56,950 bases of DNA, taken from NCBI GenBank assembly GCA_031271975.1, contig JAISUR010000005.1, positions 1 through 56,950 on the forward strand, written 5' to 3'. The notes beneath the pieces are model-generated. The model was not told where the DNA came from, did not search any database, and saw nothing but the letters and a program-made list of their open reading frames with translations. The stretch comes from Propionibacteriaceae bacterium. GTDB lineage: Bacteria; Actinomycetota; Actinomycetes; Propionibacteriales; Propionibacteriaceae. Shown in pieces: positions 1 through 56,950 of the stretch. Position 1 is the stretch's first letter, and the number at the start of each line of letters is the position of its first letter. Both the position numbers and the translations under genes were made by a program.

Positions 1-1793
1 ACGAGCGTCGAGAACACCGCCGTGCCCAAGTGATCGGTCGTGAATAGGCCGGTGTCGGGGTCGTAGCTCGCGCCGTCGACAGTGATGGGGTGGGTGATGG
101 GATACGCCGCGTCGCTGACGTACGCGCCGGTGTCCGGGTCGGCGTGCATCGGGACCGTGACCGTCTGGCCGGCCCCTTCGAAGTGGTACCAGATCTCCAC
201 ATATGGGTTGGGGGACACCAGCCCGACCACATCCAGCAGGTGGTTGCCGTCTGCGAAAAGGTTGGCCAGGGGCAGACCAGTCACGTCCAGCGAAGTGATG
301 CGGTTGTCGCGGATCGACACGTACGCCAGGTGCTCGGTCGGTTCAAAGGCGGTGAGTTGGTTGCCGTCCAGATAGACCGATGCCAGCCAATCCGGTCCGG
401 ACAGGTCCAGCGCCGTCAACTGGTTGTACTGCGCGGAAAGGTTCCGCAGCGCGGGGAGGCCTTCCAGCGACAGCGATTCCAGCCCGACACGGTCTAACTC
501 CAGCACCACGAGTTTCGGGACGCCGGACAAGTCGACCGCGGCGAATTGGTTGTCGCCATCGGCGATGTTGCCCAAGTACAAGCTGGTGAGCTTGCCCACA
601 TTCGACAGGTCGATGCCGGTCAGGTGGTTGTCTTGGACGTTCAAGTACAGCAGTTGCGGCACCCCGGTCAAGTCCAGCGAGTCAAGCTGATTGCCGCCCA
701 CCTCGAGGTATTGCAGCCCCGGCGCGGGCGCGAGGTCGAGGGAGGCGATGTTGGAGTTGGTGAGGTTCAACTCAGTCAAGTTGGGCAGCCCCGACAAGTC
801 GAAGGCGGGCAGCCCCACGTCGCGCATCCGCACGGTGCGCGTGGACGGCGGCAAGTACACCTCGCCCGTGCTGAAGTCGTTCTCGAAGGCGATCACGGTG
901 TTCAAGTTGGGCAGGCCGCTGAGATCCAGCGAAGTCAACTGGTTGGTGGCGACGTTGACGGTGGTCAGGGCGTCCAAACCGTTCACGTCCAGTTCGGTGA
1001 GTTGGCACCCGCTGCAACTGATGGTCGTCAAGGCGGGCAAGTCCGACAATTCCAAGGTCTGCAGCGGATTGGCGTCCAAGCTGATGCCGCGAAGATGCGC
1101 GAAGCCGGCGGCTTGGAAACTGCCGAGCTGGTTGCGGCTGAGGGTCAGGTTCTCGACGGCCGGCACCCCAGACAGGTCGATATCGGTCAGTTCGTTGGAT
1201 GACACGACGAGTTCGGTCAAGTTCGGCAGGTAACCCAGTGTGAGGGAGCTGATGTTGTTGGTCTCCGCCCGCAAATTCTGCAGGCTCGTCAGCTCACTGA
1301 TATCCAGGCTTGCCAAAGAGCTGTGGGCCACGTCGAGGTGGTAGAGCGCAGGCAGCCCGGTCAGGTTGATCGATTCAAGGCTGCTGTAGTTCAGCGACGC
1401 GTATTCCAACTCGGCCAAGCCCGCGATGTTGACGTAGGACAGCTGGGAATTCGAACCGTAGAGCATCCGCAGGTGGCTGAGCATGCTCACGTCCAAGCTG
1501 GTCAAGTCGTTGTTGTCCACCCACAAGACCTCCACGTTGGGAAAGTGCGCCACGCCTGTCACGTCGGCGATGTGCATGAAGCGCACGTTCAGCTCGTTGA
1601 CGTCCACGGTTTCGGCGTCCTCCAGGTAGCCGTTGGAGTTGGAGTCGTAAGTCGCCGCCACGTATTGCCGGAAAACGGCGTCGGGGAACTGGGCGGCGTT
1701 GATGGGGACGCCGGCGGCCAGCGCGGCCGGGGCGACGGTGAGCAAACTGGCTGTCAAGGCGAGAGCAGAAATGAAACGAAGTGCGGTGCGCAT
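1..1793 (-). CDS. Secreted leucine-rich-repeat protein, 3' end beyond window
   Basis: About 597 residues are visible, and the frame is still open at the window edge, so the C-terminus is missing. The start ATG (1793-1791) follows an AAAGG site. Residues 1-27 form a signal peptide (MRTALRF, hydrophobic core, ALA-A). Next comes an INAAQFPDAVFRQYV segment with an EF-hand-like loop (DSNSNGYLEDAE), a combination known in front of bacterial LRR arrays. From about residue 60 to 500 there are about twenty 21-residue repeats of the type LTSLDLSGLPNLxxLxLxxNx. A non-LRR segment (VEIWYHFEGAGQTVTVPM) begins after them. The protein is probably a surface or secreted binding protein. The ligand and the cell-wall anchoring cannot be seen. 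It is transcribed divergently from recO. Confidence 0.85.
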   Translation of the reverse strand, partial: MRTALRFISALALTASLLTVAPAALAAGVPINAAQFPDAVFRQYVAATYDSNSNGYLEDAETVDVNELNVRFMHIADVTGVAHFPNVEVLWVDNNDLTSLDVSMLSHLRMLYGSNSQLSYVNIAGLAELEYASLNYSSLESINLTGLPALYHLDVAHSSLASLDISELTSLQNLRAETNNISSLTLGYLPNLTELVVSSNELTDIDLSGVPAVENLTLSRNQLGSFQAAGFAHLRGISLDANPLQTLELSDLPALTTISCSGCQLTELDVNGLDALTTVNVATNQLTSLDLSGLPNLNTVIAFENDFSTGEVYLPPSTRTVRMRDVGLPAFDLSGLPNLTELNLTNSNIASLDLAPAPGLQYLEVGGNQLDSLDLTGVPQLLYLNVQDNHLTGIDLSNVGKLTSLYLGNIADGDNQFAAVDLSGVPKLVVLELDRVGLESLSLEGLPALRNLSAQYNQLTALDLSGPDWLASVYLDGNQLTAFEPTEHLAYVSIRDNRITSLDVTGLPLANLFADGNHLLDVVGLVSPNPYVEIWYHFEGAGQTVTVPMHADPDTGAYVSDAAYPITHPITVDGASYDPDTGLFTTDHLGTAVFSTL

Positions 1794-1902
1794 CTGGGAT
1801 ACCTTTCGGCGGGGATTCCATCGTAGCGGCCGCTTGGAGGACATGGCTAGGGCCCGGTCGTGCCTCCCGCCTCGCAAGCGCCGGTTGCGAGATGATTAGC
1901 CA

Positions 1903-2640
1903 ATGGCGACATACCGGGACGAGGCGGTGGTGTTGCGGACTCACAAGTTGGGTGAGGCGGACCGCATCATCACATTGCTGTGCCGGGAGCACGGGAAGGT
2001 CCGGGCGGTCGCCAAAGGGGTGCGGCGCACCTCGTCGAAGTTCGGGGCGCGTCTGGAGCCGTTCACCATCGTCGACTTGCAGCTCTACACGGGGCGGAAC
2101 CTGGACACTGTCACGCAGGCCGTCACGCTGGCTGCGACGTTTGAGGCGATCAGCTCCGACTACGGGCTATTCACCGCCGCGCAGGTGATGGCCGAGACAG
2201 CCGACCGGGTGGTCGCCGAGGAGCGCCAGCCCGCGCTGCAGCAATACCTGTTGCTCTCCGGGGCTTTGCGGGCGCTGGTCAACGGCACCACAGCTGGGCC
2301 CCGCCCGGCCACCGTGATTATGGATTCGTATCTGCTGCGTTCCTTGGCCACCGCCGGATACGCCCCTACGCTCACCGACTGCGCCCGCTGCGGGGCCAGT
2401 GGGGATCACGAGTCTTTCTCCGTGCCCGCCGGCGGGGTGGTGTGCCAAGCCTGCCGGCCCGTTGGTTCCGTGCATCCCCGGGCCGGAACGATCGAGTATC
2501 TGCGGGCGCTGCTCACCGGCGATTGGCCCGCCACGCTCGTCGACGAAGCTGTGGCCAAGGCGGCCAGCGGGATTGTCTCGGCCTTCACCACCTGGCATCT
2601 GGAGCGCGGTCTGCGCTCGTTGTCGTTGGCCCACGGATGA
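1903..2640 (+). CDS. recO: DNA repair protein RecO
   Basis: At 245 residues this is the usual RecO length. The N-terminal OB-fold (about 1-80) starts MATYRDEAVVLRTHKLGEAD and continues with the conserved HGKVRAVAKGVRR segment. The C-terminal helical domain carries a four-cysteine zinc site, CARC...CQAC, at about residues 159-186. RecO anneals single-stranded DNA and loads RecA together with RecR in the RecFOR gap-repair pathway. No clear Shine-Dalgarno precedes the ATG. A GATGAT hexamer lies six bases upstream, weakly resembling the leaderless arrangement seen at other starts in this window. Confidence 0.95.
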   Translation: MATYRDEAVVLRTHKLGEADRIITLLCREHGKVRAVAKGVRRTSSKFGARLEPFTIVDLQLYTGRNLDTVTQAVTLAATFEAISSDYGLFTAAQVMAETADRVVAEERQPALQQYLLLSGALRALVNGTTAGPRPATVIMDSYLLRSLATAGYAPTLTDCARCGASGDHESFSVPAGGVVCQACRPVGSVHPRAGTIEYLRALLTGDWPATLVDEAVAKAASGIVSAFTTWHLERGLRSLSLAHG

Positions 2641-2670
2641 CGCGGTGACGAGAGTCGCCGAACCGGTGGC

Positions 2671-2676
2671 TAGACT
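2671..2676 (+). promoter_or_regulatory. Putative -10 element of the 2684 gene
   Basis: TAGACT ends 7 nt before the ATG at 2684. A convincing -35 is not seen. This spacing would put the transcription start at or next to the ATG, giving a leaderless message. It favours the start at 2684 over the in-frame ATG at 2678, which would lie upstream of the expected +1. Confidence 0.5.
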
Positions 2677-2683
2677 CATGCGC

Positions 2684-3703
2684 ATGCGCGCGCGTTTGCT
2701 CCTCGGCCTGCTCTTGCCTCTGGTCGCTTGTTCGGCTGCGCCCACACCGTCCACCGCTGAGGCGCCGCCCGCTTCCGCCGACACTCCCACGGTCACGGCC
2801 ACGGCACCCGAGCCGTCCGGGCTGGAACTGACCGTCATGTCGTACAACATCCTCAAGGCCAACGCGAAATCCAAGAACTATCCCTGGGTGCCCGCCAAGG
2901 AACTCGCCATTTCGGCCCGCATACCCAAGCTGGCCCAGGCCATCAAGTACTCCGATCCCGACATCGCCGGCCTGCAGGAAAATGAGGGGAGCGACCCGCC
3001 GCCCAGCGCGGATCTCAAGCCACTGCTCGACGACTACGGCTTCGTGGCCGAAGACACCGATGTGCCGATCTTGTTTCGGCGGTCGGCGTTCAAGCTGGTC
3101 GAATCCAACCACGAGTACATCGGGCGCAAGTCCGAGCTTTCCAACTACGACCGCATCGTCGCCTGGGCCCGGCTGCAACACAAGGACACTGGCCAGGAAC
3201 TGGTCGTCTTCAACCTGCACGCGTTCCCGTTCGATGAAGCCAAGGACGCCAAGCTGCGTTCCCAGTCCATCGACAAACTGCTGGACGTGATGGACACGGT
3301 AAACCCGGGCCAGGCCACACCTTTCGTGCTGTTGGGCGACTTCAACGCGTTCAACGACGAAACCCGCGAGGTCTACCGCGACCACATCACCAAGCTCGCG
3401 GCCGTCGGCATTGTCGATTCGGCGAACGTCGCCGCGGTGGACGCCTCGGACGTGCCCGGTGCCTCCACCGACCACTACATGCACGCCACGATAGGCGGCA
3501 AGGACTACGACAAGGTGGTGCCGATCACCAACCGGCACATCGACTACATCTTCGTGGCCGAATCCACGCCGGTGGCCAGTTGGGCCGTCGTCTCCGGGCC
3601 CGGGTTAGCCGAAAAGACCGTGGCCGGGGAGCAGATGGACGCCTGGGAGGGCGTCGTGCCCTCGGACCATTCGCCAGTGGTGGCGAAACTCACACTGGGC
3701 TAG
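2684..3703 (+). CDS. Endonuclease/exonuclease/phosphatase-family lipoprotein
   Basis: This protein has 339 residues. A lipoprotein signal, MRARLLLGLLLPLVAC with the lipobox cysteine at residue 16, is followed by a Pro/Thr/Ala-rich linker to about residue 45. The catalytic fold then starts at LTVMSYNILKAN. Hallmarks of the EEP (DNase I-like) superfamily are present: QENEG (metal-binding Glu), VFNLHAF, GDFNAF (about residue 219), RHIDYIFV and the terminal SDHSPVVAKL. Members hydrolyse phosphodiester or phosphomonoester bonds in nucleic acids, inositol phosphates or sphingomyelin, and the substrate cannot be chosen here. It should sit on the outer face of the membrane. The gene ends directly against the stop codon of convergent ettA, with no gap. 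Confidence 0.85.
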   Translation: MRARLLLGLLLPLVACSAAPTPSTAEAPPASADTPTVTATAPEPSGLELTVMSYNILKANAKSKNYPWVPAKELAISARIPKLAQAIKYSDPDIAGLQENEGSDPPPSADLKPLLDDYGFVAEDTDVPILFRRSAFKLVESNHEYIGRKSELSNYDRIVAWARLQHKDTGQELVVFNLHAFPFDEAKDAKLRSQSIDKLLDVMDTVNPGQATPFVLLGDFNAFNDETREVYRDHITKLAAVGIVDSANVAAVDASDVPGASTDHYMHATIGGKDYDKVVPITNRHIDYIFVAESTPVASWAVVSGPGLAEKTVAGEQMDAWEGVVPSDHSPVVAKLTLG

Positions 3704-5383
<1,680 letters not shown>

Positions 5384-5389
5384 GCCGAC

Positions 5390-5395
5390 AGTATG
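5390..5395 (-). promoter_or_regulatory. Putative -10 element of ettA
   Basis: On the minus strand CATACT is followed by exactly 6 nt and then the GTG start of ettA. The spacing predicts a leaderless transcript. No clear -35 is visible. Confidence 0.45.
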
Positions 5396-5401
5396 CCACG
5401 A

Positions 5402-5441
5402 GCCCGGGCGGGGGAGGCCAAGCTTGCTCCCCGGCCCGGGC
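5402..5441 (-). terminator. Hairpin terminator candidate after the sugar permease gene
   Basis: The arms at 5402-5416 and 5427-5441 pair over 15 positions with one mismatch, around a 10-nt loop (GCCAAGCTTG). It begins 21 nt after the permease stop codon on the minus strand and lies directly before the ettA promoter. There is no U-run, as is common for actinobacterial terminator hairpins. Confidence 0.6.
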
Positions 5442-5462
5442 CCGGGTTGGTTCAGTTGCGGA

Positions 5463-6632
5463 TCAGGCCACCTTGGCGCGGCGCTTGGACAGCAGGTCGA
5501 AGGCGACGGCCGCCAGCAACACGAAGCCCTTGATGGTCTGTTGGACGGCCGGGTCGATCTTGGCGATCGACAGCGCCATGTTCAGCACGCCCATGATCAA
5601 GGCGCCGATCATCGCGCCGGAGATCTTGCCAATACCGCCTGTGACCGCCGTGCCGCCGATGAAGCAGGCGGCGATGGCGTCCAGCTCATAGTTCTGGCCA
5701 ACCTGCGCCGTGGCCGCGCCCGCGCGGGATGTCACCACGACCGCCGCCACACCGCACAGCAGCCCCATGTGCACGAAGATCATGAAGTTGGTGCGCGCCG
5801 TGTTGATGCCGGACAGGATAGCCGCGTTGAGGTTACCGCCGATCGCGTAGATGTGCCGCCCGAAGACCGTCCGGTTGAGCACAAACGAGTAAATGAAGAT
5901 CAACACGCCCACGATCACGAGCAGGAACGGAGTACCGCCGTCGGAGAGCGCCAGCACCGCGGTCACGGCCAGGATGCCGACCGAGATCACGATCAGCTTG
6001 CCGACCATGAAGCCGAACGGTTCTGGGGCGATGCCGTGCTTTATCTGCGAGGCGCGGTCGCGCACCTGCGACCAGACCAGCCCGACGACGCCGACGACGC
6101 CGATGATCAGCGTCACCACGTCGAAGTTGGCGACAAATCCGAACACGTGCGGCAGCGAGCCGGACGCGATCGAGATGAAGCCTTGGTCAAAGCCCGCCAT
6201 GGTGATGCCCGCGATTACCAGCGCCAAGCCGCGGAAAATCAACATGCCGGCCAGGGTCACGATGAACGCCGGGATCCGCACATAGGCCACCCAGAAGCCG
6301 TGCCAGGCCCCGATGACCACGCCGACCACCAAGGCGGCCAGCACCGCGAGCGGCCACGGCATATGCCAGTTGATCGCCATCCAGCCGATGATGCCGCCGA
6401 TGAAGGCCACCACCGAGCCGACGGACAGGTCGATATGCCCGGCCACGATCACCATCACCATGCCCACGGCCAGGATCAGCACGTAGGAGTTTTGCAGGAT
6501 CAAGGTGGCGACGTTGTTGGGCATGAGCAGTTTGCCGCCGGTGCCCGCCGCTGCGATGGCGATGACCACAACCAATGCGGCCATGATTCCGTACTGGCGA
6601 AGACTTCCGCCCATAGTTTCTTTGAGGCTCAT
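5463..6632 (-). CDS. mmsB: Monosaccharide ABC transporter permease (MmsB/GguB type)
   Basis: This 389-residue permease of the ribose/xylose (BPD_transp_2) family has about ten hydrophobic segments. It contains the conserved VIVAGHIDLSVGSVVAFIGG loop and the later DAIAACFIGGTAVTGGIGKISGA block. The start (MSLKETMGG) is chosen because its ATG overlaps the stop of the upstream ATPase gene as ATGA (6632-6629), implying translational coupling. It should form the transmembrane channel for the sugar-binding lipoprotein and double ATPase encoded upstream. The C-terminus is basic and short (KRRAKVA). Confidence 0.9.
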   Translation of the reverse strand: MSLKETMGGSLRQYGIMAALVVVIAIAAAGTGGKLLMPNNVATLILQNSYVLILAVGMVMVIVAGHIDLSVGSVVAFIGGIIGWMAINWHMPWPLAVLAALVVGVVIGAWHGFWVAYVRIPAFIVTLAGMLIFRGLALVIAGITMAGFDQGFISIASGSLPHVFGFVANFDVVTLIIGVVGVVGLVWSQVRDRASQIKHGIAPEPFGFMVGKLIVISVGILAVTAVLALSDGGTPFLLVIVGVLIFIYSFVLNRTVFGRHIYAIGGNLNAAILSGINTARTNFMIFVHMGLLCGVAAVVVTSRAGAATAQVGQNYELDAIAACFIGGTAVTGGIGKISGAMIGALIMGVLNMALSIAKIDPAVQQTIKGFVLLAAVAFDLLSKRRAKVA

Positions 6633-8173
6633 GCTGCGTCCTTCGTCTCTTGGGTCATGAGGTTCATCAGGCGTTCCTGTGTGGCGTCGGCCTTGTCGAC
6701 GACGCCGGTGATGTGCCCTTCGCTCAGGGCGTAGATGCGGTCGCAAATCCCGATCAGCTCGGGCAGTTCGGAGGAGATCACCAACACCGCTTTGCCCTTG
6801 TCGGCGAGTTCGTTGATGATCTGGTAGATCTCATACTTCGCCCCGACATCGATGCCGCGCGTCGGCTCGTCGAGGATCAGCACCTGGGGGTCCGTGTAGA
6901 CCCACTTGGCCAGCGACACCTTCTGCTGGTTGCCGCCGGAGAGCTTTCCGACCAGCGCTTCGATGGAGTGTGTCTTGACGGTCAACTCGTCTCTGAGCTC
7001 GTTGGCGACCGAGATTTCGGCGTTGCCCTCGATGATTCCGAAGTTCGCCAGCTTCTGCAGCCCAGCCGCTGTCATGTTCTCTTTGACGGACTGGATCAGG
7101 TTGAGCCCGTAGCGCTTGCGGTCCTCGCTGACGTACGCGATCCCCGCGTCGACAGCCTGTTCCACTGTCGCCACGTTGACTCGGTCGCCGTTCAGGTATA
7201 CCTGCCCGCTGATGTTGGAGCCGTACGCGCGTCCGAACACGGACATGGCCAGTTCGGTGCGCCCAGAACCCATCAGGCCCGCCAGGCCGACAATTTCGCC
7301 GGCGTGGACGGTGAGGTTCGCCTTGTCGACCATCACGCGCTGGACGTCCATCGGGTGATGCACGGTCCAATTCTCGATCCGGAAGACTTCTTGGTTGGTC
7401 GCCTTGGATTCGTGGTCGGGGAAGCGGGAGTTCATTTCGCGGCCCACCATTCCTTTGATCAGCCGCTCTTCAGTGACGTCGCTTGCGGTCACGTCCAGGG
7501 TTTCCACCACTTGGCCGTCGCGGATCACGGTGATCGAATCCGCGATGTCGAGGATTTCCCCGAGTTTGTGGGAGATGATGATCGAGGTGACGCCTTCGTC
7601 GCGCAGGGAGCGGATGATGCTCAGCAGGTGCTGCGAATCGTCGTCGTTCAGCGCGGCGGTGGGCTCGTCTAGGATCAGCAGTTCCACCCGCTTGGCCAGC
7701 GCCTTTGCGATTTCGACCAACTGCTGCTTGCCGACGCCGATGTCCACGATATTCGTCGCTGGATGCTCGGACAAGCCGACGCGTTTCAACAGTTCGACGG
7801 CTTGTTCGTCGGCGAGGTTCCAGTTGATGACGCCGTTCTTCGCGCGTTCGTTGCCGAGGAAGATGTTCTCGGTGATGGACAGGTACGGGATCAGCGCCAA
7901 TTCTTGGTGGATGATCACGATGCCCTTGGCTTCCGAATCGCGGATCGTCTTGAACTGGCAGGTCTCACCTTTGAAGGTGATGTCCCCGTTGTAGCTGCCG
8001 AAGGGGTGGACTCCCGAAAGTACTTTCATGAGAGTGGATTTCCCAGCGCCGTTTTCGCCGCAGATGGCGTGGATCTCGCCGGGCATCACCTTGAAGGTCA
8101 CGTCGGACAAAGCCTTCACGCCGGGGAATTCTTTGGAGATATCCACCATCTCCAGGATCGGAGTATCGCTCAC
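6629..8173 (-). CDS. mmsA: Monosaccharide ABC transporter ATPase, two nucleotide-binding domains (MmsA/GguA type)
   Basis: This protein has 514 residues. NBD1 carries [10 protein letters not shown] (about residue 37) and [16 protein letters not shown]2 carries [10 protein letters not shown] in place of a normal Walker A, the SEDRKRYG motif, [14 protein letters not shown] and [18 protein letters not shown]. That degenerate second site is typical of the RbsA/XylG/MmsA class. GTG at 8173 is preferred because AAGGAG lies a few bases before it and homology begins there; the frame is open further upstream without similarity. It energises import with the permease to which it is coupled by a 4-base overlap. 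Confidence 0.92.
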
Positions 8174-8262
8174 TGGCTGGCTCCTTGTTGTGCACCGCCC
8201 GGGTCGGGGCGGGGGATCGTCTTTGACCTGGCCGGATGTCCCGGCCGTGTTGTGCGGCGGTA

Positions 8263-8291
8263 GGTGGCGCGCACCCCTGGAGCGCGCCACC
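8263..8291 (-). promoter_or_regulatory. Perfect intercistronic hairpin between binding-protein and ATPase genes
   Basis: A 10-bp perfect stem (8263-8272 with 8282-8291) closes a 9-nt loop. It sits 15 nt after the binding-protein stop and about 90 nt before the ATPase start. In transporter operons such a hairpin commonly limits read-through or protects the 3' end of the binding-protein message, giving more binding protein than membrane complex. There is no U-tract, so full termination is uncertain. Confidence 0.6.
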
Positions 8292-8306
8292 CCACCACAC
8301 TAGTAG

Positions 8307-9443
8307 TTACTTGATGGCGTCCGCCGAAACGAAGCCGGAGTCCACCAGATCGCTCTGGACCTTGTCCTTCGTGACAACCTGCGGGTCGAGCAGGTAGGTG
8401 GGCACGATGTTGACGCCGTCTGTCGAATCGTTGTCATACGTGTCGTTGTTGGAGTCCACAGTGGCGCCCGAGGCGATCTGGTCGATCATCTTGGCAACCT
8501 GCGCCGCGAGCTTCCGGGTGTCCTTCCACACGCACATCGACTGCTTGTCAGCCAGGATGTTCTTGATGTTCGGCGTATCACAGTCCTGGCCGGTGAGCAC
8601 TGGCCAGTCGGAGCCGACCTTGTAGCCCTTGCCTTCCAGAGCCTGCGCGATGCCGAGGGCGAGCGAGTCGTTCGGAGACAGCACGACGTCTACCTTCTGC
8701 GACGTGTAGAAGGAGTTCAGGCGGTTCTCCATCTCGTTCTGCGCGGTTTCCGACTTCCAGGCCAGGATGCCGATTTCAGTCCACTTGTCCAGTGTCGCGG
8801 GGACCTTGCCGGACTGGCTGACCAGCTTCCCGTTTTCCAGGAAGGGCGTCAGCTTGTCATAGGCGCCCTTGAAGAACAGCCCGGCGTTGTTGTCGTCCGG
8901 TGATCCTGCGAACATCTCGATGTTGAACGGGCCGGCGGCGTTGTTCAGGTCGAGCTGGTCGATGATGTAGTCGCCCTGCAGGTTGCCGACCTTCTCGTTG
9001 TCGAACGTGGCGTAGTAGTCGACATCCTTGGTGTCCATGAGCAGGCGGTCGTAGGCAATGATGATGATGCCCTTCTCCTTCGCCTTGGCCAGCGTCGGGA
9101 TGAGGGCCTTGGATTCGATGGAAGCCACGACCAGGATGTTCGCTCCGGCGTTGATCTGGTTCTCCAACTGCTTCACTTGCTCTTCAGGCTTGTTGTCGGC
9201 GTAGTCGAGCTGCGTCTCGTAGCCCGCCTCCTTCAGCAGGCGCTCCAACTCGGCGCCGTCCTTGTTCCAGCGTTCGAGGCTCTTGGTGGGCATCGTGATG
9301 CCAACCATCTTGACCGTGGTCTCCTCGCCGCCGCTGGCGCTGGGGTCGGTGGTCGCCGGGGTGCGCTCAGCGGAACAGCCAGCGAAGCCGGTGAGCACAA
9401 CTGCCATACCCGCAATCGCTGCGATGATCTTTCGTCTTGCCAT
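8307..9443 (-). CDS. chvE: Multiple-sugar-binding lipoprotein (ChvE/MmsE type)
   Basis: This protein has 378 residues, with a lipoprotein signal ending LTGFAGC (Cys23) and a Ser/Thr/Gly linker. A periplasmic-binding-protein type I fold begins at VKMVGITMPTKSLERWNKDG. Family features include IIAYDRLLMDTKDVDYYATFDNEKVG, EMFAGSPDDNNA and VLSPNDSLALGIAQAL. ChvE-like proteins bind several aldoses (glucose, galactose, arabinose, xylose, fucose); the exact ligand is not inferable. It is the first gene of the minus-strand operon and is divergent from a ROK regulator gene, an arrangement typical of local control. Confidence 0.92.
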   Translation of the reverse strand: MARRKIIAAIAGMAVVLTGFAGCSAERTPATTDPSASGGEETTVKMVGITMPTKSLERWNKDGAELERLLKEAGYETQLDYADNKPEEQVKQLENQINAGANILVVASIESKALIPTLAKAKEKGIIIIAYDRLLMDTKDVDYYATFDNEKVGNLQGDYIIDQLDLNNAAGPFNIEMFAGSPDDNNAGLFFKGAYDKLTPFLENGKLVSQSGKVPATLDKWTEIGILAWKSETAQNEMENRLNSFYTSQKVDVVLSPNDSLALGIAQALEGKGYKVGSDWPVLTGQDCDTPNIKNILADKQSMCVWKDTRKLAAQVAKMIDQIASGATVDSNNDTYDNDSTDGVNIVPTYLLDPQVVTKDKVQSDLVDSGFVSADAIK

Positions 9444-9625
9444 GTGAAGATTGTCCCTTCTTTGGGTCTGGGGGCCTCCGTCGATGGTGCCCGGTACAAC
9501 TTCTGTGGATTAGGCCACGGCAAGACAGTAGCAGCATTGGGTTTATGTCGCAAAGACAAGAAGGGAAGTTATCAAACTGTGACTTAACATCCCGAATGCA
9601 GCTTGGACGAGTCCAAAATGGGGGA

Positions 9626-9655
9626 CTGACGCTCGACAAGCTTGTTTGCTACACT
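9626..9655 (+). promoter_or_regulatory. Promoter of the ROK regulator gene
   Basis: CTGACG (9626-9631), an 18-nt spacer and TACACT (9650-9655) are followed by exactly 6 nt and then the ATG at 9662. No Shine-Dalgarno is present, so a leaderless transcript is likely. The 218-bp divergent region back to the binding-protein gene must also hold that operon's promoter and probably the ROK operator; I could not define the operator. Confidence 0.55.
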
Positions 9656-9661
9656 CCTGGC

Positions 9662-10849
9662 ATGGCCATAAATCGCGTGCCGCCGGGCTCGCAGAGTTCA
9701 CTCCGAGAAGCTAATCGTGCCCGAATAGTGGACACAATCAAGCGGCTCGGTGCCCTGACCCAGGTGGAATTGGCTGACGCGACAGGGTTGTCGACGGCCA
9801 CGGTCTCCATCATCGTCAACGAGCTGGTCGCGGCGGGTATCGTCGCTACGACCCAGGTCACCCGCTCCGGACGCCGCGCCATTCAGGTGACGCTCTCGCG
9901 CGGCTTGGGCCTGGTAGCGGGCATCCACTTCTCGACGCGGGCGCTCAAGGTCGTTTTGGCCGATCCGACGACGGTGGTCGCGTCCCAGCGGCTCCCGCTG
10001 CCTGCCGAACACCGCCACGACACCGGCATGGACCGCGCCGCTGAGTTGATCGCCGAAATGCTGGCATCCATCGGCGCCCCGCAATCCGAATTGCTCGGCG
10101 CGGGCCTGGGCATCTGCTCGCCCTACAACCCGTCCACCGACATGCTCGCCGTGCCCGGACTGCTGCGCGGCTGGGACGAGGTGCGCATCGCCGAATCCAT
10201 GTCCCGGCGGCTCGGCAAACCAGTGGCCGTGGACAACGACGCGAATCTCGGGATGCTCGGCGAATCCCGCTACGGCGCCGCTCGCAACGCCCAATCGGGC
10301 GTGTTCGTCTCCATTGGACACGGCATCGGCGCGGGCATCCTCTACAACGGCGAAATCATGCGCGGCCACGATGGCACCGCCGGTGAGATCGGACATGTCC
10401 GCGTGGTTGAGAACGGCGCGCTGTGCCACTGCGGCAACCGCGGCTGTCTGGAAGTGATGGTCAACTCCAGCGCCATAGTCTCGTCGCTGCGGAATGCGGT
10501 CGGCAATGTGACCCTGCGCGATGTGATCGCGATGGCCCGCCAAGGGGATCTGGGTTGTTCGCGGGTCATCAGCGATGCCGCCCACTACGTGGGCACAGCG
10601 CTCGCCTCGGTCTGCAACCTCGTCAACCCGGAGATCGTGATCATAGGCGGCGAGCTGGCCGACGCCGGCCCGATCCTGATCGCGCCGTTGGAGGCTTCGC
10701 TGGAACGCAACTCGTTGCACAACCCGCTGCATCCGCCGCGCGTCGAGGTCAGCGACTTGGGAGAAGACGCCTCGGTGCTGGGGGCGGCCGCGTTCGCTTT
10801 TGACTCCGTCGCCATCCCGGTCGGCGGGACGCTGGAGGCTTTGGCATGA
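9662..10849 (+). CDS. ROK-family transcriptional regulator
   Basis: This protein has 395 residues. An N-terminal winged helix-turn-helix (about 12-75; TQVELADATGLSTATVSIIVNEL) precedes a ROK sugar-kinase-like domain. That domain has the VDNDANLGMLGE acidic motif and the ROK zinc signature CHCGNRGCLEV. The glycine-rich phosphate loop typical of active kinases is not obvious, so it is likely a sensor rather than an enzyme. ROK repressors typically respond to sugars or sugar phosphates. The divergent position makes the chvE-mmsA-mmsB operon the obvious target. Its stop overlaps the next ATPase gene (ATGA, 10846-10849). Confidence 0.9.
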   Translation: MAINRVPPGSQSSLREANRARIVDTIKRLGALTQVELADATGLSTATVSIIVNELVAAGIVATTQVTRSGRRAIQVTLSRGLGLVAGIHFSTRALKVVLADPTTVVASQRLPLPAEHRHDTGMDRAAELIAEMLASIGAPQSELLGAGLGICSPYNPSTDMLAVPGLLRGWDEVRIAESMSRRLGKPVAVDNDANLGMLGESRYGAARNAQSGVFVSIGHGIGAGILYNGEIMRGHDGTAGEIGHVRVVENGALCHCGNRGCLEVMVNSSAIVSSLRNAVGNVTLRDVIAMARQGDLGCSRVISDAAHYVGTALASVCNLVNPEIVIIGGELADAGPILIAPLEASLERNSLHNPLHPPRVEVSDLGEDASVLGAAAFAFDSVAIPVGGTLEALA

Positions 10850-11760
10850 TTTCGCTGGTCCGCGACGTCCCCCCGCAGCCGACCACGCGGCAGCCGATCT
10901 TGGCGATGCGTTCAGTCTCGCGGCGTTTCGGCTCCGTCCAGGCCCTCGACCAGGTGGACTTCGACATCTTCCCGCGCGAGATTGTGGCGGTGGTCGGCGA
11001 CAATGCCGCGGGCAAGTCAGTGCTCGCGAAGATGATCGCGGGCGTCTATCCGCCTGATTCGGGCGTCATTTACTGGGATGGGGTGCCCACAAACATCCCG
11101 AACCCGTCGGCGGCGCAGGATCTGGGGATCGCGACCGTTTTCCAGGAGTTGGCGCTCTGCGACAACATGACCATCGTCCAGAACCTGTTTCTGGGCCGGG
11201 AACTGAGCCGTTCGCTCGCCATTCGCGACAACTATATGGAAGAGGTCGCGCGCAACGTTTTCGCGGAGTTGGGCGCCAAGATGCCCCCGGTGCGCACGCC
11301 GGTCGCGGGTTTATCCGCGGGCCAGCGCCAGACCACGGCGATCGCCCGGGCAATGTTGGGTTCGCCGCGCGTGGTGGTGATGGACGAGCCGACGAGTTCG
11401 CTGTCGGTCACCCAGACCGCCGAGGTGCTCAACCTCATCGAACGTCTGCGCGACCTCGGCTACGGCATCATGTTCATCTCGCACACCATGTCGGACGTGC
11501 AGGCCGTGGCCGACCGCATCGTCGTCATGCGCCACGGCCGGATCAACGGTGAAGGGCTCATGGCCGAAGTGACCTACGAGGACATCATCGCGGCGATCAC
11601 CGGCGTGCCCAACGAGTTGACCCGAGCCACCAAAGCCCGCGGCCCCTTGCCGGCGCCCGTCGAGTTGACCACGCTGAACGCCCGGCTGCCCCTGCCCGAC
11701 CGGCTGCACACCAGCCAGCGGCAGGAGTTGCTTCACGACGGCACATACGACCGGCGCTGA
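10846..11760 (+). CDS. Orphan single-domain sugar-type ABC ATPase
   Basis: This protein of 304 residues has one nucleotide-binding domain (about 20-250) and a basic Pro-rich tail of some 45 residues. It resembles FrcA-type ATPases (VVGDNAAGKSVLAKMIAGVYPPDSG). The Walker A reads GDNAAGKS where GxNGAGKS is usual, and the signature is LSAGQRQ instead of LSGGQ. Walker B (VVVMDEPTSSLS) and the H-loop (FISHTM) are intact. No permease or binding protein is adjacent, and the gene is translationally coupled to the ROK gene. It may serve the mmsB permease as an alternative ATPase, or a distant permease, or have a regulatory role; none of these is shown. Confidence 0.85.
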   Translation: MISLVRDVPPQPTTRQPILAMRSVSRRFGSVQALDQVDFDIFPREIVAVVGDNAAGKSVLAKMIAGVYPPDSGVIYWDGVPTNIPNPSAAQDLGIATVFQELALCDNMTIVQNLFLGRELSRSLAIRDNYMEEVARNVFAELGAKMPPVRTPVAGLSAGQRQTTAIARAMLGSPRVVVMDEPTSSLSVTQTAEVLNLIERLRDLGYGIMFISHTMSDVQAVADRIVVMRHGRINGEGLMAEVTYEDIIAAITGVPNELTRATKARGPLPAPVELTTLNARLPLPDRLHTSQRQELLHDGTYDRR

Positions 11761-11784
11761 GGTCACCGGGCCAAGCGAAGCCGA

Positions 11785-11790
11785 TAGCAT
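11785..11790 (+). promoter_or_regulatory. Putative -10 element of the DUF917 gene
   Basis: TAGCAT followed by six bases and the ATG at 11797, with no Shine-Dalgarno. The identical TAGCAT-N6-ATG arrangement occurs at the PucR gene (14395). Confidence 0.5.
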
Positions 11791-11796
11791 GGGCCC

Positions 11797-12852
11797 ATGT
11801 GGACTCTCGGGGTCGAGGCGCTGGCCCAAATGGCCCTCGGTTCGCGGCTGTTCGGCGGCGGTGGCGGCGGAGACACGCTTGGCGCCCGCTTGGTCGCCCA
11901 TCAAGCGCTGGAGGACTGCGGCCAGGTGCGGGTGCTGCGCCCTGACGAGTTGGACCCGGACGCGCTGGTGGCCGGCGTCGTCGTCATCGGCACTCCGACG
12001 GTCTTGGTCGAAAAGCTTCCCTCGACAGACCAGCTCGCAGCGGTGGTGCGTGCCGAGGAGGCCAGGCTGGGACAGAAAATCGAAGCCTTGATCCCGGTCG
12101 TGATCGGCGGTATGGAACTGTTCTACCCAATTGCCGCCGCGGCGGCGCTCCACCTGCCCTGCTTGGACGCCGACGGTATGGGCCGCACGCTGCCGGTCAT
12201 TTCCATGACGACGTTCACGCTTGCCGGGGTGAACGTCGCCCCGCTGTGCTCCGCCGACGCCAAGGGCAACGTCATCTCGCTGGACACCGCCGACAACCGG
12301 CTCGCTGGCGCCATCGCCCGGCTGTCCGCCATGACCTTGGGCATGGCCAACGCGTGCGTGTGTTATCCGATGAGCGCGGCGACGGCTTGCCAGGTGTCGA
12401 TTCCCGGTTCGCTGACCCGCTGCCTCGAATTCGGCGGGTTGTTGGCGCAGGCGCAAGCGCAAGGCACTTTGGAGCCGGTGCTCGGCGCGTGCGGGGGCCG
12501 CGAACTGGGCGACGGCGTGGTGATCGCCGTGGACCGCAAGACCACATTCGGTTTCCCGAAGGGCTCGGTCACGTTGGAGTTGTTCGGCGGACAAGGCACG
12601 ATGCGGGTGGAGATGCAGAACGAGTTCCTGGTCGCCATCGTCGACGGGGAAGTGGTGGCCACGGTGCCTGATCTCATCAGTATCTTCGACATCAACGATC
12701 TGGAGCCGCTCTATACGGACGAGATTCAGGAAGGTCAGCGGGTGCGGGTGGCGGTCATGCCCTGTGCCCCGCAGTGGCGGCAACCTGGCATGGCTGACCT
12801 TGTCGGCCCGGCGGCTTTCGGTTACCACGTGGACCCGGTGGGGCAAGCATGA
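11797..12852 (+). CDS. DUF917 / S-Me-THD family protein
   Basis: This protein has 351 residues. Conserved DUF917 features are visible: LFGGGGGGDT near the N-terminus, the central IGTPTVLVEKLPS and ALIPVVIGGMELFYPIAAAAALHLPCLDADGMGR. A C-terminal beta-rich part ends in EGQRVRVAVMPCAPQWR. As I recall, Pfam now names the family S-Me-THD after S-methyl-thiohydantoin desulfurase activity, releasing the sulfur substituent to give a hydantoin. Members otherwise are known mainly as neighbours of hydantoinase/oxoprolinase genes. Here the gene overlaps the following hydantoinase-like gene by 4 bases (ATGA), indicating a joint function. The exact substrate is unknown. Confidence 0.85.
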   Translation: MWTLGVEALAQMALGSRLFGGGGGGDTLGARLVAHQALEDCGQVRVLRPDELDPDALVAGVVVIGTPTVLVEKLPSTDQLAAVVRAEEARLGQKIEALIPVVIGGMELFYPIAAAAALHLPCLDADGMGRTLPVISMTTFTLAGVNVAPLCSADAKGNVISLDTADNRLAGAIARLSAMTLGMANACVCYPMSAATACQVSIPGSLTRCLEFGGLLAQAQAQGTLEPVLGACGGRELGDGVVIAVDRKTTFGFPKGSVTLELFGGQGTMRVEMQNEFLVAIVDGEVVATVPDLISIFDINDLEPLYTDEIQEGQRVRVAVMPCAPQWRQPGMADLVGPAAFGYHVDPVGQA

Positions 12853-14387
12853 GCATTCGAATCGGCATCGACGTGGGGGGCACCAGCACCGACGCCGTCG
12901 CCGTGGACGCCGCCGACCGGCTGGTCGCCCATGCCAAGGCGGCCACCAGCCCGGAACCTTTCGACGGAATCGCGCAGGCCCTGGACGCGGTGTTGGCACA
13001 GGTCGACGCGTCCGAGGTCACCCACGCGATGCTGGGCACCACACACCTGACGAATGCGCTGCTGGAGCGCCGTTCGCTGTCCCGGGTGGGGGTCTTGCGG
13101 CTCTCGGCGCCCGCGGCCACCCAACCCCGTCCGGGAACCGGGTGGCCGCCCGAATTGGCCGCTGTCATAGGTCCGGTGGCGGTGGTGGGCGGCGGCTGCG
13201 AATACGACGGTTCGCTGATCGCCGAGTTGGACGAGAAGGCCGTGCGGACGTTCGCCGAATCCTGCGTCGGCAAGGTGGGCGCAGTGTCCGTGACGGGAGT
13301 GTTTTCGGCGGCGCATCCCGCACAAGAGACGCGCGCCGCCCAGATTGTTTCCGAAATCGTGGGCGTTCCCGTGTCGGAGAGCCACGTCGTGGGCGGGTTG
13401 AGCTTGATCCCGCGCGAGAACGCCACCATTCTCAACGCCGCCATCATCTCGGTGGCCCGCAATGTCATTGACGGTTTTCACCAGGCATTGCACGCCCGCG
13501 GGCTCAGTGTCGAGTCCTATCTCACGCAGAATGACGGAACCTTGATGGCCGCGGAAGCCGCCATCAGGTTCCCGCTGCTGACGGTCAACGCCGCCATGGC
13601 CAACTCCATGCGCGGCGCGAGCCGCCTTTCGGGGCTGGACGACGCGTTGGTGATCGACGTCGGCGGCACGACCGCGGACATGGGTTTGCTGGTGGACGGT
13701 TTCCCCAAGCAGCGGGTTCGCGGCACGGAGGTAGCCGGTATTCCCACTAATTTCCCGACCCCGCAGATCAGTTCCTTCGCGTTCGGCGGCGGTACGTTGG
13801 TCAAGACCAGTCCCGCCTTGGCGGTGGGACCGCAGTCGGTGGGCTACCGGGTCACGCAAGACGCGTTGATCGGCGGCGGCAGCCGGCTCACCTTGTCGGA
13901 TGTGTCGGCGGCGGCTGGCCGGGACGTGGGTTTCGGCGATGCGGCGCTGTCCGCCCAGATTCCCGCCGCGTTGGTGTCCGAGGCCATGGGCTGGGTGGAC
14001 CAGCAAGTGCGCCGCCTCGTCGAACGGCACCAAGTGCCGCAGGGCGGGTTGCCGCTGTTGGCGGTGGGCGGCGGGGCGCATCTGGTCGGGTCGGACATAC
14101 CGGGCGTCAGCCAAGTGATCCGCCCACCGCACAGCGCCCTGGCCAACGCGTATGGGGCCGCGATCGCGGAAGTCTCCGGTTCGGTCGACCGCGTCTACAA
14201 CTACGACCGCTTTGGGCGCGAGCACTGCTTGGACGCGGCGCAGGAGGCGGCTGTCGACGCCGCGATCCAGGCCGGGGCCAAACGCGGCCATGTGCGGGTC
14301 GCCGCCATCAAAGAAGTGCCGCTGACCTATGTGACCGGCCAGACCTGCCGCGTGCAAGTCAAGGCCACCGGCCCGTTGCGGGCCTGA
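12849..14387 (+). CDS. Short hydantoinase/oxoprolinase-family ATPase
   Basis: This protein has 512 residues, shorter than classical HyuA (about 680). It starts with the phosphate motif IGIDVGGTSTDAV of the hydantoinase/oxoprolinase N-terminal domain and has GTTHLTNALLER. A second actin-like motif, VIDVGGTTADMGLLVDG (about residue 273), and GGGTLVKTSPALAVGPQSVGYR follow. The family couples ATP hydrolysis to ring opening of hydantoins, 5-oxoproline or lactams. The long C-terminal region of HyuA is missing. This short form is the one usually paired with DUF917, to which it is translationally coupled here. Confidence 0.88.
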   Translation: MSIRIGIDVGGTSTDAVAVDAADRLVAHAKAATSPEPFDGIAQALDAVLAQVDASEVTHAMLGTTHLTNALLERRSLSRVGVLRLSAPAATQPRPGTGWPPELAAVIGPVAVVGGGCEYDGSLIAELDEKAVRTFAESCVGKVGAVSVTGVFSAAHPAQETRAAQIVSEIVGVPVSESHVVGGLSLIPRENATILNAAIISVARNVIDGFHQALHARGLSVESYLTQNDGTLMAAEAAIRFPLLTVNAAMANSMRGASRLSGLDDALVIDVGGTTADMGLLVDGFPKQRVRGTEVAGIPTNFPTPQISSFAFGGGTLVKTSPALAVGPQSVGYRVTQDALIGGGSRLTLSDVSAAAGRDVGFGDAALSAQIPAALVSEAMGWVDQQVRRLVERHQVPQGGLPLLAVGGGAHLVGSDIPGVSQVIRPPHSALANAYGAAIAEVSGSVDRVYNYDRFGREHCLDAAQEAAVDAAIQAGAKRGHVRVAAIKEVPLTYVTGQTCRVQVKATGPLRA

Positions 14388-14394
14388 GGGAGGA

Positions 14395-14400
14395 TAGCAT
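14395..14400 (+). promoter_or_regulatory. Putative -10 element of the PucR-type regulator gene
   Basis: TAGCAT then six bases then the ATG at 14407. A GGGAGGA lies just before it, but too far from the start (about 13 nt) for a good ribosome binding site. The regulator may have its own leaderless promoter inside the cluster. Confidence 0.45.
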
Positions 14401-14406
14401 CGCGCC

Positions 14407-15981
14407 ATGGCTGGTCAATGGGTGCTGGATGGGACCGCTACGGTCCGCCAAGTGTTAGCCCTGGGTCCGCTGCTCCCAGCCAAACTGCTCGCCGGCGAAG
14501 CCGCCCTGGATCGGCCGGTTTCGAAAGTGCGCCCGCTTCCCAGGCGCCGTGAGGCCAGCGGCGAATACCGCGATACCGCCATCGTCGCGGACGGGGCTGA
14601 CTTCGCCGAAAACGACTACCTCATCGACTTGGCCTTGCGCTGGATGGGCGAAGAAGGCGCGCCGCTGTTGGTGTTGGTCTCCGGCCAGCTCAGCCCCTCG
14701 GTGTCGCCCAGGCGGCTCGCCGACCGGCTGGGCGTCGCCCTGGCGACAGTCGACGGCAGCCTGCTGGAGGTGATCGACGTCGTCCGCGAGTCTGTCGAAG
14801 CTCCCAACCGCCAGGTCGCACAGGTTGTCGTGGAATTGGCGGATCGCTTGGAAAGGCTCGGGAAGGATCAGGGCATCGACAAGGTGTTGGCTTTGGTCGA
14901 CGCGGCTCTCGGCGCCACATCCGTCTTGGTCGACGGCGACGGGCAGGCGGTGGTTGGGCCGGTTTTGCAGCCGCCGGTCACATCGCAGGCGCTGCAGGGA
15001 CAGCCGGTGTACGACAGCCGCCGTGAGTTTGCGCGGCTGACGTCGCCCATCTGGGTGGCCGGAGAACATGCCAGGTATTGGCTCGTCATCCAGTTGCCGT
15101 CGCCGACGCCGGCCGGGCGGCAAGCCATCACCCGCGTGGCCCAGTTGGCAGGGGGCCAAGTGGCGGTGCGACTCGCCTCCGAACTGCTGCGGCGAGAACG
15201 GCAGTCGCGGGCGGCGTTCGGGGTCCTGGAAACCATACTCTCTCTGGCGGACGTGCCTGACGCCGCGTTGTTGCGGCAGATTGACGCCTTGGGTTGGCGG
15301 GTGGATGGCTGGTGCGGGGCGGTCCAAGTGCGGGCGGAGGACGCCGACCCGGCCACGGTGATGTCGTGGACCCAGCCGCTGCGGGCTCGTCTCACCGAGG
15401 CCGGACTGCGCGGCCCGCTGGTGGAGCGTCCCGATGGCTGGGTTTGGTGGGAGACGCGGGACTTGGCCCGCGAGCCCGCTGATGTGGACACGTTGGCCAA
15501 TCGTTGGCGCTCCGCGCTGGCGGGTTTCCAGAGCGCCCGGCCTGGCCTGCGCATGCAGGTCGGCTTGGGCTGTGCCTACCCGCACCTTGAAGGGTTGCGC
15601 AAGTCGCTGTCCGAAGCCGCGGACGCCGCCCTGATCGCCCAAACCGACGGCGGAGAATTGACGCTGCGCTACTACGGCGACTTGGGCATTCAACGCCTGC
15701 TCGCCCGGTTCATCACGACCGCTGAATTCCTCGACTTCGCGGGGATCTTGCTGCGCCCGGTGCTCGAATCGCGGCATTCGGGGGAGCTGCTGGAGACGTT
15801 GGAGGCGTTTCTGGATTGCGAATCGTCGGTCACCTCGACGGCCGAAGCGTTGGACCTGCATCGCAATACCGTCATGCGGCGGGTCGCCCGGCTCAAGGAG
15901 TTGCTCGGCGCGGAGTTGGACGACCCGGACGGCAGGCTCGCACTGCAGCTCGCTTGTCGAGTGGTCAATCTGAACACCTAG
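14407..15981 (+). CDS. PucR-family transcriptional regulator
   Basis: This protein has 524 residues. The N-terminal PucR sensor-like domain (about 10-130; TVRQVLALGPLLPAKLLAGEAALDRPVSKV) is followed by a GGDEF-like/CdaR middle region. The C-terminal PucR helix-turn-helix (about 460-520) reads SVTSTAEALDLHRNTVMRRVARLKELLG. Characterised members control purine, allantoin and related nitrogen catabolism, often as activators responding to a pathway intermediate. Lying between the DUF917/hydantoinase pair and the ABC-hyuAB genes, it most likely regulates both sides. The downstream 168-bp spacer is the best place for its operator. Confidence 0.9.
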   Translation: MAGQWVLDGTATVRQVLALGPLLPAKLLAGEAALDRPVSKVRPLPRRREASGEYRDTAIVADGADFAENDYLIDLALRWMGEEGAPLLVLVSGQLSPSVSPRRLADRLGVALATVDGSLLEVIDVVRESVEAPNRQVAQVVVELADRLERLGKDQGIDKVLALVDAALGATSVLVDGDGQAVVGPVLQPPVTSQALQGQPVYDSRREFARLTSPIWVAGEHARYWLVIQLPSPTPAGRQAITRVAQLAGGQVAVRLASELLRRERQSRAAFGVLETILSLADVPDAALLRQIDALGWRVDGWCGAVQVRAEDADPATVMSWTQPLRARLTEAGLRGPLVERPDGWVWWETRDLAREPADVDTLANRWRSALAGFQSARPGLRMQVGLGCAYPHLEGLRKSLSEAADAALIAQTDGGELTLRYYGDLGIQRLLARFITTAEFLDFAGILLRPVLESRHSGELLETLEAFLDCESSVTSTAEALDLHRNTVMRRVARLKELLGAELDDPDGRLALQLACRVVNLNT

Positions 15982-16084
15982 AGGTGAGCCTGGCCGATCT
16001 GTTCCAGTTTTGGATCAGTTGTGCGACAAGCATGTTACGGCAGGCAGCTTTTGGTTCAATTCGCATAAGCAACGACCAATCAGT

Positions 16085-16097
16085 GTGCAATGTGCAC
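16085..16097 (+). promoter_or_regulatory. Operator candidate upstream of the ribose-type transporter operon
   Basis: A perfect 5-bp inverted repeat, GTGCA-ATG-TGCAC, lies 53 nt before the binding-protein start. A -35-like TTGACG follows at 16100-16105, and a TTGGTT core occurs at 16051-16056. The spacer 15982-16149 is AT-richer than its surroundings. Assignment to PucR rests on position only. Confidence 0.35.
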
Positions 16098-16149
16098 CAT
16101 TGACGTTCTCTACTCTTGTCCCAAACCTGTTTGTCTTGAAGGAGGATAA

Positions 16150-17169
16150 ATGAGGACCGCCAGAATCGCCGCCGCAGCGGCCGTGGCCTCCCTAGCCCTG
16201 TTGGCCAGTTGTACCACTTCGTCCACCACAGCCCCGACCGCCGAAACGACTACTCCAGCCGGCGAGTCGACCGAGAAAATCTCCATCGCCTTCTTCGGCG
16301 CGGCCAAAGCGAATTCCTTCGCGAACGCCGTCTGGGCGGGCATCCAAACCTATGCCGCTGAGATCGGCGCCGACGCCGAGTTCTTCGACGGCGAATTCAA
16401 CGCCGAGAAGCAGGTCCAGCAAGTCCAAGACGCCAACACCTCCGGCAAGTACCAGGTCTATGTGATCGGAGCCAATGACGGCGCCGCACTCATTCCGGCC
16501 GTCGAGCAGGCCGTCTCTCAAGGCATCAAGGTGGTCGCCGCGGACTTCCCCGTCGGCACCGCCTACGACACGTACCAGGCCCAGGTGGAAGGCACCTTCG
16601 CCATCGTGGACGCGCCCACCACCAATGGCGACTATCTCGGCAAGCTCGGCCTGGGCGCCTGTGAGAAGCTGGCCGTCGACCCGTGCCAGGTCGCGTACCT
16701 GCAGGGCAACGCCACGCTGCCGCTGGACAACGCCCGCACCCAGCACGTCGTCGACACGCTGACCGCTGGCGGGATCACCGAGATCTACTCGAATCTGCAG
16801 GGCGGATACACCCAAGACGAGGGCCGCAAGGCCGGGCAGGACTTGCTCCAGGCCCATCCCGACGTGGACGTCATCATCGGCTCCACGCAGGCCATTCTGG
16901 GTGTCGAACCGCTCGTCGACACGTCCAAGGTGATGCTGGTCGGCAACGGCGGCTCGCGCCAGGCCGTGGCTGCCGTGCAAGAGGGCAAGTGGTTCGGCAT
17001 CTACTACTACGACGTTGAAGAGACCGGTTATCTGGCCGCGCAAATGGGCGCGAAGGCTTATTTCGGCGAGACGGTCGAGTCTTCCATCGACATCGCCGGG
17101 CTCGACTCCACGCGCACCTACGGCGACGCCGCGAATCTGGAAGGAATCACCGGCACGTTCGACGACTGA
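16150..17169 (+). CDS. Ribose-type ABC substrate-binding lipoprotein
   Basis: This protein has 339 residues, with a lipoprotein signal ending LLASC (Cys21) and a Thr-rich linker. A periplasmic-binding type I (RbsB-like) fold begins at ISIAFFGAAKANSFANAVWAGIQ. Later features are VIGANDGAALIPAVEQAVSQGIKVVAADFPVG and VDVIIGSTQAILGVEPL. Proteins of this class bind sugars, but also nucleosides, autoinducer-2 and other small polar rings. Its placement with hyuAB and PucR argues for a cyclic nitrogen compound rather than a plain sugar. The start is fixed by a strong AAGGAGGA site 4-5 nt upstream. It heads the operon running to 24636. Confidence 0.88.
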   Translation: MRTARIAAAAAVASLALLASCTTSSTTAPTAETTTPAGESTEKISIAFFGAAKANSFANAVWAGIQTYAAEIGADAEFFDGEFNAEKQVQQVQDANTSGKYQVYVIGANDGAALIPAVEQAVSQGIKVVAADFPVGTAYDTYQAQVEGTFAIVDAPTTNGDYLGKLGLGACEKLAVDPCQVAYLQGNATLPLDNARTQHVVDTLTAGGITEIYSNLQGGYTQDEGRKAGQDLLQAHPDVDVIIGSTQAILGVEPLVDTSKVMLVGNGGSRQAVAAVQEGKWFGIYYYDVEETGYLAAQMGAKAYFGETVESSIDIAGLDSTRTYGDAANLEGITGTFDD

Positions 17170-17177
17170 GCCCCCTG

Positions 17178-18701
17178 ATGAGTGACACACCGTTCCTGAG
17201 TGTCCGGAGTCTGCGGAAGTCCTACGCCCGCAACGTGGTCTTGCACGATGTGGACTTGGACTTCCGCCCCGGACGCGTCTACGGCCTGCTGGGCGAGAAT
17301 GGCGCCGGCAAGTCGACCCTCGCCAAGATCGTCTCCGGGCTCATCGAAGCCGACTCGGGGACGGTCGAGGTTGAGGGTCAGGCCCGTCATTTCAAAGCCC
17401 CCAAGGACGCTTTGGCGCAAGGGATTTCGATCATCACTCAGGAGCAAACCTTGGCGTTGGACCGCTCCGCCGCGGAAAATGTCTTTTCCGGCAATCTTCC
17501 GCAGCGGGCGGGCTTCGTCAAGGAAAAGGAACTGCGCGGCGAGTTCGCCCGAGTTGCCGGCAAGCTGGGATTCTCCGACATCGCGGCTGCGACCGTCGTC
17601 AAGACGCTTTCGATAGCGAAACGCCAACAGGTGGAAATCATGCGGGCGCTGGCTCGCGGCTCGCGCCTGATCATCATGGACGAGCCAACCGCGATCTTGT
17701 CCACGGTCGAAACCCAGCAACTGCTGCAACTGATCCGCCGCCTCGCCGACGAAGGCCTGGTCATCCTGCTCATCTCGCACTTCTTGGAGGACGTGCTCTC
17801 GGTGGCCGACGACGTGGTGGTGCTCCGCGACGGCGCGGTAACGTACTTCGGCCCGGCGACAGGGCAAACGCCCCGCTCGTTGACGGAGCATATGGTCGGC
17901 CGGGTCATCGATTTTGAGCACCAGCGGCCCGCCCCGCTGTCAGAGCATGCTCCCGTGCGCCTCCGGGTTGAAGGCTTACGGCGGGCGGATGGGATCGGCC
18001 CAGTGTCTCTGACGATCCGGGCTGGGGAGATCGTTGGCATGGCCGGGTTGATCGGCTCTGGGCGCACCGAGGTGGCGCGCGCCATCTTCGGAGCCGATCC
18101 GAAGGTGGCCGGCACGGTGACGGTGGACGACGTGGAGATCGCCCACGCGTCGCCCCGCGTCAGCGTGCGCCATGGCCTGGGCATGGTGTGCGAGAACCGC
18201 AAAGAGCAGGGGCTTTCCCTGATCCACTCCATCCGCGACAACGATTCGATTGTGGTGCGCGACCGGTTCGCGCGGTTCGGTTTCCGGACGGTGCGGGCCG
18301 AGAAGGCCGCCGTGCGCGCGGTAGTGGAACGCACGGACGTCAAGTGCCGCTCTATGGAGCAGCCGATCTGGCAGCTTTCGGGCGGCAACCAGCAGAAGGT
18401 GCTCTTCGCCAAGTGGATGATGGCGGAGCCCAAAGTGCTGATCGTGGACGAGCCCACCCGCGGCGTGGACGTGGGCGCCAAGGCGCAGATCTACGACATC
18501 ATCGCCGACTTGGCCGCCCAAGGGGTGGCGATTCTGATCATCTCATCCGAGATCGAGGAGGTGATGGGCCTGTCCCATCGCCTGTTGGTCATGCGCCGCG
18601 GGCAGTTGGTGCGGGAGTTCGCCTGGGGTGAGGCGAGCCGGGCCGAAGTCATCGCGGCTGCGTTCGGAGACTACGACAACGATGGAGGAAGCAATGGCTG
18701 A
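17178..18701 (+). CDS. Ribose-type ABC transporter ATPase, two nucleotide-binding domains
   Basis: This protein has 507 residues. NBD1 has [10 protein letters not shown], a divergent signature LSIAKRQQVEIMRAL and LIIMDEPTAILS. NBD2 has AGLIGSGRTE, the ENRKEQG motif, [14 protein letters not shown] and VLIVDEPTRGVDVGAK. This is the RbsA/XylG architecture with a degenerate second Walker A. It begins 8 nt after the binding-protein stop with little Shine-Dalgarno, so it probably depends on coupled translation. Its 3' end overlaps the permease start by 8 bases. Confidence 0.92.
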   Translation: MSDTPFLSVRSLRKSYARNVVLHDVDLDFRPGRVYGLLGENGAGKSTLAKIVSGLIEADSGTVEVEGQARHFKAPKDALAQGISIITQEQTLALDRSAAENVFSGNLPQRAGFVKEKELRGEFARVAGKLGFSDIAAATVVKTLSIAKRQQVEIMRALARGSRLIIMDEPTAILSTVETQQLLQLIRRLADEGLVILLISHFLEDVLSVADDVVVLRDGAVTYFGPATGQTPRSLTEHMVGRVIDFEHQRPAPLSEHAPVRLRVEGLRRADGIGPVSLTIRAGEIVGMAGLIGSGRTEVARAIFGADPKVAGTVTVDDVEIAHASPRVSVRHGLGMVCENRKEQGLSLIHSIRDNDSIVVRDRFARFGFRTVRAEKAAVRAVVERTDVKCRSMEQPIWQLSGGNQQKVLFAKWMMAEPKVLIVDEPTRGVDVGAKAQIYDIIADLAAQGVAILIISSEIEEVMGLSHRLLVMRRGQLVREFAWGEASRAEVIAAAFGDYDNDGGSNG

Positions 18702-19644
18702 GCACAAAGGCCTGTTGCGGCAGCGGTCCAGGGATTTCGGCATCGTGTTCGCCGCGGTGGTGCTGGTGGTGGTGCTCTCGTTGAGCACGAGCACGTTCCT
18801 CTCCGTGGCGAACATGGTCAACCTGCTCGACCAGATCATCGTGGTTGGGATCTTGGCGTGCGCCGTCACCGTCCCAATGATCGCAGGCGTGTTCGACCTC
18901 TCGATGAGCGCGATCGCGGCGTTGAGCGCCATCATCGCCATCCACACGATCAACGCTTTTGGCTTGCCGGCGGGGTTGTTGGCTTCGGTCGGCACGGGCG
19001 CGCTGCTCGGACTGTTCAACGGCGTGATGGTCACCTACGCGCGGGTCAATTCGTTTATCGCCACGCTCGCCTCGTCGATGGTGTTCGTGGGCCTGGCCAC
19101 CGTCATCACGGATGGGCAGATCGTCAAGTCCGACGACGCTTCGCTGCAACTGCTCTCGCGGCCATCGGGCTTCCTCGGCATCACTTGGGGTACCTACGTC
19201 TTCATCGCGATCGCCATCCTCACCGGCATTTTGATTGCGAAAACCATCTACGGCCGCGCCTTGTACGCCGTCGGCGGCAACGCGGCGGCCGCAACCCTGT
19301 CCGGCATTTCGGTCGTCCGCACGCACATCACCGCTTTCATGATTTCCGGTGCGCTGTCAGCTGTCGCCGGATTGGTGCTGGCGTCACGCGCGTTGTCTGC
19401 CCAACCTGCGACTGGCCAGGGGTTGGAATTCACCGCTATCGCCGCCGCGGTGATCGGCGGGGTCTCGCTCAACGGCGGCGCCGGCGCCATCTGGCGTTCC
19501 GTGCTGGGTGTCTTCTTGTTGCAGTTGATCGGCAATGGCTTCAACCTGCTGGGCGCGCCCACTATCTTCCAGAAAGTGGTGCAAGGGGCGTTGATCCTCT
19601 TCGCCGTGTCCCTCGACCAGTTCTTGCGGGCCCGCGACACGTAG
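18694..19644 (+). CDS. Ribose-type ABC transporter permease
   Basis: This 316-residue BPD_transp_2-family permease has eight to ten membrane segments. It carries the family loop AVTVPMIAGVFDLSMSAIAALSAI, a variant of the usual GGIDLSVGS. The C-terminal block EFTAIAAAVIGGVSLNGGAGAIWRSVLG is also typical. The start is placed at MAEHKGLL because GGAGGA lies 4-5 nt before that ATG. It completes the importer formed with the two preceding genes. Confidence 0.9.
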   Translation: MAEHKGLLRQRSRDFGIVFAAVVLVVVLSLSTSTFLSVANMVNLLDQIIVVGILACAVTVPMIAGVFDLSMSAIAALSAIIAIHTINAFGLPAGLLASVGTGALLGLFNGVMVTYARVNSFIATLASSMVFVGLATVITDGQIVKSDDASLQLLSRPSGFLGITWGTYVFIAIAILTGILIAKTIYGRALYAVGGNAAAATLSGISVVRTHITAFMISGALSAVAGLVLASRALSAQPATGQGLEFTAIAAAVIGGVSLNGGAGAIWRSVLGVFLLQLIGNGFNLLGAPTIFQKVVQGALILFAVSLDQFLRARDT

Positions 19645-19686
19645 CCGCTGGCTTCAGCAACCCACCCGCTCCAAGAAAGGAAACAC

Positions 19687-21738
19687 ATGTCATCCGGATA
19701 CCGCATCGCCATTGATGTGGGAGGCACCTTCACCGACGTCGTGCGCCTCGACCCGCAATCGGGGATGCTTCGGTTCGAGAAAGTGCCCACCACCCCTTCC
19801 GCACCCACGCAAGGCGTCTTGGCGGCCTTCGTCAAGGCTGAGGCACCCTTGGACGCGGTGGACACGTTCAACCACGGCACCACACTGGGCCTCAACGCGC
19901 TGCTCACACGGACGGGCGCGCGGCTGGCGATCGTGAGCACCAAGGGATTCCGCGACGTCTACCTGCTCGGCCGCACCGATCGCAGCCAGAGCTACAACTT
20001 CTGGTATCGCAAACCCGCCCCGTTGGTGGAGCGCGCCGACACGTTCGAGGTCGACGAGCGTTCCCACTTCGATGGCACGGTGTCCCGCGAGTTGGATCTT
20101 GCCGACGCCCGCGCGGTGGCCGCACGCATCGCGGCTGGTGGCTACGACTCGGTGGCGGTGGCCTTCCTGCATTCCTATGCGAATCCGGACAACGAGCGCC
20201 GCATGCGCGATGTGCTGGCCGAAGTGGCTCCCGGCGTGGCGGTCACGCTTTCGTCGGATCTGTCCCGCGAGTACCGCGAGTACGAGCGCACGTCGACGGC
20301 GGTGTTGGACGCCTACATCAAACCGATTATCCGCAACTACTTGGTGGAATTGGGGCAGCGCCTGGACGGCGGCGGATTCGCCGGCAGTTTCCTGATTTCC
20401 CGGTCGGGCGGCGGTGCCATGACGGCCGCGTCCGCCAAGGAACAGCCCGCCAACTTGATTCTGTCCGGCCCGGCGGGCGGCGTGATCGGCGCCGCCGGTT
20501 TTTCGAAGCTGATCGGCCAGCCCAATCTGATCACCATCGACATGGGCGGCACCAGTTTGGACGCGTCGCTGGTGCTTGACCACAAGCCGTTGTTGCATCA
20601 GGGCGCCACTTTCGAAGGGCTGCCGATCAACATCACGTCGCTGAACATCCACACCATCGGGGCCGGCGGCGGGTCGATCGCCTGGCTGGACGAGGGTGGC
20701 GCGTTGCAGGTCGGCCCGCAGAGCGCCGGGGCGGATCCCGGGCCGGCGGCGTACGGCCTGGGCGGGCAGGCTCCCACTTTCACCGACGCGGCGCTCGCGG
20801 TCGGATATCTCGGCTCCGACACCCCGTTGGGAGGCAGCTTGCGGCTCGATGACGGGTTGGCGACGGCGGCGCTCGCCCCGCTCGCGGAGCAGTTGGGCAT
20901 GAGCGTGCGAGAGTTGGCGCTTGGGGTGCTGGCGATCTCCGCTTCCAAGATCATGGGCGCGGTGCGCGGCATCACGGTCGAGATCGGACTGGATCCGCAG
21001 GACTTCGCACTACTCGCCTTTGGCGGCGGCGGTGGGTTGACCGCAGTGGATGTGGCTCGCGAATTGGGTATCCCGAAGGTCATCATCCCGCCTGGTCAGG
21101 GCGCGTTTTCGGCGTTGGGCATGCTCATGGCGGACGTGGAGCACGACTATGCCCGCACCACAGTCGGGTCCTTGGACGGGATCGACACCGAGCAGGTTGA
21201 GCAGACCTATTTGGGCATTGAGGAAGAGGCCCGGGCCACGCTGCTGGAAGAGGGGTTCCCCGTCGAGCAGCAGTTGCTGGTCCGTTCCTTGGATGTGCGC
21301 TACACGGGCCAAGAGCACTCGGTTTCTGTTCCGGCTCCGGCGACCGGCCCGGATTTTGCCGCCGAAGTCACGCTGGCGTTCACCGAGTTGCACTTGCGCC
21401 AGTATGGCCACACGCAGCAAGTGCCGGTGGAGATCACCACGTTCCGGCTGCGGGCCGTGGGTGTGGTGGACAAACCCGAGATCCCGCTGGCGCCCAAACG
21501 CACGGAGGGCTCCGCGGCGCCGTTTGGCACTCGCGGCGTGCTGCGTCCAGACGGCGGTGTCGCCGAATATGGGCTGTATTCGCGCGAATCGCTGCTGGCC
21601 GGAGACCGTATCGCCGGGCCTGCGGTGGTGGTGGAACACACCGCGACGACGGTGATGCACGCCGGCGAAACGTTGACCGTCGGCGACTACGGCGAACTGA
21701 CAATCGACATCGCAGGACAGGAGGCTGGCAATGAATAG
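19687..21738 (+). CDS. hyuA: Hydantoinase/oxoprolinase subunit A (HyuA)
   Basis: This full-length HyuA-type ATPase has 683 residues. The N-terminus reads YRIAIDVGGTFTDVV, followed by FNHGTTLGLNALLTRTGAR and FRDVYLLGR. The central metal/ATP region reads NLITIDMGGTSLDASLV, with GAGGGSIAWLDEGGALQVGPQSAGADPGPAAYG. A C-terminal beta-rich domain follows. With HyuB it forms enzymes that open cyclic amides in an ATP-dependent way (N-methylhydantoin, hydantoins, 5-oxoproline, caprolactam) or, in related forms, carboxylate ketones. The start follows an AAAGGAAAC site. The stop overlaps hyuB by 8 bases. Confidence 0.92.
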   Translation: MSSGYRIAIDVGGTFTDVVRLDPQSGMLRFEKVPTTPSAPTQGVLAAFVKAEAPLDAVDTFNHGTTLGLNALLTRTGARLAIVSTKGFRDVYLLGRTDRSQSYNFWYRKPAPLVERADTFEVDERSHFDGTVSRELDLADARAVAARIAAGGYDSVAVAFLHSYANPDNERRMRDVLAEVAPGVAVTLSSDLSREYREYERTSTAVLDAYIKPIIRNYLVELGQRLDGGGFAGSFLISRSGGGAMTAASAKEQPANLILSGPAGGVIGAAGFSKLIGQPNLITIDMGGTSLDASLVLDHKPLLHQGATFEGLPINITSLNIHTIGAGGGSIAWLDEGGALQVGPQSAGADPGPAAYGLGGQAPTFTDAALAVGYLGSDTPLGGSLRLDDGLATAALAPLAEQLGMSVRELALGVLAISASKIMGAVRGITVEIGLDPQDFALLAFGGGGGLTAVDVARELGIPKVIIPPGQGAFSALGMLMADVEHDYARTTVGSLDGIDTEQVEQTYLGIEEEARATLLEEGFPVEQQLLVRSLDVRYTGQEHSVSVPAPATGPDFAAEVTLAFTELHLRQYGHTQQVPVEITTFRLRAVGVVDKPEIPLAPKRTEGSAAPFGTRGVLRPDGGVAEYGLYSRESLLAGDRIAGPAVVVEHTATTVMHAGETLTVGDYGELTIDIAGQEAGNE

Positions 21739-23446
21739 CGCGATCACGAACGAGGTAATCCGGCACGCGCTGCTCTCGGCGGCCGACGAGATGGCCCGGA
21801 ATTTGTGCCGCACCGCGTACAACACGGTTGTCTACGAGATCCACGATTACGGCATCGGCGTCCACGACGTGCGCGGCGACGTGGTGGCGGATTCGCCCGG
21901 CATCGCCGTGTTCACCAGGGGCAACGACTATGGGATCAAGAAGGTCGTCGAGTTCTTGGGCCCAGATGCGATGGGGCCGGGCGACATCTTCATGCTCAAC
22001 TATCCCTATTGGGCTTCGGCGCATTCGCTGGACGTGCTCGTTTTCGGGCCGATCCACGACGCGGACAAACAGTTGATCGGCTACGCGTCTTGCCGCGTGC
22101 ACGTCGTCGACTTGATGGCCAAGAGCGCGGGCTATGTGCTGGATTCGGTGGACATGTACGAGGAGGGCATCTTTTTTCCCGGTGTGCGGATTTACCGCGG
22201 GGGAGAGCCTTGCGAGGACATCTTCAACATCGTGCGTTTCAACTCGCGGATTCCGGACAAGACGATCGGGGATATCCAAGCGCAGGCCTCGGCCGTGTTC
22301 GCGGGCGTGCGGCGGGTGTCGGCCATCGCGGAAAAGCACGGCTCAGCGGCGCTGCTGGAGGCCATGGACGCCATTTCGGCGCACGGCGAGCGGCTGGCCC
22401 GGATGGGGTTGGCGAAGCTGCCGAAGGGCACTTGGACCGGTGTGGATTACGTCGACCACGACGGCATGAACTTGGACACGCTGATCAAGCTGCAAGCCAC
22501 GGTCACCATCACTGACGACGAGTTCATCGTGGATTGGCGCGGGTCGGCCGAGAATGTGCCCGGCCCGATCAACCTGCCTTTTGGCGAGACCCAAGCCATC
22601 ACGTCGTTGGTGTTCAAGGGCCTGACCACGCCTGATACTCCCGTTGTCGCGGGGAACTTCGCCCCGCTGAAGATTCTCACCACCGAAGGCTCGGTCATGC
22701 ACGCTGTTCCGCCCATGCCGACGTTCACGCTGTGGACGGGGCTGATCGCCCCAGAGGTCATTTTGAAGGCGTTGGCGCAGGGCATGCCGGAGCTGATCCC
22801 GGCGTGTTCTGGCGGCGATGTGGGTTCGATGATGGGCTTGGGCATCAATCCGCGCAGCGGCGACCATTGGCTGGAGGCCACCAATGAGGCGGTCGGCTTT
22901 GGCGGCCACGCGCGCGGCGACGGCGAGGACGGCATCATGCACCTGTCCGAGCCGGGTTGCCGGAACAATCCGGTGGAGGTGCTGGAGACGAAGGCCCCGA
23001 TGCTGATCGACCACTATGGTTTCCGCCCGGATTCCTGCGGCGCGGGCAAGTATCGCGGCGGTGTCGGGGTGAGCCGGACGTACCGCTTCACGGCGCCTTC
23101 GACGGCGATCTGCCTGGTATTCAAGACGAAGACCGCGCCGTGGGGTGTCGCCGGCGGTAAGGAAGCCCGGCCCAACCGCATGACCATCCACCGCGCCGAC
23201 GGGGAGGTTTTCGATTCGAGCGGCAAATACAACTCGGTGCAGGCCGGGGATGTGCTGGTCAACGACATGGGCGGCGGCGGTGGCTACGGCGACCCGTTCG
23301 AGCGCGAGCCCGCCGCGGTCGCCAAGGATGTCCGCAACGGCTACATTGGCGTGGAAACCGCGCTGAAGGACTACGGCGTGGCGGTCGACCCGGAGACGTT
23401 CGCAGTCGACGAGGTCGCCACCCGCAACCTGCGCGCGTCCGCCTAG
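21731..23446 (+). CDS. hyuB: Hydantoinase B/oxoprolinase subunit (HyuB)
   Basis: This protein has 571 residues and is typical of HyuB. The N-terminal segment is ITNEVIRHALLSAADEMARNLCRTAYNTVVYEIHDYGIGVHD. The family block GDIFMLNYPYWASAHSLDVLVFGPIH follows. GAGKYRGGVGVSRTYRF and the GDVLVNDMGGGGGYGDPFER tail are diagnostic. It is the partner of HyuA and is translated from an ATG inside the hyuA stop region. Substrate specificity within the family cannot be read from sequence alone. Confidence 0.92.
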   Translation: MNSAITNEVIRHALLSAADEMARNLCRTAYNTVVYEIHDYGIGVHDVRGDVVADSPGIAVFTRGNDYGIKKVVEFLGPDAMGPGDIFMLNYPYWASAHSLDVLVFGPIHDADKQLIGYASCRVHVVDLMAKSAGYVLDSVDMYEEGIFFPGVRIYRGGEPCEDIFNIVRFNSRIPDKTIGDIQAQASAVFAGVRRVSAIAEKHGSAALLEAMDAISAHGERLARMGLAKLPKGTWTGVDYVDHDGMNLDTLIKLQATVTITDDEFIVDWRGSAENVPGPINLPFGETQAITSLVFKGLTTPDTPVVAGNFAPLKILTTEGSVMHAVPPMPTFTLWTGLIAPEVILKALAQGMPELIPACSGGDVGSMMGLGINPRSGDHWLEATNEAVGFGGHARGDGEDGIMHLSEPGCRNNPVEVLETKAPMLIDHYGFRPDSCGAGKYRGGVGVSRTYRFTAPSTAICLVFKTKTAPWGVAGGKEARPNRMTIHRADGEVFDSSGKYNSVQAGDVLVNDMGGGGGYGDPFEREPAAVAKDVRNGYIGVETALKDYGVAVDPETFAVDEVATRNLRASA

Positions 23447-23454
23447 GAGGGCAT

Positions 23455-24636
23455 ATGTCTGAATTGTTGGTGGCCAACGCACGGGTTTTCGGTGCGGGCA
23501 AAGAACCGGTCAACGTGTACGCGCGTGACGGCGTGGTCGTGTCGGTCGGGGGAGAGGTTCCCAGTTCGGCTCCGGTGTTGGACGCTTGGGGCGGCACCCT
23601 CATTCCGGGCCTACTCGACGCCCACTGCCACGCCTACGGCTCGTCGATGAGCCTGGAGGAACTGGAAAAGTCGCCGATGAGCTGGATCGCCCTGAAAGCC
23701 GCCCAGCGGTTGAGCCGGGCGCTGTCGCGTGGCTTCACGACGGTCCGCGATGTGGCCGGCGGCGACCCGGGTTTGGCGAAGGCGATCGCCTGCGGGCTGT
23801 TCCCGGCTCCGCGCTATCTCTACACTGGCCCAGCGTTGAGCCAAACGGGCGGCCACGGCGACGGCCGGCATCCGCTCTATGACGACCCGCCCTATTGCGG
23901 CTGCAACACGAACGTGGTGGACGGCGTGGACGCGATGCGCGTGCGGGTGCGCGAGCTGCTGTCCAAAGGCGCCCACGCCATCAAACTGCTCACTTCGGGC
24001 GGCGTCATCTCGCCGACGGATCCGATCGAGGTGCCGCAGTATTCGGCCGCCGAGATCCAGGTTGCCGCGGAGGAGGCCGAGCGCCGCGGCACGTATGTCA
24101 CGGCCCACGCCTATTCGCCGCGCGCGATCACCCATTCGGTCAAGAACGGCGTGCGCTGCATCGAACACGGCAATCTGCTGGACGCGCCCACAGCCGCCCT
24201 GATGGCCGAGACCGGTACGTACTTGGTGCCGACCCTGGCCGCCTACGACGCCATGGACCGCCGCGGCGACGACGTCGGCCTGACCCCGGTCGGCCGGGAG
24301 AAGAACACGCAGGTTCTGGTGGCCGGCCAGGAAGCGATCCGGCTGGCTCGCGCCGCGGGCGTTCGGATTGGCTTCGGCACCGACCTGATGGGCGATCTGG
24401 AAGACGAACAACTCCAAGGCCTGCGCCTGCAGGCCGAAGTGGAAGGCCTGGAACGCACTCTGGAAGCCGCCACCGTCACCAACGCCGCCTTGATGGGCCT
24501 GACGAACGTCGGCCGCGTCGAACCCGGCTACGCAGCCGACATGGTCATCTTCCGAGGCGACCTGGCCAAGGATCCCGAACTCCTGTGGAACGGCGCCCGG
24601 ACGGTAATCCAAGCCGGGCAAGTCGTAGTGGCATAG
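23455..24636 (+). CDS. Metal-dependent amidohydrolase (imidazolonepropionase/prolidase-like)
   Basis: This amidohydrolase-superfamily TIM barrel has 393 residues. DAHCHAYG supplies the HxH metal ligands at about residue 58. IKLLTSGG gives the candidate carbamylated lysine, and TAHAYS and CIEHGNLL give the later histidines. GFGTDLMGD gives the catalytic aspartate. The family includes imidazolonepropionase-like enzymes and Xaa-Pro or Xaa-Arg dipeptidases. The start follows GGAGGGCAT, 8 nt after the hyuB stop, so it is in the same operon. It could cleave the N-carbamoyl or amide product of HyuAB or an upstream conjugate; this is inference. Confidence 0.88.
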   Translation: MSELLVANARVFGAGKEPVNVYARDGVVVSVGGEVPSSAPVLDAWGGTLIPGLLDAHCHAYGSSMSLEELEKSPMSWIALKAAQRLSRALSRGFTTVRDVAGGDPGLAKAIACGLFPAPRYLYTGPALSQTGGHGDGRHPLYDDPPYCGCNTNVVDGVDAMRVRVRELLSKGAHAIKLLTSGGVISPTDPIEVPQYSAAEIQVAAEEAERRGTYVTAHAYSPRAITHSVKNGVRCIEHGNLLDAPTAALMAETGTYLVPTLAAYDAMDRRGDDVGLTPVGREKNTQVLVAGQEAIRLARAAGVRIGFGTDLMGDLEDEQLQGLRLQAEVEGLERTLEAATVTNAALMGLTNVGRVEPGYAADMVIFRGDLAKDPELLWNGARTVIQAGQVVVA

Positions 24637-24660
24637 CGGTTGCCGCGCCATCCTCACCGA

Positions 24661-24687
24661 GTCATCCCGGGCTTGTTCCGGGATGAC
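24661..24687. repeat. Dispersed palindrome, copy 1 (perfect)
   Basis: GTCATCCCGG, a 7-nt loop and CCGGGATGAC form a perfect 10-bp stem between two convergent genes. The hairpin could end both transcripts. Related copies occur near 26906, 48274, 48307 and 56911. Confidence 0.75.
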
Positions 24688-24811
24688 AGCGAAGGACCTT
24701 GCCGCCAGTTGGCTTAGTGTTCCCAGACCTCGAAACAGACGAATACAAAGACCCCGCTATCGACGAAGGCTTCAACGGCGACTCGACGGCCTGGCTGGCA
24801 CGCGCCGGCTG
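24687..24811 (+). other. Short open stretch, possible gene remnant
   Basis: After an in-frame stop at 24684, a reading frame without a start codon runs to a TGA at 24809. It ends in an acidic, protein-like sequence (FPDLETDEYKDPAIDEG...WLARAG). It looks like the C-terminus of a lost gene, but it is too short to identify and may be chance. Confidence 0.2.
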
Positions 24812-24812
24812 A

Positions 24813-25379
24813 TCACTCGGGGCAAGTCCAGGGATTGGCTTCCACTTCCATCGGCCAGATTGCCGCCGTCACGCAATCGATGGCGACGAGTCCGAACAGC
24901 ACCCAGAAGATGATCGTGCTCACGCGCGGGCCGGCTTTGGCCAGGAAACGGTCCAGCAGCGGGACGATGATGTAAATCCCGAAAAGGCCCAGCAGCGTGA
25001 AGCGGAAGGTGTCCTCGAAGCAGATACGGCCATGCAGGTTGAGCCATTTGCCGGTGTAGTTCCAGGTGCACACGCCCGTCAACTGCTGCATCAGCCAGGA
25101 CGCGAAATACTCAACGACGGATGTGATGGCGTAGATCGCCGCACCGATCACCACCCCGGTCACGGGCACTTTCCCGATGTGCAGCTTTCGTTTCCGCAAC
25201 GGGCCGAGCAGCAAGATGATCACCAGGCCGCCGACGCCGTAGACCCAAAGGTACGGGCCGCGCGTGGGGCCGCGGTTGGTGAAGCCGTCGTAGACGATCT
25301 CCAGCAGCAGGAATTCGTAGACGTAGCCCACCACGGCGGAGAGGATCAGGTAATAGAAACAGCGTTGGAGCGTCCGCAT
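24813..25379 (-). CDS. CmpB-type putative ABC transporter permease (PF06541-like membrane protein)
   Basis: This membrane protein of 188 residues has about five hydrophobic segments. It begins FYYLILSAVVGYVYEFLLLEIV and continues with NRGPTRGPYLWVYGVGGL. The conserved Y/GYxxE and N/TRGxxxGPxxxxYG pattern marks the CmpB family of putative transporter components. Function is not established. The ATG at 25379 is chosen because TACACT lies exactly 6 nt upstream, and starting further upstream would add residues without membrane character. It is divergent from glyS and convergent with the amidohydrolase. Confidence 0.75.
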   Translation of the reverse strand: MRTLQRCFYYLILSAVVGYVYEFLLLEIVYDGFTNRGPTRGPYLWVYGVGGLVIILLLGPLRKRKLHIGKVPVTGVVIGAAIYAITSVVEYFASWLMQQLTGVCTWNYTGKWLNLHGRICFEDTFRFTLLGLFGIYIIVPLLDRFLAKAGPRVSTIIFWVLFGLVAIDCVTAAIWPMEVEANPWTCPE

Positions 25380-25385
25380 GTGCCA

Positions 25386-25391
25386 AGTGTA
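25386..25391 (-). promoter_or_regulatory. Putative -10 element of the CmpB-like gene
   Basis: TACACT on the minus strand, then 6 nt, then the ATG. No Shine-Dalgarno. Leaderless pattern. Confidence 0.45.
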
Positions 25392-25450
25392 CTGATATAG
25401 GCTTACGCCTTGGGTTGCCAGCCAGGTGACCACAGCGGAAGGAGCCCGAA

Positions 25451-26824
25451 ATGGCCAGCAAGCTTGAAAACGTCATCTCCCTCACGAAACGGCGCGGATT
25501 CGTTTATCCATGCGGCGAAATCTACGGTGGCACGCGTGCGGCGTGGGATTACGGCCCCTTCGGCATCGAACTCAAGGAGAACATCAAGCGGCAATGGTGG
25601 AAGGCCGTCGTGCAAGGGCGCGACGACGTGGTCGGCCTGGACTCGTCGATCATCTTGCCCAGGCAGGTGTGGGTGGCGTCCGGGCATGTGGGCGTCTTCT
25701 CCGATCCGCTCACCGAATGCCTCTCCTGCCACAAACGACACCGCGCCGACCAACTGGAGGACACCTTCGAGCACAAGCACGGACGCAAGCCGGCAAGCAT
25801 GGAAGAGATCCCCTGTCCTGATTGCGGGACGAAAGGCCAATGGACCGAGCCACGCGATTTCAACATGATGCTGAAGACGTATCTGGGCGTCATCGAAGAC
25901 GAATCCGGCTTGCACTATCTGCGCCCGGAGACTGCGCAGGGCATCTTCATCAACTTCAAGAACGTGGAAAACACCTCGCGTATGAAGATCCCGTTCGGCA
26001 TTGGCCAGACCGGCAAGTCGTTCCGCAACGAGATCACGCCCGGCAACTTCATTTTCCGCACGCGCGAGTTCGAGCAGATGGAGATGGAGTTTTTCGTCAA
26101 GCCCGGCACGGACGAACAGTGGCACCAGCATTGGATCGACGCCCGCACTGATTGGTACGTCGACCTCGGCATCGCCCGCGAAAACTTGCGCCACTACGAG
26201 CATCCGAAGGAGAAGCTGTCGCACTATTCGAAGCGCACGGTCGACATCGAGTACAACTTCGGCTTTGTCGGCGGAGACGGCTGGGGCGAGTTGGAAGGCA
26301 TCGCCAACCGGACGGATTTTGACCTCGGCACGCACAGCCAGCACTCCGGCCAAGACTTGTCGTATTTCGAGCAGGCGACGGGCGAACGCTACATCCCCTA
26401 CGTGATCGAGCCGGCCGCCGGCCTGACGCGCTCGATGATGGCTTTCCTGGTCGAGGCATACACCGAAGACCAAGCTCCCAACACCAAGGGCGGTTTCGAC
26501 GTGCGCACGGTGTTGAAGCTGGACAAGCGCCTGGCTCCGGTCAAAGCCGCCGTGCTGCCGCTGTCCCGCAACGAGGAGCTTTCACCCAAGGCGCGGGACT
26601 TGGCCGCCGAGCTGCGCAAACACTGGAACGTAGACTTCGACGACGCGCAAGCCATCGGCCGCCGCTATCGCCGCCAAGACGAAATCGGCACGCCATTCTG
26701 CGTCACGGTCGATTTCGACACCCTGCAAGACCAAGCCGTCACCATCCGCGAGCGCGACTCCATGGCCCAAGAGCGGGTCGCCCTCACGCAGGTCCGCGAT
26801 TGGCTGGCCACACACCTCCTGTGA
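25451..26824 (+). CDS. glyS: Glycine--tRNA ligase, single-chain type
   Basis: This 457-residue class II synthetase is of the dimeric bacterial/archaeal/eukaryotic type rather than the alpha2-beta2 type. The N-terminus reads [28 protein letters not shown]. It has motif 2 ([29 protein letters not shown]), a zinc-ribbon-like insertion (CLSCHK...CPDCG, about residues 92-125) and motif 3 ([18 protein letters not shown]). The C-terminal anticodon-binding domain begins near [16 protein letters not shown]. The start follows a clear GAAGGAG site. It charges tRNA-Gly in the cytoplasm. Confidence 0.97.
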
Positions 26825-26905
26825 CTCGTCAACGCCGTCCCGTTTTGGCTGACGCCCGCACCCGTCGTCGGGTACGGCCAACAAGTCACCTCGGATGCCC
26901 AACGT

Positions 26906-26931
26906 GTCATCCCGGACTCGTTCCGCGATCT
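26906..26931. repeat. Dispersed palindrome, copy 2 (degenerate)
   Basis: GTCATCCCGGACTCG then TTCCGCGATCT: the left arm is intact and the right arm has changed bases. It lies in the 151-bp spacer between glyS and dusB. Confidence 0.6.
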
Positions 26932-26975
26932 CCAACGAAGTCCGGCCGCGCCCCCGAAACAAGGGGCACAGACCT

Positions 26976-28079
26976 GTGCGACTAGGCAACCTGACGATCG
27001 ACCCGCCCGTCATCCTCGCGCCGATGGCGGGTGTCACCAACCGGGCTTTCCGCCAGCTTTGCCGTGAGCAGGGCGCCCCGCTGGCGGTGTGCGAGATGGT
27101 TACCTCACGTGGCATAACCGAGCGCATCCCCAAGACGTTCGAATACATGGCGTTCGCCCGGGGCGAGATCCGCTCGGTGCAGATCTACGGCGTGGACCCG
27201 GCCGTCATCGGCAAAGCGACTCAGATCCTCTGCGGCGAGTTGGGCGTGCAGCACGTCGACTTGAACTTCGGCTGCCCGGTGCCCAAGGTGACACGCCGCG
27301 GCGGCGGGGGAGCGCTGCCCTGGAAACGCGACCGGTTCACAGCCATCGTGCAAGCCGCCGTGCGTGCCGCCGAGCCCTACGGTGTGCCGGTCACGATCAA
27401 GACTCGCCTCGGTATCGACGACGACCACCTCACTTACCGCGAGTCGGGCAAGATCGCGTCGGATTGCGGCGTCGCTGCCGTCACGTTGCACGCCCGCACC
27501 GTGCTGCAGGCCTATGGCGGCAAGGCGGATTGGGGAGCCATCGCGGAGCTGGTCTCCGATTTGGACATTCCCGTCATTGGCAATGGCGACATTTGGGAGG
27601 CGCCAGACGCCGCAGCCATGATGGCGCAAACCGGCTGTGCGGGCGTGGAGATCGGGCGCGGCTGTCTGGGCCGACCGTGGCTGTTCCGCGATCTTGCCAA
27701 TCCCGGCACGCGAACGCTCCCGACCCTGGGCGAGGTGGCCGCCATGGTCCGCCGCCACGCGGAACTCCAGGCGGAGCTTTTCGGCGAACGGCATGGCCTG
27801 ACCGACCTGCGCAAGCACATGGGCTGGTATTTCAAGGGCTTCCCAGTTGGCGGCGAAACCAGGCATGCTTTGGCCATGGTCTCCTCGCTGGCCGAGTTGG
27901 ACACCTTGTTGGCCCGGCTGGATCCGGCCGTCCGTTTTCCGGAGCACGAGCTTGGCATTCCGCGCGGGCGGCAGGGCAACCCGCGCGAAAAGGTGGTGCT
28001 GCCCTACGGCTGGCTTGATTCGCGGACGCTGGGAGACGCCGACATTTCCGCCGCTGAAGACGGTGCCAGTGGGGGTTAA
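26976..28079 (+). CDS. dusB: tRNA-dihydrouridine synthase
   Basis: This FMN-dependent TIM-barrel enzyme has 367 residues. It shows APMAGVTNRAFRQLC and the catalytic cysteine in LNFGCPVPKV. KTRLGIDDDHLTY and a phosphate-binding region, IGNGDIWEAPDAAAMMAQTGCAGVEIGRGCLGRPW, follow. It reduces uridines in the tRNA D-loop. GTG at 26976 is selected because AAGGGG lies about 9 nt upstream and homology starts there. The frame is open further upstream but runs through the dispersed palindrome. The DusB (Nifr3) subgroup is the closest match by eye. Confidence 0.92.
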   Translation: MRLGNLTIDPPVILAPMAGVTNRAFRQLCREQGAPLAVCEMVTSRGITERIPKTFEYMAFARGEIRSVQIYGVDPAVIGKATQILCGELGVQHVDLNFGCPVPKVTRRGGGGALPWKRDRFTAIVQAAVRAAEPYGVPVTIKTRLGIDDDHLTYRESGKIASDCGVAAVTLHARTVLQAYGGKADWGAIAELVSDLDIPVIGNGDIWEAPDAAAMMAQTGCAGVEIGRGCLGRPWLFRDLANPGTRTLPTLGEVAAMVRRHAELQAELFGERHGLTDLRKHMGWYFKGFPVGGETRHALAMVSSLAELDTLLARLDPAVRFPEHELGIPRGRQGNPREKVVLPYGWLDSRTLGDADISAAEDGASGG

Positions 28080-28175
28080 ACGCGCTCTGAGCAGGCAATT
28101 CCCAGCAATCTGGCACATGATCTGATCCGGCGCAATGGGACTTGGTTCCCATGTACAGCGCGTTGACTTGGGCAG

Positions 28176-28181
28176 TATCCT
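28176..28181 (+). promoter_or_regulatory. Putative -10 element of the toxin operon
   Basis: TATCCT, then 6 nt, then the GTG start at 28188, with no Shine-Dalgarno. A TTGACT lies at 28163-28168, too close to serve as its -35. Confidence 0.45.
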
Positions 28182-28187
28182 CCCCTC

Positions 28188-28628
28188 GTGGAAGGTTTGT
28201 CCCCTGAGGCGAATCAACGCCTGGATAGGTTGTACCAGCAGGTCGCTGAGGCGAATCGGCGTGCTGAAGAAGCGAGCGCGACGGCGGCTGAGGCCGCTAA
28301 GTTGCGCCAGTGTGCGGAGTCTCCCGGCGGCGAGGTGTGGGTTGAAGTAGACCAGTTGGGGCGCGTCACCGGTGTGGAGTTCCGCGATTCTGCGCTGCGG
28401 CTGTCGCCATCGCGACTGTCAGAAGCCATGCTGGGCGCCATCAAGCAGGCCCGGCAGGTTGTGGGCGAAAAGGTGATGGGACTTTTCGAGCAAGGTTTTG
28501 GAAACAATCCGGAGATGCTGCGGCAGTTGCGGCAGGCGTATCAACCGGACTTGGGCGACGCGCCTGGTCCGACGGCGCCCAGAAACACGCCCAGTGATGG
28601 GATTCTCCGGCCGAAATGGGGCGAATGA
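28188..28628 (+). CDS. YbaB/EbfC-family protein of a type VII-style operon
   Basis: This protein has 146 residues. An N-terminal coiled coil (SPEANQRLDRLYQQVAEANRRAEEASATAAEAA) is followed by the YbaB core GGEVWVEVDQLGRVTGVEFRDSALRLSPSRLSEAML. The YbaB/EbfC fold binds DNA in stand-alone proteins. In actinobacteria this variant is a regular first gene of operons encoding EspC/WXG100-like proteins and secreted toxins, where it may act as a chaperone or adaptor. Its stop overlaps the next start (ATGA, 28625-28628). Confidence 0.82.
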   Translation: MEGLSPEANQRLDRLYQQVAEANRRAEEASATAAEAAKLRQCAESPGGEVWVEVDQLGRVTGVEFRDSALRLSPSRLSEAMLGAIKQARQVVGEKVMGLFEQGFGNNPEMLRQLRQAYQPDLGDAPGPTAPRNTPSDGILRPKWGE

Positions 28629-28939
28629 TGACCGATATTCATGTAGAGCCTGAGTTGTGGCGCGACGCCGCGACGAGCCTGGATTGGGCGGCCACCGACA
28701 TTCAGACGGCGAAGGATGCGGCAGTCCTGGCGTTGGAGCCGAATGCGTTCGGCTTGATGTGCTCGCCGCTGCTGCTGCCGATCTACTCGCTGGTGGAGCT
28801 GGCGGCCGTCGCGTGCATGTCGCAGTCGCAGCAGGCCTTGCGGAACACGGCTTCCAACATCCGCACGGCGGTGTCCACCCTGGAGACAAACGACACGTCG
28901 ACCGGCTACAACTTCGACGGATTGGGTGGCGGAATATGA
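28625..28939 (+). CDS. EspC/WXG100-like type VII secretion partner
   Basis: This small helical protein has 104 residues. It opens with IHVEPELWRDAATSLDWAATDIQTAKDAAVLALEPNAFG and has a second helix, QSQQALRNTASNIRTAVSTLETND. The pattern matches EspC-like ESX-associated proteins that pair with a larger substrate for export; a strict WxG motif is not present. It is coupled by 4-base overlaps to the genes on both sides. Confidence 0.75.
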   Translation: MMTDIHVEPELWRDAATSLDWAATDIQTAKDAAVLALEPNAFGLMCSPLLLPIYSLVELAAVACMSQSQQALRNTASNIRTAVSTLETNDTSTGYNFDGLGGGI

Positions 28940-30195
28940 GCGACAACCCGCTACTGGTGACCGAGTCCCATCCCGACGGGGTCATCGGTCTTGACTTGAC
29001 CAACCCGTTCTCCGGGTTGCGGCTCATTGAAGACATCGCCGACTTGAAGGATTCGATTGAAGGCGGTTCGTGGCTGGGCGGAGCGTTCGCCGTCGGCGGC
29101 GGCGTCATGGACGCACTTCAACTGATCAAGAACCCGATCGAAGAATTGATCGCCATGTTCGTCGGATGGATCATCGAGCACCTGTATCCGTTGAATGAGT
29201 GGTTCGAGGAACTGACCGGAGACTCGGGTGCCGTCAACGCCGCATCTGCGACCTGGGTGAACATTCAAAGCGCGTTGCAATTGTCTGCGGAAGACACCTT
29301 GGACGTCTTAACGCCGCTGGCAGACCAGCACGGTCTCACCATCGAAGCCATCCGCGAGCTGGTCGAAGACATGTCGGCGCACATCGCCGCACTCTCTGGT
29401 TTGGCTGGCGCGATCGGCAAAGGGCTGAGTATCGCCGCTGTCATCGTGCAGGTAGTTCACTGCCTGGTGCGAGATGCCCTGGCCGATTGCGTGGCCTTTA
29501 TCGTCCATGGTCTTGCGGTGGCCGCGGGCACATTCGGCGTTGGCTTGGCTTGGATCATTCCTGAGCTGGTTTCACTGGTCAACAAATGGGTCACCCGGCT
29601 CAAGAAGCAGATCGACGACCTGATCCGGGCCTTCGAACGCCTCAAGGAGATCTTCCGCGAGTCCGACAATTTGTTGGAAGCGGTTAAGAAGGTCTTCGCC
29701 GAAATCCTCCCCAAGAAGGCCAGCGCCGACGCCCCCGACGTGGATGGCGCAGTCCCGCCGAAGTCCAGCCCGGACGCCGATCCGACGCCGACCAAGCCGA
29801 AGAAGGAGCCCAAGTATCCCGCTAAAGGGACACCCAACTCGTACGGCTACGATGAGTTCGGCAATCGCCTCCCATACGCCAACAACAGGCCCAGCTATGC
29901 CCCGGGCCAAGTCGACGAAGTGTGGGACGCTGCTGTAAAGGCGAGCCCGGACGGGCAAGTGCGCGTCCTTGGACCCGACGGCGAATATCACATCGTGGAA
30001 TGGGAGCCTGGCCAACCGCGCCAGGGTACATGGGACATGGGGCACCTGACCGGCGAGGAATATGCCGAACTCCACCGCCAATACATGAACCACGAGATAA
30101 CCAGGGAGGAATTCCTGCAGCAGTATCGGGATCCCGCCAACTATGAGGTGCAGGACCCGTCGCGCAACCGTTCGCACGTGGACGAGGCGCGCTAG
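28936..30195 (+). CDS. Polymorphic toxin with C-terminal GH-E nuclease domain
   Basis: This protein has 419 residues. The N-terminus (ESHPDGVIGLDLTNPFSGLRLIEDIADLKDSIEGGSWLGGAF) is the trafficking region typical of actinobacterial type VII-exported toxins. It has several hydrophobic helices to about residue 235. A Pro/Lys-rich linker (about 265-300) leads to a C-terminal domain, VDEVWDAAVKASPDGQVRVLGPDG. That domain contains GTWDMGHLTGEEYAEL (Gly369-His370) and ends DPSRNRSHVDEAR. This matches the GH-E family of HNH/Endo VII-like nucleases with conserved G-H and E residues. It probably kills competitors by DNA or RNA cleavage. Immunity genes follow directly. Confidence 0.82.
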   Translation: MSDNPLLVTESHPDGVIGLDLTNPFSGLRLIEDIADLKDSIEGGSWLGGAFAVGGGVMDALQLIKNPIEELIAMFVGWIIEHLYPLNEWFEELTGDSGAVNAASATWVNIQSALQLSAEDTLDVLTPLADQHGLTIEAIRELVEDMSAHIAALSGLAGAIGKGLSIAAVIVQVVHCLVRDALADCVAFIVHGLAVAAGTFGVGLAWIIPELVSLVNKWVTRLKKQIDDLIRAFERLKEIFRESDNLLEAVKKVFAEILPKKASADAPDVDGAVPPKSSPDADPTPTKPKKEPKYPAKGTPNSYGYDEFGNRLPYANNRPSYAPGQVDEVWDAAVKASPDGQVRVLGPDGEYHIVEWEPGQPRQGTWDMGHLTGEEYAELHRQYMNHEITREEFLQQYRDPANYEVQDPSRNRSHVDEAR

Positions 30196-30237
30196 ACTCG
30201 GTCCACAGTGTTGTCAGGTACCTGAGAGCGAGGCGTC

Positions 30238-30801
30238 ATGGCGGAAGTGCCGTACGGAAACCTGGAGTTCAAAGCGAAATACTTGCCTACGGCTGAGTTT
30301 CTCGCTACCTACCCCGAGCTGGCCGGCGGAGACGCCGCCTTGTTGACCAAGGCCCTCTGGGGGTCAGTGACCAACAAGGACATCGCGTCTCGCGTCGCCA
30401 CCTCGAATTGGTTGCTGGATCAAGGTGCCGATGCGGCGCACAAGCGGGACGACGGCTGCACGGTCTTGCACGTATTCCTGGCTGTGCGCAACCGCGATCC
30501 GCAAGCCGAAGCCCCGCTGCTGCGCAGGCTCATTGAGGGTGGCGCCGACATCAATCAGCGATTCAGCCACAAAGGAAAGCCGCTGGAGGCGTTGTGGGCG
30601 GTCTACAACTTCACCGATGAGTATCTTGCCCCGTTCTATGACGAGTTCTTCCGCAGGCCGGACTTGGACCTGCTGGATCCGGGCACTATCGGTGCCAACG
30701 ATCTGGACCGGGTACGGAAGCTGCTGCCGCATCGGCAGGCGCTACTCGAACGCATGGAACAGTATTTGCGTGACCACGGGCTGGTTGAGCCCCCGAAATA
30801 G
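30238..30801 (+). CDS. Ankyrin-like immunity protein
   Basis: This 187-residue cytoplasmic protein has ankyrin-type helices: NWLLDQGADAAHKRDDGCTVLHVFL and LLRRLIEGGADINQRFSHKGKPLEALWAV. Ankyrin-like proteins directly after nuclease toxins commonly serve as cognate immunity proteins. The gene follows the toxin by 42 nt with a GAGCGAGG site before the ATG. Neutralising the GH-E domain is the inferred role. Confidence 0.75.
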   Translation: MAEVPYGNLEFKAKYLPTAEFLATYPELAGGDAALLTKALWGSVTNKDIASRVATSNWLLDQGADAAHKRDDGCTVLHVFLAVRNRDPQAEAPLLRRLIEGGADINQRFSHKGKPLEALWAVYNFTDEYLAPFYDEFFRRPDLDLLDPGTIGANDLDRVRKLLPHRQALLERMEQYLRDHGLVEPPK

Positions 30802-30802
30802 C

Positions 30803-30823
30803 GAGGTGGAAATGTCTACTGGT
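30803..30823 (+). repeat. Translation-start repeat, copy 1
   Basis: A 21-nt stretch covering the ribosome binding site and first codons of the DUF2185 gene (GAGGTGGAAATGT, C, TACTGGT). It recurs with one mismatch at 31728-31748, over the start of the giant adhesin. Confidence 0.7.
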
Positions 30824-31189
30824 TGGCCCGAGTTCATTCCCAAGGCTGGCGCGTGCTTGGTTTCGAAGCGGATTCTGAGCGGCGAAGGGTGGCCGCGATG
30901 GATGGTGCGAGAACCGTCAAAGGCTCCAATTGACAACGGTTGGCGGATTTTCTCGCATCTCGATGACGCGGAGTACTTGGCCGATCCCAACAACTTGCAG
31001 ATCGTGGATTTCAATCAGGTTTGCGCGATCCAGCCCGCCCTGATAGGAATCTGGAATTTCCCGGTCGGTTCCGATCTGCAAATGTTCGTTGATGATGACG
31101 GTATCCAGATAGCCGATACCCCCACCGGCAGGATCATTCCGCGCGAAGACTTGTACTTGCCTCCTGCGGAGCGGTCCTATCAGGGATAG
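30812..31189 (+). CDS. DUF2185 (Imm33-like) immunity protein
   Basis: This protein has 125 residues. The core ACLVSKRILSGEGWPRWMVREPSKAPIDNGWRIFSHLDDAEYLADPNN, followed by IVDFNQVCAIQPALIGIWNFPVGSDLQ, fits DUF2185. That domain is assigned to immunity protein Imm33 in polymorphic toxin loci. The start follows GAGGTGGA. It is either a second immunity factor for the same toxin or an orphan immunity gene left by a lost toxin cassette. No toxin follows it. Confidence 0.75.
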   Translation: MSTGWPEFIPKAGACLVSKRILSGEGWPRWMVREPSKAPIDNGWRIFSHLDDAEYLADPNNLQIVDFNQVCAIQPALIGIWNFPVGSDLQMFVDDDGIQIADTPTGRIIPREDLYLPPAERSYQG

Positions 31190-31736
31190 CCCAGTGCACT
31201 CTATGACGCCTGAGGGCATCCGTGTCAGCTCACCAGTCTGCATCACCGATGTCGTGCGGTTTGGCGCCCAGCAGGGCAGGAACCAGGGTGTTCGCCTTCA
31301 TGCCGACGAAATCGGCCAGCAATGGGCTCCTTGCTGTGGTGGTAGATCCAAGGTTGAGGCGCGACGCTTCATCGTCGCAGGGTTCTGGTACCCCACCAGG
31401 GGCGTTGCTAGCATGCCGAGCCCTCCGCCTGGGAAGACAACCACGGTCAGCAGACCGGACGCGGGATCCGCTCTACTCAACCTTGTGGCTGGGCATACTC
31501 ATTGGCTGGCATAGGTCGTCACTAAATCGGTCCCCGAGTTGCCCGCAAGCTCCCCTAATCCGTGCACAGTCGTGACTCAGTGAAGCTCAACGGCACTACC
31601 GTTCCCCGTTGGTTGCCTACCTAATACGAGCGTCGGGCTACCTCAACGTCTGAGTTAGCTCCTTAGCATTGCCAGATCATCCGAGTAGTAGCGGAGCAAG
31701 CTCTGGGCTCCCCGTGTTCGGGTGTTGGAGGTGGAA
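31190..31736. other. 547-bp spacer before the giant adhesin, no gene assigned
   Basis: Composition is visibly less GC-rich than the genes around it. Short frames exist on both strands: a plus frame 31194-31514, a minus frame 31298-31480, and a minus stretch near 31240-31345 reading LLADFVGMKANTLVPALLGAKPHD. None shows a family match, an upstream ribosome site or length to support a gene. It may be the worn remains of a toxin-immunity cassette plus the promoter and leader of the adhesin. The last 10 nt hold the adhesin ribosome site (GGAGG at 31727-31731). Confidence 0.5.
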
Positions 31737-31748
31737 ATGTTTACTGGT
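31728..31748 (+). repeat. Translation-start repeat, copy 2
   Basis: Matches 30803-30823 with one T/C difference and covers the ribosome binding site and codons 1-4 of the adhesin. The downstream coding sequences of the two genes are unrelated. Confidence 0.7.
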
Positions 31749-34700
31749 GTTGGGTCCTTCTTTAATAAAGGCACGCGCGCGCGCAAGGCGCCGCGCCGCA
31801 GATCCTTGGTCGGATTGGTGGCGATGGCGCTGGCTGTGGGATCGCTTGTAGTCATCCAGCCGCTGTCGGCCACTCAGGCCCATGCCGCTGTGTCGTGGAC
31901 CCCGCTGATCGACATCGAAGCGGTTTGGCTGCAGGATTGGCCCTCGTATTCGGGCAAGTCGGGGTTGCAGCAGGAGTTCAGCCGCGACGACCTCTACCTG
32001 GCCCCGCACGACGCCGGCTGGCTCACCTCTAGGGGCGGCCAGTTGAACATGGTCGACCGCCTCGTTTGGGACACCTCCGACGCCGACAACTGGAAGGTCG
32101 TCGACCGCGAGCCCTTCCTGGCCTTCCGGAATAACCGCGACGGCTCGACATCCATGGCCACGTCCGACTTCAACACCATGGGCGTCGGCCCCATGCGCAA
32201 CTCGGACGGCACGGTGGACCGCACCAACCTCGTCGCCTATTTCTGGCACTGGAGCACGGATGATTACATCCCGCCCTATTCCCAGTTCGGACTCAGTTCT
32301 TGCCCCAGCGGCCAGAAGCACATCTACCGCGTCCGCTCGAAGGACGCCTTGGGCAACGTCAACAAGCAGGTGGAGTGGGCGTGCATGCCGAAGGCGAACA
32401 AGGGCGACACCACCGGCGGCGAGGTGGACCAGCTCACCGGCAAGCTTTACATCCAGGGCGGCACCCACATCGAGATAGACAGCGGCGCGCGCACCACCAC
32501 CGACGCTTCGAGCACCAACTTCACCATCTCCGTCTGGGATCCGGGCAGTGGCTCCTATGTGTCGTCGACGGGCAACGGGAACACCTACTCCATCCAGCCC
32601 GGGTCCAAGCAGGAACGCGTGTCGTTCAAGGCGATGCGAGCCTGTATCAGCGGCGGTGGCGATCCGACCACCACAAACTCGCCATGCGCTGATGCCAGGT
32701 CTCCCTACACCACGTCGGACATGGCGCTGGACGCCTCGGGCAACATCTACGCCTTGGCGCAGTCCGACGACAACCACGCCGTCATCATCCGCATCACGCC
32801 CACCCGTGACGGGAACGGCAATATTTCCAACGCCACCTGTAGCACGTTTGGCGCATCCTGTGCCTGGCGGTACTACGTCGTCTCCCACATCACCGAGTAC
32901 AACTCCACCGTGAAATTCAGCGACGTGCTGGGCAACGTGGGCTCCGCGTTCTACCGCGGCAACATTTACGTCGGCGGCTACAACGGCAGCCTGCGCACCG
33001 CTGAGGGCCAAGATTGCGCCAGCAACAGGGGCATCCTGGAGATCGACCCGCTGAATCAGACTGGCCGCCCCTACTGCACGGCGACCAACTTCATGGCCGG
33101 CACGGCTTACCAAGAGGCCTATGACTTCGCCTCCGCGCAGACGGCCGGCATCATCCAGGGCACCGTCTACCACGACATCAACGGCAACGGCATCATCGAT
33201 GAAAACGGCGACGGCAAGGTGACAGGCGACAACGGTGATGATCCGGGCCTGGCCAACCAGCGCCTGGCGCTCTACCGCGAGAATGACAACGGAACGTACT
33301 CGTTGATTTCCACCACCAACACGGATTCGCGCGGCGACTACTACTTCATGGTCTACACAGGCGTCGAGGGCAGCCCGGTCAAGTACTCGGTCCGACTGAT
33401 CCAGCCCTACGTGAATCTCGCCACTGACTCCAACGCCACCCCTGTCAACGTCAACGCGGTGCAAACCTGGGCCGATGGCGGCCGCTACAACCAGCTGGGC
33501 GAGTCCTACGCCGACGACCCGGCCAACGGCATCTACCTGAACCGCACCACGGCAAGGTGTTGGGCGGGCAGCCTCGCTGGCACCGATTACACCGGTCAGA
33601 CGCCCCTCGGCGGCACGTGCTACGGCAACGTGAGCCCTTACGACACGCCGGATTACCGGCAGAATCATCACGGCTCGCTCGACTCGGCGCACAGCAACCT
33701 GACTTCGGAAGCCAATATCCTGTCCGAGGTGGTCATGCTGACCTCCGGGGACGTGGCGGACGCGTCCTTCGGCGTCACCATCGCCAATGCGTCTTGGGGC
33801 GACGCGCAGTCTCCCAACAAGTCGACTGCGGCAAGCGCCGGCCCCTACCACGTCAACCTGCCGAACTACTGGGTCAAGCTTGGTTCGCAACTCGGCAAGG
33901 CCATCGACTGGCGCACCAGCGACAACTTCCGGACGGGCAACGGCGTCAATGACAGCGCTTCCAACGCGCATGCCAGCGATGACGGCATCACGTTGAAGTT
34001 GGCCAACGCAACAGACTCTGGCCTCACCTACACCTACATCCCCCTGCAGGACCAGTTGCTGTCCGTCGGGAGGACATACGATTTCGCTGCTGAGGTGTCG
34101 GCAGCCACAGGCTACAAGACGCCGGGCGAAATTCGAGTGACCGGTTGGATGTCGCCGCCAAACAGCACGACCATCGCCGCGACTCCAGCGGCCGCGCAAA
34201 CGTTCGATTTTGGAACGCCGGCGGCCGAGGCTCAAGACGATGACGTGGTTTACCGGGCGCATGCTTCTTATGATGTGCCTGTCACGCCTGCGGTTACCGG
34301 AGTCAAGGAGGCCGTGGCTCGCTTCAGCGCCACTTCGGCACAACATCAGGCGGGCGCTTACCCCGACAACGCCTCCGGGCGCTACGGTCCTGCGTTCTCG
34401 TCGGCTCTGGGCGGATCCGCAGCTGGCAACGCCTATCCGTGGGTGAGCGACGGCGAAATTGAGGACTACCGGGTTTATCTGGCCCAAGCCCAGCTCCGCG
34501 TGGCGGTGAAGACGACCGGTGGGACGGCAGCGGTGAATTACACGGTCGACAATACGGTGAGCGGCGGCTCGTCGAATCCGTCGCGCGTTTCCGGTTCTGT
34601 CACGACTACGCATTCAGGTGTGGCGGTCACCTCGGCCACTCCGCACGCCATCGACAAGGTGGCGTCGCCGACGGTCGTCAAGCCTTCCGTGCCGACGGGT

Positions 34701-37700
34701 TGGAGTGTCACCGGAGCGTCCTGCTACGGCTCGGCCACCGGCTATTCCGTGCCCGGCCCCGGCACGGCTTCGACCGACCGATACTCACTGGATTCGGCCA
34801 CCGGCGCCATCACGATCCCGGCGAACTACTTCGGCTCCACCGAAGGCCCATCGGGTGCCGACCACCTCGTCAACGACCTGACGTGCGAGGTCCAACTCTC
34901 CAAGAACCCCGATGCGGCCAAGGCCAGCCTCGAACTCGACAAGTCGGAGGCCACGGTTGGGACCAACATCGTCGGCACGGTCACCGTGCGCGATTCGTCT
35001 GGCAACACGCTGCCCGGCGTCGCCGTCCAGGTGAAGTCGACCGCGTCGGCGGTCAAGGTGCAGGACGCCGCCGGAGTGAACATCACCAGTTGCACCACGG
35101 ACCAGGTCGGCCAGTGCAAGATCCAGATCACGTCGGAGACGGCCGGCACGTACACGGGGGCGGTCCATGCCTTGGTGAAGCCCACCCCGGCCGGCGATTG
35201 GACCGAAGCCGGCGGCAACGGCGATGCCAGCAAGGCCAGCCCGGCGACAGTCAAGTTCGTCCCGGCTGCGGCCTCCGCACAGTATTCGCTGTTCGAGGTC
35301 TCGCCAGCGGGTCCGCTGACGGTAGGCTCCGAATACTCCATCAAGGTGACAGCGTTTGATTCGCTCGGCAACAAGGTTCCCGGCACCCAGGTGGTCTTCT
35401 CCGACAACTCCCTGGTGCTCTTCAACGGTACCGCCGACCAATCCGACGACTTGTGCACCACCGGTGAGAATGGAGAATGCACGATGTCGTTCACCGCGCA
35501 CAAGGTGGGTACCTTCCCGGTGCACGGCAAGATCGGCGGTGTGGATATCGCGGGCGCGGGCGACGCGGCCAAGAAGTCTCCGCAGTCGCGGCAGTTCACC
35601 GTGGGGTCCATCGACCCGACTCATTCCACGCTGGAAATCGCCCCGGCCTCGGTCCCGGTGGGCTCCGCCGCTGTTGCCACCGTCACGCTGCAAGATACCT
35701 ACGGCAACCCCGTGGGCTCCAAGACTCAGGCCGACATGGGCTTCAACCCGGCACAAGGCTTGACCTTGGGCAACGATTTCGCCGAGACGACCACCGGCCA
35801 ATACACGGTGACTGTCACTGCCACCAAGCCAGCCGTTTACACGCTTGCTTCTTCGGCGACTGGTGACACCGCCAATGTCGAGTTCACCGCTTCCACCCAA
35901 GGCTCGGCAGCCAAGTCAGTCCTCACCGTCACGCCCGCTGATGCTTCGCAGACAGTTGGACAGCTCTACACGTTGGAGGCTGCCATCTACGACGGCGTCG
36001 GCACTGACAACGGTGGTCGAGGCAATCCGGTCAATGGTGTGTCCGTCACATTTGCGGCGTCCGGCGACGCGGGCATCCGCGGATTCACTCCCACGTCCGG
36101 CCTCTGCTCGACTGGTTCCAACGGCAAGTGCTCGGTGTCCTTCACATCCTCGCTGCCTGGCGTTTTCGAGTTCAGCGCGACTATCGCCGACAAAGACACT
36201 CAGGGCCATCCGCAGAAGCAGATTTCCGGGTCTCCGGTAACCAAAGAGTTCACCACCGGCCCCATCGCCGCCGACAACTCCAGCTTGGAAGTTGACCGGT
36301 ACGCGAATGTCGGCGAGGACGCCGGGGTTACCGTGACGCTGCGGGACTCGTTCAACAACCCGGTGCGCGGGCTTACCAAGACCCAACTCGGGTTGTCCGC
36401 CGCTCCGAACGGGGCGACACTCGGCGCCTTCACAGAATCGAGCCCTGGCGTCTACACGGGCACGATCACATCGACGGTGGCCACCAAGTTCACGGTGTCC
36501 GCGCTGCCGACCGGGTTGAGCAACGCGCTGAGCGCCGAGGTCGAGTTCTCTTCGAGCCAGGCGGATGCCCAGCGTTCCGACCTGGTGGTCGACCAGGCCG
36601 GGCCGCTCCCTGTGGGCCAGCAGGCCGCCAACACGTACAAACTGACCGTGACGGTGCGAGACGCCCACGGCAATCTCGTGCAGGATGCCCCGGTCAACTT
36701 CTCCGTGACGCCTTCGCCCAGCCCGACGCTCGGACCGGTCTTGAGCGCTCAGTCGTGTGACACGGACGCCAACGGCACCTGCTACGTCACCGTCTACTCC
36801 AAGAAGGCCGGCTCCTACCAGTTGCACGCCAAGATCGGTAGCGTGGACGTTGCTGGCAATGGTGTGTCCACCAAGGGCAGCCCCGCCACCCGGAAATGGG
36901 ATTCGCTGAACACGCCGGATGCTGCCAACTCCACTCTCTCGGTGTCTCCGAAGTCAGTGAACGCGGGCAGCAATGCGGTGGCCACCATCGAGCTGGCTGA
37001 TGCCTACGGCAACCCGATCACCGGATTCGTCAAGGGTGACATGGCGCTGACGGCCAATCCAACCGGGCCGACGTTCGCCAACGACTTCGCCGACCACCTG
37101 GACGGCAGCTACACGGTGACCATCGCCAACCTGACCCGAGCCGGTACCCAGCAAATCAACGCCGCTCCGCTGGGTGTCCAACTGACCGACTCGCTCCAGG
37201 TGCAGGCCAAGCAAACGAACTGGGACGCCACCTGGGTGGCTGAATCGGGCAACCCCGCCACGGGTGTCTTCAAGAAGGTCACCCTTACCGTCAAGGATGA
37301 ATATGGGAACCCGATTCAGGGCTTGCAGCTCAGCGACTTCTCCACGCCGAATAGCTGGGGCGGCATGACTCGTAAGTCGAGTTCTCCCGACCTGACGTCC
37401 GGACAGGCCGTCGGCGAGTACTACTGGGAGCTTGCCGGTTCACGGGCGCAAGACTATTCGCCGCAGATCTCCATCGACACGGCGCAGCCCAGCGCCATCG
37501 TCAAGTCGACTGTCATCCGCGTGATCAACTCCGCAGTAGCCTCTACCGAATTGGTAGTCACCTACCCGGCTGGCCGCTCTGACGCCGTCGTGTCCGGTCC
37601 GTCGCAGGCGGGCTCCGGCGACCAAGGCATCACTGTGACTGTGACGGTGCTGGACGGCTCCGGCGCTCCTGTGGCCGGCCTGACGGCCGGGGACTTCACT

Positions 37701-40700
37701 TTCGTTGGCGCGGCCGCCCCCTATGGGCCGGTTTCCTGGAAGGTGCCCAGCGGCCGCGCCATCGATCCTGCCAAGGACTGGCTGATCAAGGCGGGCTCGT
37801 TCACCAACAACCTGGACGGCACGTACACCTGGAAGATAGCTTCCAACCGCGCCGGCACATACAACGCCGCGGTCACTGTGGCTGGCGTCACTTCGTCCGC
37901 TGAGCCGGCGAAGTTCGTCGCCGCGGCTCCGAAGGATCCCGGTGGGGTCACGCTGGTGATCTGCCCCTCCAACACGCTCTGCACCGACGATCTCGCTGTC
38001 GACAACGGTTCCATCACGGTGTTCCAGAACCAGGCCTATGCCTTCTTGGAAGTCACCGACGACTACGGCAACCTCGTCGACCTTGACGATCCCGCGTATG
38101 GCGCTAGCGGCGCGAACGCCATCATCAACGCCGGGTTCAATTCGGATCCGACGGGAGTTGTGCGCAGCACTGGCGCCACGTGGACGGCGACCCACGACGC
38201 ATTCGGCAACCGCACTGGCCCGTATCGCACGACGCTGACTGGCCCAACGGGCCAGACCTTCACCGTCTCGGTAGTCGTCGACGGCGTCACGGGCTCAGAC
38301 AAGGTGCGCTTCAAGCCGGGCGATCTCGACCACGCCACGCTGAGCCTGTCCACGGGCACACACACGGTCTGCGCGAATGCCTCTGGCAATTGCATCACGG
38401 CCACAGTGAAGGCGTTCGACTCGGCTGACAATCCCATCACGGGGTTGACGTCCGCTGATTTCGCCTGGCACTCCAATCCTGACGGCGTCCAGGTGAACAC
38501 CCACGACGCTCAATGGGCGGAGTCCAACCCTGGCACTTATGTCGCCAAGATCTGGTCCACCAAGGCCAGCAACTACTATGTGTCGGCGGCAGTCCGCGGG
38601 ACTGAGACGAACCAGGTCGCGGTTACGTTCACTCCCGGGTCGGTCTGCACACCGGGGATCGACGAAAACTGCCCCGATTCGGTCACGAATCCGGACAATG
38701 CACATCGCACCCGATTGGAGATCGTCAAGGATGGCGCGGACGCCGACGGCAGCGCGAAGAACCGAATTGACGTCTACCTGTTCGACGCCTTTGGCAACGC
38801 CGTTCCCAACTATCAGGTGCGTTCTTGCGACGGCGGTTGCGCCGACGTGACTGTTGCCACTGCGAACATCCCGTTCAGCGACGCTGACGGCAAGACAACG
38901 GTCGAGTACACCGCCACGAAGGGCGGCGACAAGTCTGTGACAGTCGAATATGCGCCGTCCGGTTCATCGAACTGGAAGGCGGTCAGGTTTGTGGCGCAGG
39001 GCGGCTCGACTCCGCCCGCCTCGTATGCCTCGTCTCCGGCGACCATCAACTTCAAGTGGCGGTCGTTGCCGAAAGACCCGGCAGACGGCCAGGCCACACT
39101 GACTGTTTCTCCGGATCCAGCGACCGTGGGGCAGAACCTTACGGCCACGCTGGTGGTTGTTGACGGCCAAGGCGATCCGATAAGCGGGCTCGGCCTCTTG
39201 CAGCTGACCTCGGCTGGCATGACCAACATCTCGTCCGCCCCAGTCGAGGGACCGGACGGCACGTATGTGTGGACCGCCAAGGCATCCACTGCGGCCAACG
39301 CTTCATACACGGCCCAGGTGGAAGACCAAGACGGCACCAAGGTGACTGACACATACGCAGTTGTCGCTGATGTGCCCGCTGCCGCCAAGTCGGCGCTCTC
39401 GGTCAACCGGAACCAGCAGATCGCCGGCCAACCAATTCTGGTGACCTACACGGTCCACGACGCCTACGACAACCCGGTACTCGGGCTTACGGCTGGGAGT
39501 TTCGCCACGCTGGGCGCGTATGTCTCCGGCGGAGCCGCCGGCACGCCGAATATCTCGGCTACCCCGGGCACGTTCGTCAGCCTGGGCGCCGGTGTCTACA
39601 CCTGGCAGATCACTTCCGCCAAGTTGGGCTCGTTCGAGCTGTCGGGTACGGTCTCCGGAGTTGCTCTCAGCCAGCATCCGCAGGTCGTGTTTACGGCTGC
39701 CGGCGTGTGTGTGGTGAACTGCCCCGGCGACGGTGATTCCACCCACGTCACGCGCGCTGTGATTTCCAAGAATGGCGCGATAGCCGACGGCGTGGACACG
39801 GACGAGGTGACGGTGTACGCATTCGACGCGTACGGCAACCCCGTTTCCGGCGCCGCTGTGATCGCCCGGCGCGACGGCAACACGGCTTTGCAGCCGGATC
39901 CGGTGACGGGCTCCACCGATGCGAACGGCGAGTTCGTGGTCAAGTGGACATCCACTGTGGCCAACACATTCAAGGCCACGATCACCGTCGACGGCTTGGA
40001 TGGCTTCGACGGCTGGGCTCCGCAAAACCTGAACTTCAACGGCGGAGCCGCTGACTACCGGAAGTCCACGTTGACACAGTCGCCTGCTGGCCCGATCAAG
40101 GCGGGAGAGTCCTACACGTTGACGGCCACTGTGCGCGACGCGCAGGGCAATCTGCTCGACGACGAGTCGGTGAACTTCTCCGGCGATGCGAGCGTGGTGT
40201 TGGATGAGTCCAGTTGCAACACGGTCAACGGCGTCTGCCAGGTGCAGGCGACGGCGACCGTGGCCGGCAAGTACCAGGTCAACGGTTTCATCAACGGCAC
40301 GACGCACATCCAAGGCAGTGGCGCGGACCAGTCTTCGCCCAAGGAACTGGAATGGACAGCCAACTTGCCCTGCGTTTCCCCGGCTGAGTCGTGTTCCAAC
40401 GACCCGGCGAAGCGCACGCGAGTGGTGCCCGGCGACAATGGCGCCACGGCCGATGGCGTGGCCAAAGACACCGCGACCCTGTACGTTTTCGATGCCTTTG
40501 GCAACCCGGTCTCCCAGGCCAACTGGGCAGTGAGCTCCACGGACGCCTACTTGAACATCCTGACTGCCAGTGGCAAGACCGGCGATGCGGGCACGGCGGG
40601 CTTGGAGTTCACCTCCGGGCATGTCGGCACCTACTTCGCCAAAGTCGTCGTGGCTGGCCAGGAAGTGCAGAACTCTCCGCTCGAGTTGAGCTTCCAGACG

Positions 40701-43700
40701 GGAGCTGTGAGCACGATCACGGCGAGCCAGTCTCCCACTGGGCCAGTCCGGGTGGCGGGCACCTACCAGCTCTCCATCCACGCGGCTGACGCGTCGTCGC
40801 ACCCAGTGGCCGATGTGGTGGCGGCGTTCCAGTTGCCAACCGGCCTGACGGCCGTTGACGGCGCGGGCTGTCGCACCGACGCACAAGGCAATTGCTCGAT
40901 CGATGTGACGTCTACCAAGTCGGGTAGCTACGAAGTGGCTGTTCAGACGACGCCAACTGCTGTGCCCAACAAGCTGATGCTACAGTTCACCGCCGGCACG
41001 GTCGATGCTGGAAACACGCGGGTGGAGTATGTGAAGAACGGCGCGCTGCCGAATGAAGTTGACCAGGATGTAGTGCGTGTCATCGCGCAGGACACCTACG
41101 GCAATCCGGTCGTGGGCGCCGTTGTGCGCTCGACCACGTCGGATCCGGAACTGACGATCGGCAGCCCGATATCGCCAACTGGCGAGGACGGCATTTCGCA
41201 GATCTCTTACACGGCGAGCGCCGAGGGCACCTACCTGGCCGACATCACTGTCAACTCCGTCACCCCAACCGGTGGCGTGGGTTCTCCGGTGAGCCTGGGC
41301 TTCTCCGAGAACCCAGTCGACGCGGCGTACTCCAGTTGGGAAATCGATCCGGCGGGGCCGCTCAAGGTCGGCGAAACGGCGGACAACACCTACACCGCGA
41401 CGGTCACGGCCCGCGGCAGCGATCAGTTGCCGGCCGCCAACGCGATCATCACATTCTCGATCGACAAGGACGGCACCGCGTGGGGCACGGCTGCGCGCAC
41501 GTGCAAGACAAACGCTTTGGGCAAGTGCTACGTGAAGGTGTACTCCACGAAGGCCGGCACCTATGCCATGACCGCCTCGGCGGCGGACGGGCCTATCGGG
41601 CAGTCCAAGCCGATTGCGTGGAAGGCTGAGGATGTGTGCGACAAGAACTGCACGCCAAGCGAAGATGTGGACTCGCAGCACAAGACGCGCTACGAGGTCA
41701 CCCGCGACAATCAGCGGGCAGACAATGCGGCGGCCAACGTGATCACGGTCTACGCATTCGACCAGTACGGAAACCCGGTGGCGCACCAGCCTGTGGGCGT
41801 GACCAGTTCCGACGTCGCTTTGCGTTTCCCGGCTTCGATTCCGACGACGGGCGACGACGGCGCGACGGCGATCAACGTGTATTCGAAGGTCGCTGGCGAA
41901 CACGTCATCGAGCAGTTGTGGATCGGTCCGGATTCCGACAAGAAGATCCCGCCCAGGCTTCCCGCCAAGGTGCATTTCGTCGCCGGCCCAGGCTGCGCTG
42001 CCGGCGATCCGGATTGCCCGGATGCCGACGTTCCCGACGAACGCCGCACGCGCCTGGAAGTCGTCACGGACAACCAGACCGCTGACGGCTCCGCCAAGGA
42101 CCAGGTCAAGGCGTATGTGTTCGACAAGACCGGCAACCCGGTGGTCACGCAGATCCAGTCGACTGCTGGTGCGGACGTCACGGTCGCCCCGATTGCCGAC
42201 ACTTCGGCTGACGGCGGCGTCACCATGATCGAATACGCCACCACGAAGGCCGGCAGCTACGCGGCCCATGTCCAGTTCATGCGCGAAGGTGCTTGGGAAG
42301 ACATCGTGTTCCGGCCGCAGTCCGGCGAGGCCGCGCCCGCGGGTTCCTCGTCTCCGGTGACGATCAGCTTCGCTGCTGGGGCTCCTGCGGCTGCCAACTC
42401 GGTGTTGGTGGCGTCTCCGGCCACTCAGACTGTGAACAACAACGTGCTGGCCACGATCACCGTCAAGGATGCCAACAACAACCCGGTCACCGGGTTGTCG
42501 GCGGCCGATTTCACTGTGACCGGTGTGGCCGCGGCGAGTGGGACAGCCAGCATCTCGGCTTTGCCCGGCACATTCGTGGTGGAAGGCCCAGGCGTTTACA
42601 CGTTCGGGTTGACCAGCAAGAAGGTGGGCGAGTTCACTTTGACCGGCACTGCCCGGGGGGTCACCCTGCTCCAGCATCCCACGGTGACTTTCACCGCTGC
42701 AGGTGTGTGTGTGACCAACTGCCCTGGTGACGGGGATCCCAGCCACGTGACGCGTGCGGAAGTCACCAAGAACGGCGCAATCGCCGACGGCGCGGACACG
42801 GATGAAGTTACGGTCTACGCCTTCGACTCCTTCGGCAATGCGGTGGCTGGTGCGGAAGTGGTCGGCACGGCCGACAGCAACACCGCGCTGACTCCCAGCC
42901 CGGTGACTGGCTCGACGAACAACTTCGGTGTCTACGTCATCAAGTGGACGTCTACACAGGCGGGCACTTTCAAAGCCACGATCACCGTCGCCGGCCTCAG
43001 CGGTTTCGACGGCTGGGCGCCGCAAGCTCTCAACTTCAATGGTGGTGAGGCGTCGACGAGCCAGTCGACGCTGGTCCAGTCGCCTGCGGGCTACTTGGAC
43101 GCGGGCCAGTCGTTCAAGCTGACGGCCACGGTGGCAGATGCCCAAGGCAACCTGCTCAGCGGCGAGTCCGTGCAGTTCTCTGGGCCGGCCGAGGTGAGCT
43201 TTGACTATGCCAGCTGCCTCACGGTCGACGGTGTGTGCGAAGTCAACGCCACCGCGACCAAGGCCGGGACCTACGAGGTTCATGGCCGGATCACCACAAA
43301 CCAGGGAGCCAAGGACATCCTGGGTGACGGAACATCTGCTCAGCGTTCGCCGAAGCAACTCGAATGGCGGGCGTCTGTGCCGTGCGTCGAGCCTGTTGAC
43401 GCGGGCTGCGCGACAGATCCGGCCAAGAAGAGCCGGGTCGAGGTGACGCGCAACGACGCCACCGCCGACGGTGTGGACGCCGACGAGGCCGTCATCTACG
43501 TGTTCGACCGGTATGGGAACCCGTTGCAGGAGAACTGGTCGGTGAGCACGGCTGACGCGGAGTTGTCCATCGCCAACACCTCCGGCGTGACAGGTTCCAA
43601 CGGCACGGTCTCGCTCAAGTTCACCTCGCAGGTCATGGGCAAATATCATGCCGCGGTCACGTTGGCAGGGAAGACGCCGACGGGCTCGCCGCTGGAGTTG

Positions 43701-46700
43701 CGATTCCAGCGGGGCGATGTGGCCTCGGTCACGGCGTCGAAGTCCCCGGAGGGCCCGATCCAGGTGGGCGGCAAGTACCGCCTCGGCATTCACGCCGCTG
43801 ATTCCACCGGCAACCCGGTCAATGGTGTGGGCGCTACCTTCGAGTTGCCCGCCGGCCTTTCATTGGTGACCGGACAGCCTTCCTGCCAGACCGACGCGTT
43901 CGGAAACTGCTCTCTGGAGGTGACTTCCACGAAGGCGGAGACCTTCGAGGTGGCCGTCAAGTCCACACCTGCGGCCACGCCGGCCAAGCTGGTGGTTGGT
44001 TTCACGGCCGGGGCTGTGAATGCCGCCACTACCCGCGTCGAGTACGTGAAGAACGGGGCTTTGCCCAATGGCGTGGATGCGGATGTGGTTCGTGTCATCG
44101 CCAACGACGGGTATGGCAACCCGGTGCCTGGTGCGGTGGTCGCATCCACCACGCAGGCGGCCCAGTTGACGGTTGGCCAGCCGATTCAGCCCACCGACTC
44201 TGACGGCGTGACGCAGATCACGTACACCGCTAATGCGGAGGGAATCTACCCGGCGGACATCACCGTGGACGGTGTCACTCCGACCGGCGGTGTGGGCTCG
44301 CCAGTGCAATTGGGCTTCTCCGAGAACCCGGTTGACGCCTCGCAATCCGACTGGTCGGTGTCACCCAACTCTCCGATCAACGTCGGCGAAGGCGCGGACA
44401 GCACCTACACGGCCACAGTCACCGCGCGGGGCCGCGACGGCCAGCCAGCGGCGAACGCCATCATCACTTTCGCGATCAGCCCCGACGGGCCGGTCTGGGA
44501 AGACGGCTTCACGTGCAAGACGGATCGCCAGGGCGTTTGCTCTGTGGCGGTGCACTCGACCAAGTCGGGCACTTACTCGGTGACCGCGGGGTCGGCCGAT
44601 GGGCCCATCGGCTCGGCCAAGTCGATTGCCTGGTCCGCCGAGGAAGTCTGCGACCGGGATTGCACGCCGGTCGACGGTGTCGACGCCGATCATCGCACTC
44701 GCTACGAGGTGACAGTCGACTCGGTGACGGCTGACAATGCCGCCGCCGACGTGATTACCGTGTGGGCGTTCGACAAGTATGGCAACCCGGTTCCGCACCA
44801 GCCGGTGGGCGCGGCAAGCGCTGACTCGGGCTTGCGGATCCAGGCCGGCAACGTGACGGGTGACTCTGGCTCGGCGACGGTTTCCATCTATTCGAAGGTG
44901 GCCGGCGAGCACAGTGTCGATGAACTCTGGATCGGTCCGGAATCCGCGAAGCGGTTCCCGCCCGATCTGCCGGCGAAGGTCCACTTCGTGCCAGGCGAGG
45001 GCTGCGCGCCGAATGACGCGAATTGCCCAGACGCTTCGGTGCCGAACGAGTTGCGCACACGCATCGAGATCACCGCGAACAACGCGCCTGCCGGCAGTGG
45101 CGAGCACGACGTGCTGACGGTGTTCGTGTTCGACAAGTTCGGCAATCCGGTTTCCACGGCTGTCCGTTCCACGGCTCCCGCACAGGTGACCGTGCTCGGG
45201 CCCATCGCCAGCACTTCCGCCACTACGGGCGCCACCACGATCGAGTACGTCTCCGATCAGTATGGCGACTACCAGGTGGCCGTGGAGTTCCAGCGCGCTG
45301 GAGCTTGGGAGCCGGTGGTCTTCAAGGCCCAGGCGGGTTCCGCCCCTCCGGCAAACTACACATCCTCGCCGGCGACGATTTCCTTCGCTGACGTGGAGCC
45401 GCCCAAGACGCCGTCGTCCGCACATCAGGACCGCGAGGACGGTCAGCCAGTTGTCACCAACAAGCCCGCGGTTGACGCGGAGCCCGGCGACACCATCACG
45501 GTCACCTGGCCCGATGGCACCACTTCCACAACTGTGGTGGACGGTGACGGCGGCTGGTCCGTGCCAATCCCGGAAGGCACTGACGGCGACGTGACCGTGA
45601 CCGCCACTGATCCGTCGGGCAACACGTCCGATCCGGTCGTGGTGCATGTGGATGTTGTCGATCCTGAGGCGCCCGGCTCGGCGCACCAGGACCGCGACGA
45701 CAGCGGCAACCCGGTGGTCACGAACAAGCCCGCCGGCGATGCCGGCCCGGGCGATACCGTGACGGTGACTTGGCCGGATGGCACCACTTCGACTGTGGAT
45801 GTGGACGATGACGGCGGCTGGTCCGTGCCGATTCCGGATGGCATGCCAGACGGCGACGCGAAGGTGACTGTCACCGACGCCGCTGGCAACACCTCGCCCG
45901 AGGTGACGGTGCCTGTCGACGTGACCGCGCCGGACAAGCCCACGATCGACGTGGCCAACGCCACTGAGGTCTCGGGCACCGGTGATCCCGGATCCACGGT
46001 CACTGTGGTGTTCCCGTCGGGCAGCAAGCCCGCTTCCCAGGAGACTGTGGTCGGCGACGATGGCAAGTGGAAGATCGAGTTGCCGGACTTGGAGGACGGT
46101 GAGTCTTCGGTCAAGTCCGGGGAGATCACGGCTGTTGCCACCGATGACATGGGCAACGCCAGCGATCCGGTGCGGACATGGCTCGACACCGAAGTGCCTG
46201 GCACGCCGGCGATCGACAAGGCATATAACTCGCTCATCGAGGGCCACATCGATCCGGATGCGAACGACCCGGGGACGGTCATCAAGGTGACATTCCCGGA
46301 TGGGTCGACTGTCGAAGTCACGCCAGACGCCGATGGCCGCTGGAATGTGGCCATCCCAGAGGGGGCTGACCGAGAAGGGACCGTGAAGGCAGTGGCCATC
46401 GATCCGGCGGGCAACGTTTCCGATCCGGCGTCCAAGAGCTACGACGGCCCAGTCGATCCGCCGGGCAACCCGGAGGCTCATCAGGACGGCGACCGCGTGG
46501 TTGGATGCAACGCTGTGCCGGGCAACGAGATCGAGGTCACGTTCCCAGGTGGCGCTAGCGACACGGTCACCGTCGGCGACGATGGCTGCTGGAGTGTCTC
46601 CATTCCAGAAGGCACCGATTCAGGCGACACCGTGGTGGTGCAGCACCATCCGGAGTCGGGCAAGCAGTCCGACGAGACCCGGATCACCATCGACACCGAA

Positions 46701-48164
46701 GCTCCGGACAAGCCCGGTTCGGCACGTCAGGACCGTGAGGACAACGTGCCGGTCGTCACTAACAAGCCTTCGTGCGACGGCACTCCTGGAGACACCATCA
46801 CGGTGGTCTTCCCAGGCGGCGCGCAGGAGACCGTGACAGTGAATCCGGACGGCTGCTGGAGCGTGGTTATCCCGGACGGGGAGCATGATGGTGAGGCGAC
46901 CGTGACTGCCAGCGACGAGCAGGGTAACACTTCTGCTGAAGTCAAGGTGCCGATCGACGTCACACCGCCTGAGACGCCCTCGTCGGCGCATCAAGATGGG
47001 CCGCAGGTCAAGAATGACTGCGACGCTACGCCGGGCGACAAGATCACCGTCACGTGGCCGGATGGCTCGACCACGGTCACGACGGTCGGTTCGGACGGCT
47101 GCTGGTCGGTGGACATCCCGGCAGACACTCCTTCGGGTGATACCACGACGGTCACGTCAACTGATCCGGCTGGCAACGAGTCCGACCCGGTTAAGGTGCC
47201 GATCGACACCACTGCGCCGGACGCTCCCTCCGCGGCGCATCAGGATCGTGACTCGGATGGCAAGCCGGTGGTCACCAATGCTCCGGCCACGGACGCGGAG
47301 CCGGGCGCCACGGTTGTGATCACATGGCCGGACGGTTCAACATCGAGTGTGGACGTCGGCGACAGCGGTACGTGGTCGGTGGCCATCCCGGATGGCATGC
47401 CGGACGGCGAGGCCAAGGTCGTCGTCAAGGACGAGCATGGCAACACCTCCGCCGAGGTCGTCGTGGACATCGATGTGACGCCACCTTCGGATCCGACCGC
47501 CAAACAGGTCGGCGATCAGGTGACGAACTCGCCGGCCAACGACGCCGATCCGGGCGACAGGATCATCATCACCTGGCCGGACGGCTCCAGCGTGGAGACG
47601 GTTGTCGGCCCGGATGGCAGTTGGTCAGTGGCGTTGCCGCCGGTCGAAGGTGAAGGCCAAGCGACTGTCGTCGCCATCGACGCTGCGGGCAACGTGTCGC
47701 AGCCGACCGTCATCGATGTGTATCCGCCACTGACGATGATCGCGGAAGTGGTCGTGGAAACGACTCGTAACACCGCCGTGGAGATCCCAGTCCTGGACTA
47801 CGTCACCGGTGGCAAGAACCCGCTGCAACTACTGGCCCACACGGAGCCGGATAACGGCATGGTGCAGGCCAGCGGCGCAGCTCAGGGCTTCGGGTTGCTG
47901 GAGGAAGGCACCACGGCGATCATCCACACGCCGAACAGCGGATTCGTGGGCGAGGATCACTACACCGTCACGGTCGGAGACTCGGCAGGAAACACGCTTG
48001 ACGTGCCCATCCACGTGTTGGTGCTGGATCCCGGTAATGCGGTGGATTCTGGTGGCGACCTGGTGTCCGGCTGGGGTTGGCTTATGGGCCAACTCGCCGC
48101 CGCAGGCCTGGCCCTCCTGTTGCTGGCCACGGCAGCAAGGAGCAGGAGCCGCCGCCGCTCGTAA
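31737..48164 (+). CDS. Giant multidomain Ig-repeat surface adhesin (5,475 aa)
   Basis: ATG at 31737 follows GGAGG by 5 nt. The domains run as follows. A signal peptide occupies about 1-50 (KAPRRRSLVGLVAMALA...ATQAHA). Residues 51-470 are unassigned. An SdrD_B-like domain (about 475-570; GTVYHDINGNGIIDENGDG) could bind calcium. A GEVED-like region (about 690-915) ends DGEIEDYRVYL. About 31 invasin-type Big_1-like Ig domains follow (about 1058-4551; DxxGNPVxG...TDxxGxC...AGTY). Then come nine Big_6-like domains (about 4553-5325; SAHQDR...PGDTITVTWPDG...GWSVPIP), one cadherin-like domain (about 5335-5440) and a C-terminal hydrophobic segment ending RSRSRRRS. LPXTG is absent. The protein should be a long stalk reaching beyond the wall for adhesion. 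The frame is intact, with no stop or frameshift. Confidence 0.93.
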   Translation: MFTGVGSFFNKGTRARKAPRRRSLVGLVAMALAVGSLVVIQPLSATQAHAAVSWTPLIDIEAVWLQDWPSYSGKSGLQQEFSRDDLYLAPHDAGWLTSRGGQLNMVDRLVWDTSDADNWKVVDREPFLAFRNNRDGSTSMATSDFNTMGVGPMRNSDGTVDRTNLVAYFWHWSTDDYIPPYSQFGLSSCPSGQKHIYRVRSKDALGNVNKQVEWACMPKANKGDTTGGEVDQLTGKLYIQGGTHIEIDSGARTTTDASSTNFTISVWDPGSGSYVSSTGNGNTYSIQPGSKQERVSFKAMRACISGGGDPTTTNSPCADARSPYTTSDMALDASGNIYALAQSDDNHAVIIRITPTRDGNGNISNATCSTFGASCAWRYYVVSHITEYNSTVKFSDVLGNVGSAFYRGNIYVGGYNGSLRTAEGQDCASNRGILEIDPLNQTGRPYCTATNFMAGTAYQEAYDFASAQTAGIIQGTVYHDINGNGIIDENGDGKVTGDNGDDPGLANQRLALYRENDNGTYSLISTTNTDSRGDYYFMVYTGVEGSPVKYSVRLIQPYVNLATDSNATPVNVNAVQTWADGGRYNQLGESYADDPANGIYLNRTTARCWAGSLAGTDYTGQTPLGGTCYGNVSPYDTPDYRQNHHGSLDSAHSNLTSEANILSEVVMLTSGDVADASFGVTIANASWGDAQSPNKSTAASAGPYHVNLPNYWVKLGSQLGKAIDWRTSDNFRTGNGVNDSASNAHASDDGITLKLANATDSGLTYTYIPLQDQLLSVGRTYDFAAEVSAATGYKTPGEIRVTGWMSPPNSTTIAATPAAAQTFDFGTPAAEAQDDDVVYRAHASYDVPVTPAVTGVKEAVARFSATSAQHQAGAYPDNASGRYGPAFSSALGGSAAGNAYPWVSDGEIEDYRVYLAQAQLRVAVKTTGGTAAVNYTVDNTVSGGSSNPSRVSGSVTTTHSGVAVTSATPHAIDKVASPTVVKPSVPTGWSVTGASCYGSATGYSVPGPGTASTDRYSLDSATGAITIPANYFGSTEGPSGADHLVNDLTCEVQLSKNPDAAKASLELDKSEATVGTNIVGTVTVRDSSGNTLPGVAVQVKSTASAVKVQDAAGVNITSCTTDQVGQCKIQITSETAGTYTGAVHALVKPTPAGDWTEAGGNGDASKASPATVKFVPAAASAQYSLFEVSPAGPLTVGSEYSIKVTAFDSLGNKVPGTQVVFSDNSLVLFNGTADQSDDLCTTGENGECTMSFTAHKVGTFPVHGKIGGVDIAGAGDAAKKSPQSRQFTVGSIDPTHSTLEIAPASVPVGSAAVATVTLQDTYGNPVGSKTQADMGFNPAQGLTLGNDFAETTTGQYTVTVTATKPAVYTLASSATGDTANVEFTASTQGSAAKSVLTVTPADASQTVGQLYTLEAAIYDGVGTDNGGRGNPVNGVSVTFAASGDAGIRGFTPTSGLCSTGSNGKCSVSFTSSLPGVFEFSATIADKDTQGHPQKQISGSPVTKEFTTGPIAADNSSLEVDRYANVGEDAGVTVTLRDSFNNPVRGLTKTQLGLSAAPNGATLGAFTESSPGVYTGTITSTVATKFTVSALPTGLSNALSAEVEFSSSQADAQRSDLVVDQAGPLPVGQQAANTYKLTVTVRDAHGNLVQDAPVNFSVTPSPSPTLGPVLSAQSCDTDANGTCYVTVYSKKAGSYQLHAKIGSVDVAGNGVSTKGSPATRKWDSLNTPDAANSTLSVSPKSVNAGSNAVATIELADAYGNPITGFVKGDMALTANPTGPTFANDFADHLDGSYTVTIANLTRAGTQQINAAPLGVQLTDSLQVQAKQTNWDATWVAESGNPATGVFKKVTLTVKDEYGNPIQGLQLSDFSTPNSWGGMTRKSSSPDLTSGQAVGEYYWELAGSRAQDYSPQISIDTAQPSAIVKSTVIRVINSAVASTELVVTYPAGRSDAVVSGPSQAGSGDQGITVTVTVLDGSGAPVAGLTAGDFTFVGAAAPYGPVSWKVPSGRAIDPAKDWLIKAGSFTNNLDGTYTWKIASNRAGTYNAAVTVAGVTSSAEPAKFVAAAPKDPGGVTLVICPSNTLCTDDLAVDNGSITVFQNQAYAFLEVTDDYGNLVDLDDPAYGASGANAIINAGFNSDPTGVVRSTGATWTATHDAFGNRTGPYRTTLTGPTGQTFTVSVVVDGVTGSDKVRFKPGDLDHATLSLSTGTHTVCANASGNCITATVKAFDSADNPITGLTSADFAWHSNPDGVQVNTHDAQWAESNPGTYVAKIWSTKASNYYVSAAVRGTETNQVAVTFTPGSVCTPGIDENCPDSVTNPDNAHRTRLEIVKDGADADGSAKNRIDVYLFDAFGNAVPNYQVRSCDGGCADVTVATANIPFSDADGKTTVEYTATKGGDKSVTVEYAPSGSSNWKAVRFVAQGGSTPPASYASSPATINFKWRSLPKDPADGQATLTVSPDPATVGQNLTATLVVVDGQGDPISGLGLLQLTSAGMTNISSAPVEGPDGTYVWTAKASTAANASYTAQVEDQDGTKVTDTYAVVADVPAAAKSALSVNRNQQIAGQPILVTYTVHDAYDNPVLGLTAGSFATLGAYVSGGAAGTPNISATPGTFVSLGAGVYTWQITSAKLGSFELSGTVSGVALSQHPQVVFTAAGVCVVNCPGDGDSTHVTRAVISKNGAIADGVDTDEVTVYAFDAYGNPVSGAAVIARRDGNTALQPDPVTGSTDANGEFVVKWTSTVANTFKATITVDGLDGFDGWAPQNLNFNGGAADYRKSTLTQSPAGPIKAGESYTLTATVRDAQGNLLDDESVNFSGDASVVLDESSCNTVNGVCQVQATATVAGKYQVNGFINGTTHIQGSGADQSSPKELEWTANLPCVSPAESCSNDPAKRTRVVPGDNGATADGVAKDTATLYVFDAFGNPVSQANWAVSSTDAYLNILTASGKTGDAGTAGLEFTSGHVGTYFAKVVVAGQEVQNSPLELSFQTGAVSTITASQSPTGPVRVAGTYQLSIHAADASSHPVADVVAAFQLPTGLTAVDGAGCRTDAQGNCSIDVTSTKSGSYEVAVQTTPTAVPNKLMLQFTAGTVDAGNTRVEYVKNGALPNEVDQDVVRVIAQDTYGNPVVGAVVRSTTSDPELTIGSPISPTGEDGISQISYTASAEGTYLADITVNSVTPTGGVGSPVSLGFSENPVDAAYSSWEIDPAGPLKVGETADNTYTATVTARGSDQLPAANAIITFSIDKDGTAWGTAARTCKTNALGKCYVKVYSTKAGTYAMTASAADGPIGQSKPIAWKAEDVCDKNCTPSEDVDSQHKTRYEVTRDNQRADNAAANVITVYAFDQYGNPVAHQPVGVTSSDVALRFPASIPTTGDDGATAINVYSKVAGEHVIEQLWIGPDSDKKIPPRLPAKVHFVAGPGCAAGDPDCPDADVPDERRTRLEVVTDNQTADGSAKDQVKAYVFDKTGNPVVTQIQSTAGADVTVAPIADTSADGGVTMIEYATTKAGSYAAHVQFMREGAWEDIVFRPQSGEAAPAGSSSPVTISFAAGAPAAANSVLVASPATQTVNNNVLATITVKDANNNPVTGLSAADFTVTGVAAASGTASISALPGTFVVEGPGVYTFGLTSKKVGEFTLTGTARGVTLLQHPTVTFTAAGVCVTNCPGDGDPSHVTRAEVTKNGAIADGADTDEVTVYAFDSFGNAVAGAEVVGTADSNTALTPSPVTGSTNNFGVYVIKWTSTQAGTFKATITVAGLSGFDGWAPQALNFNGGEASTSQSTLVQSPAGYLDAGQSFKLTATVADAQGNLLSGESVQFSGPAEVSFDYASCLTVDGVCEVNATATKAGTYEVHGRITTNQGAKDILGDGTSAQRSPKQLEWRASVPCVEPVDAGCATDPAKKSRVEVTRNDATADGVDADEAVIYVFDRYGNPLQENWSVSTADAELSIANTSGVTGSNGTVSLKFTSQVMGKYHAAVTLAGKTPTGSPLELRFQRGDVASVTASKSPEGPIQVGGKYRLGIHAADSTGNPVNGVGATFELPAGLSLVTGQPSCQTDAFGNCSLEVTSTKAETFEVAVKSTPAATPAKLVVGFTAGAVNAATTRVEYVKNGALPNGVDADVVRVIANDGYGNPVPGAVVASTTQAAQLTVGQPIQPTDSDGVTQITYTANAEGIYPADITVDGVTPTGGVGSPVQLGFSENPVDASQSDWSVSPNSPINVGEGADSTYTATVTARGRDGQPAANAIITFAISPDGPVWEDGFTCKTDRQGVCSVAVHSTKSGTYSVTAGSADGPIGSAKSIAWSAEEVCDRDCTPVDGVDADHRTRYEVTVDSVTADNAAADVITVWAFDKYGNPVPHQPVGAASADSGLRIQAGNVTGDSGSATVSIYSKVAGEHSVDELWIGPESAKRFPPDLPAKVHFVPGEGCAPNDANCPDASVPNELRTRIEITANNAPAGSGEHDVLTVFVFDKFGNPVSTAVRSTAPAQVTVLGPIASTSATTGATTIEYVSDQYGDYQVAVEFQRAGAWEPVVFKAQAGSAPPANYTSSPATISFADVEPPKTPSSAHQDREDGQPVVTNKPAVDAEPGDTITVTWPDGTTSTTVVDGDGGWSVPIPEGTDGDVTVTATDPSGNTSDPVVVHVDVVDPEAPGSAHQDRDDSGNPVVTNKPAGDAGPGDTVTVTWPDGTTSTVDVDDDGGWSVPIPDGMPDGDAKVTVTDAAGNTSPEVTVPVDVTAPDKPTIDVANATEVSGTGDPGSTVTVVFPSGSKPASQETVVGDDGKWKIELPDLEDGESSVKSGEITAVATDDMGNASDPVRTWLDTEVPGTPAIDKAYNSLIEGHIDPDANDPGTVIKVTFPDGSTVEVTPDADGRWNVAIPEGADREGTVKAVAIDPAGNVSDPASKSYDGPVDPPGNPEAHQDGDRVVGCNAVPGNEIEVTFPGGASDTVTVGDDGCWSVSIPEGTDSGDTVVVQHHPESGKQSDETRITIDTEAPDKPGSARQDREDNVPVVTNKPSCDGTPGDTITVVFPGGAQETVTVNPDGCWSVVIPDGEHDGEATVTASDEQGNTSAEVKVPIDVTPPETPSSAHQDGPQVKNDCDATPGDKITVTWPDGSTTVTTVGSDGCWSVDIPADTPSGDTTTVTSTDPAGNESDPVKVPIDTTAPDAPSAAHQDRDSDGKPVVTNAPATDAEPGATVVITWPDGSTSSVDVGDSGTWSVAIPDGMPDGEAKVVVKDEHGNTSAEVVVDIDVTPPSDPTAKQVGDQVTNSPANDADPGDRIIITWPDGSSVETVVGPDGSWSVALPPVEGEGQATVVAIDAAGNVSQPTVIDVYPPLTMIAEVVVETTRNTAVEIPVLDYVTGGKNPLQLLAHTEPDNGMVQASGAAQGFGLLEEGTTAIIHTPNSGFVGEDHYTVTVGDSAGNTLDVPIHVLVLDPGNAVDSGGDLVSGWGWLMGQLAAAGLALLLLATAARSRSRRRS
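39375..42383 (+). repeat. Adhesin nine-domain superblock, copy A
   Basis: About 1,003 codons holding nine Ig domains, beginning PAAAKSALSVN and ending before GAPAAANSVLV. Every domain has an ordered counterpart in copy B about 3,000-3,015 bp downstream. For example, the VCVVNCPGDGD linker at about 39705 matches VCVTNCPGDGD at about 42705. Confidence 0.85.
42384..45389 (+). repeat. Adhesin nine-domain superblock, copy B
   Basis: Tandem copy of the preceding block, in the same domain order and diverged throughout in codons and residues. It ends at SPATISFA just before the Big_6-like region. Confidence 0.85.
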
Positions 48165-48174
48165 AGCAGGCAAG

Positions 48175-48213
48175 AAGGACGGGGCGCACGGACTGACCGT
48201 GCGCCCCGTCCTT
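48175..48213 (+). terminator. Strong terminator hairpin after the adhesin gene
   Basis: A 17-bp perfect GC-rich stem (48175-48191 with 48197-48213) closes the 5-nt loop ACTGA, 11 nt after the TAA stop, and is followed by T and AC. The A-rich left base and T-rich right base make it usable in both directions, including for the convergent gene at 48341. Confidence 0.85.
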
Positions 48214-48232
48214 TACTGTCAGCGCTTATCCG

Positions 48233-48332
48233 GGTCCATGCTCAGTGGACCGCGAGCCGGACTCCGTCCGGAGATGCCGGAACGAGTCCGGCATGACGGG
48301 TAGGAGTGGTCCCGAAACAGGTTCGGCGTGAC
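48233..48332. repeat. Cluster of small palindromes including two dispersed-repeat copies
   Basis: Four hairpins follow one another: 48233-48251 (GGTCCA/TGGACC), 48257-48271 (CCGGAC/GTCCGG), 48274-48294 (ATGCCGGA, ACGAG, TCCGGCAT) and 48307-48332 (core CCGAA, ACAGG, TTCGG). The last two are inverted, diverged copies of the GTCATCCCGG-type element. They fill the spacer between two convergent genes. Confidence 0.65.
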
Positions 48333-48340
48333 GGGAGGGG

Positions 48341-49282
48341 CTACCCGGCCAGCGCGGTCGCGAACTGCATGATTTGGGCCATGAAGACCACGAACATGAG
48401 GATGGGAGCCAGAACGCCGAGGATGATACCGACGATGCCCTGTGGGCGGCCCTTGTTCTGCACTGCGGCGATGATGGAGATGACGAAGCCAACGATGCCA
48501 ACCAGGGAAGCGATGAAGGAGATCGTCAGATACAGCATGCCGTAGGTGCCGAAATACTCCTGCACTTCCAATGGCAGGGAGTTCACGTCGATTTGGCCGC
48601 CGCTGATGACCGCCCCGCTGTTGACAAGGTATTCCAAGACCTGTGCATAGACCGCCCCGAAAGACCACGTGGCGAAGCAGCCTGCGATGGCCCCGACGGC
48701 GACGATGATCAGGCCGATGAGGCCCAGCTTGGACTTCTTTGCGGGAGCCGCGGCGTCCGCGTAGTACGGCTGGAGCGCGTCCGGTTGCACGGGTGCCTGG
48801 CCAGTGGGCGGCCAAGTCACTGCTTGGGGTTGGGCCGGGGCCGTATATGGCGTCGGGTTGAACGCCGGTGCGGCATAGCCGGTCTGGCCGGGCGGGGTGT
48901 ATTGCTGTGCGGGTGGGGTGTACTGCTGGGCAGGAGGTGTGTATTGCTGCTGCGGGGGTGTGAAACCCTGAGCCGGTGGGGCATATTGCTGCGTAGGCGG
49001 CGGGAACGAGCCGTAGGAGGGCGTCTCCGGGGCGGCGTACTGCGGTGTTACGGGCGCCTGGGGAGCGGCAGAGTACGATCCGGGTGTGTAGCCCGTGATC
49101 TGGTCGGACGCCGGTGCTGCTTCGGGAGCCGGTGCGTTGAAGGCATCTGCGGCGGGAGCCTGAGGGGCAGTCGCGGGGCTGTCACCCAGAGCTGAGAAGT
49201 CGGGAGCTGCGGGGGTGTTCGCAGGGGCGGAAGGCGGAACCCAGGCAGGCTGGCCAGAATCCGGTGTGTTCTGATCTGTCAT
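48341..49282 (-). CDS. Proline/glutamine-rich four-helix membrane protein
   Basis: This protein has 313 residues. The first 175 are a low-complexity cytoplasmic-type region with tandem QQYTPPA repeats (about residues 95-130) and many Pro, Ala and Tyr. Residues 185-313 hold about four hydrophobic segments (LGLIGLIIVAVGAIAGCFATW; LYLTISFIASLVGIVGFVISIIAAV; GIVGIILGVLAPILMFVVF) with the NKGRPQGIVGIILG loop of DUF4190-like proteins. Such Pro-rich tails with small membrane domains are common in actinobacteria and have no known function. The start has TAGGAT exactly 6 nt upstream. Confidence 0.8.
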   Translation of the reverse strand: MTDQNTPDSGQPAWVPPSAPANTPAAPDFSALGDSPATAPQAPAADAFNAPAPEAAPASDQITGYTPGSYSAAPQAPVTPQYAAPETPSYGSFPPPTQQYAPPAQGFTPPQQQYTPPAQQYTPPAQQYTPPGQTGYAAPAFNPTPYTAPAQPQAVTWPPTGQAPVQPDALQPYYADAAAPAKKSKLGLIGLIIVAVGAIAGCFATWSFGAVYAQVLEYLVNSGAVISGGQIDVNSLPLEVQEYFGTYGMLYLTISFIASLVGIVGFVISIIAAVQNKGRPQGIVGIILGVLAPILMFVVFMAQIMQFATALAG

Positions 49283-49288
49283 GGCGTA

Positions 49289-49294
49289 ATCCTA
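49289..49294 (-). promoter_or_regulatory. Putative -10 element of the Pro-rich membrane protein gene
   Basis: TAGGAT, 6 nt, ATG on the minus strand. The AGGA within it could alternatively act as a Shine-Dalgarno. Confidence 0.4.
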
Positions 49295-49348
49295 GCGGCA
49301 AGATCTGGGCTCGCGCTGTGTAAACGCACCGTGATAAGGAGTGCCGGT

Positions 49349-51058
49349 TCAATCGCGGAAGTCGCGTTCCAAGTACTGGGCGTCGACGTCTCCGTTGGCC
49401 ACTCGGATCGCTTCCTGCTCGCGCAACTCGACGCGGCGGATCTTCCCGGAGATCGTCTTGGGCAGGTCTTGGACGAATTCGACGATGCGCACCCGCTGAT
49501 AGCCGGAGAGGCGTTCGCGGGCGTGTTCGAAGATGGCGCGGGCGGCCTCGTCCGTGTTGGTGGCGACATCGCCCACCAGCTTCACGAAGGCTTTCGGCAC
49601 AGCCAAACGCACCGGGTCGGGGGAGGGGACGATGGCAACTTCGGTGACGTAGGGGTGCTCCAGCAGGATGGATTCGAGTTCGAAGGGCGAAATCTTGTAG
49701 TCCGAGGCCTTGAACACGTCATCGGCGCGGCCGACATAGGTGAGGTAGCCGTCGGCGTCCCGGCGGGCGATGTCGCCGGTGTGGTAATAACCGTCGTGGT
49801 AGGCGTCCGCGGTGAGCGCCGAATCATGGTAATAACCCGTGGCCAAGCCGAGGATGTCAGCGTCCAGGCTGAGGCAGATTTCCCCTTCGTCCGCCACTTC
49901 TGCTCCGGTGGCCGGGTCGCGCAGGGTTACGGCGTAGCCAGGCAGGGGGCGGCCCATCGAACCGTCTTTGACAAGGGCTCCCGGGTTGTTGCCGATGGCG
50001 CAGGTCATTTCGGTTTGGCCGAAGCCGTCGCGGATGGTGGCGCCCCAGGCGTTTCGGACTTGGGTGATCACTTCGGGGTTCAACGGCTCGCCGGCGCCCA
50101 GCAGTTCCCGCGGCGGGTGCTGCAGCATGGTCAGATCGGCTTGGATGAGCATGCGCCACACGGTGGGCGGCGCGCAGAAGGTCGTCACCTCGTGTTCGTC
50201 CATCACATGCATGAGTTCGGCGGCGTTGAAACGCTCGTAGTTGAATACGAACACCGTCGCCTGGGCGAGGAAGGGCGCGAAAAAGTTGCTCCAGGCATGC
50301 TTGCCCCAACCGGGGGACGAGATGTTGAGGTGGATGTCGCCCTGGCGCACGCCCAGCCACCACATCGTGGTCAGGTGCCCGACCGGATAGGACACCTGCG
50401 TGTGGCGGACAAGCTTCGGATGGGATGTCGTGCCCGACGTGAAATACAACAGGCACTTGGCGCTGGCCGGGGTGAGAGCCTGCGGGTCGTAATCGGCGGA
50501 AGCCTTGTGCGACTCGGCGAAGTCGATCCAACCGGGCGGTGTCACCGGGCCCACGCCGATCTTGACCAGCGAACGGCCAGTGCCGCGGAAGCGGCGCTTC
50601 AGGTTGTTGGACGCGATTGCGAACTTGGCGCGCGAACGTTTTGCCCTGAAGGCCAGGTCCGCCGGGGAGAGCAGTGTGGAGGTGGGTATGGCAACGCCGC
50701 CGATCTTGATCAGGCCGAGCAGGATCTCCCACAACTCGATCGTGTTGGGCAGCATCACGATCATGTGGTCTCCGGCCTTCATGCCGATCTTGTGCAGCCA
50801 GTTGGCGACCTGGTCGGATCGCCTGGACAACTCCGCATAGCTCCAGGAGCCGGTCTGTGCGCCGTCGGTGATCATCACAGCGGGCCGGTCCGGGTGCTCG
50901 GCGGCGACGACGTCGAACCACTCCAGCCCAAAGTTGAAGTGCGACAACTCCGGCCAGCGGAACCCGCTGACCGCCTTGTCGTAGTCGGGATTGGCGAAGA
51001 GGAAGTCGCGTGCTTTCCGCACAGCGACCGTGGCCTCGGTTGGGGGACGGCCGACCAT
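49349..51058 (-). CDS. Acyl-CoA synthetase (AMP-forming, medium-chain type)
   Basis: This member of the ANL superfamily has 569 residues. The P-loop-like motif is YFTSGTTSHPKLVRH (about residue 210). Adenylate-binding motifs are GAGEPLNPEV, DGFGQTEM and YYHTGDIARRDADGYLTYVGRADDVFKASDYKISPFELE. The C-terminal catalytic lysine motif is LPKTISGKIRRVELR. It activates a carboxylic acid to its CoA thioester through an acyl-AMP. The N-terminal FNFGLEWFDVVAAEHPDRPAV resembles medium-chain and benzoate-type ligases; the substrate is unknown. The start has AGGAG 6-7 nt upstream, and a repeated operator-like motif covers the promoter. Confidence 0.9.
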   Translation of the reverse strand: MVGRPPTEATVAVRKARDFLFANPDYDKAVSGFRWPELSHFNFGLEWFDVVAAEHPDRPAVMITDGAQTGSWSYAELSRRSDQVANWLHKIGMKAGDHMIVMLPNTIELWEILLGLIKIGGVAIPTSTLLSPADLAFRAKRSRAKFAIASNNLKRRFRGTGRSLVKIGVGPVTPPGWIDFAESHKASADYDPQALTPASAKCLLYFTSGTTSHPKLVRHTQVSYPVGHLTTMWWLGVRQGDIHLNISSPGWGKHAWSNFFAPFLAQATVFVFNYERFNAAELMHVMDEHEVTTFCAPPTVWRMLIQADLTMLQHPPRELLGAGEPLNPEVITQVRNAWGATIRDGFGQTEMTCAIGNNPGALVKDGSMGRPLPGYAVTLRDPATGAEVADEGEICLSLDADILGLATGYYHDSALTADAYHDGYYHTGDIARRDADGYLTYVGRADDVFKASDYKISPFELESILLEHPYVTEVAIVPSPDPVRLAVPKAFVKLVGDVATNTDEAARAIFEHARERLSGYQRVRIVEFVQDLPKTISGKIRRVELREQEAIRVANGDVDAQYLERDFRD

Positions 51059-51070
51059 GCCAACTCCTAA

Positions 51071-51107
51071 GTTAACGGAACCGTAGGTTACGCTACCGTA
51101 GCTTACT
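51071..51107 (-). promoter_or_regulatory. Repeated operator-like element upstream of the acyl-CoA synthetase gene
   Basis: ACCGTAG-N-TTAC occurs at 51080-51091 and again at 51095-51106, in 15-bp phase. The second copy sits in a perfect GCTAC-C-GTAGC palindrome (51093-51103), and an ACGG-AA-CCGT palindrome (51075-51084 region) overlaps the first. It lies 13-49 nt before the start codon. The layout suits a TetR-type lipid-metabolism regulator, which is not encoded in the window. Confidence 0.55.
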
Positions 51108-51147
51108 CAGAAGGGCCTGGTCTTCCAAACACGCCCGCGGCGTGTGG

Positions 51148-52254
51148 TCAACGCAATGAGCTTGGCTCGTACGTCCAGTGGATTGCCACGTCCGATGGGT
51201 TCGCGACGTCTACCCAGTACGAAATGCTGCCCATGGGGTAGTAAGTGTCCGTGTCGGACGGGTTGGGGGAGAGACTCACGGTTCCGGCCCAAGAACCCCA
51301 AATGCGAATTTTCGCGTCGTCCGCTCCCACACGCGAATAGGAAGCCGTGATCGACGGGGCACGCTCGGTGAAGGGCGCCGTTTCGCTGTCCAGGTTCCAC
51401 TGCAGAGTGTCTTCATCGATCGTGATCGACTCGCCTTTGAATCCCTTGATGGTGGGGCCTTCGAACCCGAATCCGCACTTGGTTTGGTACGCATGCTCTG
51501 CCAGGCATTGAGTCAACTCATCTTCGGCTTGTGCCAAGATCGCCTCGGCGGCCGTGTCTTTCAGCTTCAGTGGTTCGGTTACGGCAGGCTGCACGACCTT
51601 GGACTCGTCGCCCAACACGGTGAACTCTGGGACGGTCACTTCCATCAGCGGGTGCTCGACGGCAAACTCGTAGTAGCCCGGAAACAAGATGAACTCGCAC
51701 AGCGTTCTGCAGTCGGTGGTCGAGACGGGTTCGCCATCGAGCGTTAGGGTGACTGACAGCGCCGTCGCCTGCTCGAAAAGCGTGCTGGCGACCTCGACTT
51801 CGACCCATCCGGAGACCAAATACCAATAGGTATCCGCCTGAAGAACATGGAAGTCGGCGTCGACCACCTGGGTGCCGATCGCATACCTGGCATGAACCCT
51901 GTCATCACTGCTCGCCGACTCGTCTACCGCGATCGACGTCAGCGGAGCGGTTGCCTGCGAAGCTGCGAGCATCTTGTCGGTGAGGTAGGTGGCGGCATAC
52001 GGTGTCCCGTGCACAAAGGCCAGGGCGTCCGCGGCGCGACCTTCGGCCAGGGCTGTCAAATAGCCTTCCACGGCCTGGGTTGGAGTGCGAGCCTGACCAA
52101 TCTCGAAAGGCCGAGCTTGATCCCAGTGCTGGTAGGCGAACACGCTGATCACTGCGGCCATGGCGACGGCCACCAATGCGCCGCAGGCTCGAATGATTCT
52201 GGTCCGATGGTGCCCAGGTGTCTTGTGTTCCTCGGTGCCGGGGTCGGAGGTCAT
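51148..52254 (-). CDS. Membrane-anchored protein of unknown function
   Basis: This protein has 368 residues. A short cytoplasmic head is followed by one membrane helix (IIRACGALVAVAMAAVISVFAY, about 20-41). A long extracellular part begins RTPTQAVEGYLTALAEGRAADALAFVHG, which resembles the helical start of NTF2/DUF4878-like lipoprotein domains. Beta-rich repeats follow, with Cys pairs TTDCRTLCEF and LTQCLAEHAYQTKCGF. I do not recognise a family. TAGGGT lies six bases before the ATG. It follows the 53667-52300 gene by 45 nt on the same strand. Confidence 0.75.
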   Translation of the reverse strand: MTSDPGTEEHKTPGHHRTRIIRACGALVAVAMAAVISVFAYQHWDQARPFEIGQARTPTQAVEGYLTALAEGRAADALAFVHGTPYAATYLTDKMLAASQATAPLTSIAVDESASSDDRVHARYAIGTQVVDADFHVLQADTYWYLVSGWVEVEVASTLFEQATALSVTLTLDGEPVSTTDCRTLCEFILFPGYYEFAVEHPLMEVTVPEFTVLGDESKVVQPAVTEPLKLKDTAAEAILAQAEDELTQCLAEHAYQTKCGFGFEGPTIKGFKGESITIDEDTLQWNLDSETAPFTERAPSITASYSRVGADDAKIRIWGSWAGTVSLSPNPSDTDTYYPMGSISYWVDVANPSDVAIHWTYEPSSLR

Positions 52255-52260
52255 GGCTTC

Positions 52261-52266
52261 ACCCTA
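52261..52266 (-). promoter_or_regulatory. Putative -10 element of the 52254 gene
   Basis: TAGGGT, 6 nt, ATG on the minus strand with no Shine-Dalgarno. Leaderless pattern. Confidence 0.4.
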
Positions 52267-52299
52267 CCGGTACTGCAACTCTGGCAGCCTGGCAGCACG

Positions 52300-53667
52300 T
52301 CACAGCAGGTCTGGATACTTGTCACGGTCGCCAATCCGTGCGGCATACTCTGCCAGCCTTCCAGCTGCCTGGTCGTCGTACTCGAGCAACGCCCGGACGC
52401 CCCACGCGAAGCGCAGTTTCGCATCGACCACCTCACTGGCCAGGTCGTCAAGGTGGGCGTACAGCGCCCACAGCAGATCGTTGAATTCAGGGTAGGCGCC
52501 CTGCATGGCGATCCCATAGGTGAACGGGCGGCCAGACCATGGGTAGCTGCTGGACTGGTTGGCGAGTTTGTCGCGCGCCTCTGCCAGCAGATAGAAGATG
52601 TTCTTCATGGATTCCTCAACCTCTTCAAGGACTGCTTCGGTCACCCTGACCTGATCGCTCGAGCCAAGATCGGTTCCTTCATCCACGTTGCGGACGGGGT
52701 TCTTGAGGTCGAAACCACCTGAGTAGTTGTTCTTGATCTGGGTCAGATTGTGTTTCATGGCCGCCGCCAGGCCCTCCTCTTCAGACCTGATCTCCGTACG
52801 AAGCTGGGAGAAGGAGTCGGCGAAAGCCGTGTGAATGGCCTCATAGTCTCCAGGCTTGTTCATCTCGACATCTTTGAGGGTGTAATTGCGCACGTCCTCC
52901 CAGAGCTTGATACCAGCCTTGCCAATGACCGTGGCTCCCTTGGCCTCAGGTATCAGGCCGATGACGTCCAGGATCGCTCCGATGACGTCGAATGCCAAGG
53001 TCCATTCTTCGGTGAGGTCGTTCGGCTGTCTTGCAAACTTCCTGAAGGCGGCCGTCGCTGATTCAACGATCCGGGCGGTGTCCCTTCGCGCCATCTCGAG
53101 TAAGTACTGCGTCCCTTTCGCCGCTGTGTAGAGCGATATCAGCACGTCGTTGAAATTGGCGACGACTGTCGGCAGGGCAGCCAGATACTGTTCAAATGCT
53201 CCCTTGAGAATGCCCTCCATTTGGGAGAGGTTCTGCTGGATGACGGTGTAGTTCGAGTCGAAGATGCTGCCGCCGCCCGGCGCGTCAGACATGGACGTTG
53301 AGACGGCGGCGATCACAGGCTCGAGGCCCGCGATGAGGTACTGAAACCTTGCAGGGTCTGGAAGCTGATCAAATGCGCACAAAGCACAACTGAGTTCCGC
53401 GCGGACCCCATTGAAACGCGAAACATACGAAGATGACCCTGAGGGCATCGGCCAGCCATTAACGGTTATCTTGACATCGCCGCCGCCAACACCATCGGCA
53501 TCGGGTGCCTCCACGATAGTCATTGTGCTTGTTGCATAGCTTTCAGAGACCACGACTATCACACTCAAGTAGTGGTCCGCCATTACCTCGAAGCCCTGCT
53601 TCTTCATGTAGGCGTCAATAGCAGCGCGGTTGAGCGCGCCGATCGACAGATCCTCATAGCCCGACAT
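52300..53667 (-). CDS. Large helical protein, possible type VII-secretion-related
   Basis: This protein has 455 residues and no signal peptide. The N-terminus reads YEDLSIGALNRAAIDAYMKKQGFEVMADHYLSV. Long amphipathic helices follow, such as VIQQNLSQMEGILKGAFEQYLAALPTVVANFNDVLISLYTAAKGTQYLLEMARRD. A hydrophobic patch, FDVIGAILDVIGLIPEAKGATVIGKAGIKLWEDV, resembles LXG/WXG toxin middle regions. No C-terminal toxin motif is seen. The start has a strong GGAGGAGGGA site. I cannot name a family; a relation to ESX-type substrates is only a guess from helical content. Confidence 0.75.
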   Translation of the reverse strand: MSGYEDLSIGALNRAAIDAYMKKQGFEVMADHYLSVIVVVSESYATSTMTIVEAPDADGVGGGDVKITVNGWPMPSGSSSYVSRFNGVRAELSCALCAFDQLPDPARFQYLIAGLEPVIAAVSTSMSDAPGGGSIFDSNYTVIQQNLSQMEGILKGAFEQYLAALPTVVANFNDVLISLYTAAKGTQYLLEMARRDTARIVESATAAFRKFARQPNDLTEEWTLAFDVIGAILDVIGLIPEAKGATVIGKAGIKLWEDVRNYTLKDVEMNKPGDYEAIHTAFADSFSQLRTEIRSEEEGLAAAMKHNLTQIKNNYSGGFDLKNPVRNVDEGTDLGSSDQVRVTEAVLEEVEESMKNIFYLLAEARDKLANQSSSYPWSGRPFTYGIAMQGAYPEFNDLLWALYAHLDDLASEVVDAKLRFAWGVRALLEYDDQAAGRLAEYAARIGDRDKYPDLL

Positions 53668-53797
53668 CTCGTCTGTCCCTCCTCCGCTGGCGCCGCAGCG
53701 GATGCGTGGTTTTACTGGGATGCTACTGGCTGCTTTCGGATACCGCGATGGGAACCAAGTCCCATGTGGCTTTGGAGGGGGATTTGGGTGCCCCGAC

Positions 53798-53803
53798 TAC
53801 ACT
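53798..53803 (+). promoter_or_regulatory. Putative -10 element of the 53829 lipoprotein gene
   Basis: TACACT lies 25 nt upstream of the ATG, giving a short leader that contains the GAGAGGAG ribosome site. The -35 is weak. Confidence 0.35.
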
Positions 53804-53828
53804 GACCTGTTCTTGAGAGGAGCACCCC

Positions 53829-54554
53829 ATGAAGAATCACCTCCTGACAAGCGGACTCATCGCTTTGCTGCTTGCCCTTACCGCGTGCACCGGAGCCACG
53901 GTCCCGGTCAACGACGATGTGTCGGATGACACCACTGCCATGTCCGACGGCGAAGACGCGCCTGCGGGCATGATCTACTACGACTTGAATGACATGATCG
54001 AAGAAGGCACCAAGTCCATCACCACGGCGCACGTGGAAACCATCATCGAAAAGAAGGGAACCACGGAAGTCACCACTGGCGTTGTCGACTACACCGACCA
54101 GGACAACCCCGAATTTGACATCGTGAAAGAGGGAGTTGTCAGTTCCTCGGAACGAATCATCCAGGCCGATGGCTACATGTACGCCTCGTACGGCAACGCC
54201 ACACCGGCCCAGCTGAGCGGCTCCGACTTGAACCCGTTGATGTACGACGTCGATCTGTCCCGGGCCGCGCATGACGCCATCTACGGCATGGTCGATCCGC
54301 TGGATGGCGTGCAGCCCACGGTGACCTTCGTCGGAGAGGAACAGCTCGACGGCCAGGCGGTGCAGCACTACAACGTCACCGGCAAGCAGGTCTACAAGAA
54401 GGACGAACCGCAAGCCGTGCTGGACATCTGGTTCAACGCTTCAGGCCAGCCGATCAAGTTCGTCTTCCAAGAGCAGGACGCCACCACGACGTGCGCCTAC
54501 ACCCAACTCGGCGAACCCGTCACCATCGAAGCGCCCGCGGACTTCTACGCGTGA
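53829..54554 (+). CDS. LppX/LprG-like lipoprotein
   Basis: This protein has 241 residues. A lipoprotein signal ending LALLLALTAC (Cys20) is followed by an acidic linker. The beta-rich domain begins MIYYDLNDMIEEGTKSITTAHVETIIEKKGTTEVTTGVVDY. It continues VTFVGEEQLDGQAVQHYNVTG and VLDIWFNASGQPIKFVFQ. This layout resembles the actinobacterial LppX/LprG/LprAFG half-barrel lipoproteins, which bind acylated lipids for transport to the cell surface. The similarity is structural and moderate. The GAGAGGAG site lies 6-7 nt before the start. Confidence 0.75.
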   Translation: MKNHLLTSGLIALLLALTACTGATVPVNDDVSDDTTAMSDGEDAPAGMIYYDLNDMIEEGTKSITTAHVETIIEKKGTTEVTTGVVDYTDQDNPEFDIVKEGVVSSSERIIQADGYMYASYGNATPAQLSGSDLNPLMYDVDLSRAAHDAIYGMVDPLDGVQPTVTFVGEEQLDGQAVQHYNVTGKQVYKKDEPQAVLDIWFNASGQPIKFVFQEQDATTTCAYTQLGEPVTIEAPADFYA

Positions 54555-54573
54555 GGTCGCGGCGCGGCGAGCG

Positions 54574-55623
54574 TCAGCGGAGACCTTCGTTGGGCACTGC
54601 CACCGTCATTCCGCCCGAGCCCAGCACCGGCTTGTCCATCGCCATCAGGGCCTCGCCCAACTGGTCGAAGCTGATGACCTCGCCGATCAGGCGTTTGGGA
54701 TCGAGCTTCCCGGCGGTGATCAGGTCGAGCATTGGCGGGTAGGCCTGGGCGGCCATGCCGTGCGAACCGGAGACGCGCAGTTCTTGGGAGACGACCAGGT
54801 CCCATGGGAGTGGGGCAGTGGCGTTCTCTTTCAGCATCAGGCCCACTTGGACGTGGCGGCCCCTGCGGCGCAGGCTGCGGATGGACGCCGCTGAGGTGTG
54901 CGGCGAACCAACGGCGTCGACGGAAACGTGGGCGCCGCCGCCGGTGATCTCGCGCACCAACTCGGGAGACTCCGGCGAAACCGGCAGCGTTTCCGCGGCC
55001 CCCAAGTCGCGCGCCCGGGTCAAGGCTTGCTCGGACTGGTCGACGGCCACAACTCTGGCGCCGATGGCTTCGGCGATCATGACGACCGACAGGCCCACGC
55101 CGCCACATCCGTAGACGACCAGCCACTCGCCGGCGGTCAGCGACCCTTGGCCGGTCACCGCGTGGTAGGCGGTCGCAAAGCGGCAACCCAGCGCGGCGGC
55201 GGTCACGAAGTCGAGCCCGTCCGGAAGCCGGACCAAGTTCAAGTCCGCGTTGTGCACCACGACGCGTTCGGCAAAAGACCCCGGATAGGTGAAGCCGGGC
55301 TGTTGCTGCGTCGGACAGACCTGGGCGTTGCCCGAAGTGCAGTAGTCACACTTGCCGCAGCCGTTCACGAACGGGGAGGTGACACGCTCGCCCACAGTGA
55401 AGCTGGTCACCGACTTGCCGACGGCCACCACGTTGCCGGCGAACTCGTGGCCCGGGGTCATGGGCAGGGGGACGATTTCGTGGCCGCGCCACGCGTGCCA
55501 GTCGGAACGGCACACGCCGGTGGCGCGCACCTCGACGATGGCCCCGTCCTCGGGACAGGTCAGTTCGGGGACATCTTGCCAGCGGACCAACCCGCCGATC
55601 TCTGAATAAGCCACTGCGCGCAT
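54574..55623 (-). CDS. Zinc-dependent alcohol dehydrogenase
   Basis: This medium-chain dehydrogenase has 349 residues. Catalytic zinc ligands lie in GVCRSDWHAWRGH and PGHEFAG. The structural zinc site is GCGKCDYCTSGNAQVC (about residues 88-104). The Rossmann motif is VVYGCGGVGLSVVMIAEAIGARVVAVD (about 165-190), whose acidic residue favours NAD. It oxidises a primary or secondary alcohol, with no substrate visible. It is divergent from menF. TAACCT lies 6 nt before the ATG with no Shine-Dalgarno. Confidence 0.9.
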   Translation of the reverse strand: MRAVAYSEIGGLVRWQDVPELTCPEDGAIVEVRATGVCRSDWHAWRGHEIVPLPMTPGHEFAGNVVAVGKSVTSFTVGERVTSPFVNGCGKCDYCTSGNAQVCPTQQQPGFTYPGSFAERVVVHNADLNLVRLPDGLDFVTAAALGCRFATAYHAVTGQGSLTAGEWLVVYGCGGVGLSVVMIAEAIGARVVAVDQSEQALTRARDLGAAETLPVSPESPELVREITGGGAHVSVDAVGSPHTSAASIRSLRRRGRHVQVGLMLKENATAPLPWDLVVSQELRVSGSHGMAAQAYPPMLDLITAGKLDPKRLIGEVISFDQLGEALMAMDKPVLGSGGMTVAVPNEGLR

Positions 55624-55629
55624 GCCAGA

Positions 55630-55635
55630 AGGTTA
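55630..55635 (-). promoter_or_regulatory. Putative -10 element of the alcohol dehydrogenase gene
   Basis: TAACCT, 6 nt, ATG on the minus strand. On the other strand TAGAGT (55685-55690) lies 9 nt before the menF start and may serve that gene. Confidence 0.4.
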
Positions 55636-55699
55636 CCCGTTTCCCGCCCGGGGATCGTGTTTTCCAAAACGGGAGACTCCGCATTAGAGTAGGCCCGCT

Positions 55700-56899
55700 A
55701 TGCACTCCGTAACCATCCCCATCGCCGACCCGGGCGATCTGCCGCGCTATTTCCGGGGCGAATCCGACGTCGCGTGGCTGCGCAACCACGACGGCATGGT
55801 TGGCCTCGGCGTGGCCGCACGGCACGAAGGGCCCCCTGGGTCTTGGTGGGAGGAATTCGCGGCCGGGCTGGAAGTCGACAACGAGCTTCCGGACACTTTC
55901 GGAACCGGGCCGCTGGCGTTCACCTCGCTGGCATTCGATCCGGAGCACACCGCGGAAGCGTCCGTGATCACGGTGCCGCGGCTCATCGTCGGCCGGCGCA
56001 GGGGCAAGTGTTGGTTGACGTTGCTCAGCGATCACGGAGATGTGCCTCGGTTGCCGGAGCTTGTCGGCGCGCCCGCCGCGCCCGCCGATCCTTCCTGCCA
56101 GTGGCTGCTGCCGCCCGCGCAGTGGAAGGCCGCCGTCGCCGAGGCCGTGTCACGCATTGGGGACGAGCTGACGAAAGTGGTGCTGGCAAGGGCCGTCCGA
56201 GTGGCGACCGCAGCCGATCCGGCTTGGCTGGTGCGCTGGCTGGCCGAGCAGTATCCGACTTGCTGGACGTACCACAACTCTGGCCTGGTCGGTGCGTCGC
56301 CGGAGTTGCTGGTGCGCCGCGAGCATGGGCTTGTCACCTCGCGGGTGCTGGCGGGGACGATCCGCCGCGACGGCGATGAGGAACTCGACCTCAAACTGGC
56401 CCACGCGCTGGCCCGCTCATCGAAGAACCTGGTCGAGCACGAGTTGGCCGTCGAGTCGGTGGCCGCCGCGCTGGAGAGTTTCGCGACGGGCATGAACGTG
56501 CCGGAGCGGCCCTTCGTCCTGGAGTTGCCGAACGTACTGCACCTGGCCTCCGACATCACGGCGGTGGTCCGGCCGGAGGCGACAGCATTGCGCGTGGCCG
56601 CCGCGCTCCATCCCACGGCAGCCGTGTGCGGCACCCCGACGGCCTTGGCGCGTGAGACCATAGCCGAGTTGGAATGCCTGGACCGCGGCCGCTATTCAGG
56701 GCCGGTCGGTTGGACGGACGCGAACGGCGACGGGGAATTCGCGATCGCGCTGCGCTGCGGCAAGTTGGACTCCACCGGTGTGGTGCTCTATGCGGGCTGC
56801 GGTATCGTCGCCGAATCCGACCCCGAGGAGGAGTTCGCCGAAACCGAAGCCAAGCTTCTGCCGATGCTGCAAGCGCTGGGGCTGAATCCGTCATCCTGA
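55700..56899 (+). CDS. menF: Isochorismate synthase
   Basis: This chorismate-binding enzyme has 399 residues. Conserved blocks are KVVLARAVRV, NSGLVGASPELLVRREHGLVTSRVLAGTIRR, SSKNLVEHELAVE, LHPTAAVCGTPTALARETI, DRGRYSGPVGWTDANGDGEFAIALRCG and YAGCGIVAESDPEEEFAETEAKLLPML. These fit isochorismate synthases (MenF/EntC) rather than anthranilate synthase. It converts chorismate to isochorismate for menaquinone or, less likely here, a siderophore. No other men gene is in the window. The frame is complete. Confidence 0.92.
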   Translation: MHSVTIPIADPGDLPRYFRGESDVAWLRNHDGMVGLGVAARHEGPPGSWWEEFAAGLEVDNELPDTFGTGPLAFTSLAFDPEHTAEASVITVPRLIVGRRRGKCWLTLLSDHGDVPRLPELVGAPAAPADPSCQWLLPPAQWKAAVAEAVSRIGDELTKVVLARAVRVATAADPAWLVRWLAEQYPTCWTYHNSGLVGASPELLVRREHGLVTSRVLAGTIRRDGDEELDLKLAHALARSSKNLVEHELAVESVAAALESFATGMNVPERPFVLELPNVLHLASDITAVVRPEATALRVAAALHPTAAVCGTPTALARETIAELECLDRGRYSGPVGWTDANGDGEFAIALRCGKLDSTGVVLYAGCGIVAESDPEEEFAETEAKLLPMLQALGLNPSS

Positions 56900-56910
56900 C
56901 CCCCAACCCC

Positions 56911-56936
56911 GTCATCCCGGACTCGTTCCGGGGTCC
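56911..56936. repeat. Dispersed palindrome, copy at the window end
   Basis: GTCATCCCGG, ACTCGTT, CCGGGGTCC: the same element as at 24661, with a changed right end. It begins 12 nt after the menF stop. Confidence 0.65.
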
Positions 56937-56950
56937 CCGCAAAGTATCGA

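Follow-up and report, generated by a model that had tools for sequence, protein, structure and literature searches.

A ribose-type importer linked to HyuAB ring-opening genes in a Propionibacteriaceae bacterium, in a probable cluster for the consumption of cyclic dipeptides

To our knowledge, the genes for the breakdown of ring-shaped dipeptides are poorly known. Cyclic dipeptides have been described as abundant and stable to peptidases, and, according to the accessible sections of a 2013 study, it remained unclear which enzymes hydrolyse them, while cyclo(L-Pro-L-Tyr) was left undegraded by every one of its strains (PMC3852281); one such ring, cyclo(Pro-Hyp), is reported in an excerpt of another source to be found in human blood after the ingestion of collagen hydrolysate (PMC6213548). 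The ATP-dependent HyuAB family, according to the available part of PMC8453981, opens 5-oxoproline, caprolactam and hydantoins. For the cyclodipeptide oxidases, the portion available of PMC11055893 describes clusters devoid of a synthase in which DUF917 and hydantoin-racemase families are enriched and peptidase genes are present, a context that its authors read as hydantoin/purine or biosynthetic, not as breakdown.

The window analysed here is the whole stretch of 56,950 nucleotides, in which a sequence-only reading had placed a 15-kb cluster for the uptake and opening of a ureide or (thio)hydantoin. Pfam and NCBIfam annotation of the open reading frames recovered every gene named in that reading where it had been placed, all on the + strand. 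At the center stand a type-I substrate-binding protein whose N terminus is lipobox-like (16150..17169, Peripla_BP_4), an RbsA-type double ATPase (17178..18701, two stretches of ABC_tran), an RbsC-type permease (probable start 18694, end 19644, BPD_transp_2), the ATP-binding subunit HyuA (19687..21738, three Pfam domains), the hydrolysing subunit HyuB (21731..23446, full-length Hydantoinase_B) and an amidohydrolase of the prolidase-like group (23455..24636, Amidohydro_1). The RbsC-type frame opens at 18628 and, among its listed start codons, the ATG at 18694 is preceded by a GGAGGAAGC stretch. Upstream lie a DUF917/S-Me-THD-like protein (11797..12852, S-Me-THD_N and _C), a short HyuA of 512 amino acids (12849..14387, Hydant_A_N and Hydantoinase_A) and a PucR/CdaR-type transcriptional regulator (14407..15981, HTH_30 and GGDEF_2). 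The genes run in one direction, as had been claimed, but the overlaps or 8-nt gaps said to join them are found in part of the run only: the binding protein-RbsA and HyuB-amidohydrolase junctions measure 8 nt, HyuA and HyuB overlap by 8 nt, as do RbsA and RbsC if the latter starts at 18694, and DUF917 and the short HyuA overlap by 4 nt, while 36 nt separate the preceding ATPase from DUF917, 19 nt the short HyuA from PucR, 42 nt RbsC from HyuA, and 168 nt PucR from the binding protein, where a promoter would fit.

From gene context, we propose that the genes at 16150-24636 serve together to break down a cyclic amide, the likeliest candidate being a 2,5-diketopiperazine that contains proline or hydroxyproline, a reading to which we assign a probability of roughly 0.56. 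The binding protein is the specificity part of the importer; its AlphaFold model (mean pLDDT 86.4) has the fold of ribose-binding protein and, together with the double ATPase and the BPD_transp_2 permease, identifies the system as a ribose-type (CUT2) importer. That fold would also suit an ordinary sugar importer standing by chance beside unrelated Hyu genes, which we regard as extremely improbable given the linkage across genomes. Hyu genes are present in 16 of 20 loci found by the binding-protein profile alone and in none of the 40 neighbourhoods around other RbsA-type ATPases that served as controls (the enzyme references were the window's own genes, all others coming from case or sister loci), although these counts overstate independence because some case loci are closely related to one another (L067-L069; L070 with L071; L062 with L064). 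In the reverse direction, all eight HyuB orthologues outside the window (three from the class set at E 1e-200, five from the order set at E 1e-180) lie 0.4-2.8 kb from a relative of the binding protein. The protein moreover scores far below the NCBIfam equivalog cut-offs for named sugars, with a best value of 32.4 bits against 342 (RhaS) and 337 (RbsB). By manual reading of its alignment with ribose-binding protein, four positions are kept, which we take to be N13, F15, D89 and R141, and six carry A, F, Y, T, G and Y at what are presumably F16, R90, F164, N190, D215 and Q235.

The tie between a ribose-type importer and ATP-dependent opening of cyclic amides, as the sequence-only reading had it, is thus borne out, and the genes do co-occur in related genomes: relatives of the importer, HyuAB, amidohydrolase, DUF917 and PucR recur together in four loci of three lineages (L045, L059, L067 and L068), the DUF917 and PucR proteins there being only 25-30% identical to those of the window. 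Ten loci carry window-like HyuAB (L044, L045, L062, L064 and L066-L071), and in seven of them (L045, L062, L064, L067, L068, L070 and L071) the amidohydrolase stands beside HyuB; L044 is cut off by the end of its contig, and L066 and L069 show no amidohydrolase at that place. One further locus (L041) combines an importer and amidohydrolase 61-72% identical to those of the window with HyuAB from another clade, so that HyuAB clades look exchangeable. The amidohydrolase can also occur alone, since in a sister genome (G006, 66% complete) it lies between recO and a synthetase gene, with importer and Hyu genes absent. It could therefore be a prolidase native to the recO-synthetase region, outside the pathway, beside which the importer and HyuAB were inserted; the sister locus L031 fits this account, having recO (65% identical), the amidohydrolase (68-75% by method) and the synthetase gene with the cluster absent. 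The seven loci with adjacent HyuB and amidohydrolase, and the 8-nt gap between them in the window, make it very unlikely.

HyuA keeps both phosphate-binding motifs, DVGGTFTD and DMGGTSLD, and with HyuB at its side belongs to the ATP-dependent lactamases (HyuAB/oxoprolinase/caprolactamase) as judged by the DxGGTxTD and DxGGT motifs and the presence of a HyuB, the motif definition being that of the accessible part of PMC8453981. Within a comparison of 18 HyuA sequences, among which characterised enzymes do not figure, it falls in a separate clade of nine rows. HyuB, like its close relatives, has an unusual motif, LNYPYWASAHSLD, with [LV]N[YH]PYW..AH.LD in all eight rows of the clade versus ND.[YF]...TH..D in nine of the 11 others compared. 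The nearest solved relatives of the two subunits are 7hk5, an N-methylhydantoinase and the closest to HyuA, and 6yra, a nearness in sequence that does not give the substrate. Caprolactamase CapAB was considered and rejected, the two subunits reaching 455.6 and 214.9 bits against equivalog cut-offs of 1000, even though no NCBIfam model matches HyuA better than CapA.

The amidohydrolase is probably an Xaa-Pro(Hyp) dipeptidase, a prediction from sequence. It groups with prolidases, and its best solved relatives are 3mkv (putative amidohydrolase, E 7e-79) and 3feq/3n2c (putative amidohydrolase, deposited also as prolidase, 1e-75), matched over about 354 residues; the SQTGGH and GGV.SPTDP stretches are shared with them, and a candidate metal site of HxH, Lys, His, His and Asp is kept, so that both a close match and candidate metal ligands point to a prolidase-like enzyme. 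Among 32 NCBIfam matches the Caulobacter-type Xaa-Pro dipeptidase (NF051886) is the best, at 201.2 bits versus a curated cut-off of 500. The solved relatives are, we assume, Sgx9260b and Sgx9260c of cog1228. Available passages of papers on N-acyl-amino-acid hydrolases mention cog1228, and these, with the CapA score and the range of the HyuAB family (PMC8453981, in the part available), would also accommodate another proline-related lactam (a 5-oxoproline derivative, a prolyl lactam or an N-acyl-proline-like compound) opened by HyuAB and followed by trimming of an acyl-proline; we consider this improbable, as peptidase-family genes (M19, M24 and M20) in the same setting point to a dipeptide product.

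Relatives of the cluster stand beside proline and hydroxyproline genes, which suggests that it consumes ring-shaped dipeptides. L062 and L064, whose HyuAB are 63-68% and amidohydrolases 56-59% identical to those of the window, are ordered as importer, DAO, FAD oxidoreductase, DapA-family gene and a proline-racemase/4-hydroxyproline-epimerase-like gene (typed by NCBIfam in L062 only, with every match below cut-off). In L070, a proline-racemase-family gene, an aldehyde dehydrogenase, a pyrroline-2-carboxylate-reductase-like gene and ProC, which alone exceeds its cut-off, stand beside amidohydrolase-HyuB-HyuA; proline dehydrogenase and pruA occur in Rhodococcus L055. L072 and L073, whose HyuAB fall in a different clade, carry an M24 dipeptidase-like gene after the binding protein, its best NCBIfam match being the Xaa-Pro dipeptidase PepQ (157.7 of 630 bits in L073); as elsewhere, the epimerase, dehydratase, reductase, PepQ, DapA and DAO names are mostly matches below the curated cut-off. 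Of the 15 proline-racemase-family genes in 20 genomes, 5 are no more than 12 kb away from a binding-protein gene (0.11 expected), as are 3 of 13 M19 dipeptidases (0.07 expected), the families and the distance having been picked after the loci were viewed; M24 genes, at 2 of 114, are not striking numerically, and P5C dehydrogenase is unenriched (1/20 case versus 2/40 control loci). Apart from the predicted prolidase, proline and hydroxyproline genes are absent from the window, and the identity of its binding protein to those next to hydroxyproline-type genes is only about 28-31% (45% to that of L067); its ligand may therefore have another side chain or be a different compound altogether.

The ligand originally put forward, a ureide, hydantoin or thiohydantoin that would be imported and opened with ATP to an N-carbamoyl compound cut by the amidohydrolase, now appears unlikely. 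Several observations agree with it: an N-methylhydantoinase is the closest solved protein to HyuA and HyuB, the regulator is of the PucR type, Pfam names DUF917 S-Me-THD-like, and Asp/Glu/hydantoin-family racemases (L054, L060, L063 and L074, some of them loci with the DUF917 module) and an NCS1 permease (L126) fit hydantoins equally. No N-carbamoyl-amino-acid hydrolase is present, however, among the annotated genes from 9437 to 24636, nor any ureide enzyme over cut-off among the cluster genes, and M20/CN-hydrolase references gave zero tblastn matches in the 20 case loci, where gene annotation is partial; M20 and CN-hydrolase genes do occur in L046, which has no HyuAB. The amidohydrolase sides with prolidases and the neighbours resemble proline/hydroxyproline genes. 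S-methyl-thiohydantoin or thiohydantoin desulfurase was likewise rejected as an identity for DUF917 (91.0 and 70.7 bits; cut-offs 450 and 440), and a PucR-type regulator alone does not imply purines.

If the ligand is instead a cyclic dipeptide, probably cyclo(Xaa-Pro/Hyp), the binding protein and the RbsA/RbsC-type pump would import it, HyuA would phosphorylate its lactam/lactim with ATP and HyuB hydrolyse it to the linear dipeptide, following the chemistry proposed for the family, and the prolidase-related amidohydrolase would, by homology, release the amino acids. DUF917 probably partners the short HyuA and forms with it a separable module, seen with an M19 dipeptidase and in one locus with a cyclodipeptide oxidase. 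They are 46% and 55% identical to counterparts in Paenarthrobacter (DUF917 on plasmid pYJN5-3), and the short HyuA has both lactamase phosphate-binding motifs, DVGGTSTD and DVGGTTAD. As other genomes carry this pair and HyuAB-amidohydrolase separately, a single linear route from transporter through DUF917/short Hyu and HyuAB to amidohydrolase is doubtful; with PucR, the pair makes up a second module, probably for HyuB-free opening or conditioning of a related ring. PucR, which has HTH_30 and GGDEF_2 but reaches no NCBIfam regulator cut-off, also precedes the binding-protein gene in L054, L060, L061 and L063 (with a racemase gene between them in L060 and L063) and is a possible sensor of the substrate, its role as sensor of the second module being a guess. 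The synthase-free oxidase clusters of PMC11055893 lend the cyclic-dipeptide reading independent support, and L126, an oxidase locus of this kind, carries PucR, three DUF917 copies, a short Hyu and a racemase; against the reading, such a DUF917 block is present in only one of six cyclodipeptide-oxidase loci. We entertain only tentatively a dedicated cyclic-dipeptide system with two ring openers, in which this HyuAB clade is an ATP-dependent cyclo(Xaa-Pro/Hyp) hydrolase feeding the prolidase, DUF917 and the short HyuA open diketopiperazines without HyuB, and PucR senses the ring.

Before the cluster, the earlier account had not mentioned a ChvE-GguA-GguB-like multiple-monosaccharide importer (5463..9443, - strand, typed by NCBIfam), an ordinary neighbour faced by a ROK-family regulator (9662..10849, Pfam ROK, in a frame that opens at 9437 and contains a fitting ATG). 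GguA and GguB pass their curated cut-offs (823.5 and 474.8 bits; 810 and 450), and the ChvE-like protein falls below its own (426.6 versus 460). With ROK probably goes a single-NBD RbsA-like ATPase lacking its own permease (10846..11760, one stretch of ABC_tran), which matches the first half of RbsA/YtfR-type models. The pair does lie just before the Hyu genes, as had been noted, but its membership in the ring-opening system is not upheld: ROK genes occur in 0/20 case loci versus 9/40 control neighbourhoods, placing the pair probably outside, and it more likely goes with the divergent importer.

The cluster thus names candidates for import, ring opening and dipeptide cleavage, and it has relatives in other actinobacteria. 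If the proposal is right, it would explain why a sugar-type importer accompanies Hyu enzymes, assign a kind of substrate to a clade now labelled hydantoinase and offer a route for using collagen-derived rings such as cyclo(Pro-Hyp); were both modules to act as suggested, genes for diketopiperazine hydrolysis would be in hand and many DUF917 and 'hydantoinase' annotations reassigned.

Among described systems, the locus shares HyuA and HyuB with hydantoin utilisation by HyuABC of Pseudomonas NS671 (as given in the available part of PMC8453981), but a prolidase-like enzyme stands among its annotated genes in place of a HyuC-type N-carbamoylase. It resembles the synthase-free oxidase clusters of PMC11055893, where an enzyme for cyclic dipeptides is surrounded by genes for DUF917, Asp/Glu/hydantoin racemase, peptidases and transporters, and it shares with L126 the PucR-DUF917-short Hyu block, although the window has no oxidase. 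It resembles CUT2 importers in binding-protein fold, double ATPase and permease, with Hyu enzymes where sugar genes would stand, and, unlike the prolidases 3mkv and 3feq/3n2c, its amidohydrolase shares an operon-like run with HyuAB and the importer. Finally, the full-length subunits and both HyuA phosphate-binding motifs are those of the ATP-dependent lactamases (N-methylhydantoinase, HyuAB hydantoinase, CapAB and 5-oxoprolinase), from which the system is set apart by its own HyuA clade, its HyuB motif and the ribose-type importer beside its HyuB orthologues.

The cluster is conserved and real. Every gene named in the sequence-only reading is present in its place and on one strand, while its description of the run as joined by overlaps or 8-nt gaps does not hold throughout: four junctions are wider (168 nt between PucR and the binding protein, 42 nt between RbsC and HyuA, 36 nt between the ATPase and DUF917, and 19 nt between short HyuA and PucR). 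Using a binding-protein profile of 13 rows at a threshold of E 1e-40, we obtained matches in 8 of 394 genomes of the class and 13 of 293 of the order, the source genome being counted in both; these and the other search counts are lower bounds, since only the top-ranked candidates of each genome were scored. Across the family the protein is rare (at least 2 of 198 genomes at E 1e-20, source genome included). The 20 matching loci outside the source genome, which come from 19 genomes (case loci, numbered L like all fetched loci), were annotated by tblastn, and 16 of them carry HyuA, HyuB or short HyuA; no Hyu gene was detected by tblastn in L065 or in the three weakest matches (L076, L077 and L078). 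As controls we took RbsA-type ATPases from 14 genomes (the source genome and 13 of the 19 case genomes), excluded the system's own loci, the window GguA and one match ~27 kb away from one of those loci, and kept the next 40 neighbourhoods by score. At the case threshold none of these 40 (mean length 18.0 kb vs 18.6 kb for the cases, contig ends cutting some of each) matched Hyu, DUF917, PucR, M19, proline-racemase or amidohydrolase references, a comparison made with case loci that are related and hence not independent, and biased towards the case side by references drawn from case or sister loci, those for HyuA, HyuB, short HyuA, DUF917, PucR and amidohydrolase having been taken from the window.

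Importer adjacency is circular for the HyuA sequences, which stem from importer-anchored loci, and searches anchored on the window HyuB were used instead. These returned orthologues in 4 of 394 class genomes (source plus three; E 1e-200) and 6 of 186 order genomes (source plus five; E 1e-180), and all eight outside the source genome lie within 0.4–2.8 kb of the binding protein. Among 393 genomes of the class, the three with HyuB fall within the seven that hold the binding protein; the hypergeometric value of this overlap is 3.5e-6 (adjacency uncounted), a guide and no strict probability given the close relatives among the genomes. A separate scan of genome contigs gave 13 loci, with Hyu genes by tblastn in four (L041, L044, L045 and L047); the sequence of L040 stops at the binding protein, and tblastn detected no Hyu genes in L042, L043 and L046 or in the remote L048–L052 (26–28% identity). 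Eight plasmid records also matched, and among the five examined (all but H4, H6 and H7) four carry Hyu genes, the unannotated stretch of the Nonomuraea plasmid (H1) giving no Hyu match by tblastn. In one further genome (G014) the binding-protein orthologue sits at the edge of its contig, with no match to cluster genes in the sequence upstream.

The ROK gene and the single-NBD RbsA-like ATPase, which had been counted as part of the cluster, probably do not belong to the conserved set. ROK genes occur in 9 of 40 control neighbourhoods vs none of the 20 system loci, and because of this distribution we set both genes aside as system members; they are better assigned to the ChvE-GguA-GguB-like multiple-monosaccharide importer next door (5463–9443, reverse strand), which lies divergent from, and facing, the ROK gene. 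The GguA and GguB proteins of this importer pass their curated cut-offs, with ChvE below its own. The ATPase (10846–11760, forward strand) overlaps the ROK stop, has ATPase motifs that look intact and lacks a permease of its own. We also rejected reading a sugar specificity off the fold of the cluster's binding protein, which indicates the ribose-binding class and nothing narrower. Beyond the cluster, on the forward strand, 28657–30195 encodes a 512-aa protein with a C-terminal GH-E (HNH/Endo VII) nuclease domain in a polymorphic-toxin-like layout, and 31722–48164 is a single open frame of 5480 aa, the predicted product of which would be a giant adhesin-like surface protein because Big_1 and Invasin_D3 repeats occupy its first 2426 aa.

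Searching genomes for the conserved set, as the sequence-only reading had proposed, showed that it recurs in relatives: importer, HyuAB, amidohydrolase, DUF917 and PucR stand together in L045 (Paractinoplanes deccanensis), L059, L067 and L068, and the window cluster is therefore more than a one-off. In these four the DUF917 and PucR proteins are 25–30% identical to those of the window; L059 has a weak PucR match (E 6e-11) and carries HyuAB of another clade. Whether short HyuA is a member of the set in L059 and L045 is uncertain, the gene in that slot having no Pfam match in the former and a weak Hydant_A_N match in the latter. L069 holds the complete set minus the amidohydrolase, and the exact make-up of the window had no second example among the loci searched. 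The loci resolve into two modules. Module A comprises HyuA, HyuB and the amidohydrolase with the importer; module B comprises DUF917, short HyuA, an NTF2-like gene in some cases, an M19 dipeptidase, PucR and the importer, and is found in L054 (a Paenarthrobacter plasmid), L060 (whose contig starts inside short HyuA), L061 and L063. No full HyuAB was found by best tblastn match in the available stretches of these four loci, and three of them carry an Asp/Glu/hydantoin-family racemase, as does L074, where the order is racemase, short HyuA, DUF917 and then the importer. The window joins the head of module B (DUF917, short HyuA and PucR, respectively 46%, 55% and 40% identical to those of L054) to the body of module A. 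Repeated genes were also seen in two loci: three tandem DUF917 genes precede short HyuA in L061 (1279–4627), and L075 holds, in one genome, two hyuB-hyuA-binding-protein units ~10.7 kb apart (419–5228 and 11166–15978), with nearly equal identities when each is measured against the window.

In a tree of 18 HyuA sequences from the loci (characterised enzymes not included; L067 representing L067–L069), the window falls in a clade of nine rows with support of 100/100. The HyuB proteins of this clade share the motifs [LV]N[YH]PYW..AH.LD and EIHDYGI[GS].HD (8 of 8 rows, window included), vs ND.[YF]...TH..D in 9 of 11 compared outside it. An amidohydrolase lies beside HyuB in 7 of the 10 other loci with window-like HyuAB (L044, L045, L062, L064 and L066–L071); L044 leaves its contig, and none was seen in L066 and L069. 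The best solved relatives of the window amidohydrolase are 3mkv and 3feq/3n2c, the latter also deposited as prolidase, whose candidate metal ligands and flanking stretches it keeps, the remaining solved matches (17 in all) reaching E 2e-37 or worse. L072 and L073, with HyuAB of another clade, have an M24 gene after the binding protein; the L073 gene has PepQ as its best NCBIfam match, below cut-off, and shares 54% identity with the L072 gene. Of 114 M24 genes in 20 genomes, two lie close to the binding protein, which as a number is unremarkable. Because two unrelated dipeptidase-like folds share one setting, the sequences suggest that HyuAB yields an Xaa-Pro dipeptide. The two HyuAB clades may substitute for each other, since L041 pairs an importer and amidohydrolase 61–72% identical to those of the window with HyuAB of the other clade. 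Amidohydrolases of this group also occur apart from the cluster. On a sister contig (L031, 770–3559, from the 66% complete genome G006) recO, 65% identical to that of the window, the amidohydrolase and a synthetase gene are contiguous and the importer-Hyu cluster is missing; there the amidohydrolase works alone, or the cluster has been lost or sits in another part of the genome. The source genome encodes a second member, 55–57% identical (L027, 12987–14186), with no match to other cluster genes in the 19.9 kb of sequence covered.

The window has no proline genes of its own, and such genes recur beside its relatives. L062 and L064 continue past the importer with DAO, an FAD oxidoreductase, a DapA-family gene and a proline-racemase/4-hydroxyproline-epimerase-like gene (typed with NCBIfam in L062, all below cut-off), a combination known from D-hydroxyproline catabolism. 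The neighbours of the amidohydrolase in L070 include ProC, which passes its cut-off (209.1 vs 196.75 bits), a pyrroline-2-carboxylate-reductase-like gene scoring 155.6 of 322 bits, an aldehyde dehydrogenase and a proline-racemase-family gene above the Pfam cut-off. Trans-3-hydroxyproline-dehydratase-like genes lie near HyuAB in L056 and L057 (390.1 and 373.5 of 550 bits), and L055 has proline dehydrogenase and pruA. Pooled proline/racemase labels occur in 7 of 20 case loci vs 2 of 40 controls, both of the latter through P5C dehydrogenase, which alone is not enriched (1 of 20 vs 2 of 40). Within 12 kb of the binding-protein gene in 20 genomes we counted 5 of 15 proline-racemase-family genes (in four genomes) vs 0.11 expected and 3 of 13 M19 genes vs 0.07, with families and distance picked after the loci were inspected.

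We therefore reassign the substrate class to a cyclic dipeptide with proline or hydroxyproline, a reading with a probability of roughly 0.56, which we prefer because it needs the fewest assumptions for the HyuAB clade, the dipeptidase-like genes and the proline neighbours; confidence is held down by the neighbour names, most of which sit below cut-off, and by the circularity of the HyuA adjacency argument. The ring would join proline or hydroxyproline to a second amino acid; HyuAB as an ATP-dependent lactamase would open it to a dipeptide, and the amidohydrolase as a prolidase would cut the dipeptide. The ureide or thiohydantoin ligand first proposed is kept as a rival. The window DUF917 protein bears the Pfam name S-Me-THD-like, but falls far under the cut-offs of two desulfurase models, and the N-carbamoylase that a hydantoin route needs is absent from the annotated window genes; references for M20 and CN-hydrolase, the two carbamoylase families sought, gave no tblastn match in the 20 case loci. 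More than one ligand is probable for the importer family, as L046 (binding protein 34% identical) combines CN-hydrolase, M20, DAO and M24 genes and lacks HyuAB. A 2024 paper describes synthase-less cyclodipeptide-oxidase clusters enriched in DUF917 and hydantoin-racemase families, with peptidase genes present, and its authors read them as hydantoin/purine metabolism or biosynthesis (PMC11055893). The cyclodipeptide oxidase subunit PF19585 occurs in at least 6 of 394 genomes, and one of the six loci (L126, same genome as L064) has a DUF917 block (2003–11486), in which PucR, three tandem DUF917 genes and short HyuA face an Asp/Glu-type racemase, a nitroreductase-family gene and the PF19585 subunit (these last two a cyclodipeptide-oxidase-like pair), and an NCS1 permease. 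This locus and the oxidase-cluster context lean slightly towards cyclic dipeptides for the DUF917-short HyuA module as well, for which hydantoins are also a possible substrate.

In the open-access literature searched we found neither a described HyuAB cyclic-dipeptide hydrolase nor, as the sequence-only reading had anticipated, a described pathway with this set. A passage of a 2013 study states that which enzymes hydrolyse diketopiperazines remains unclear (PMC3852281), and one in a caprolactamase paper that some genes carrying an oxoprolinase annotation may code for cyclic dipeptide hydrolases (PMC6061476). The gene families of the cluster are known, and their combination and proposed role are, as far as that literature was searched, new.
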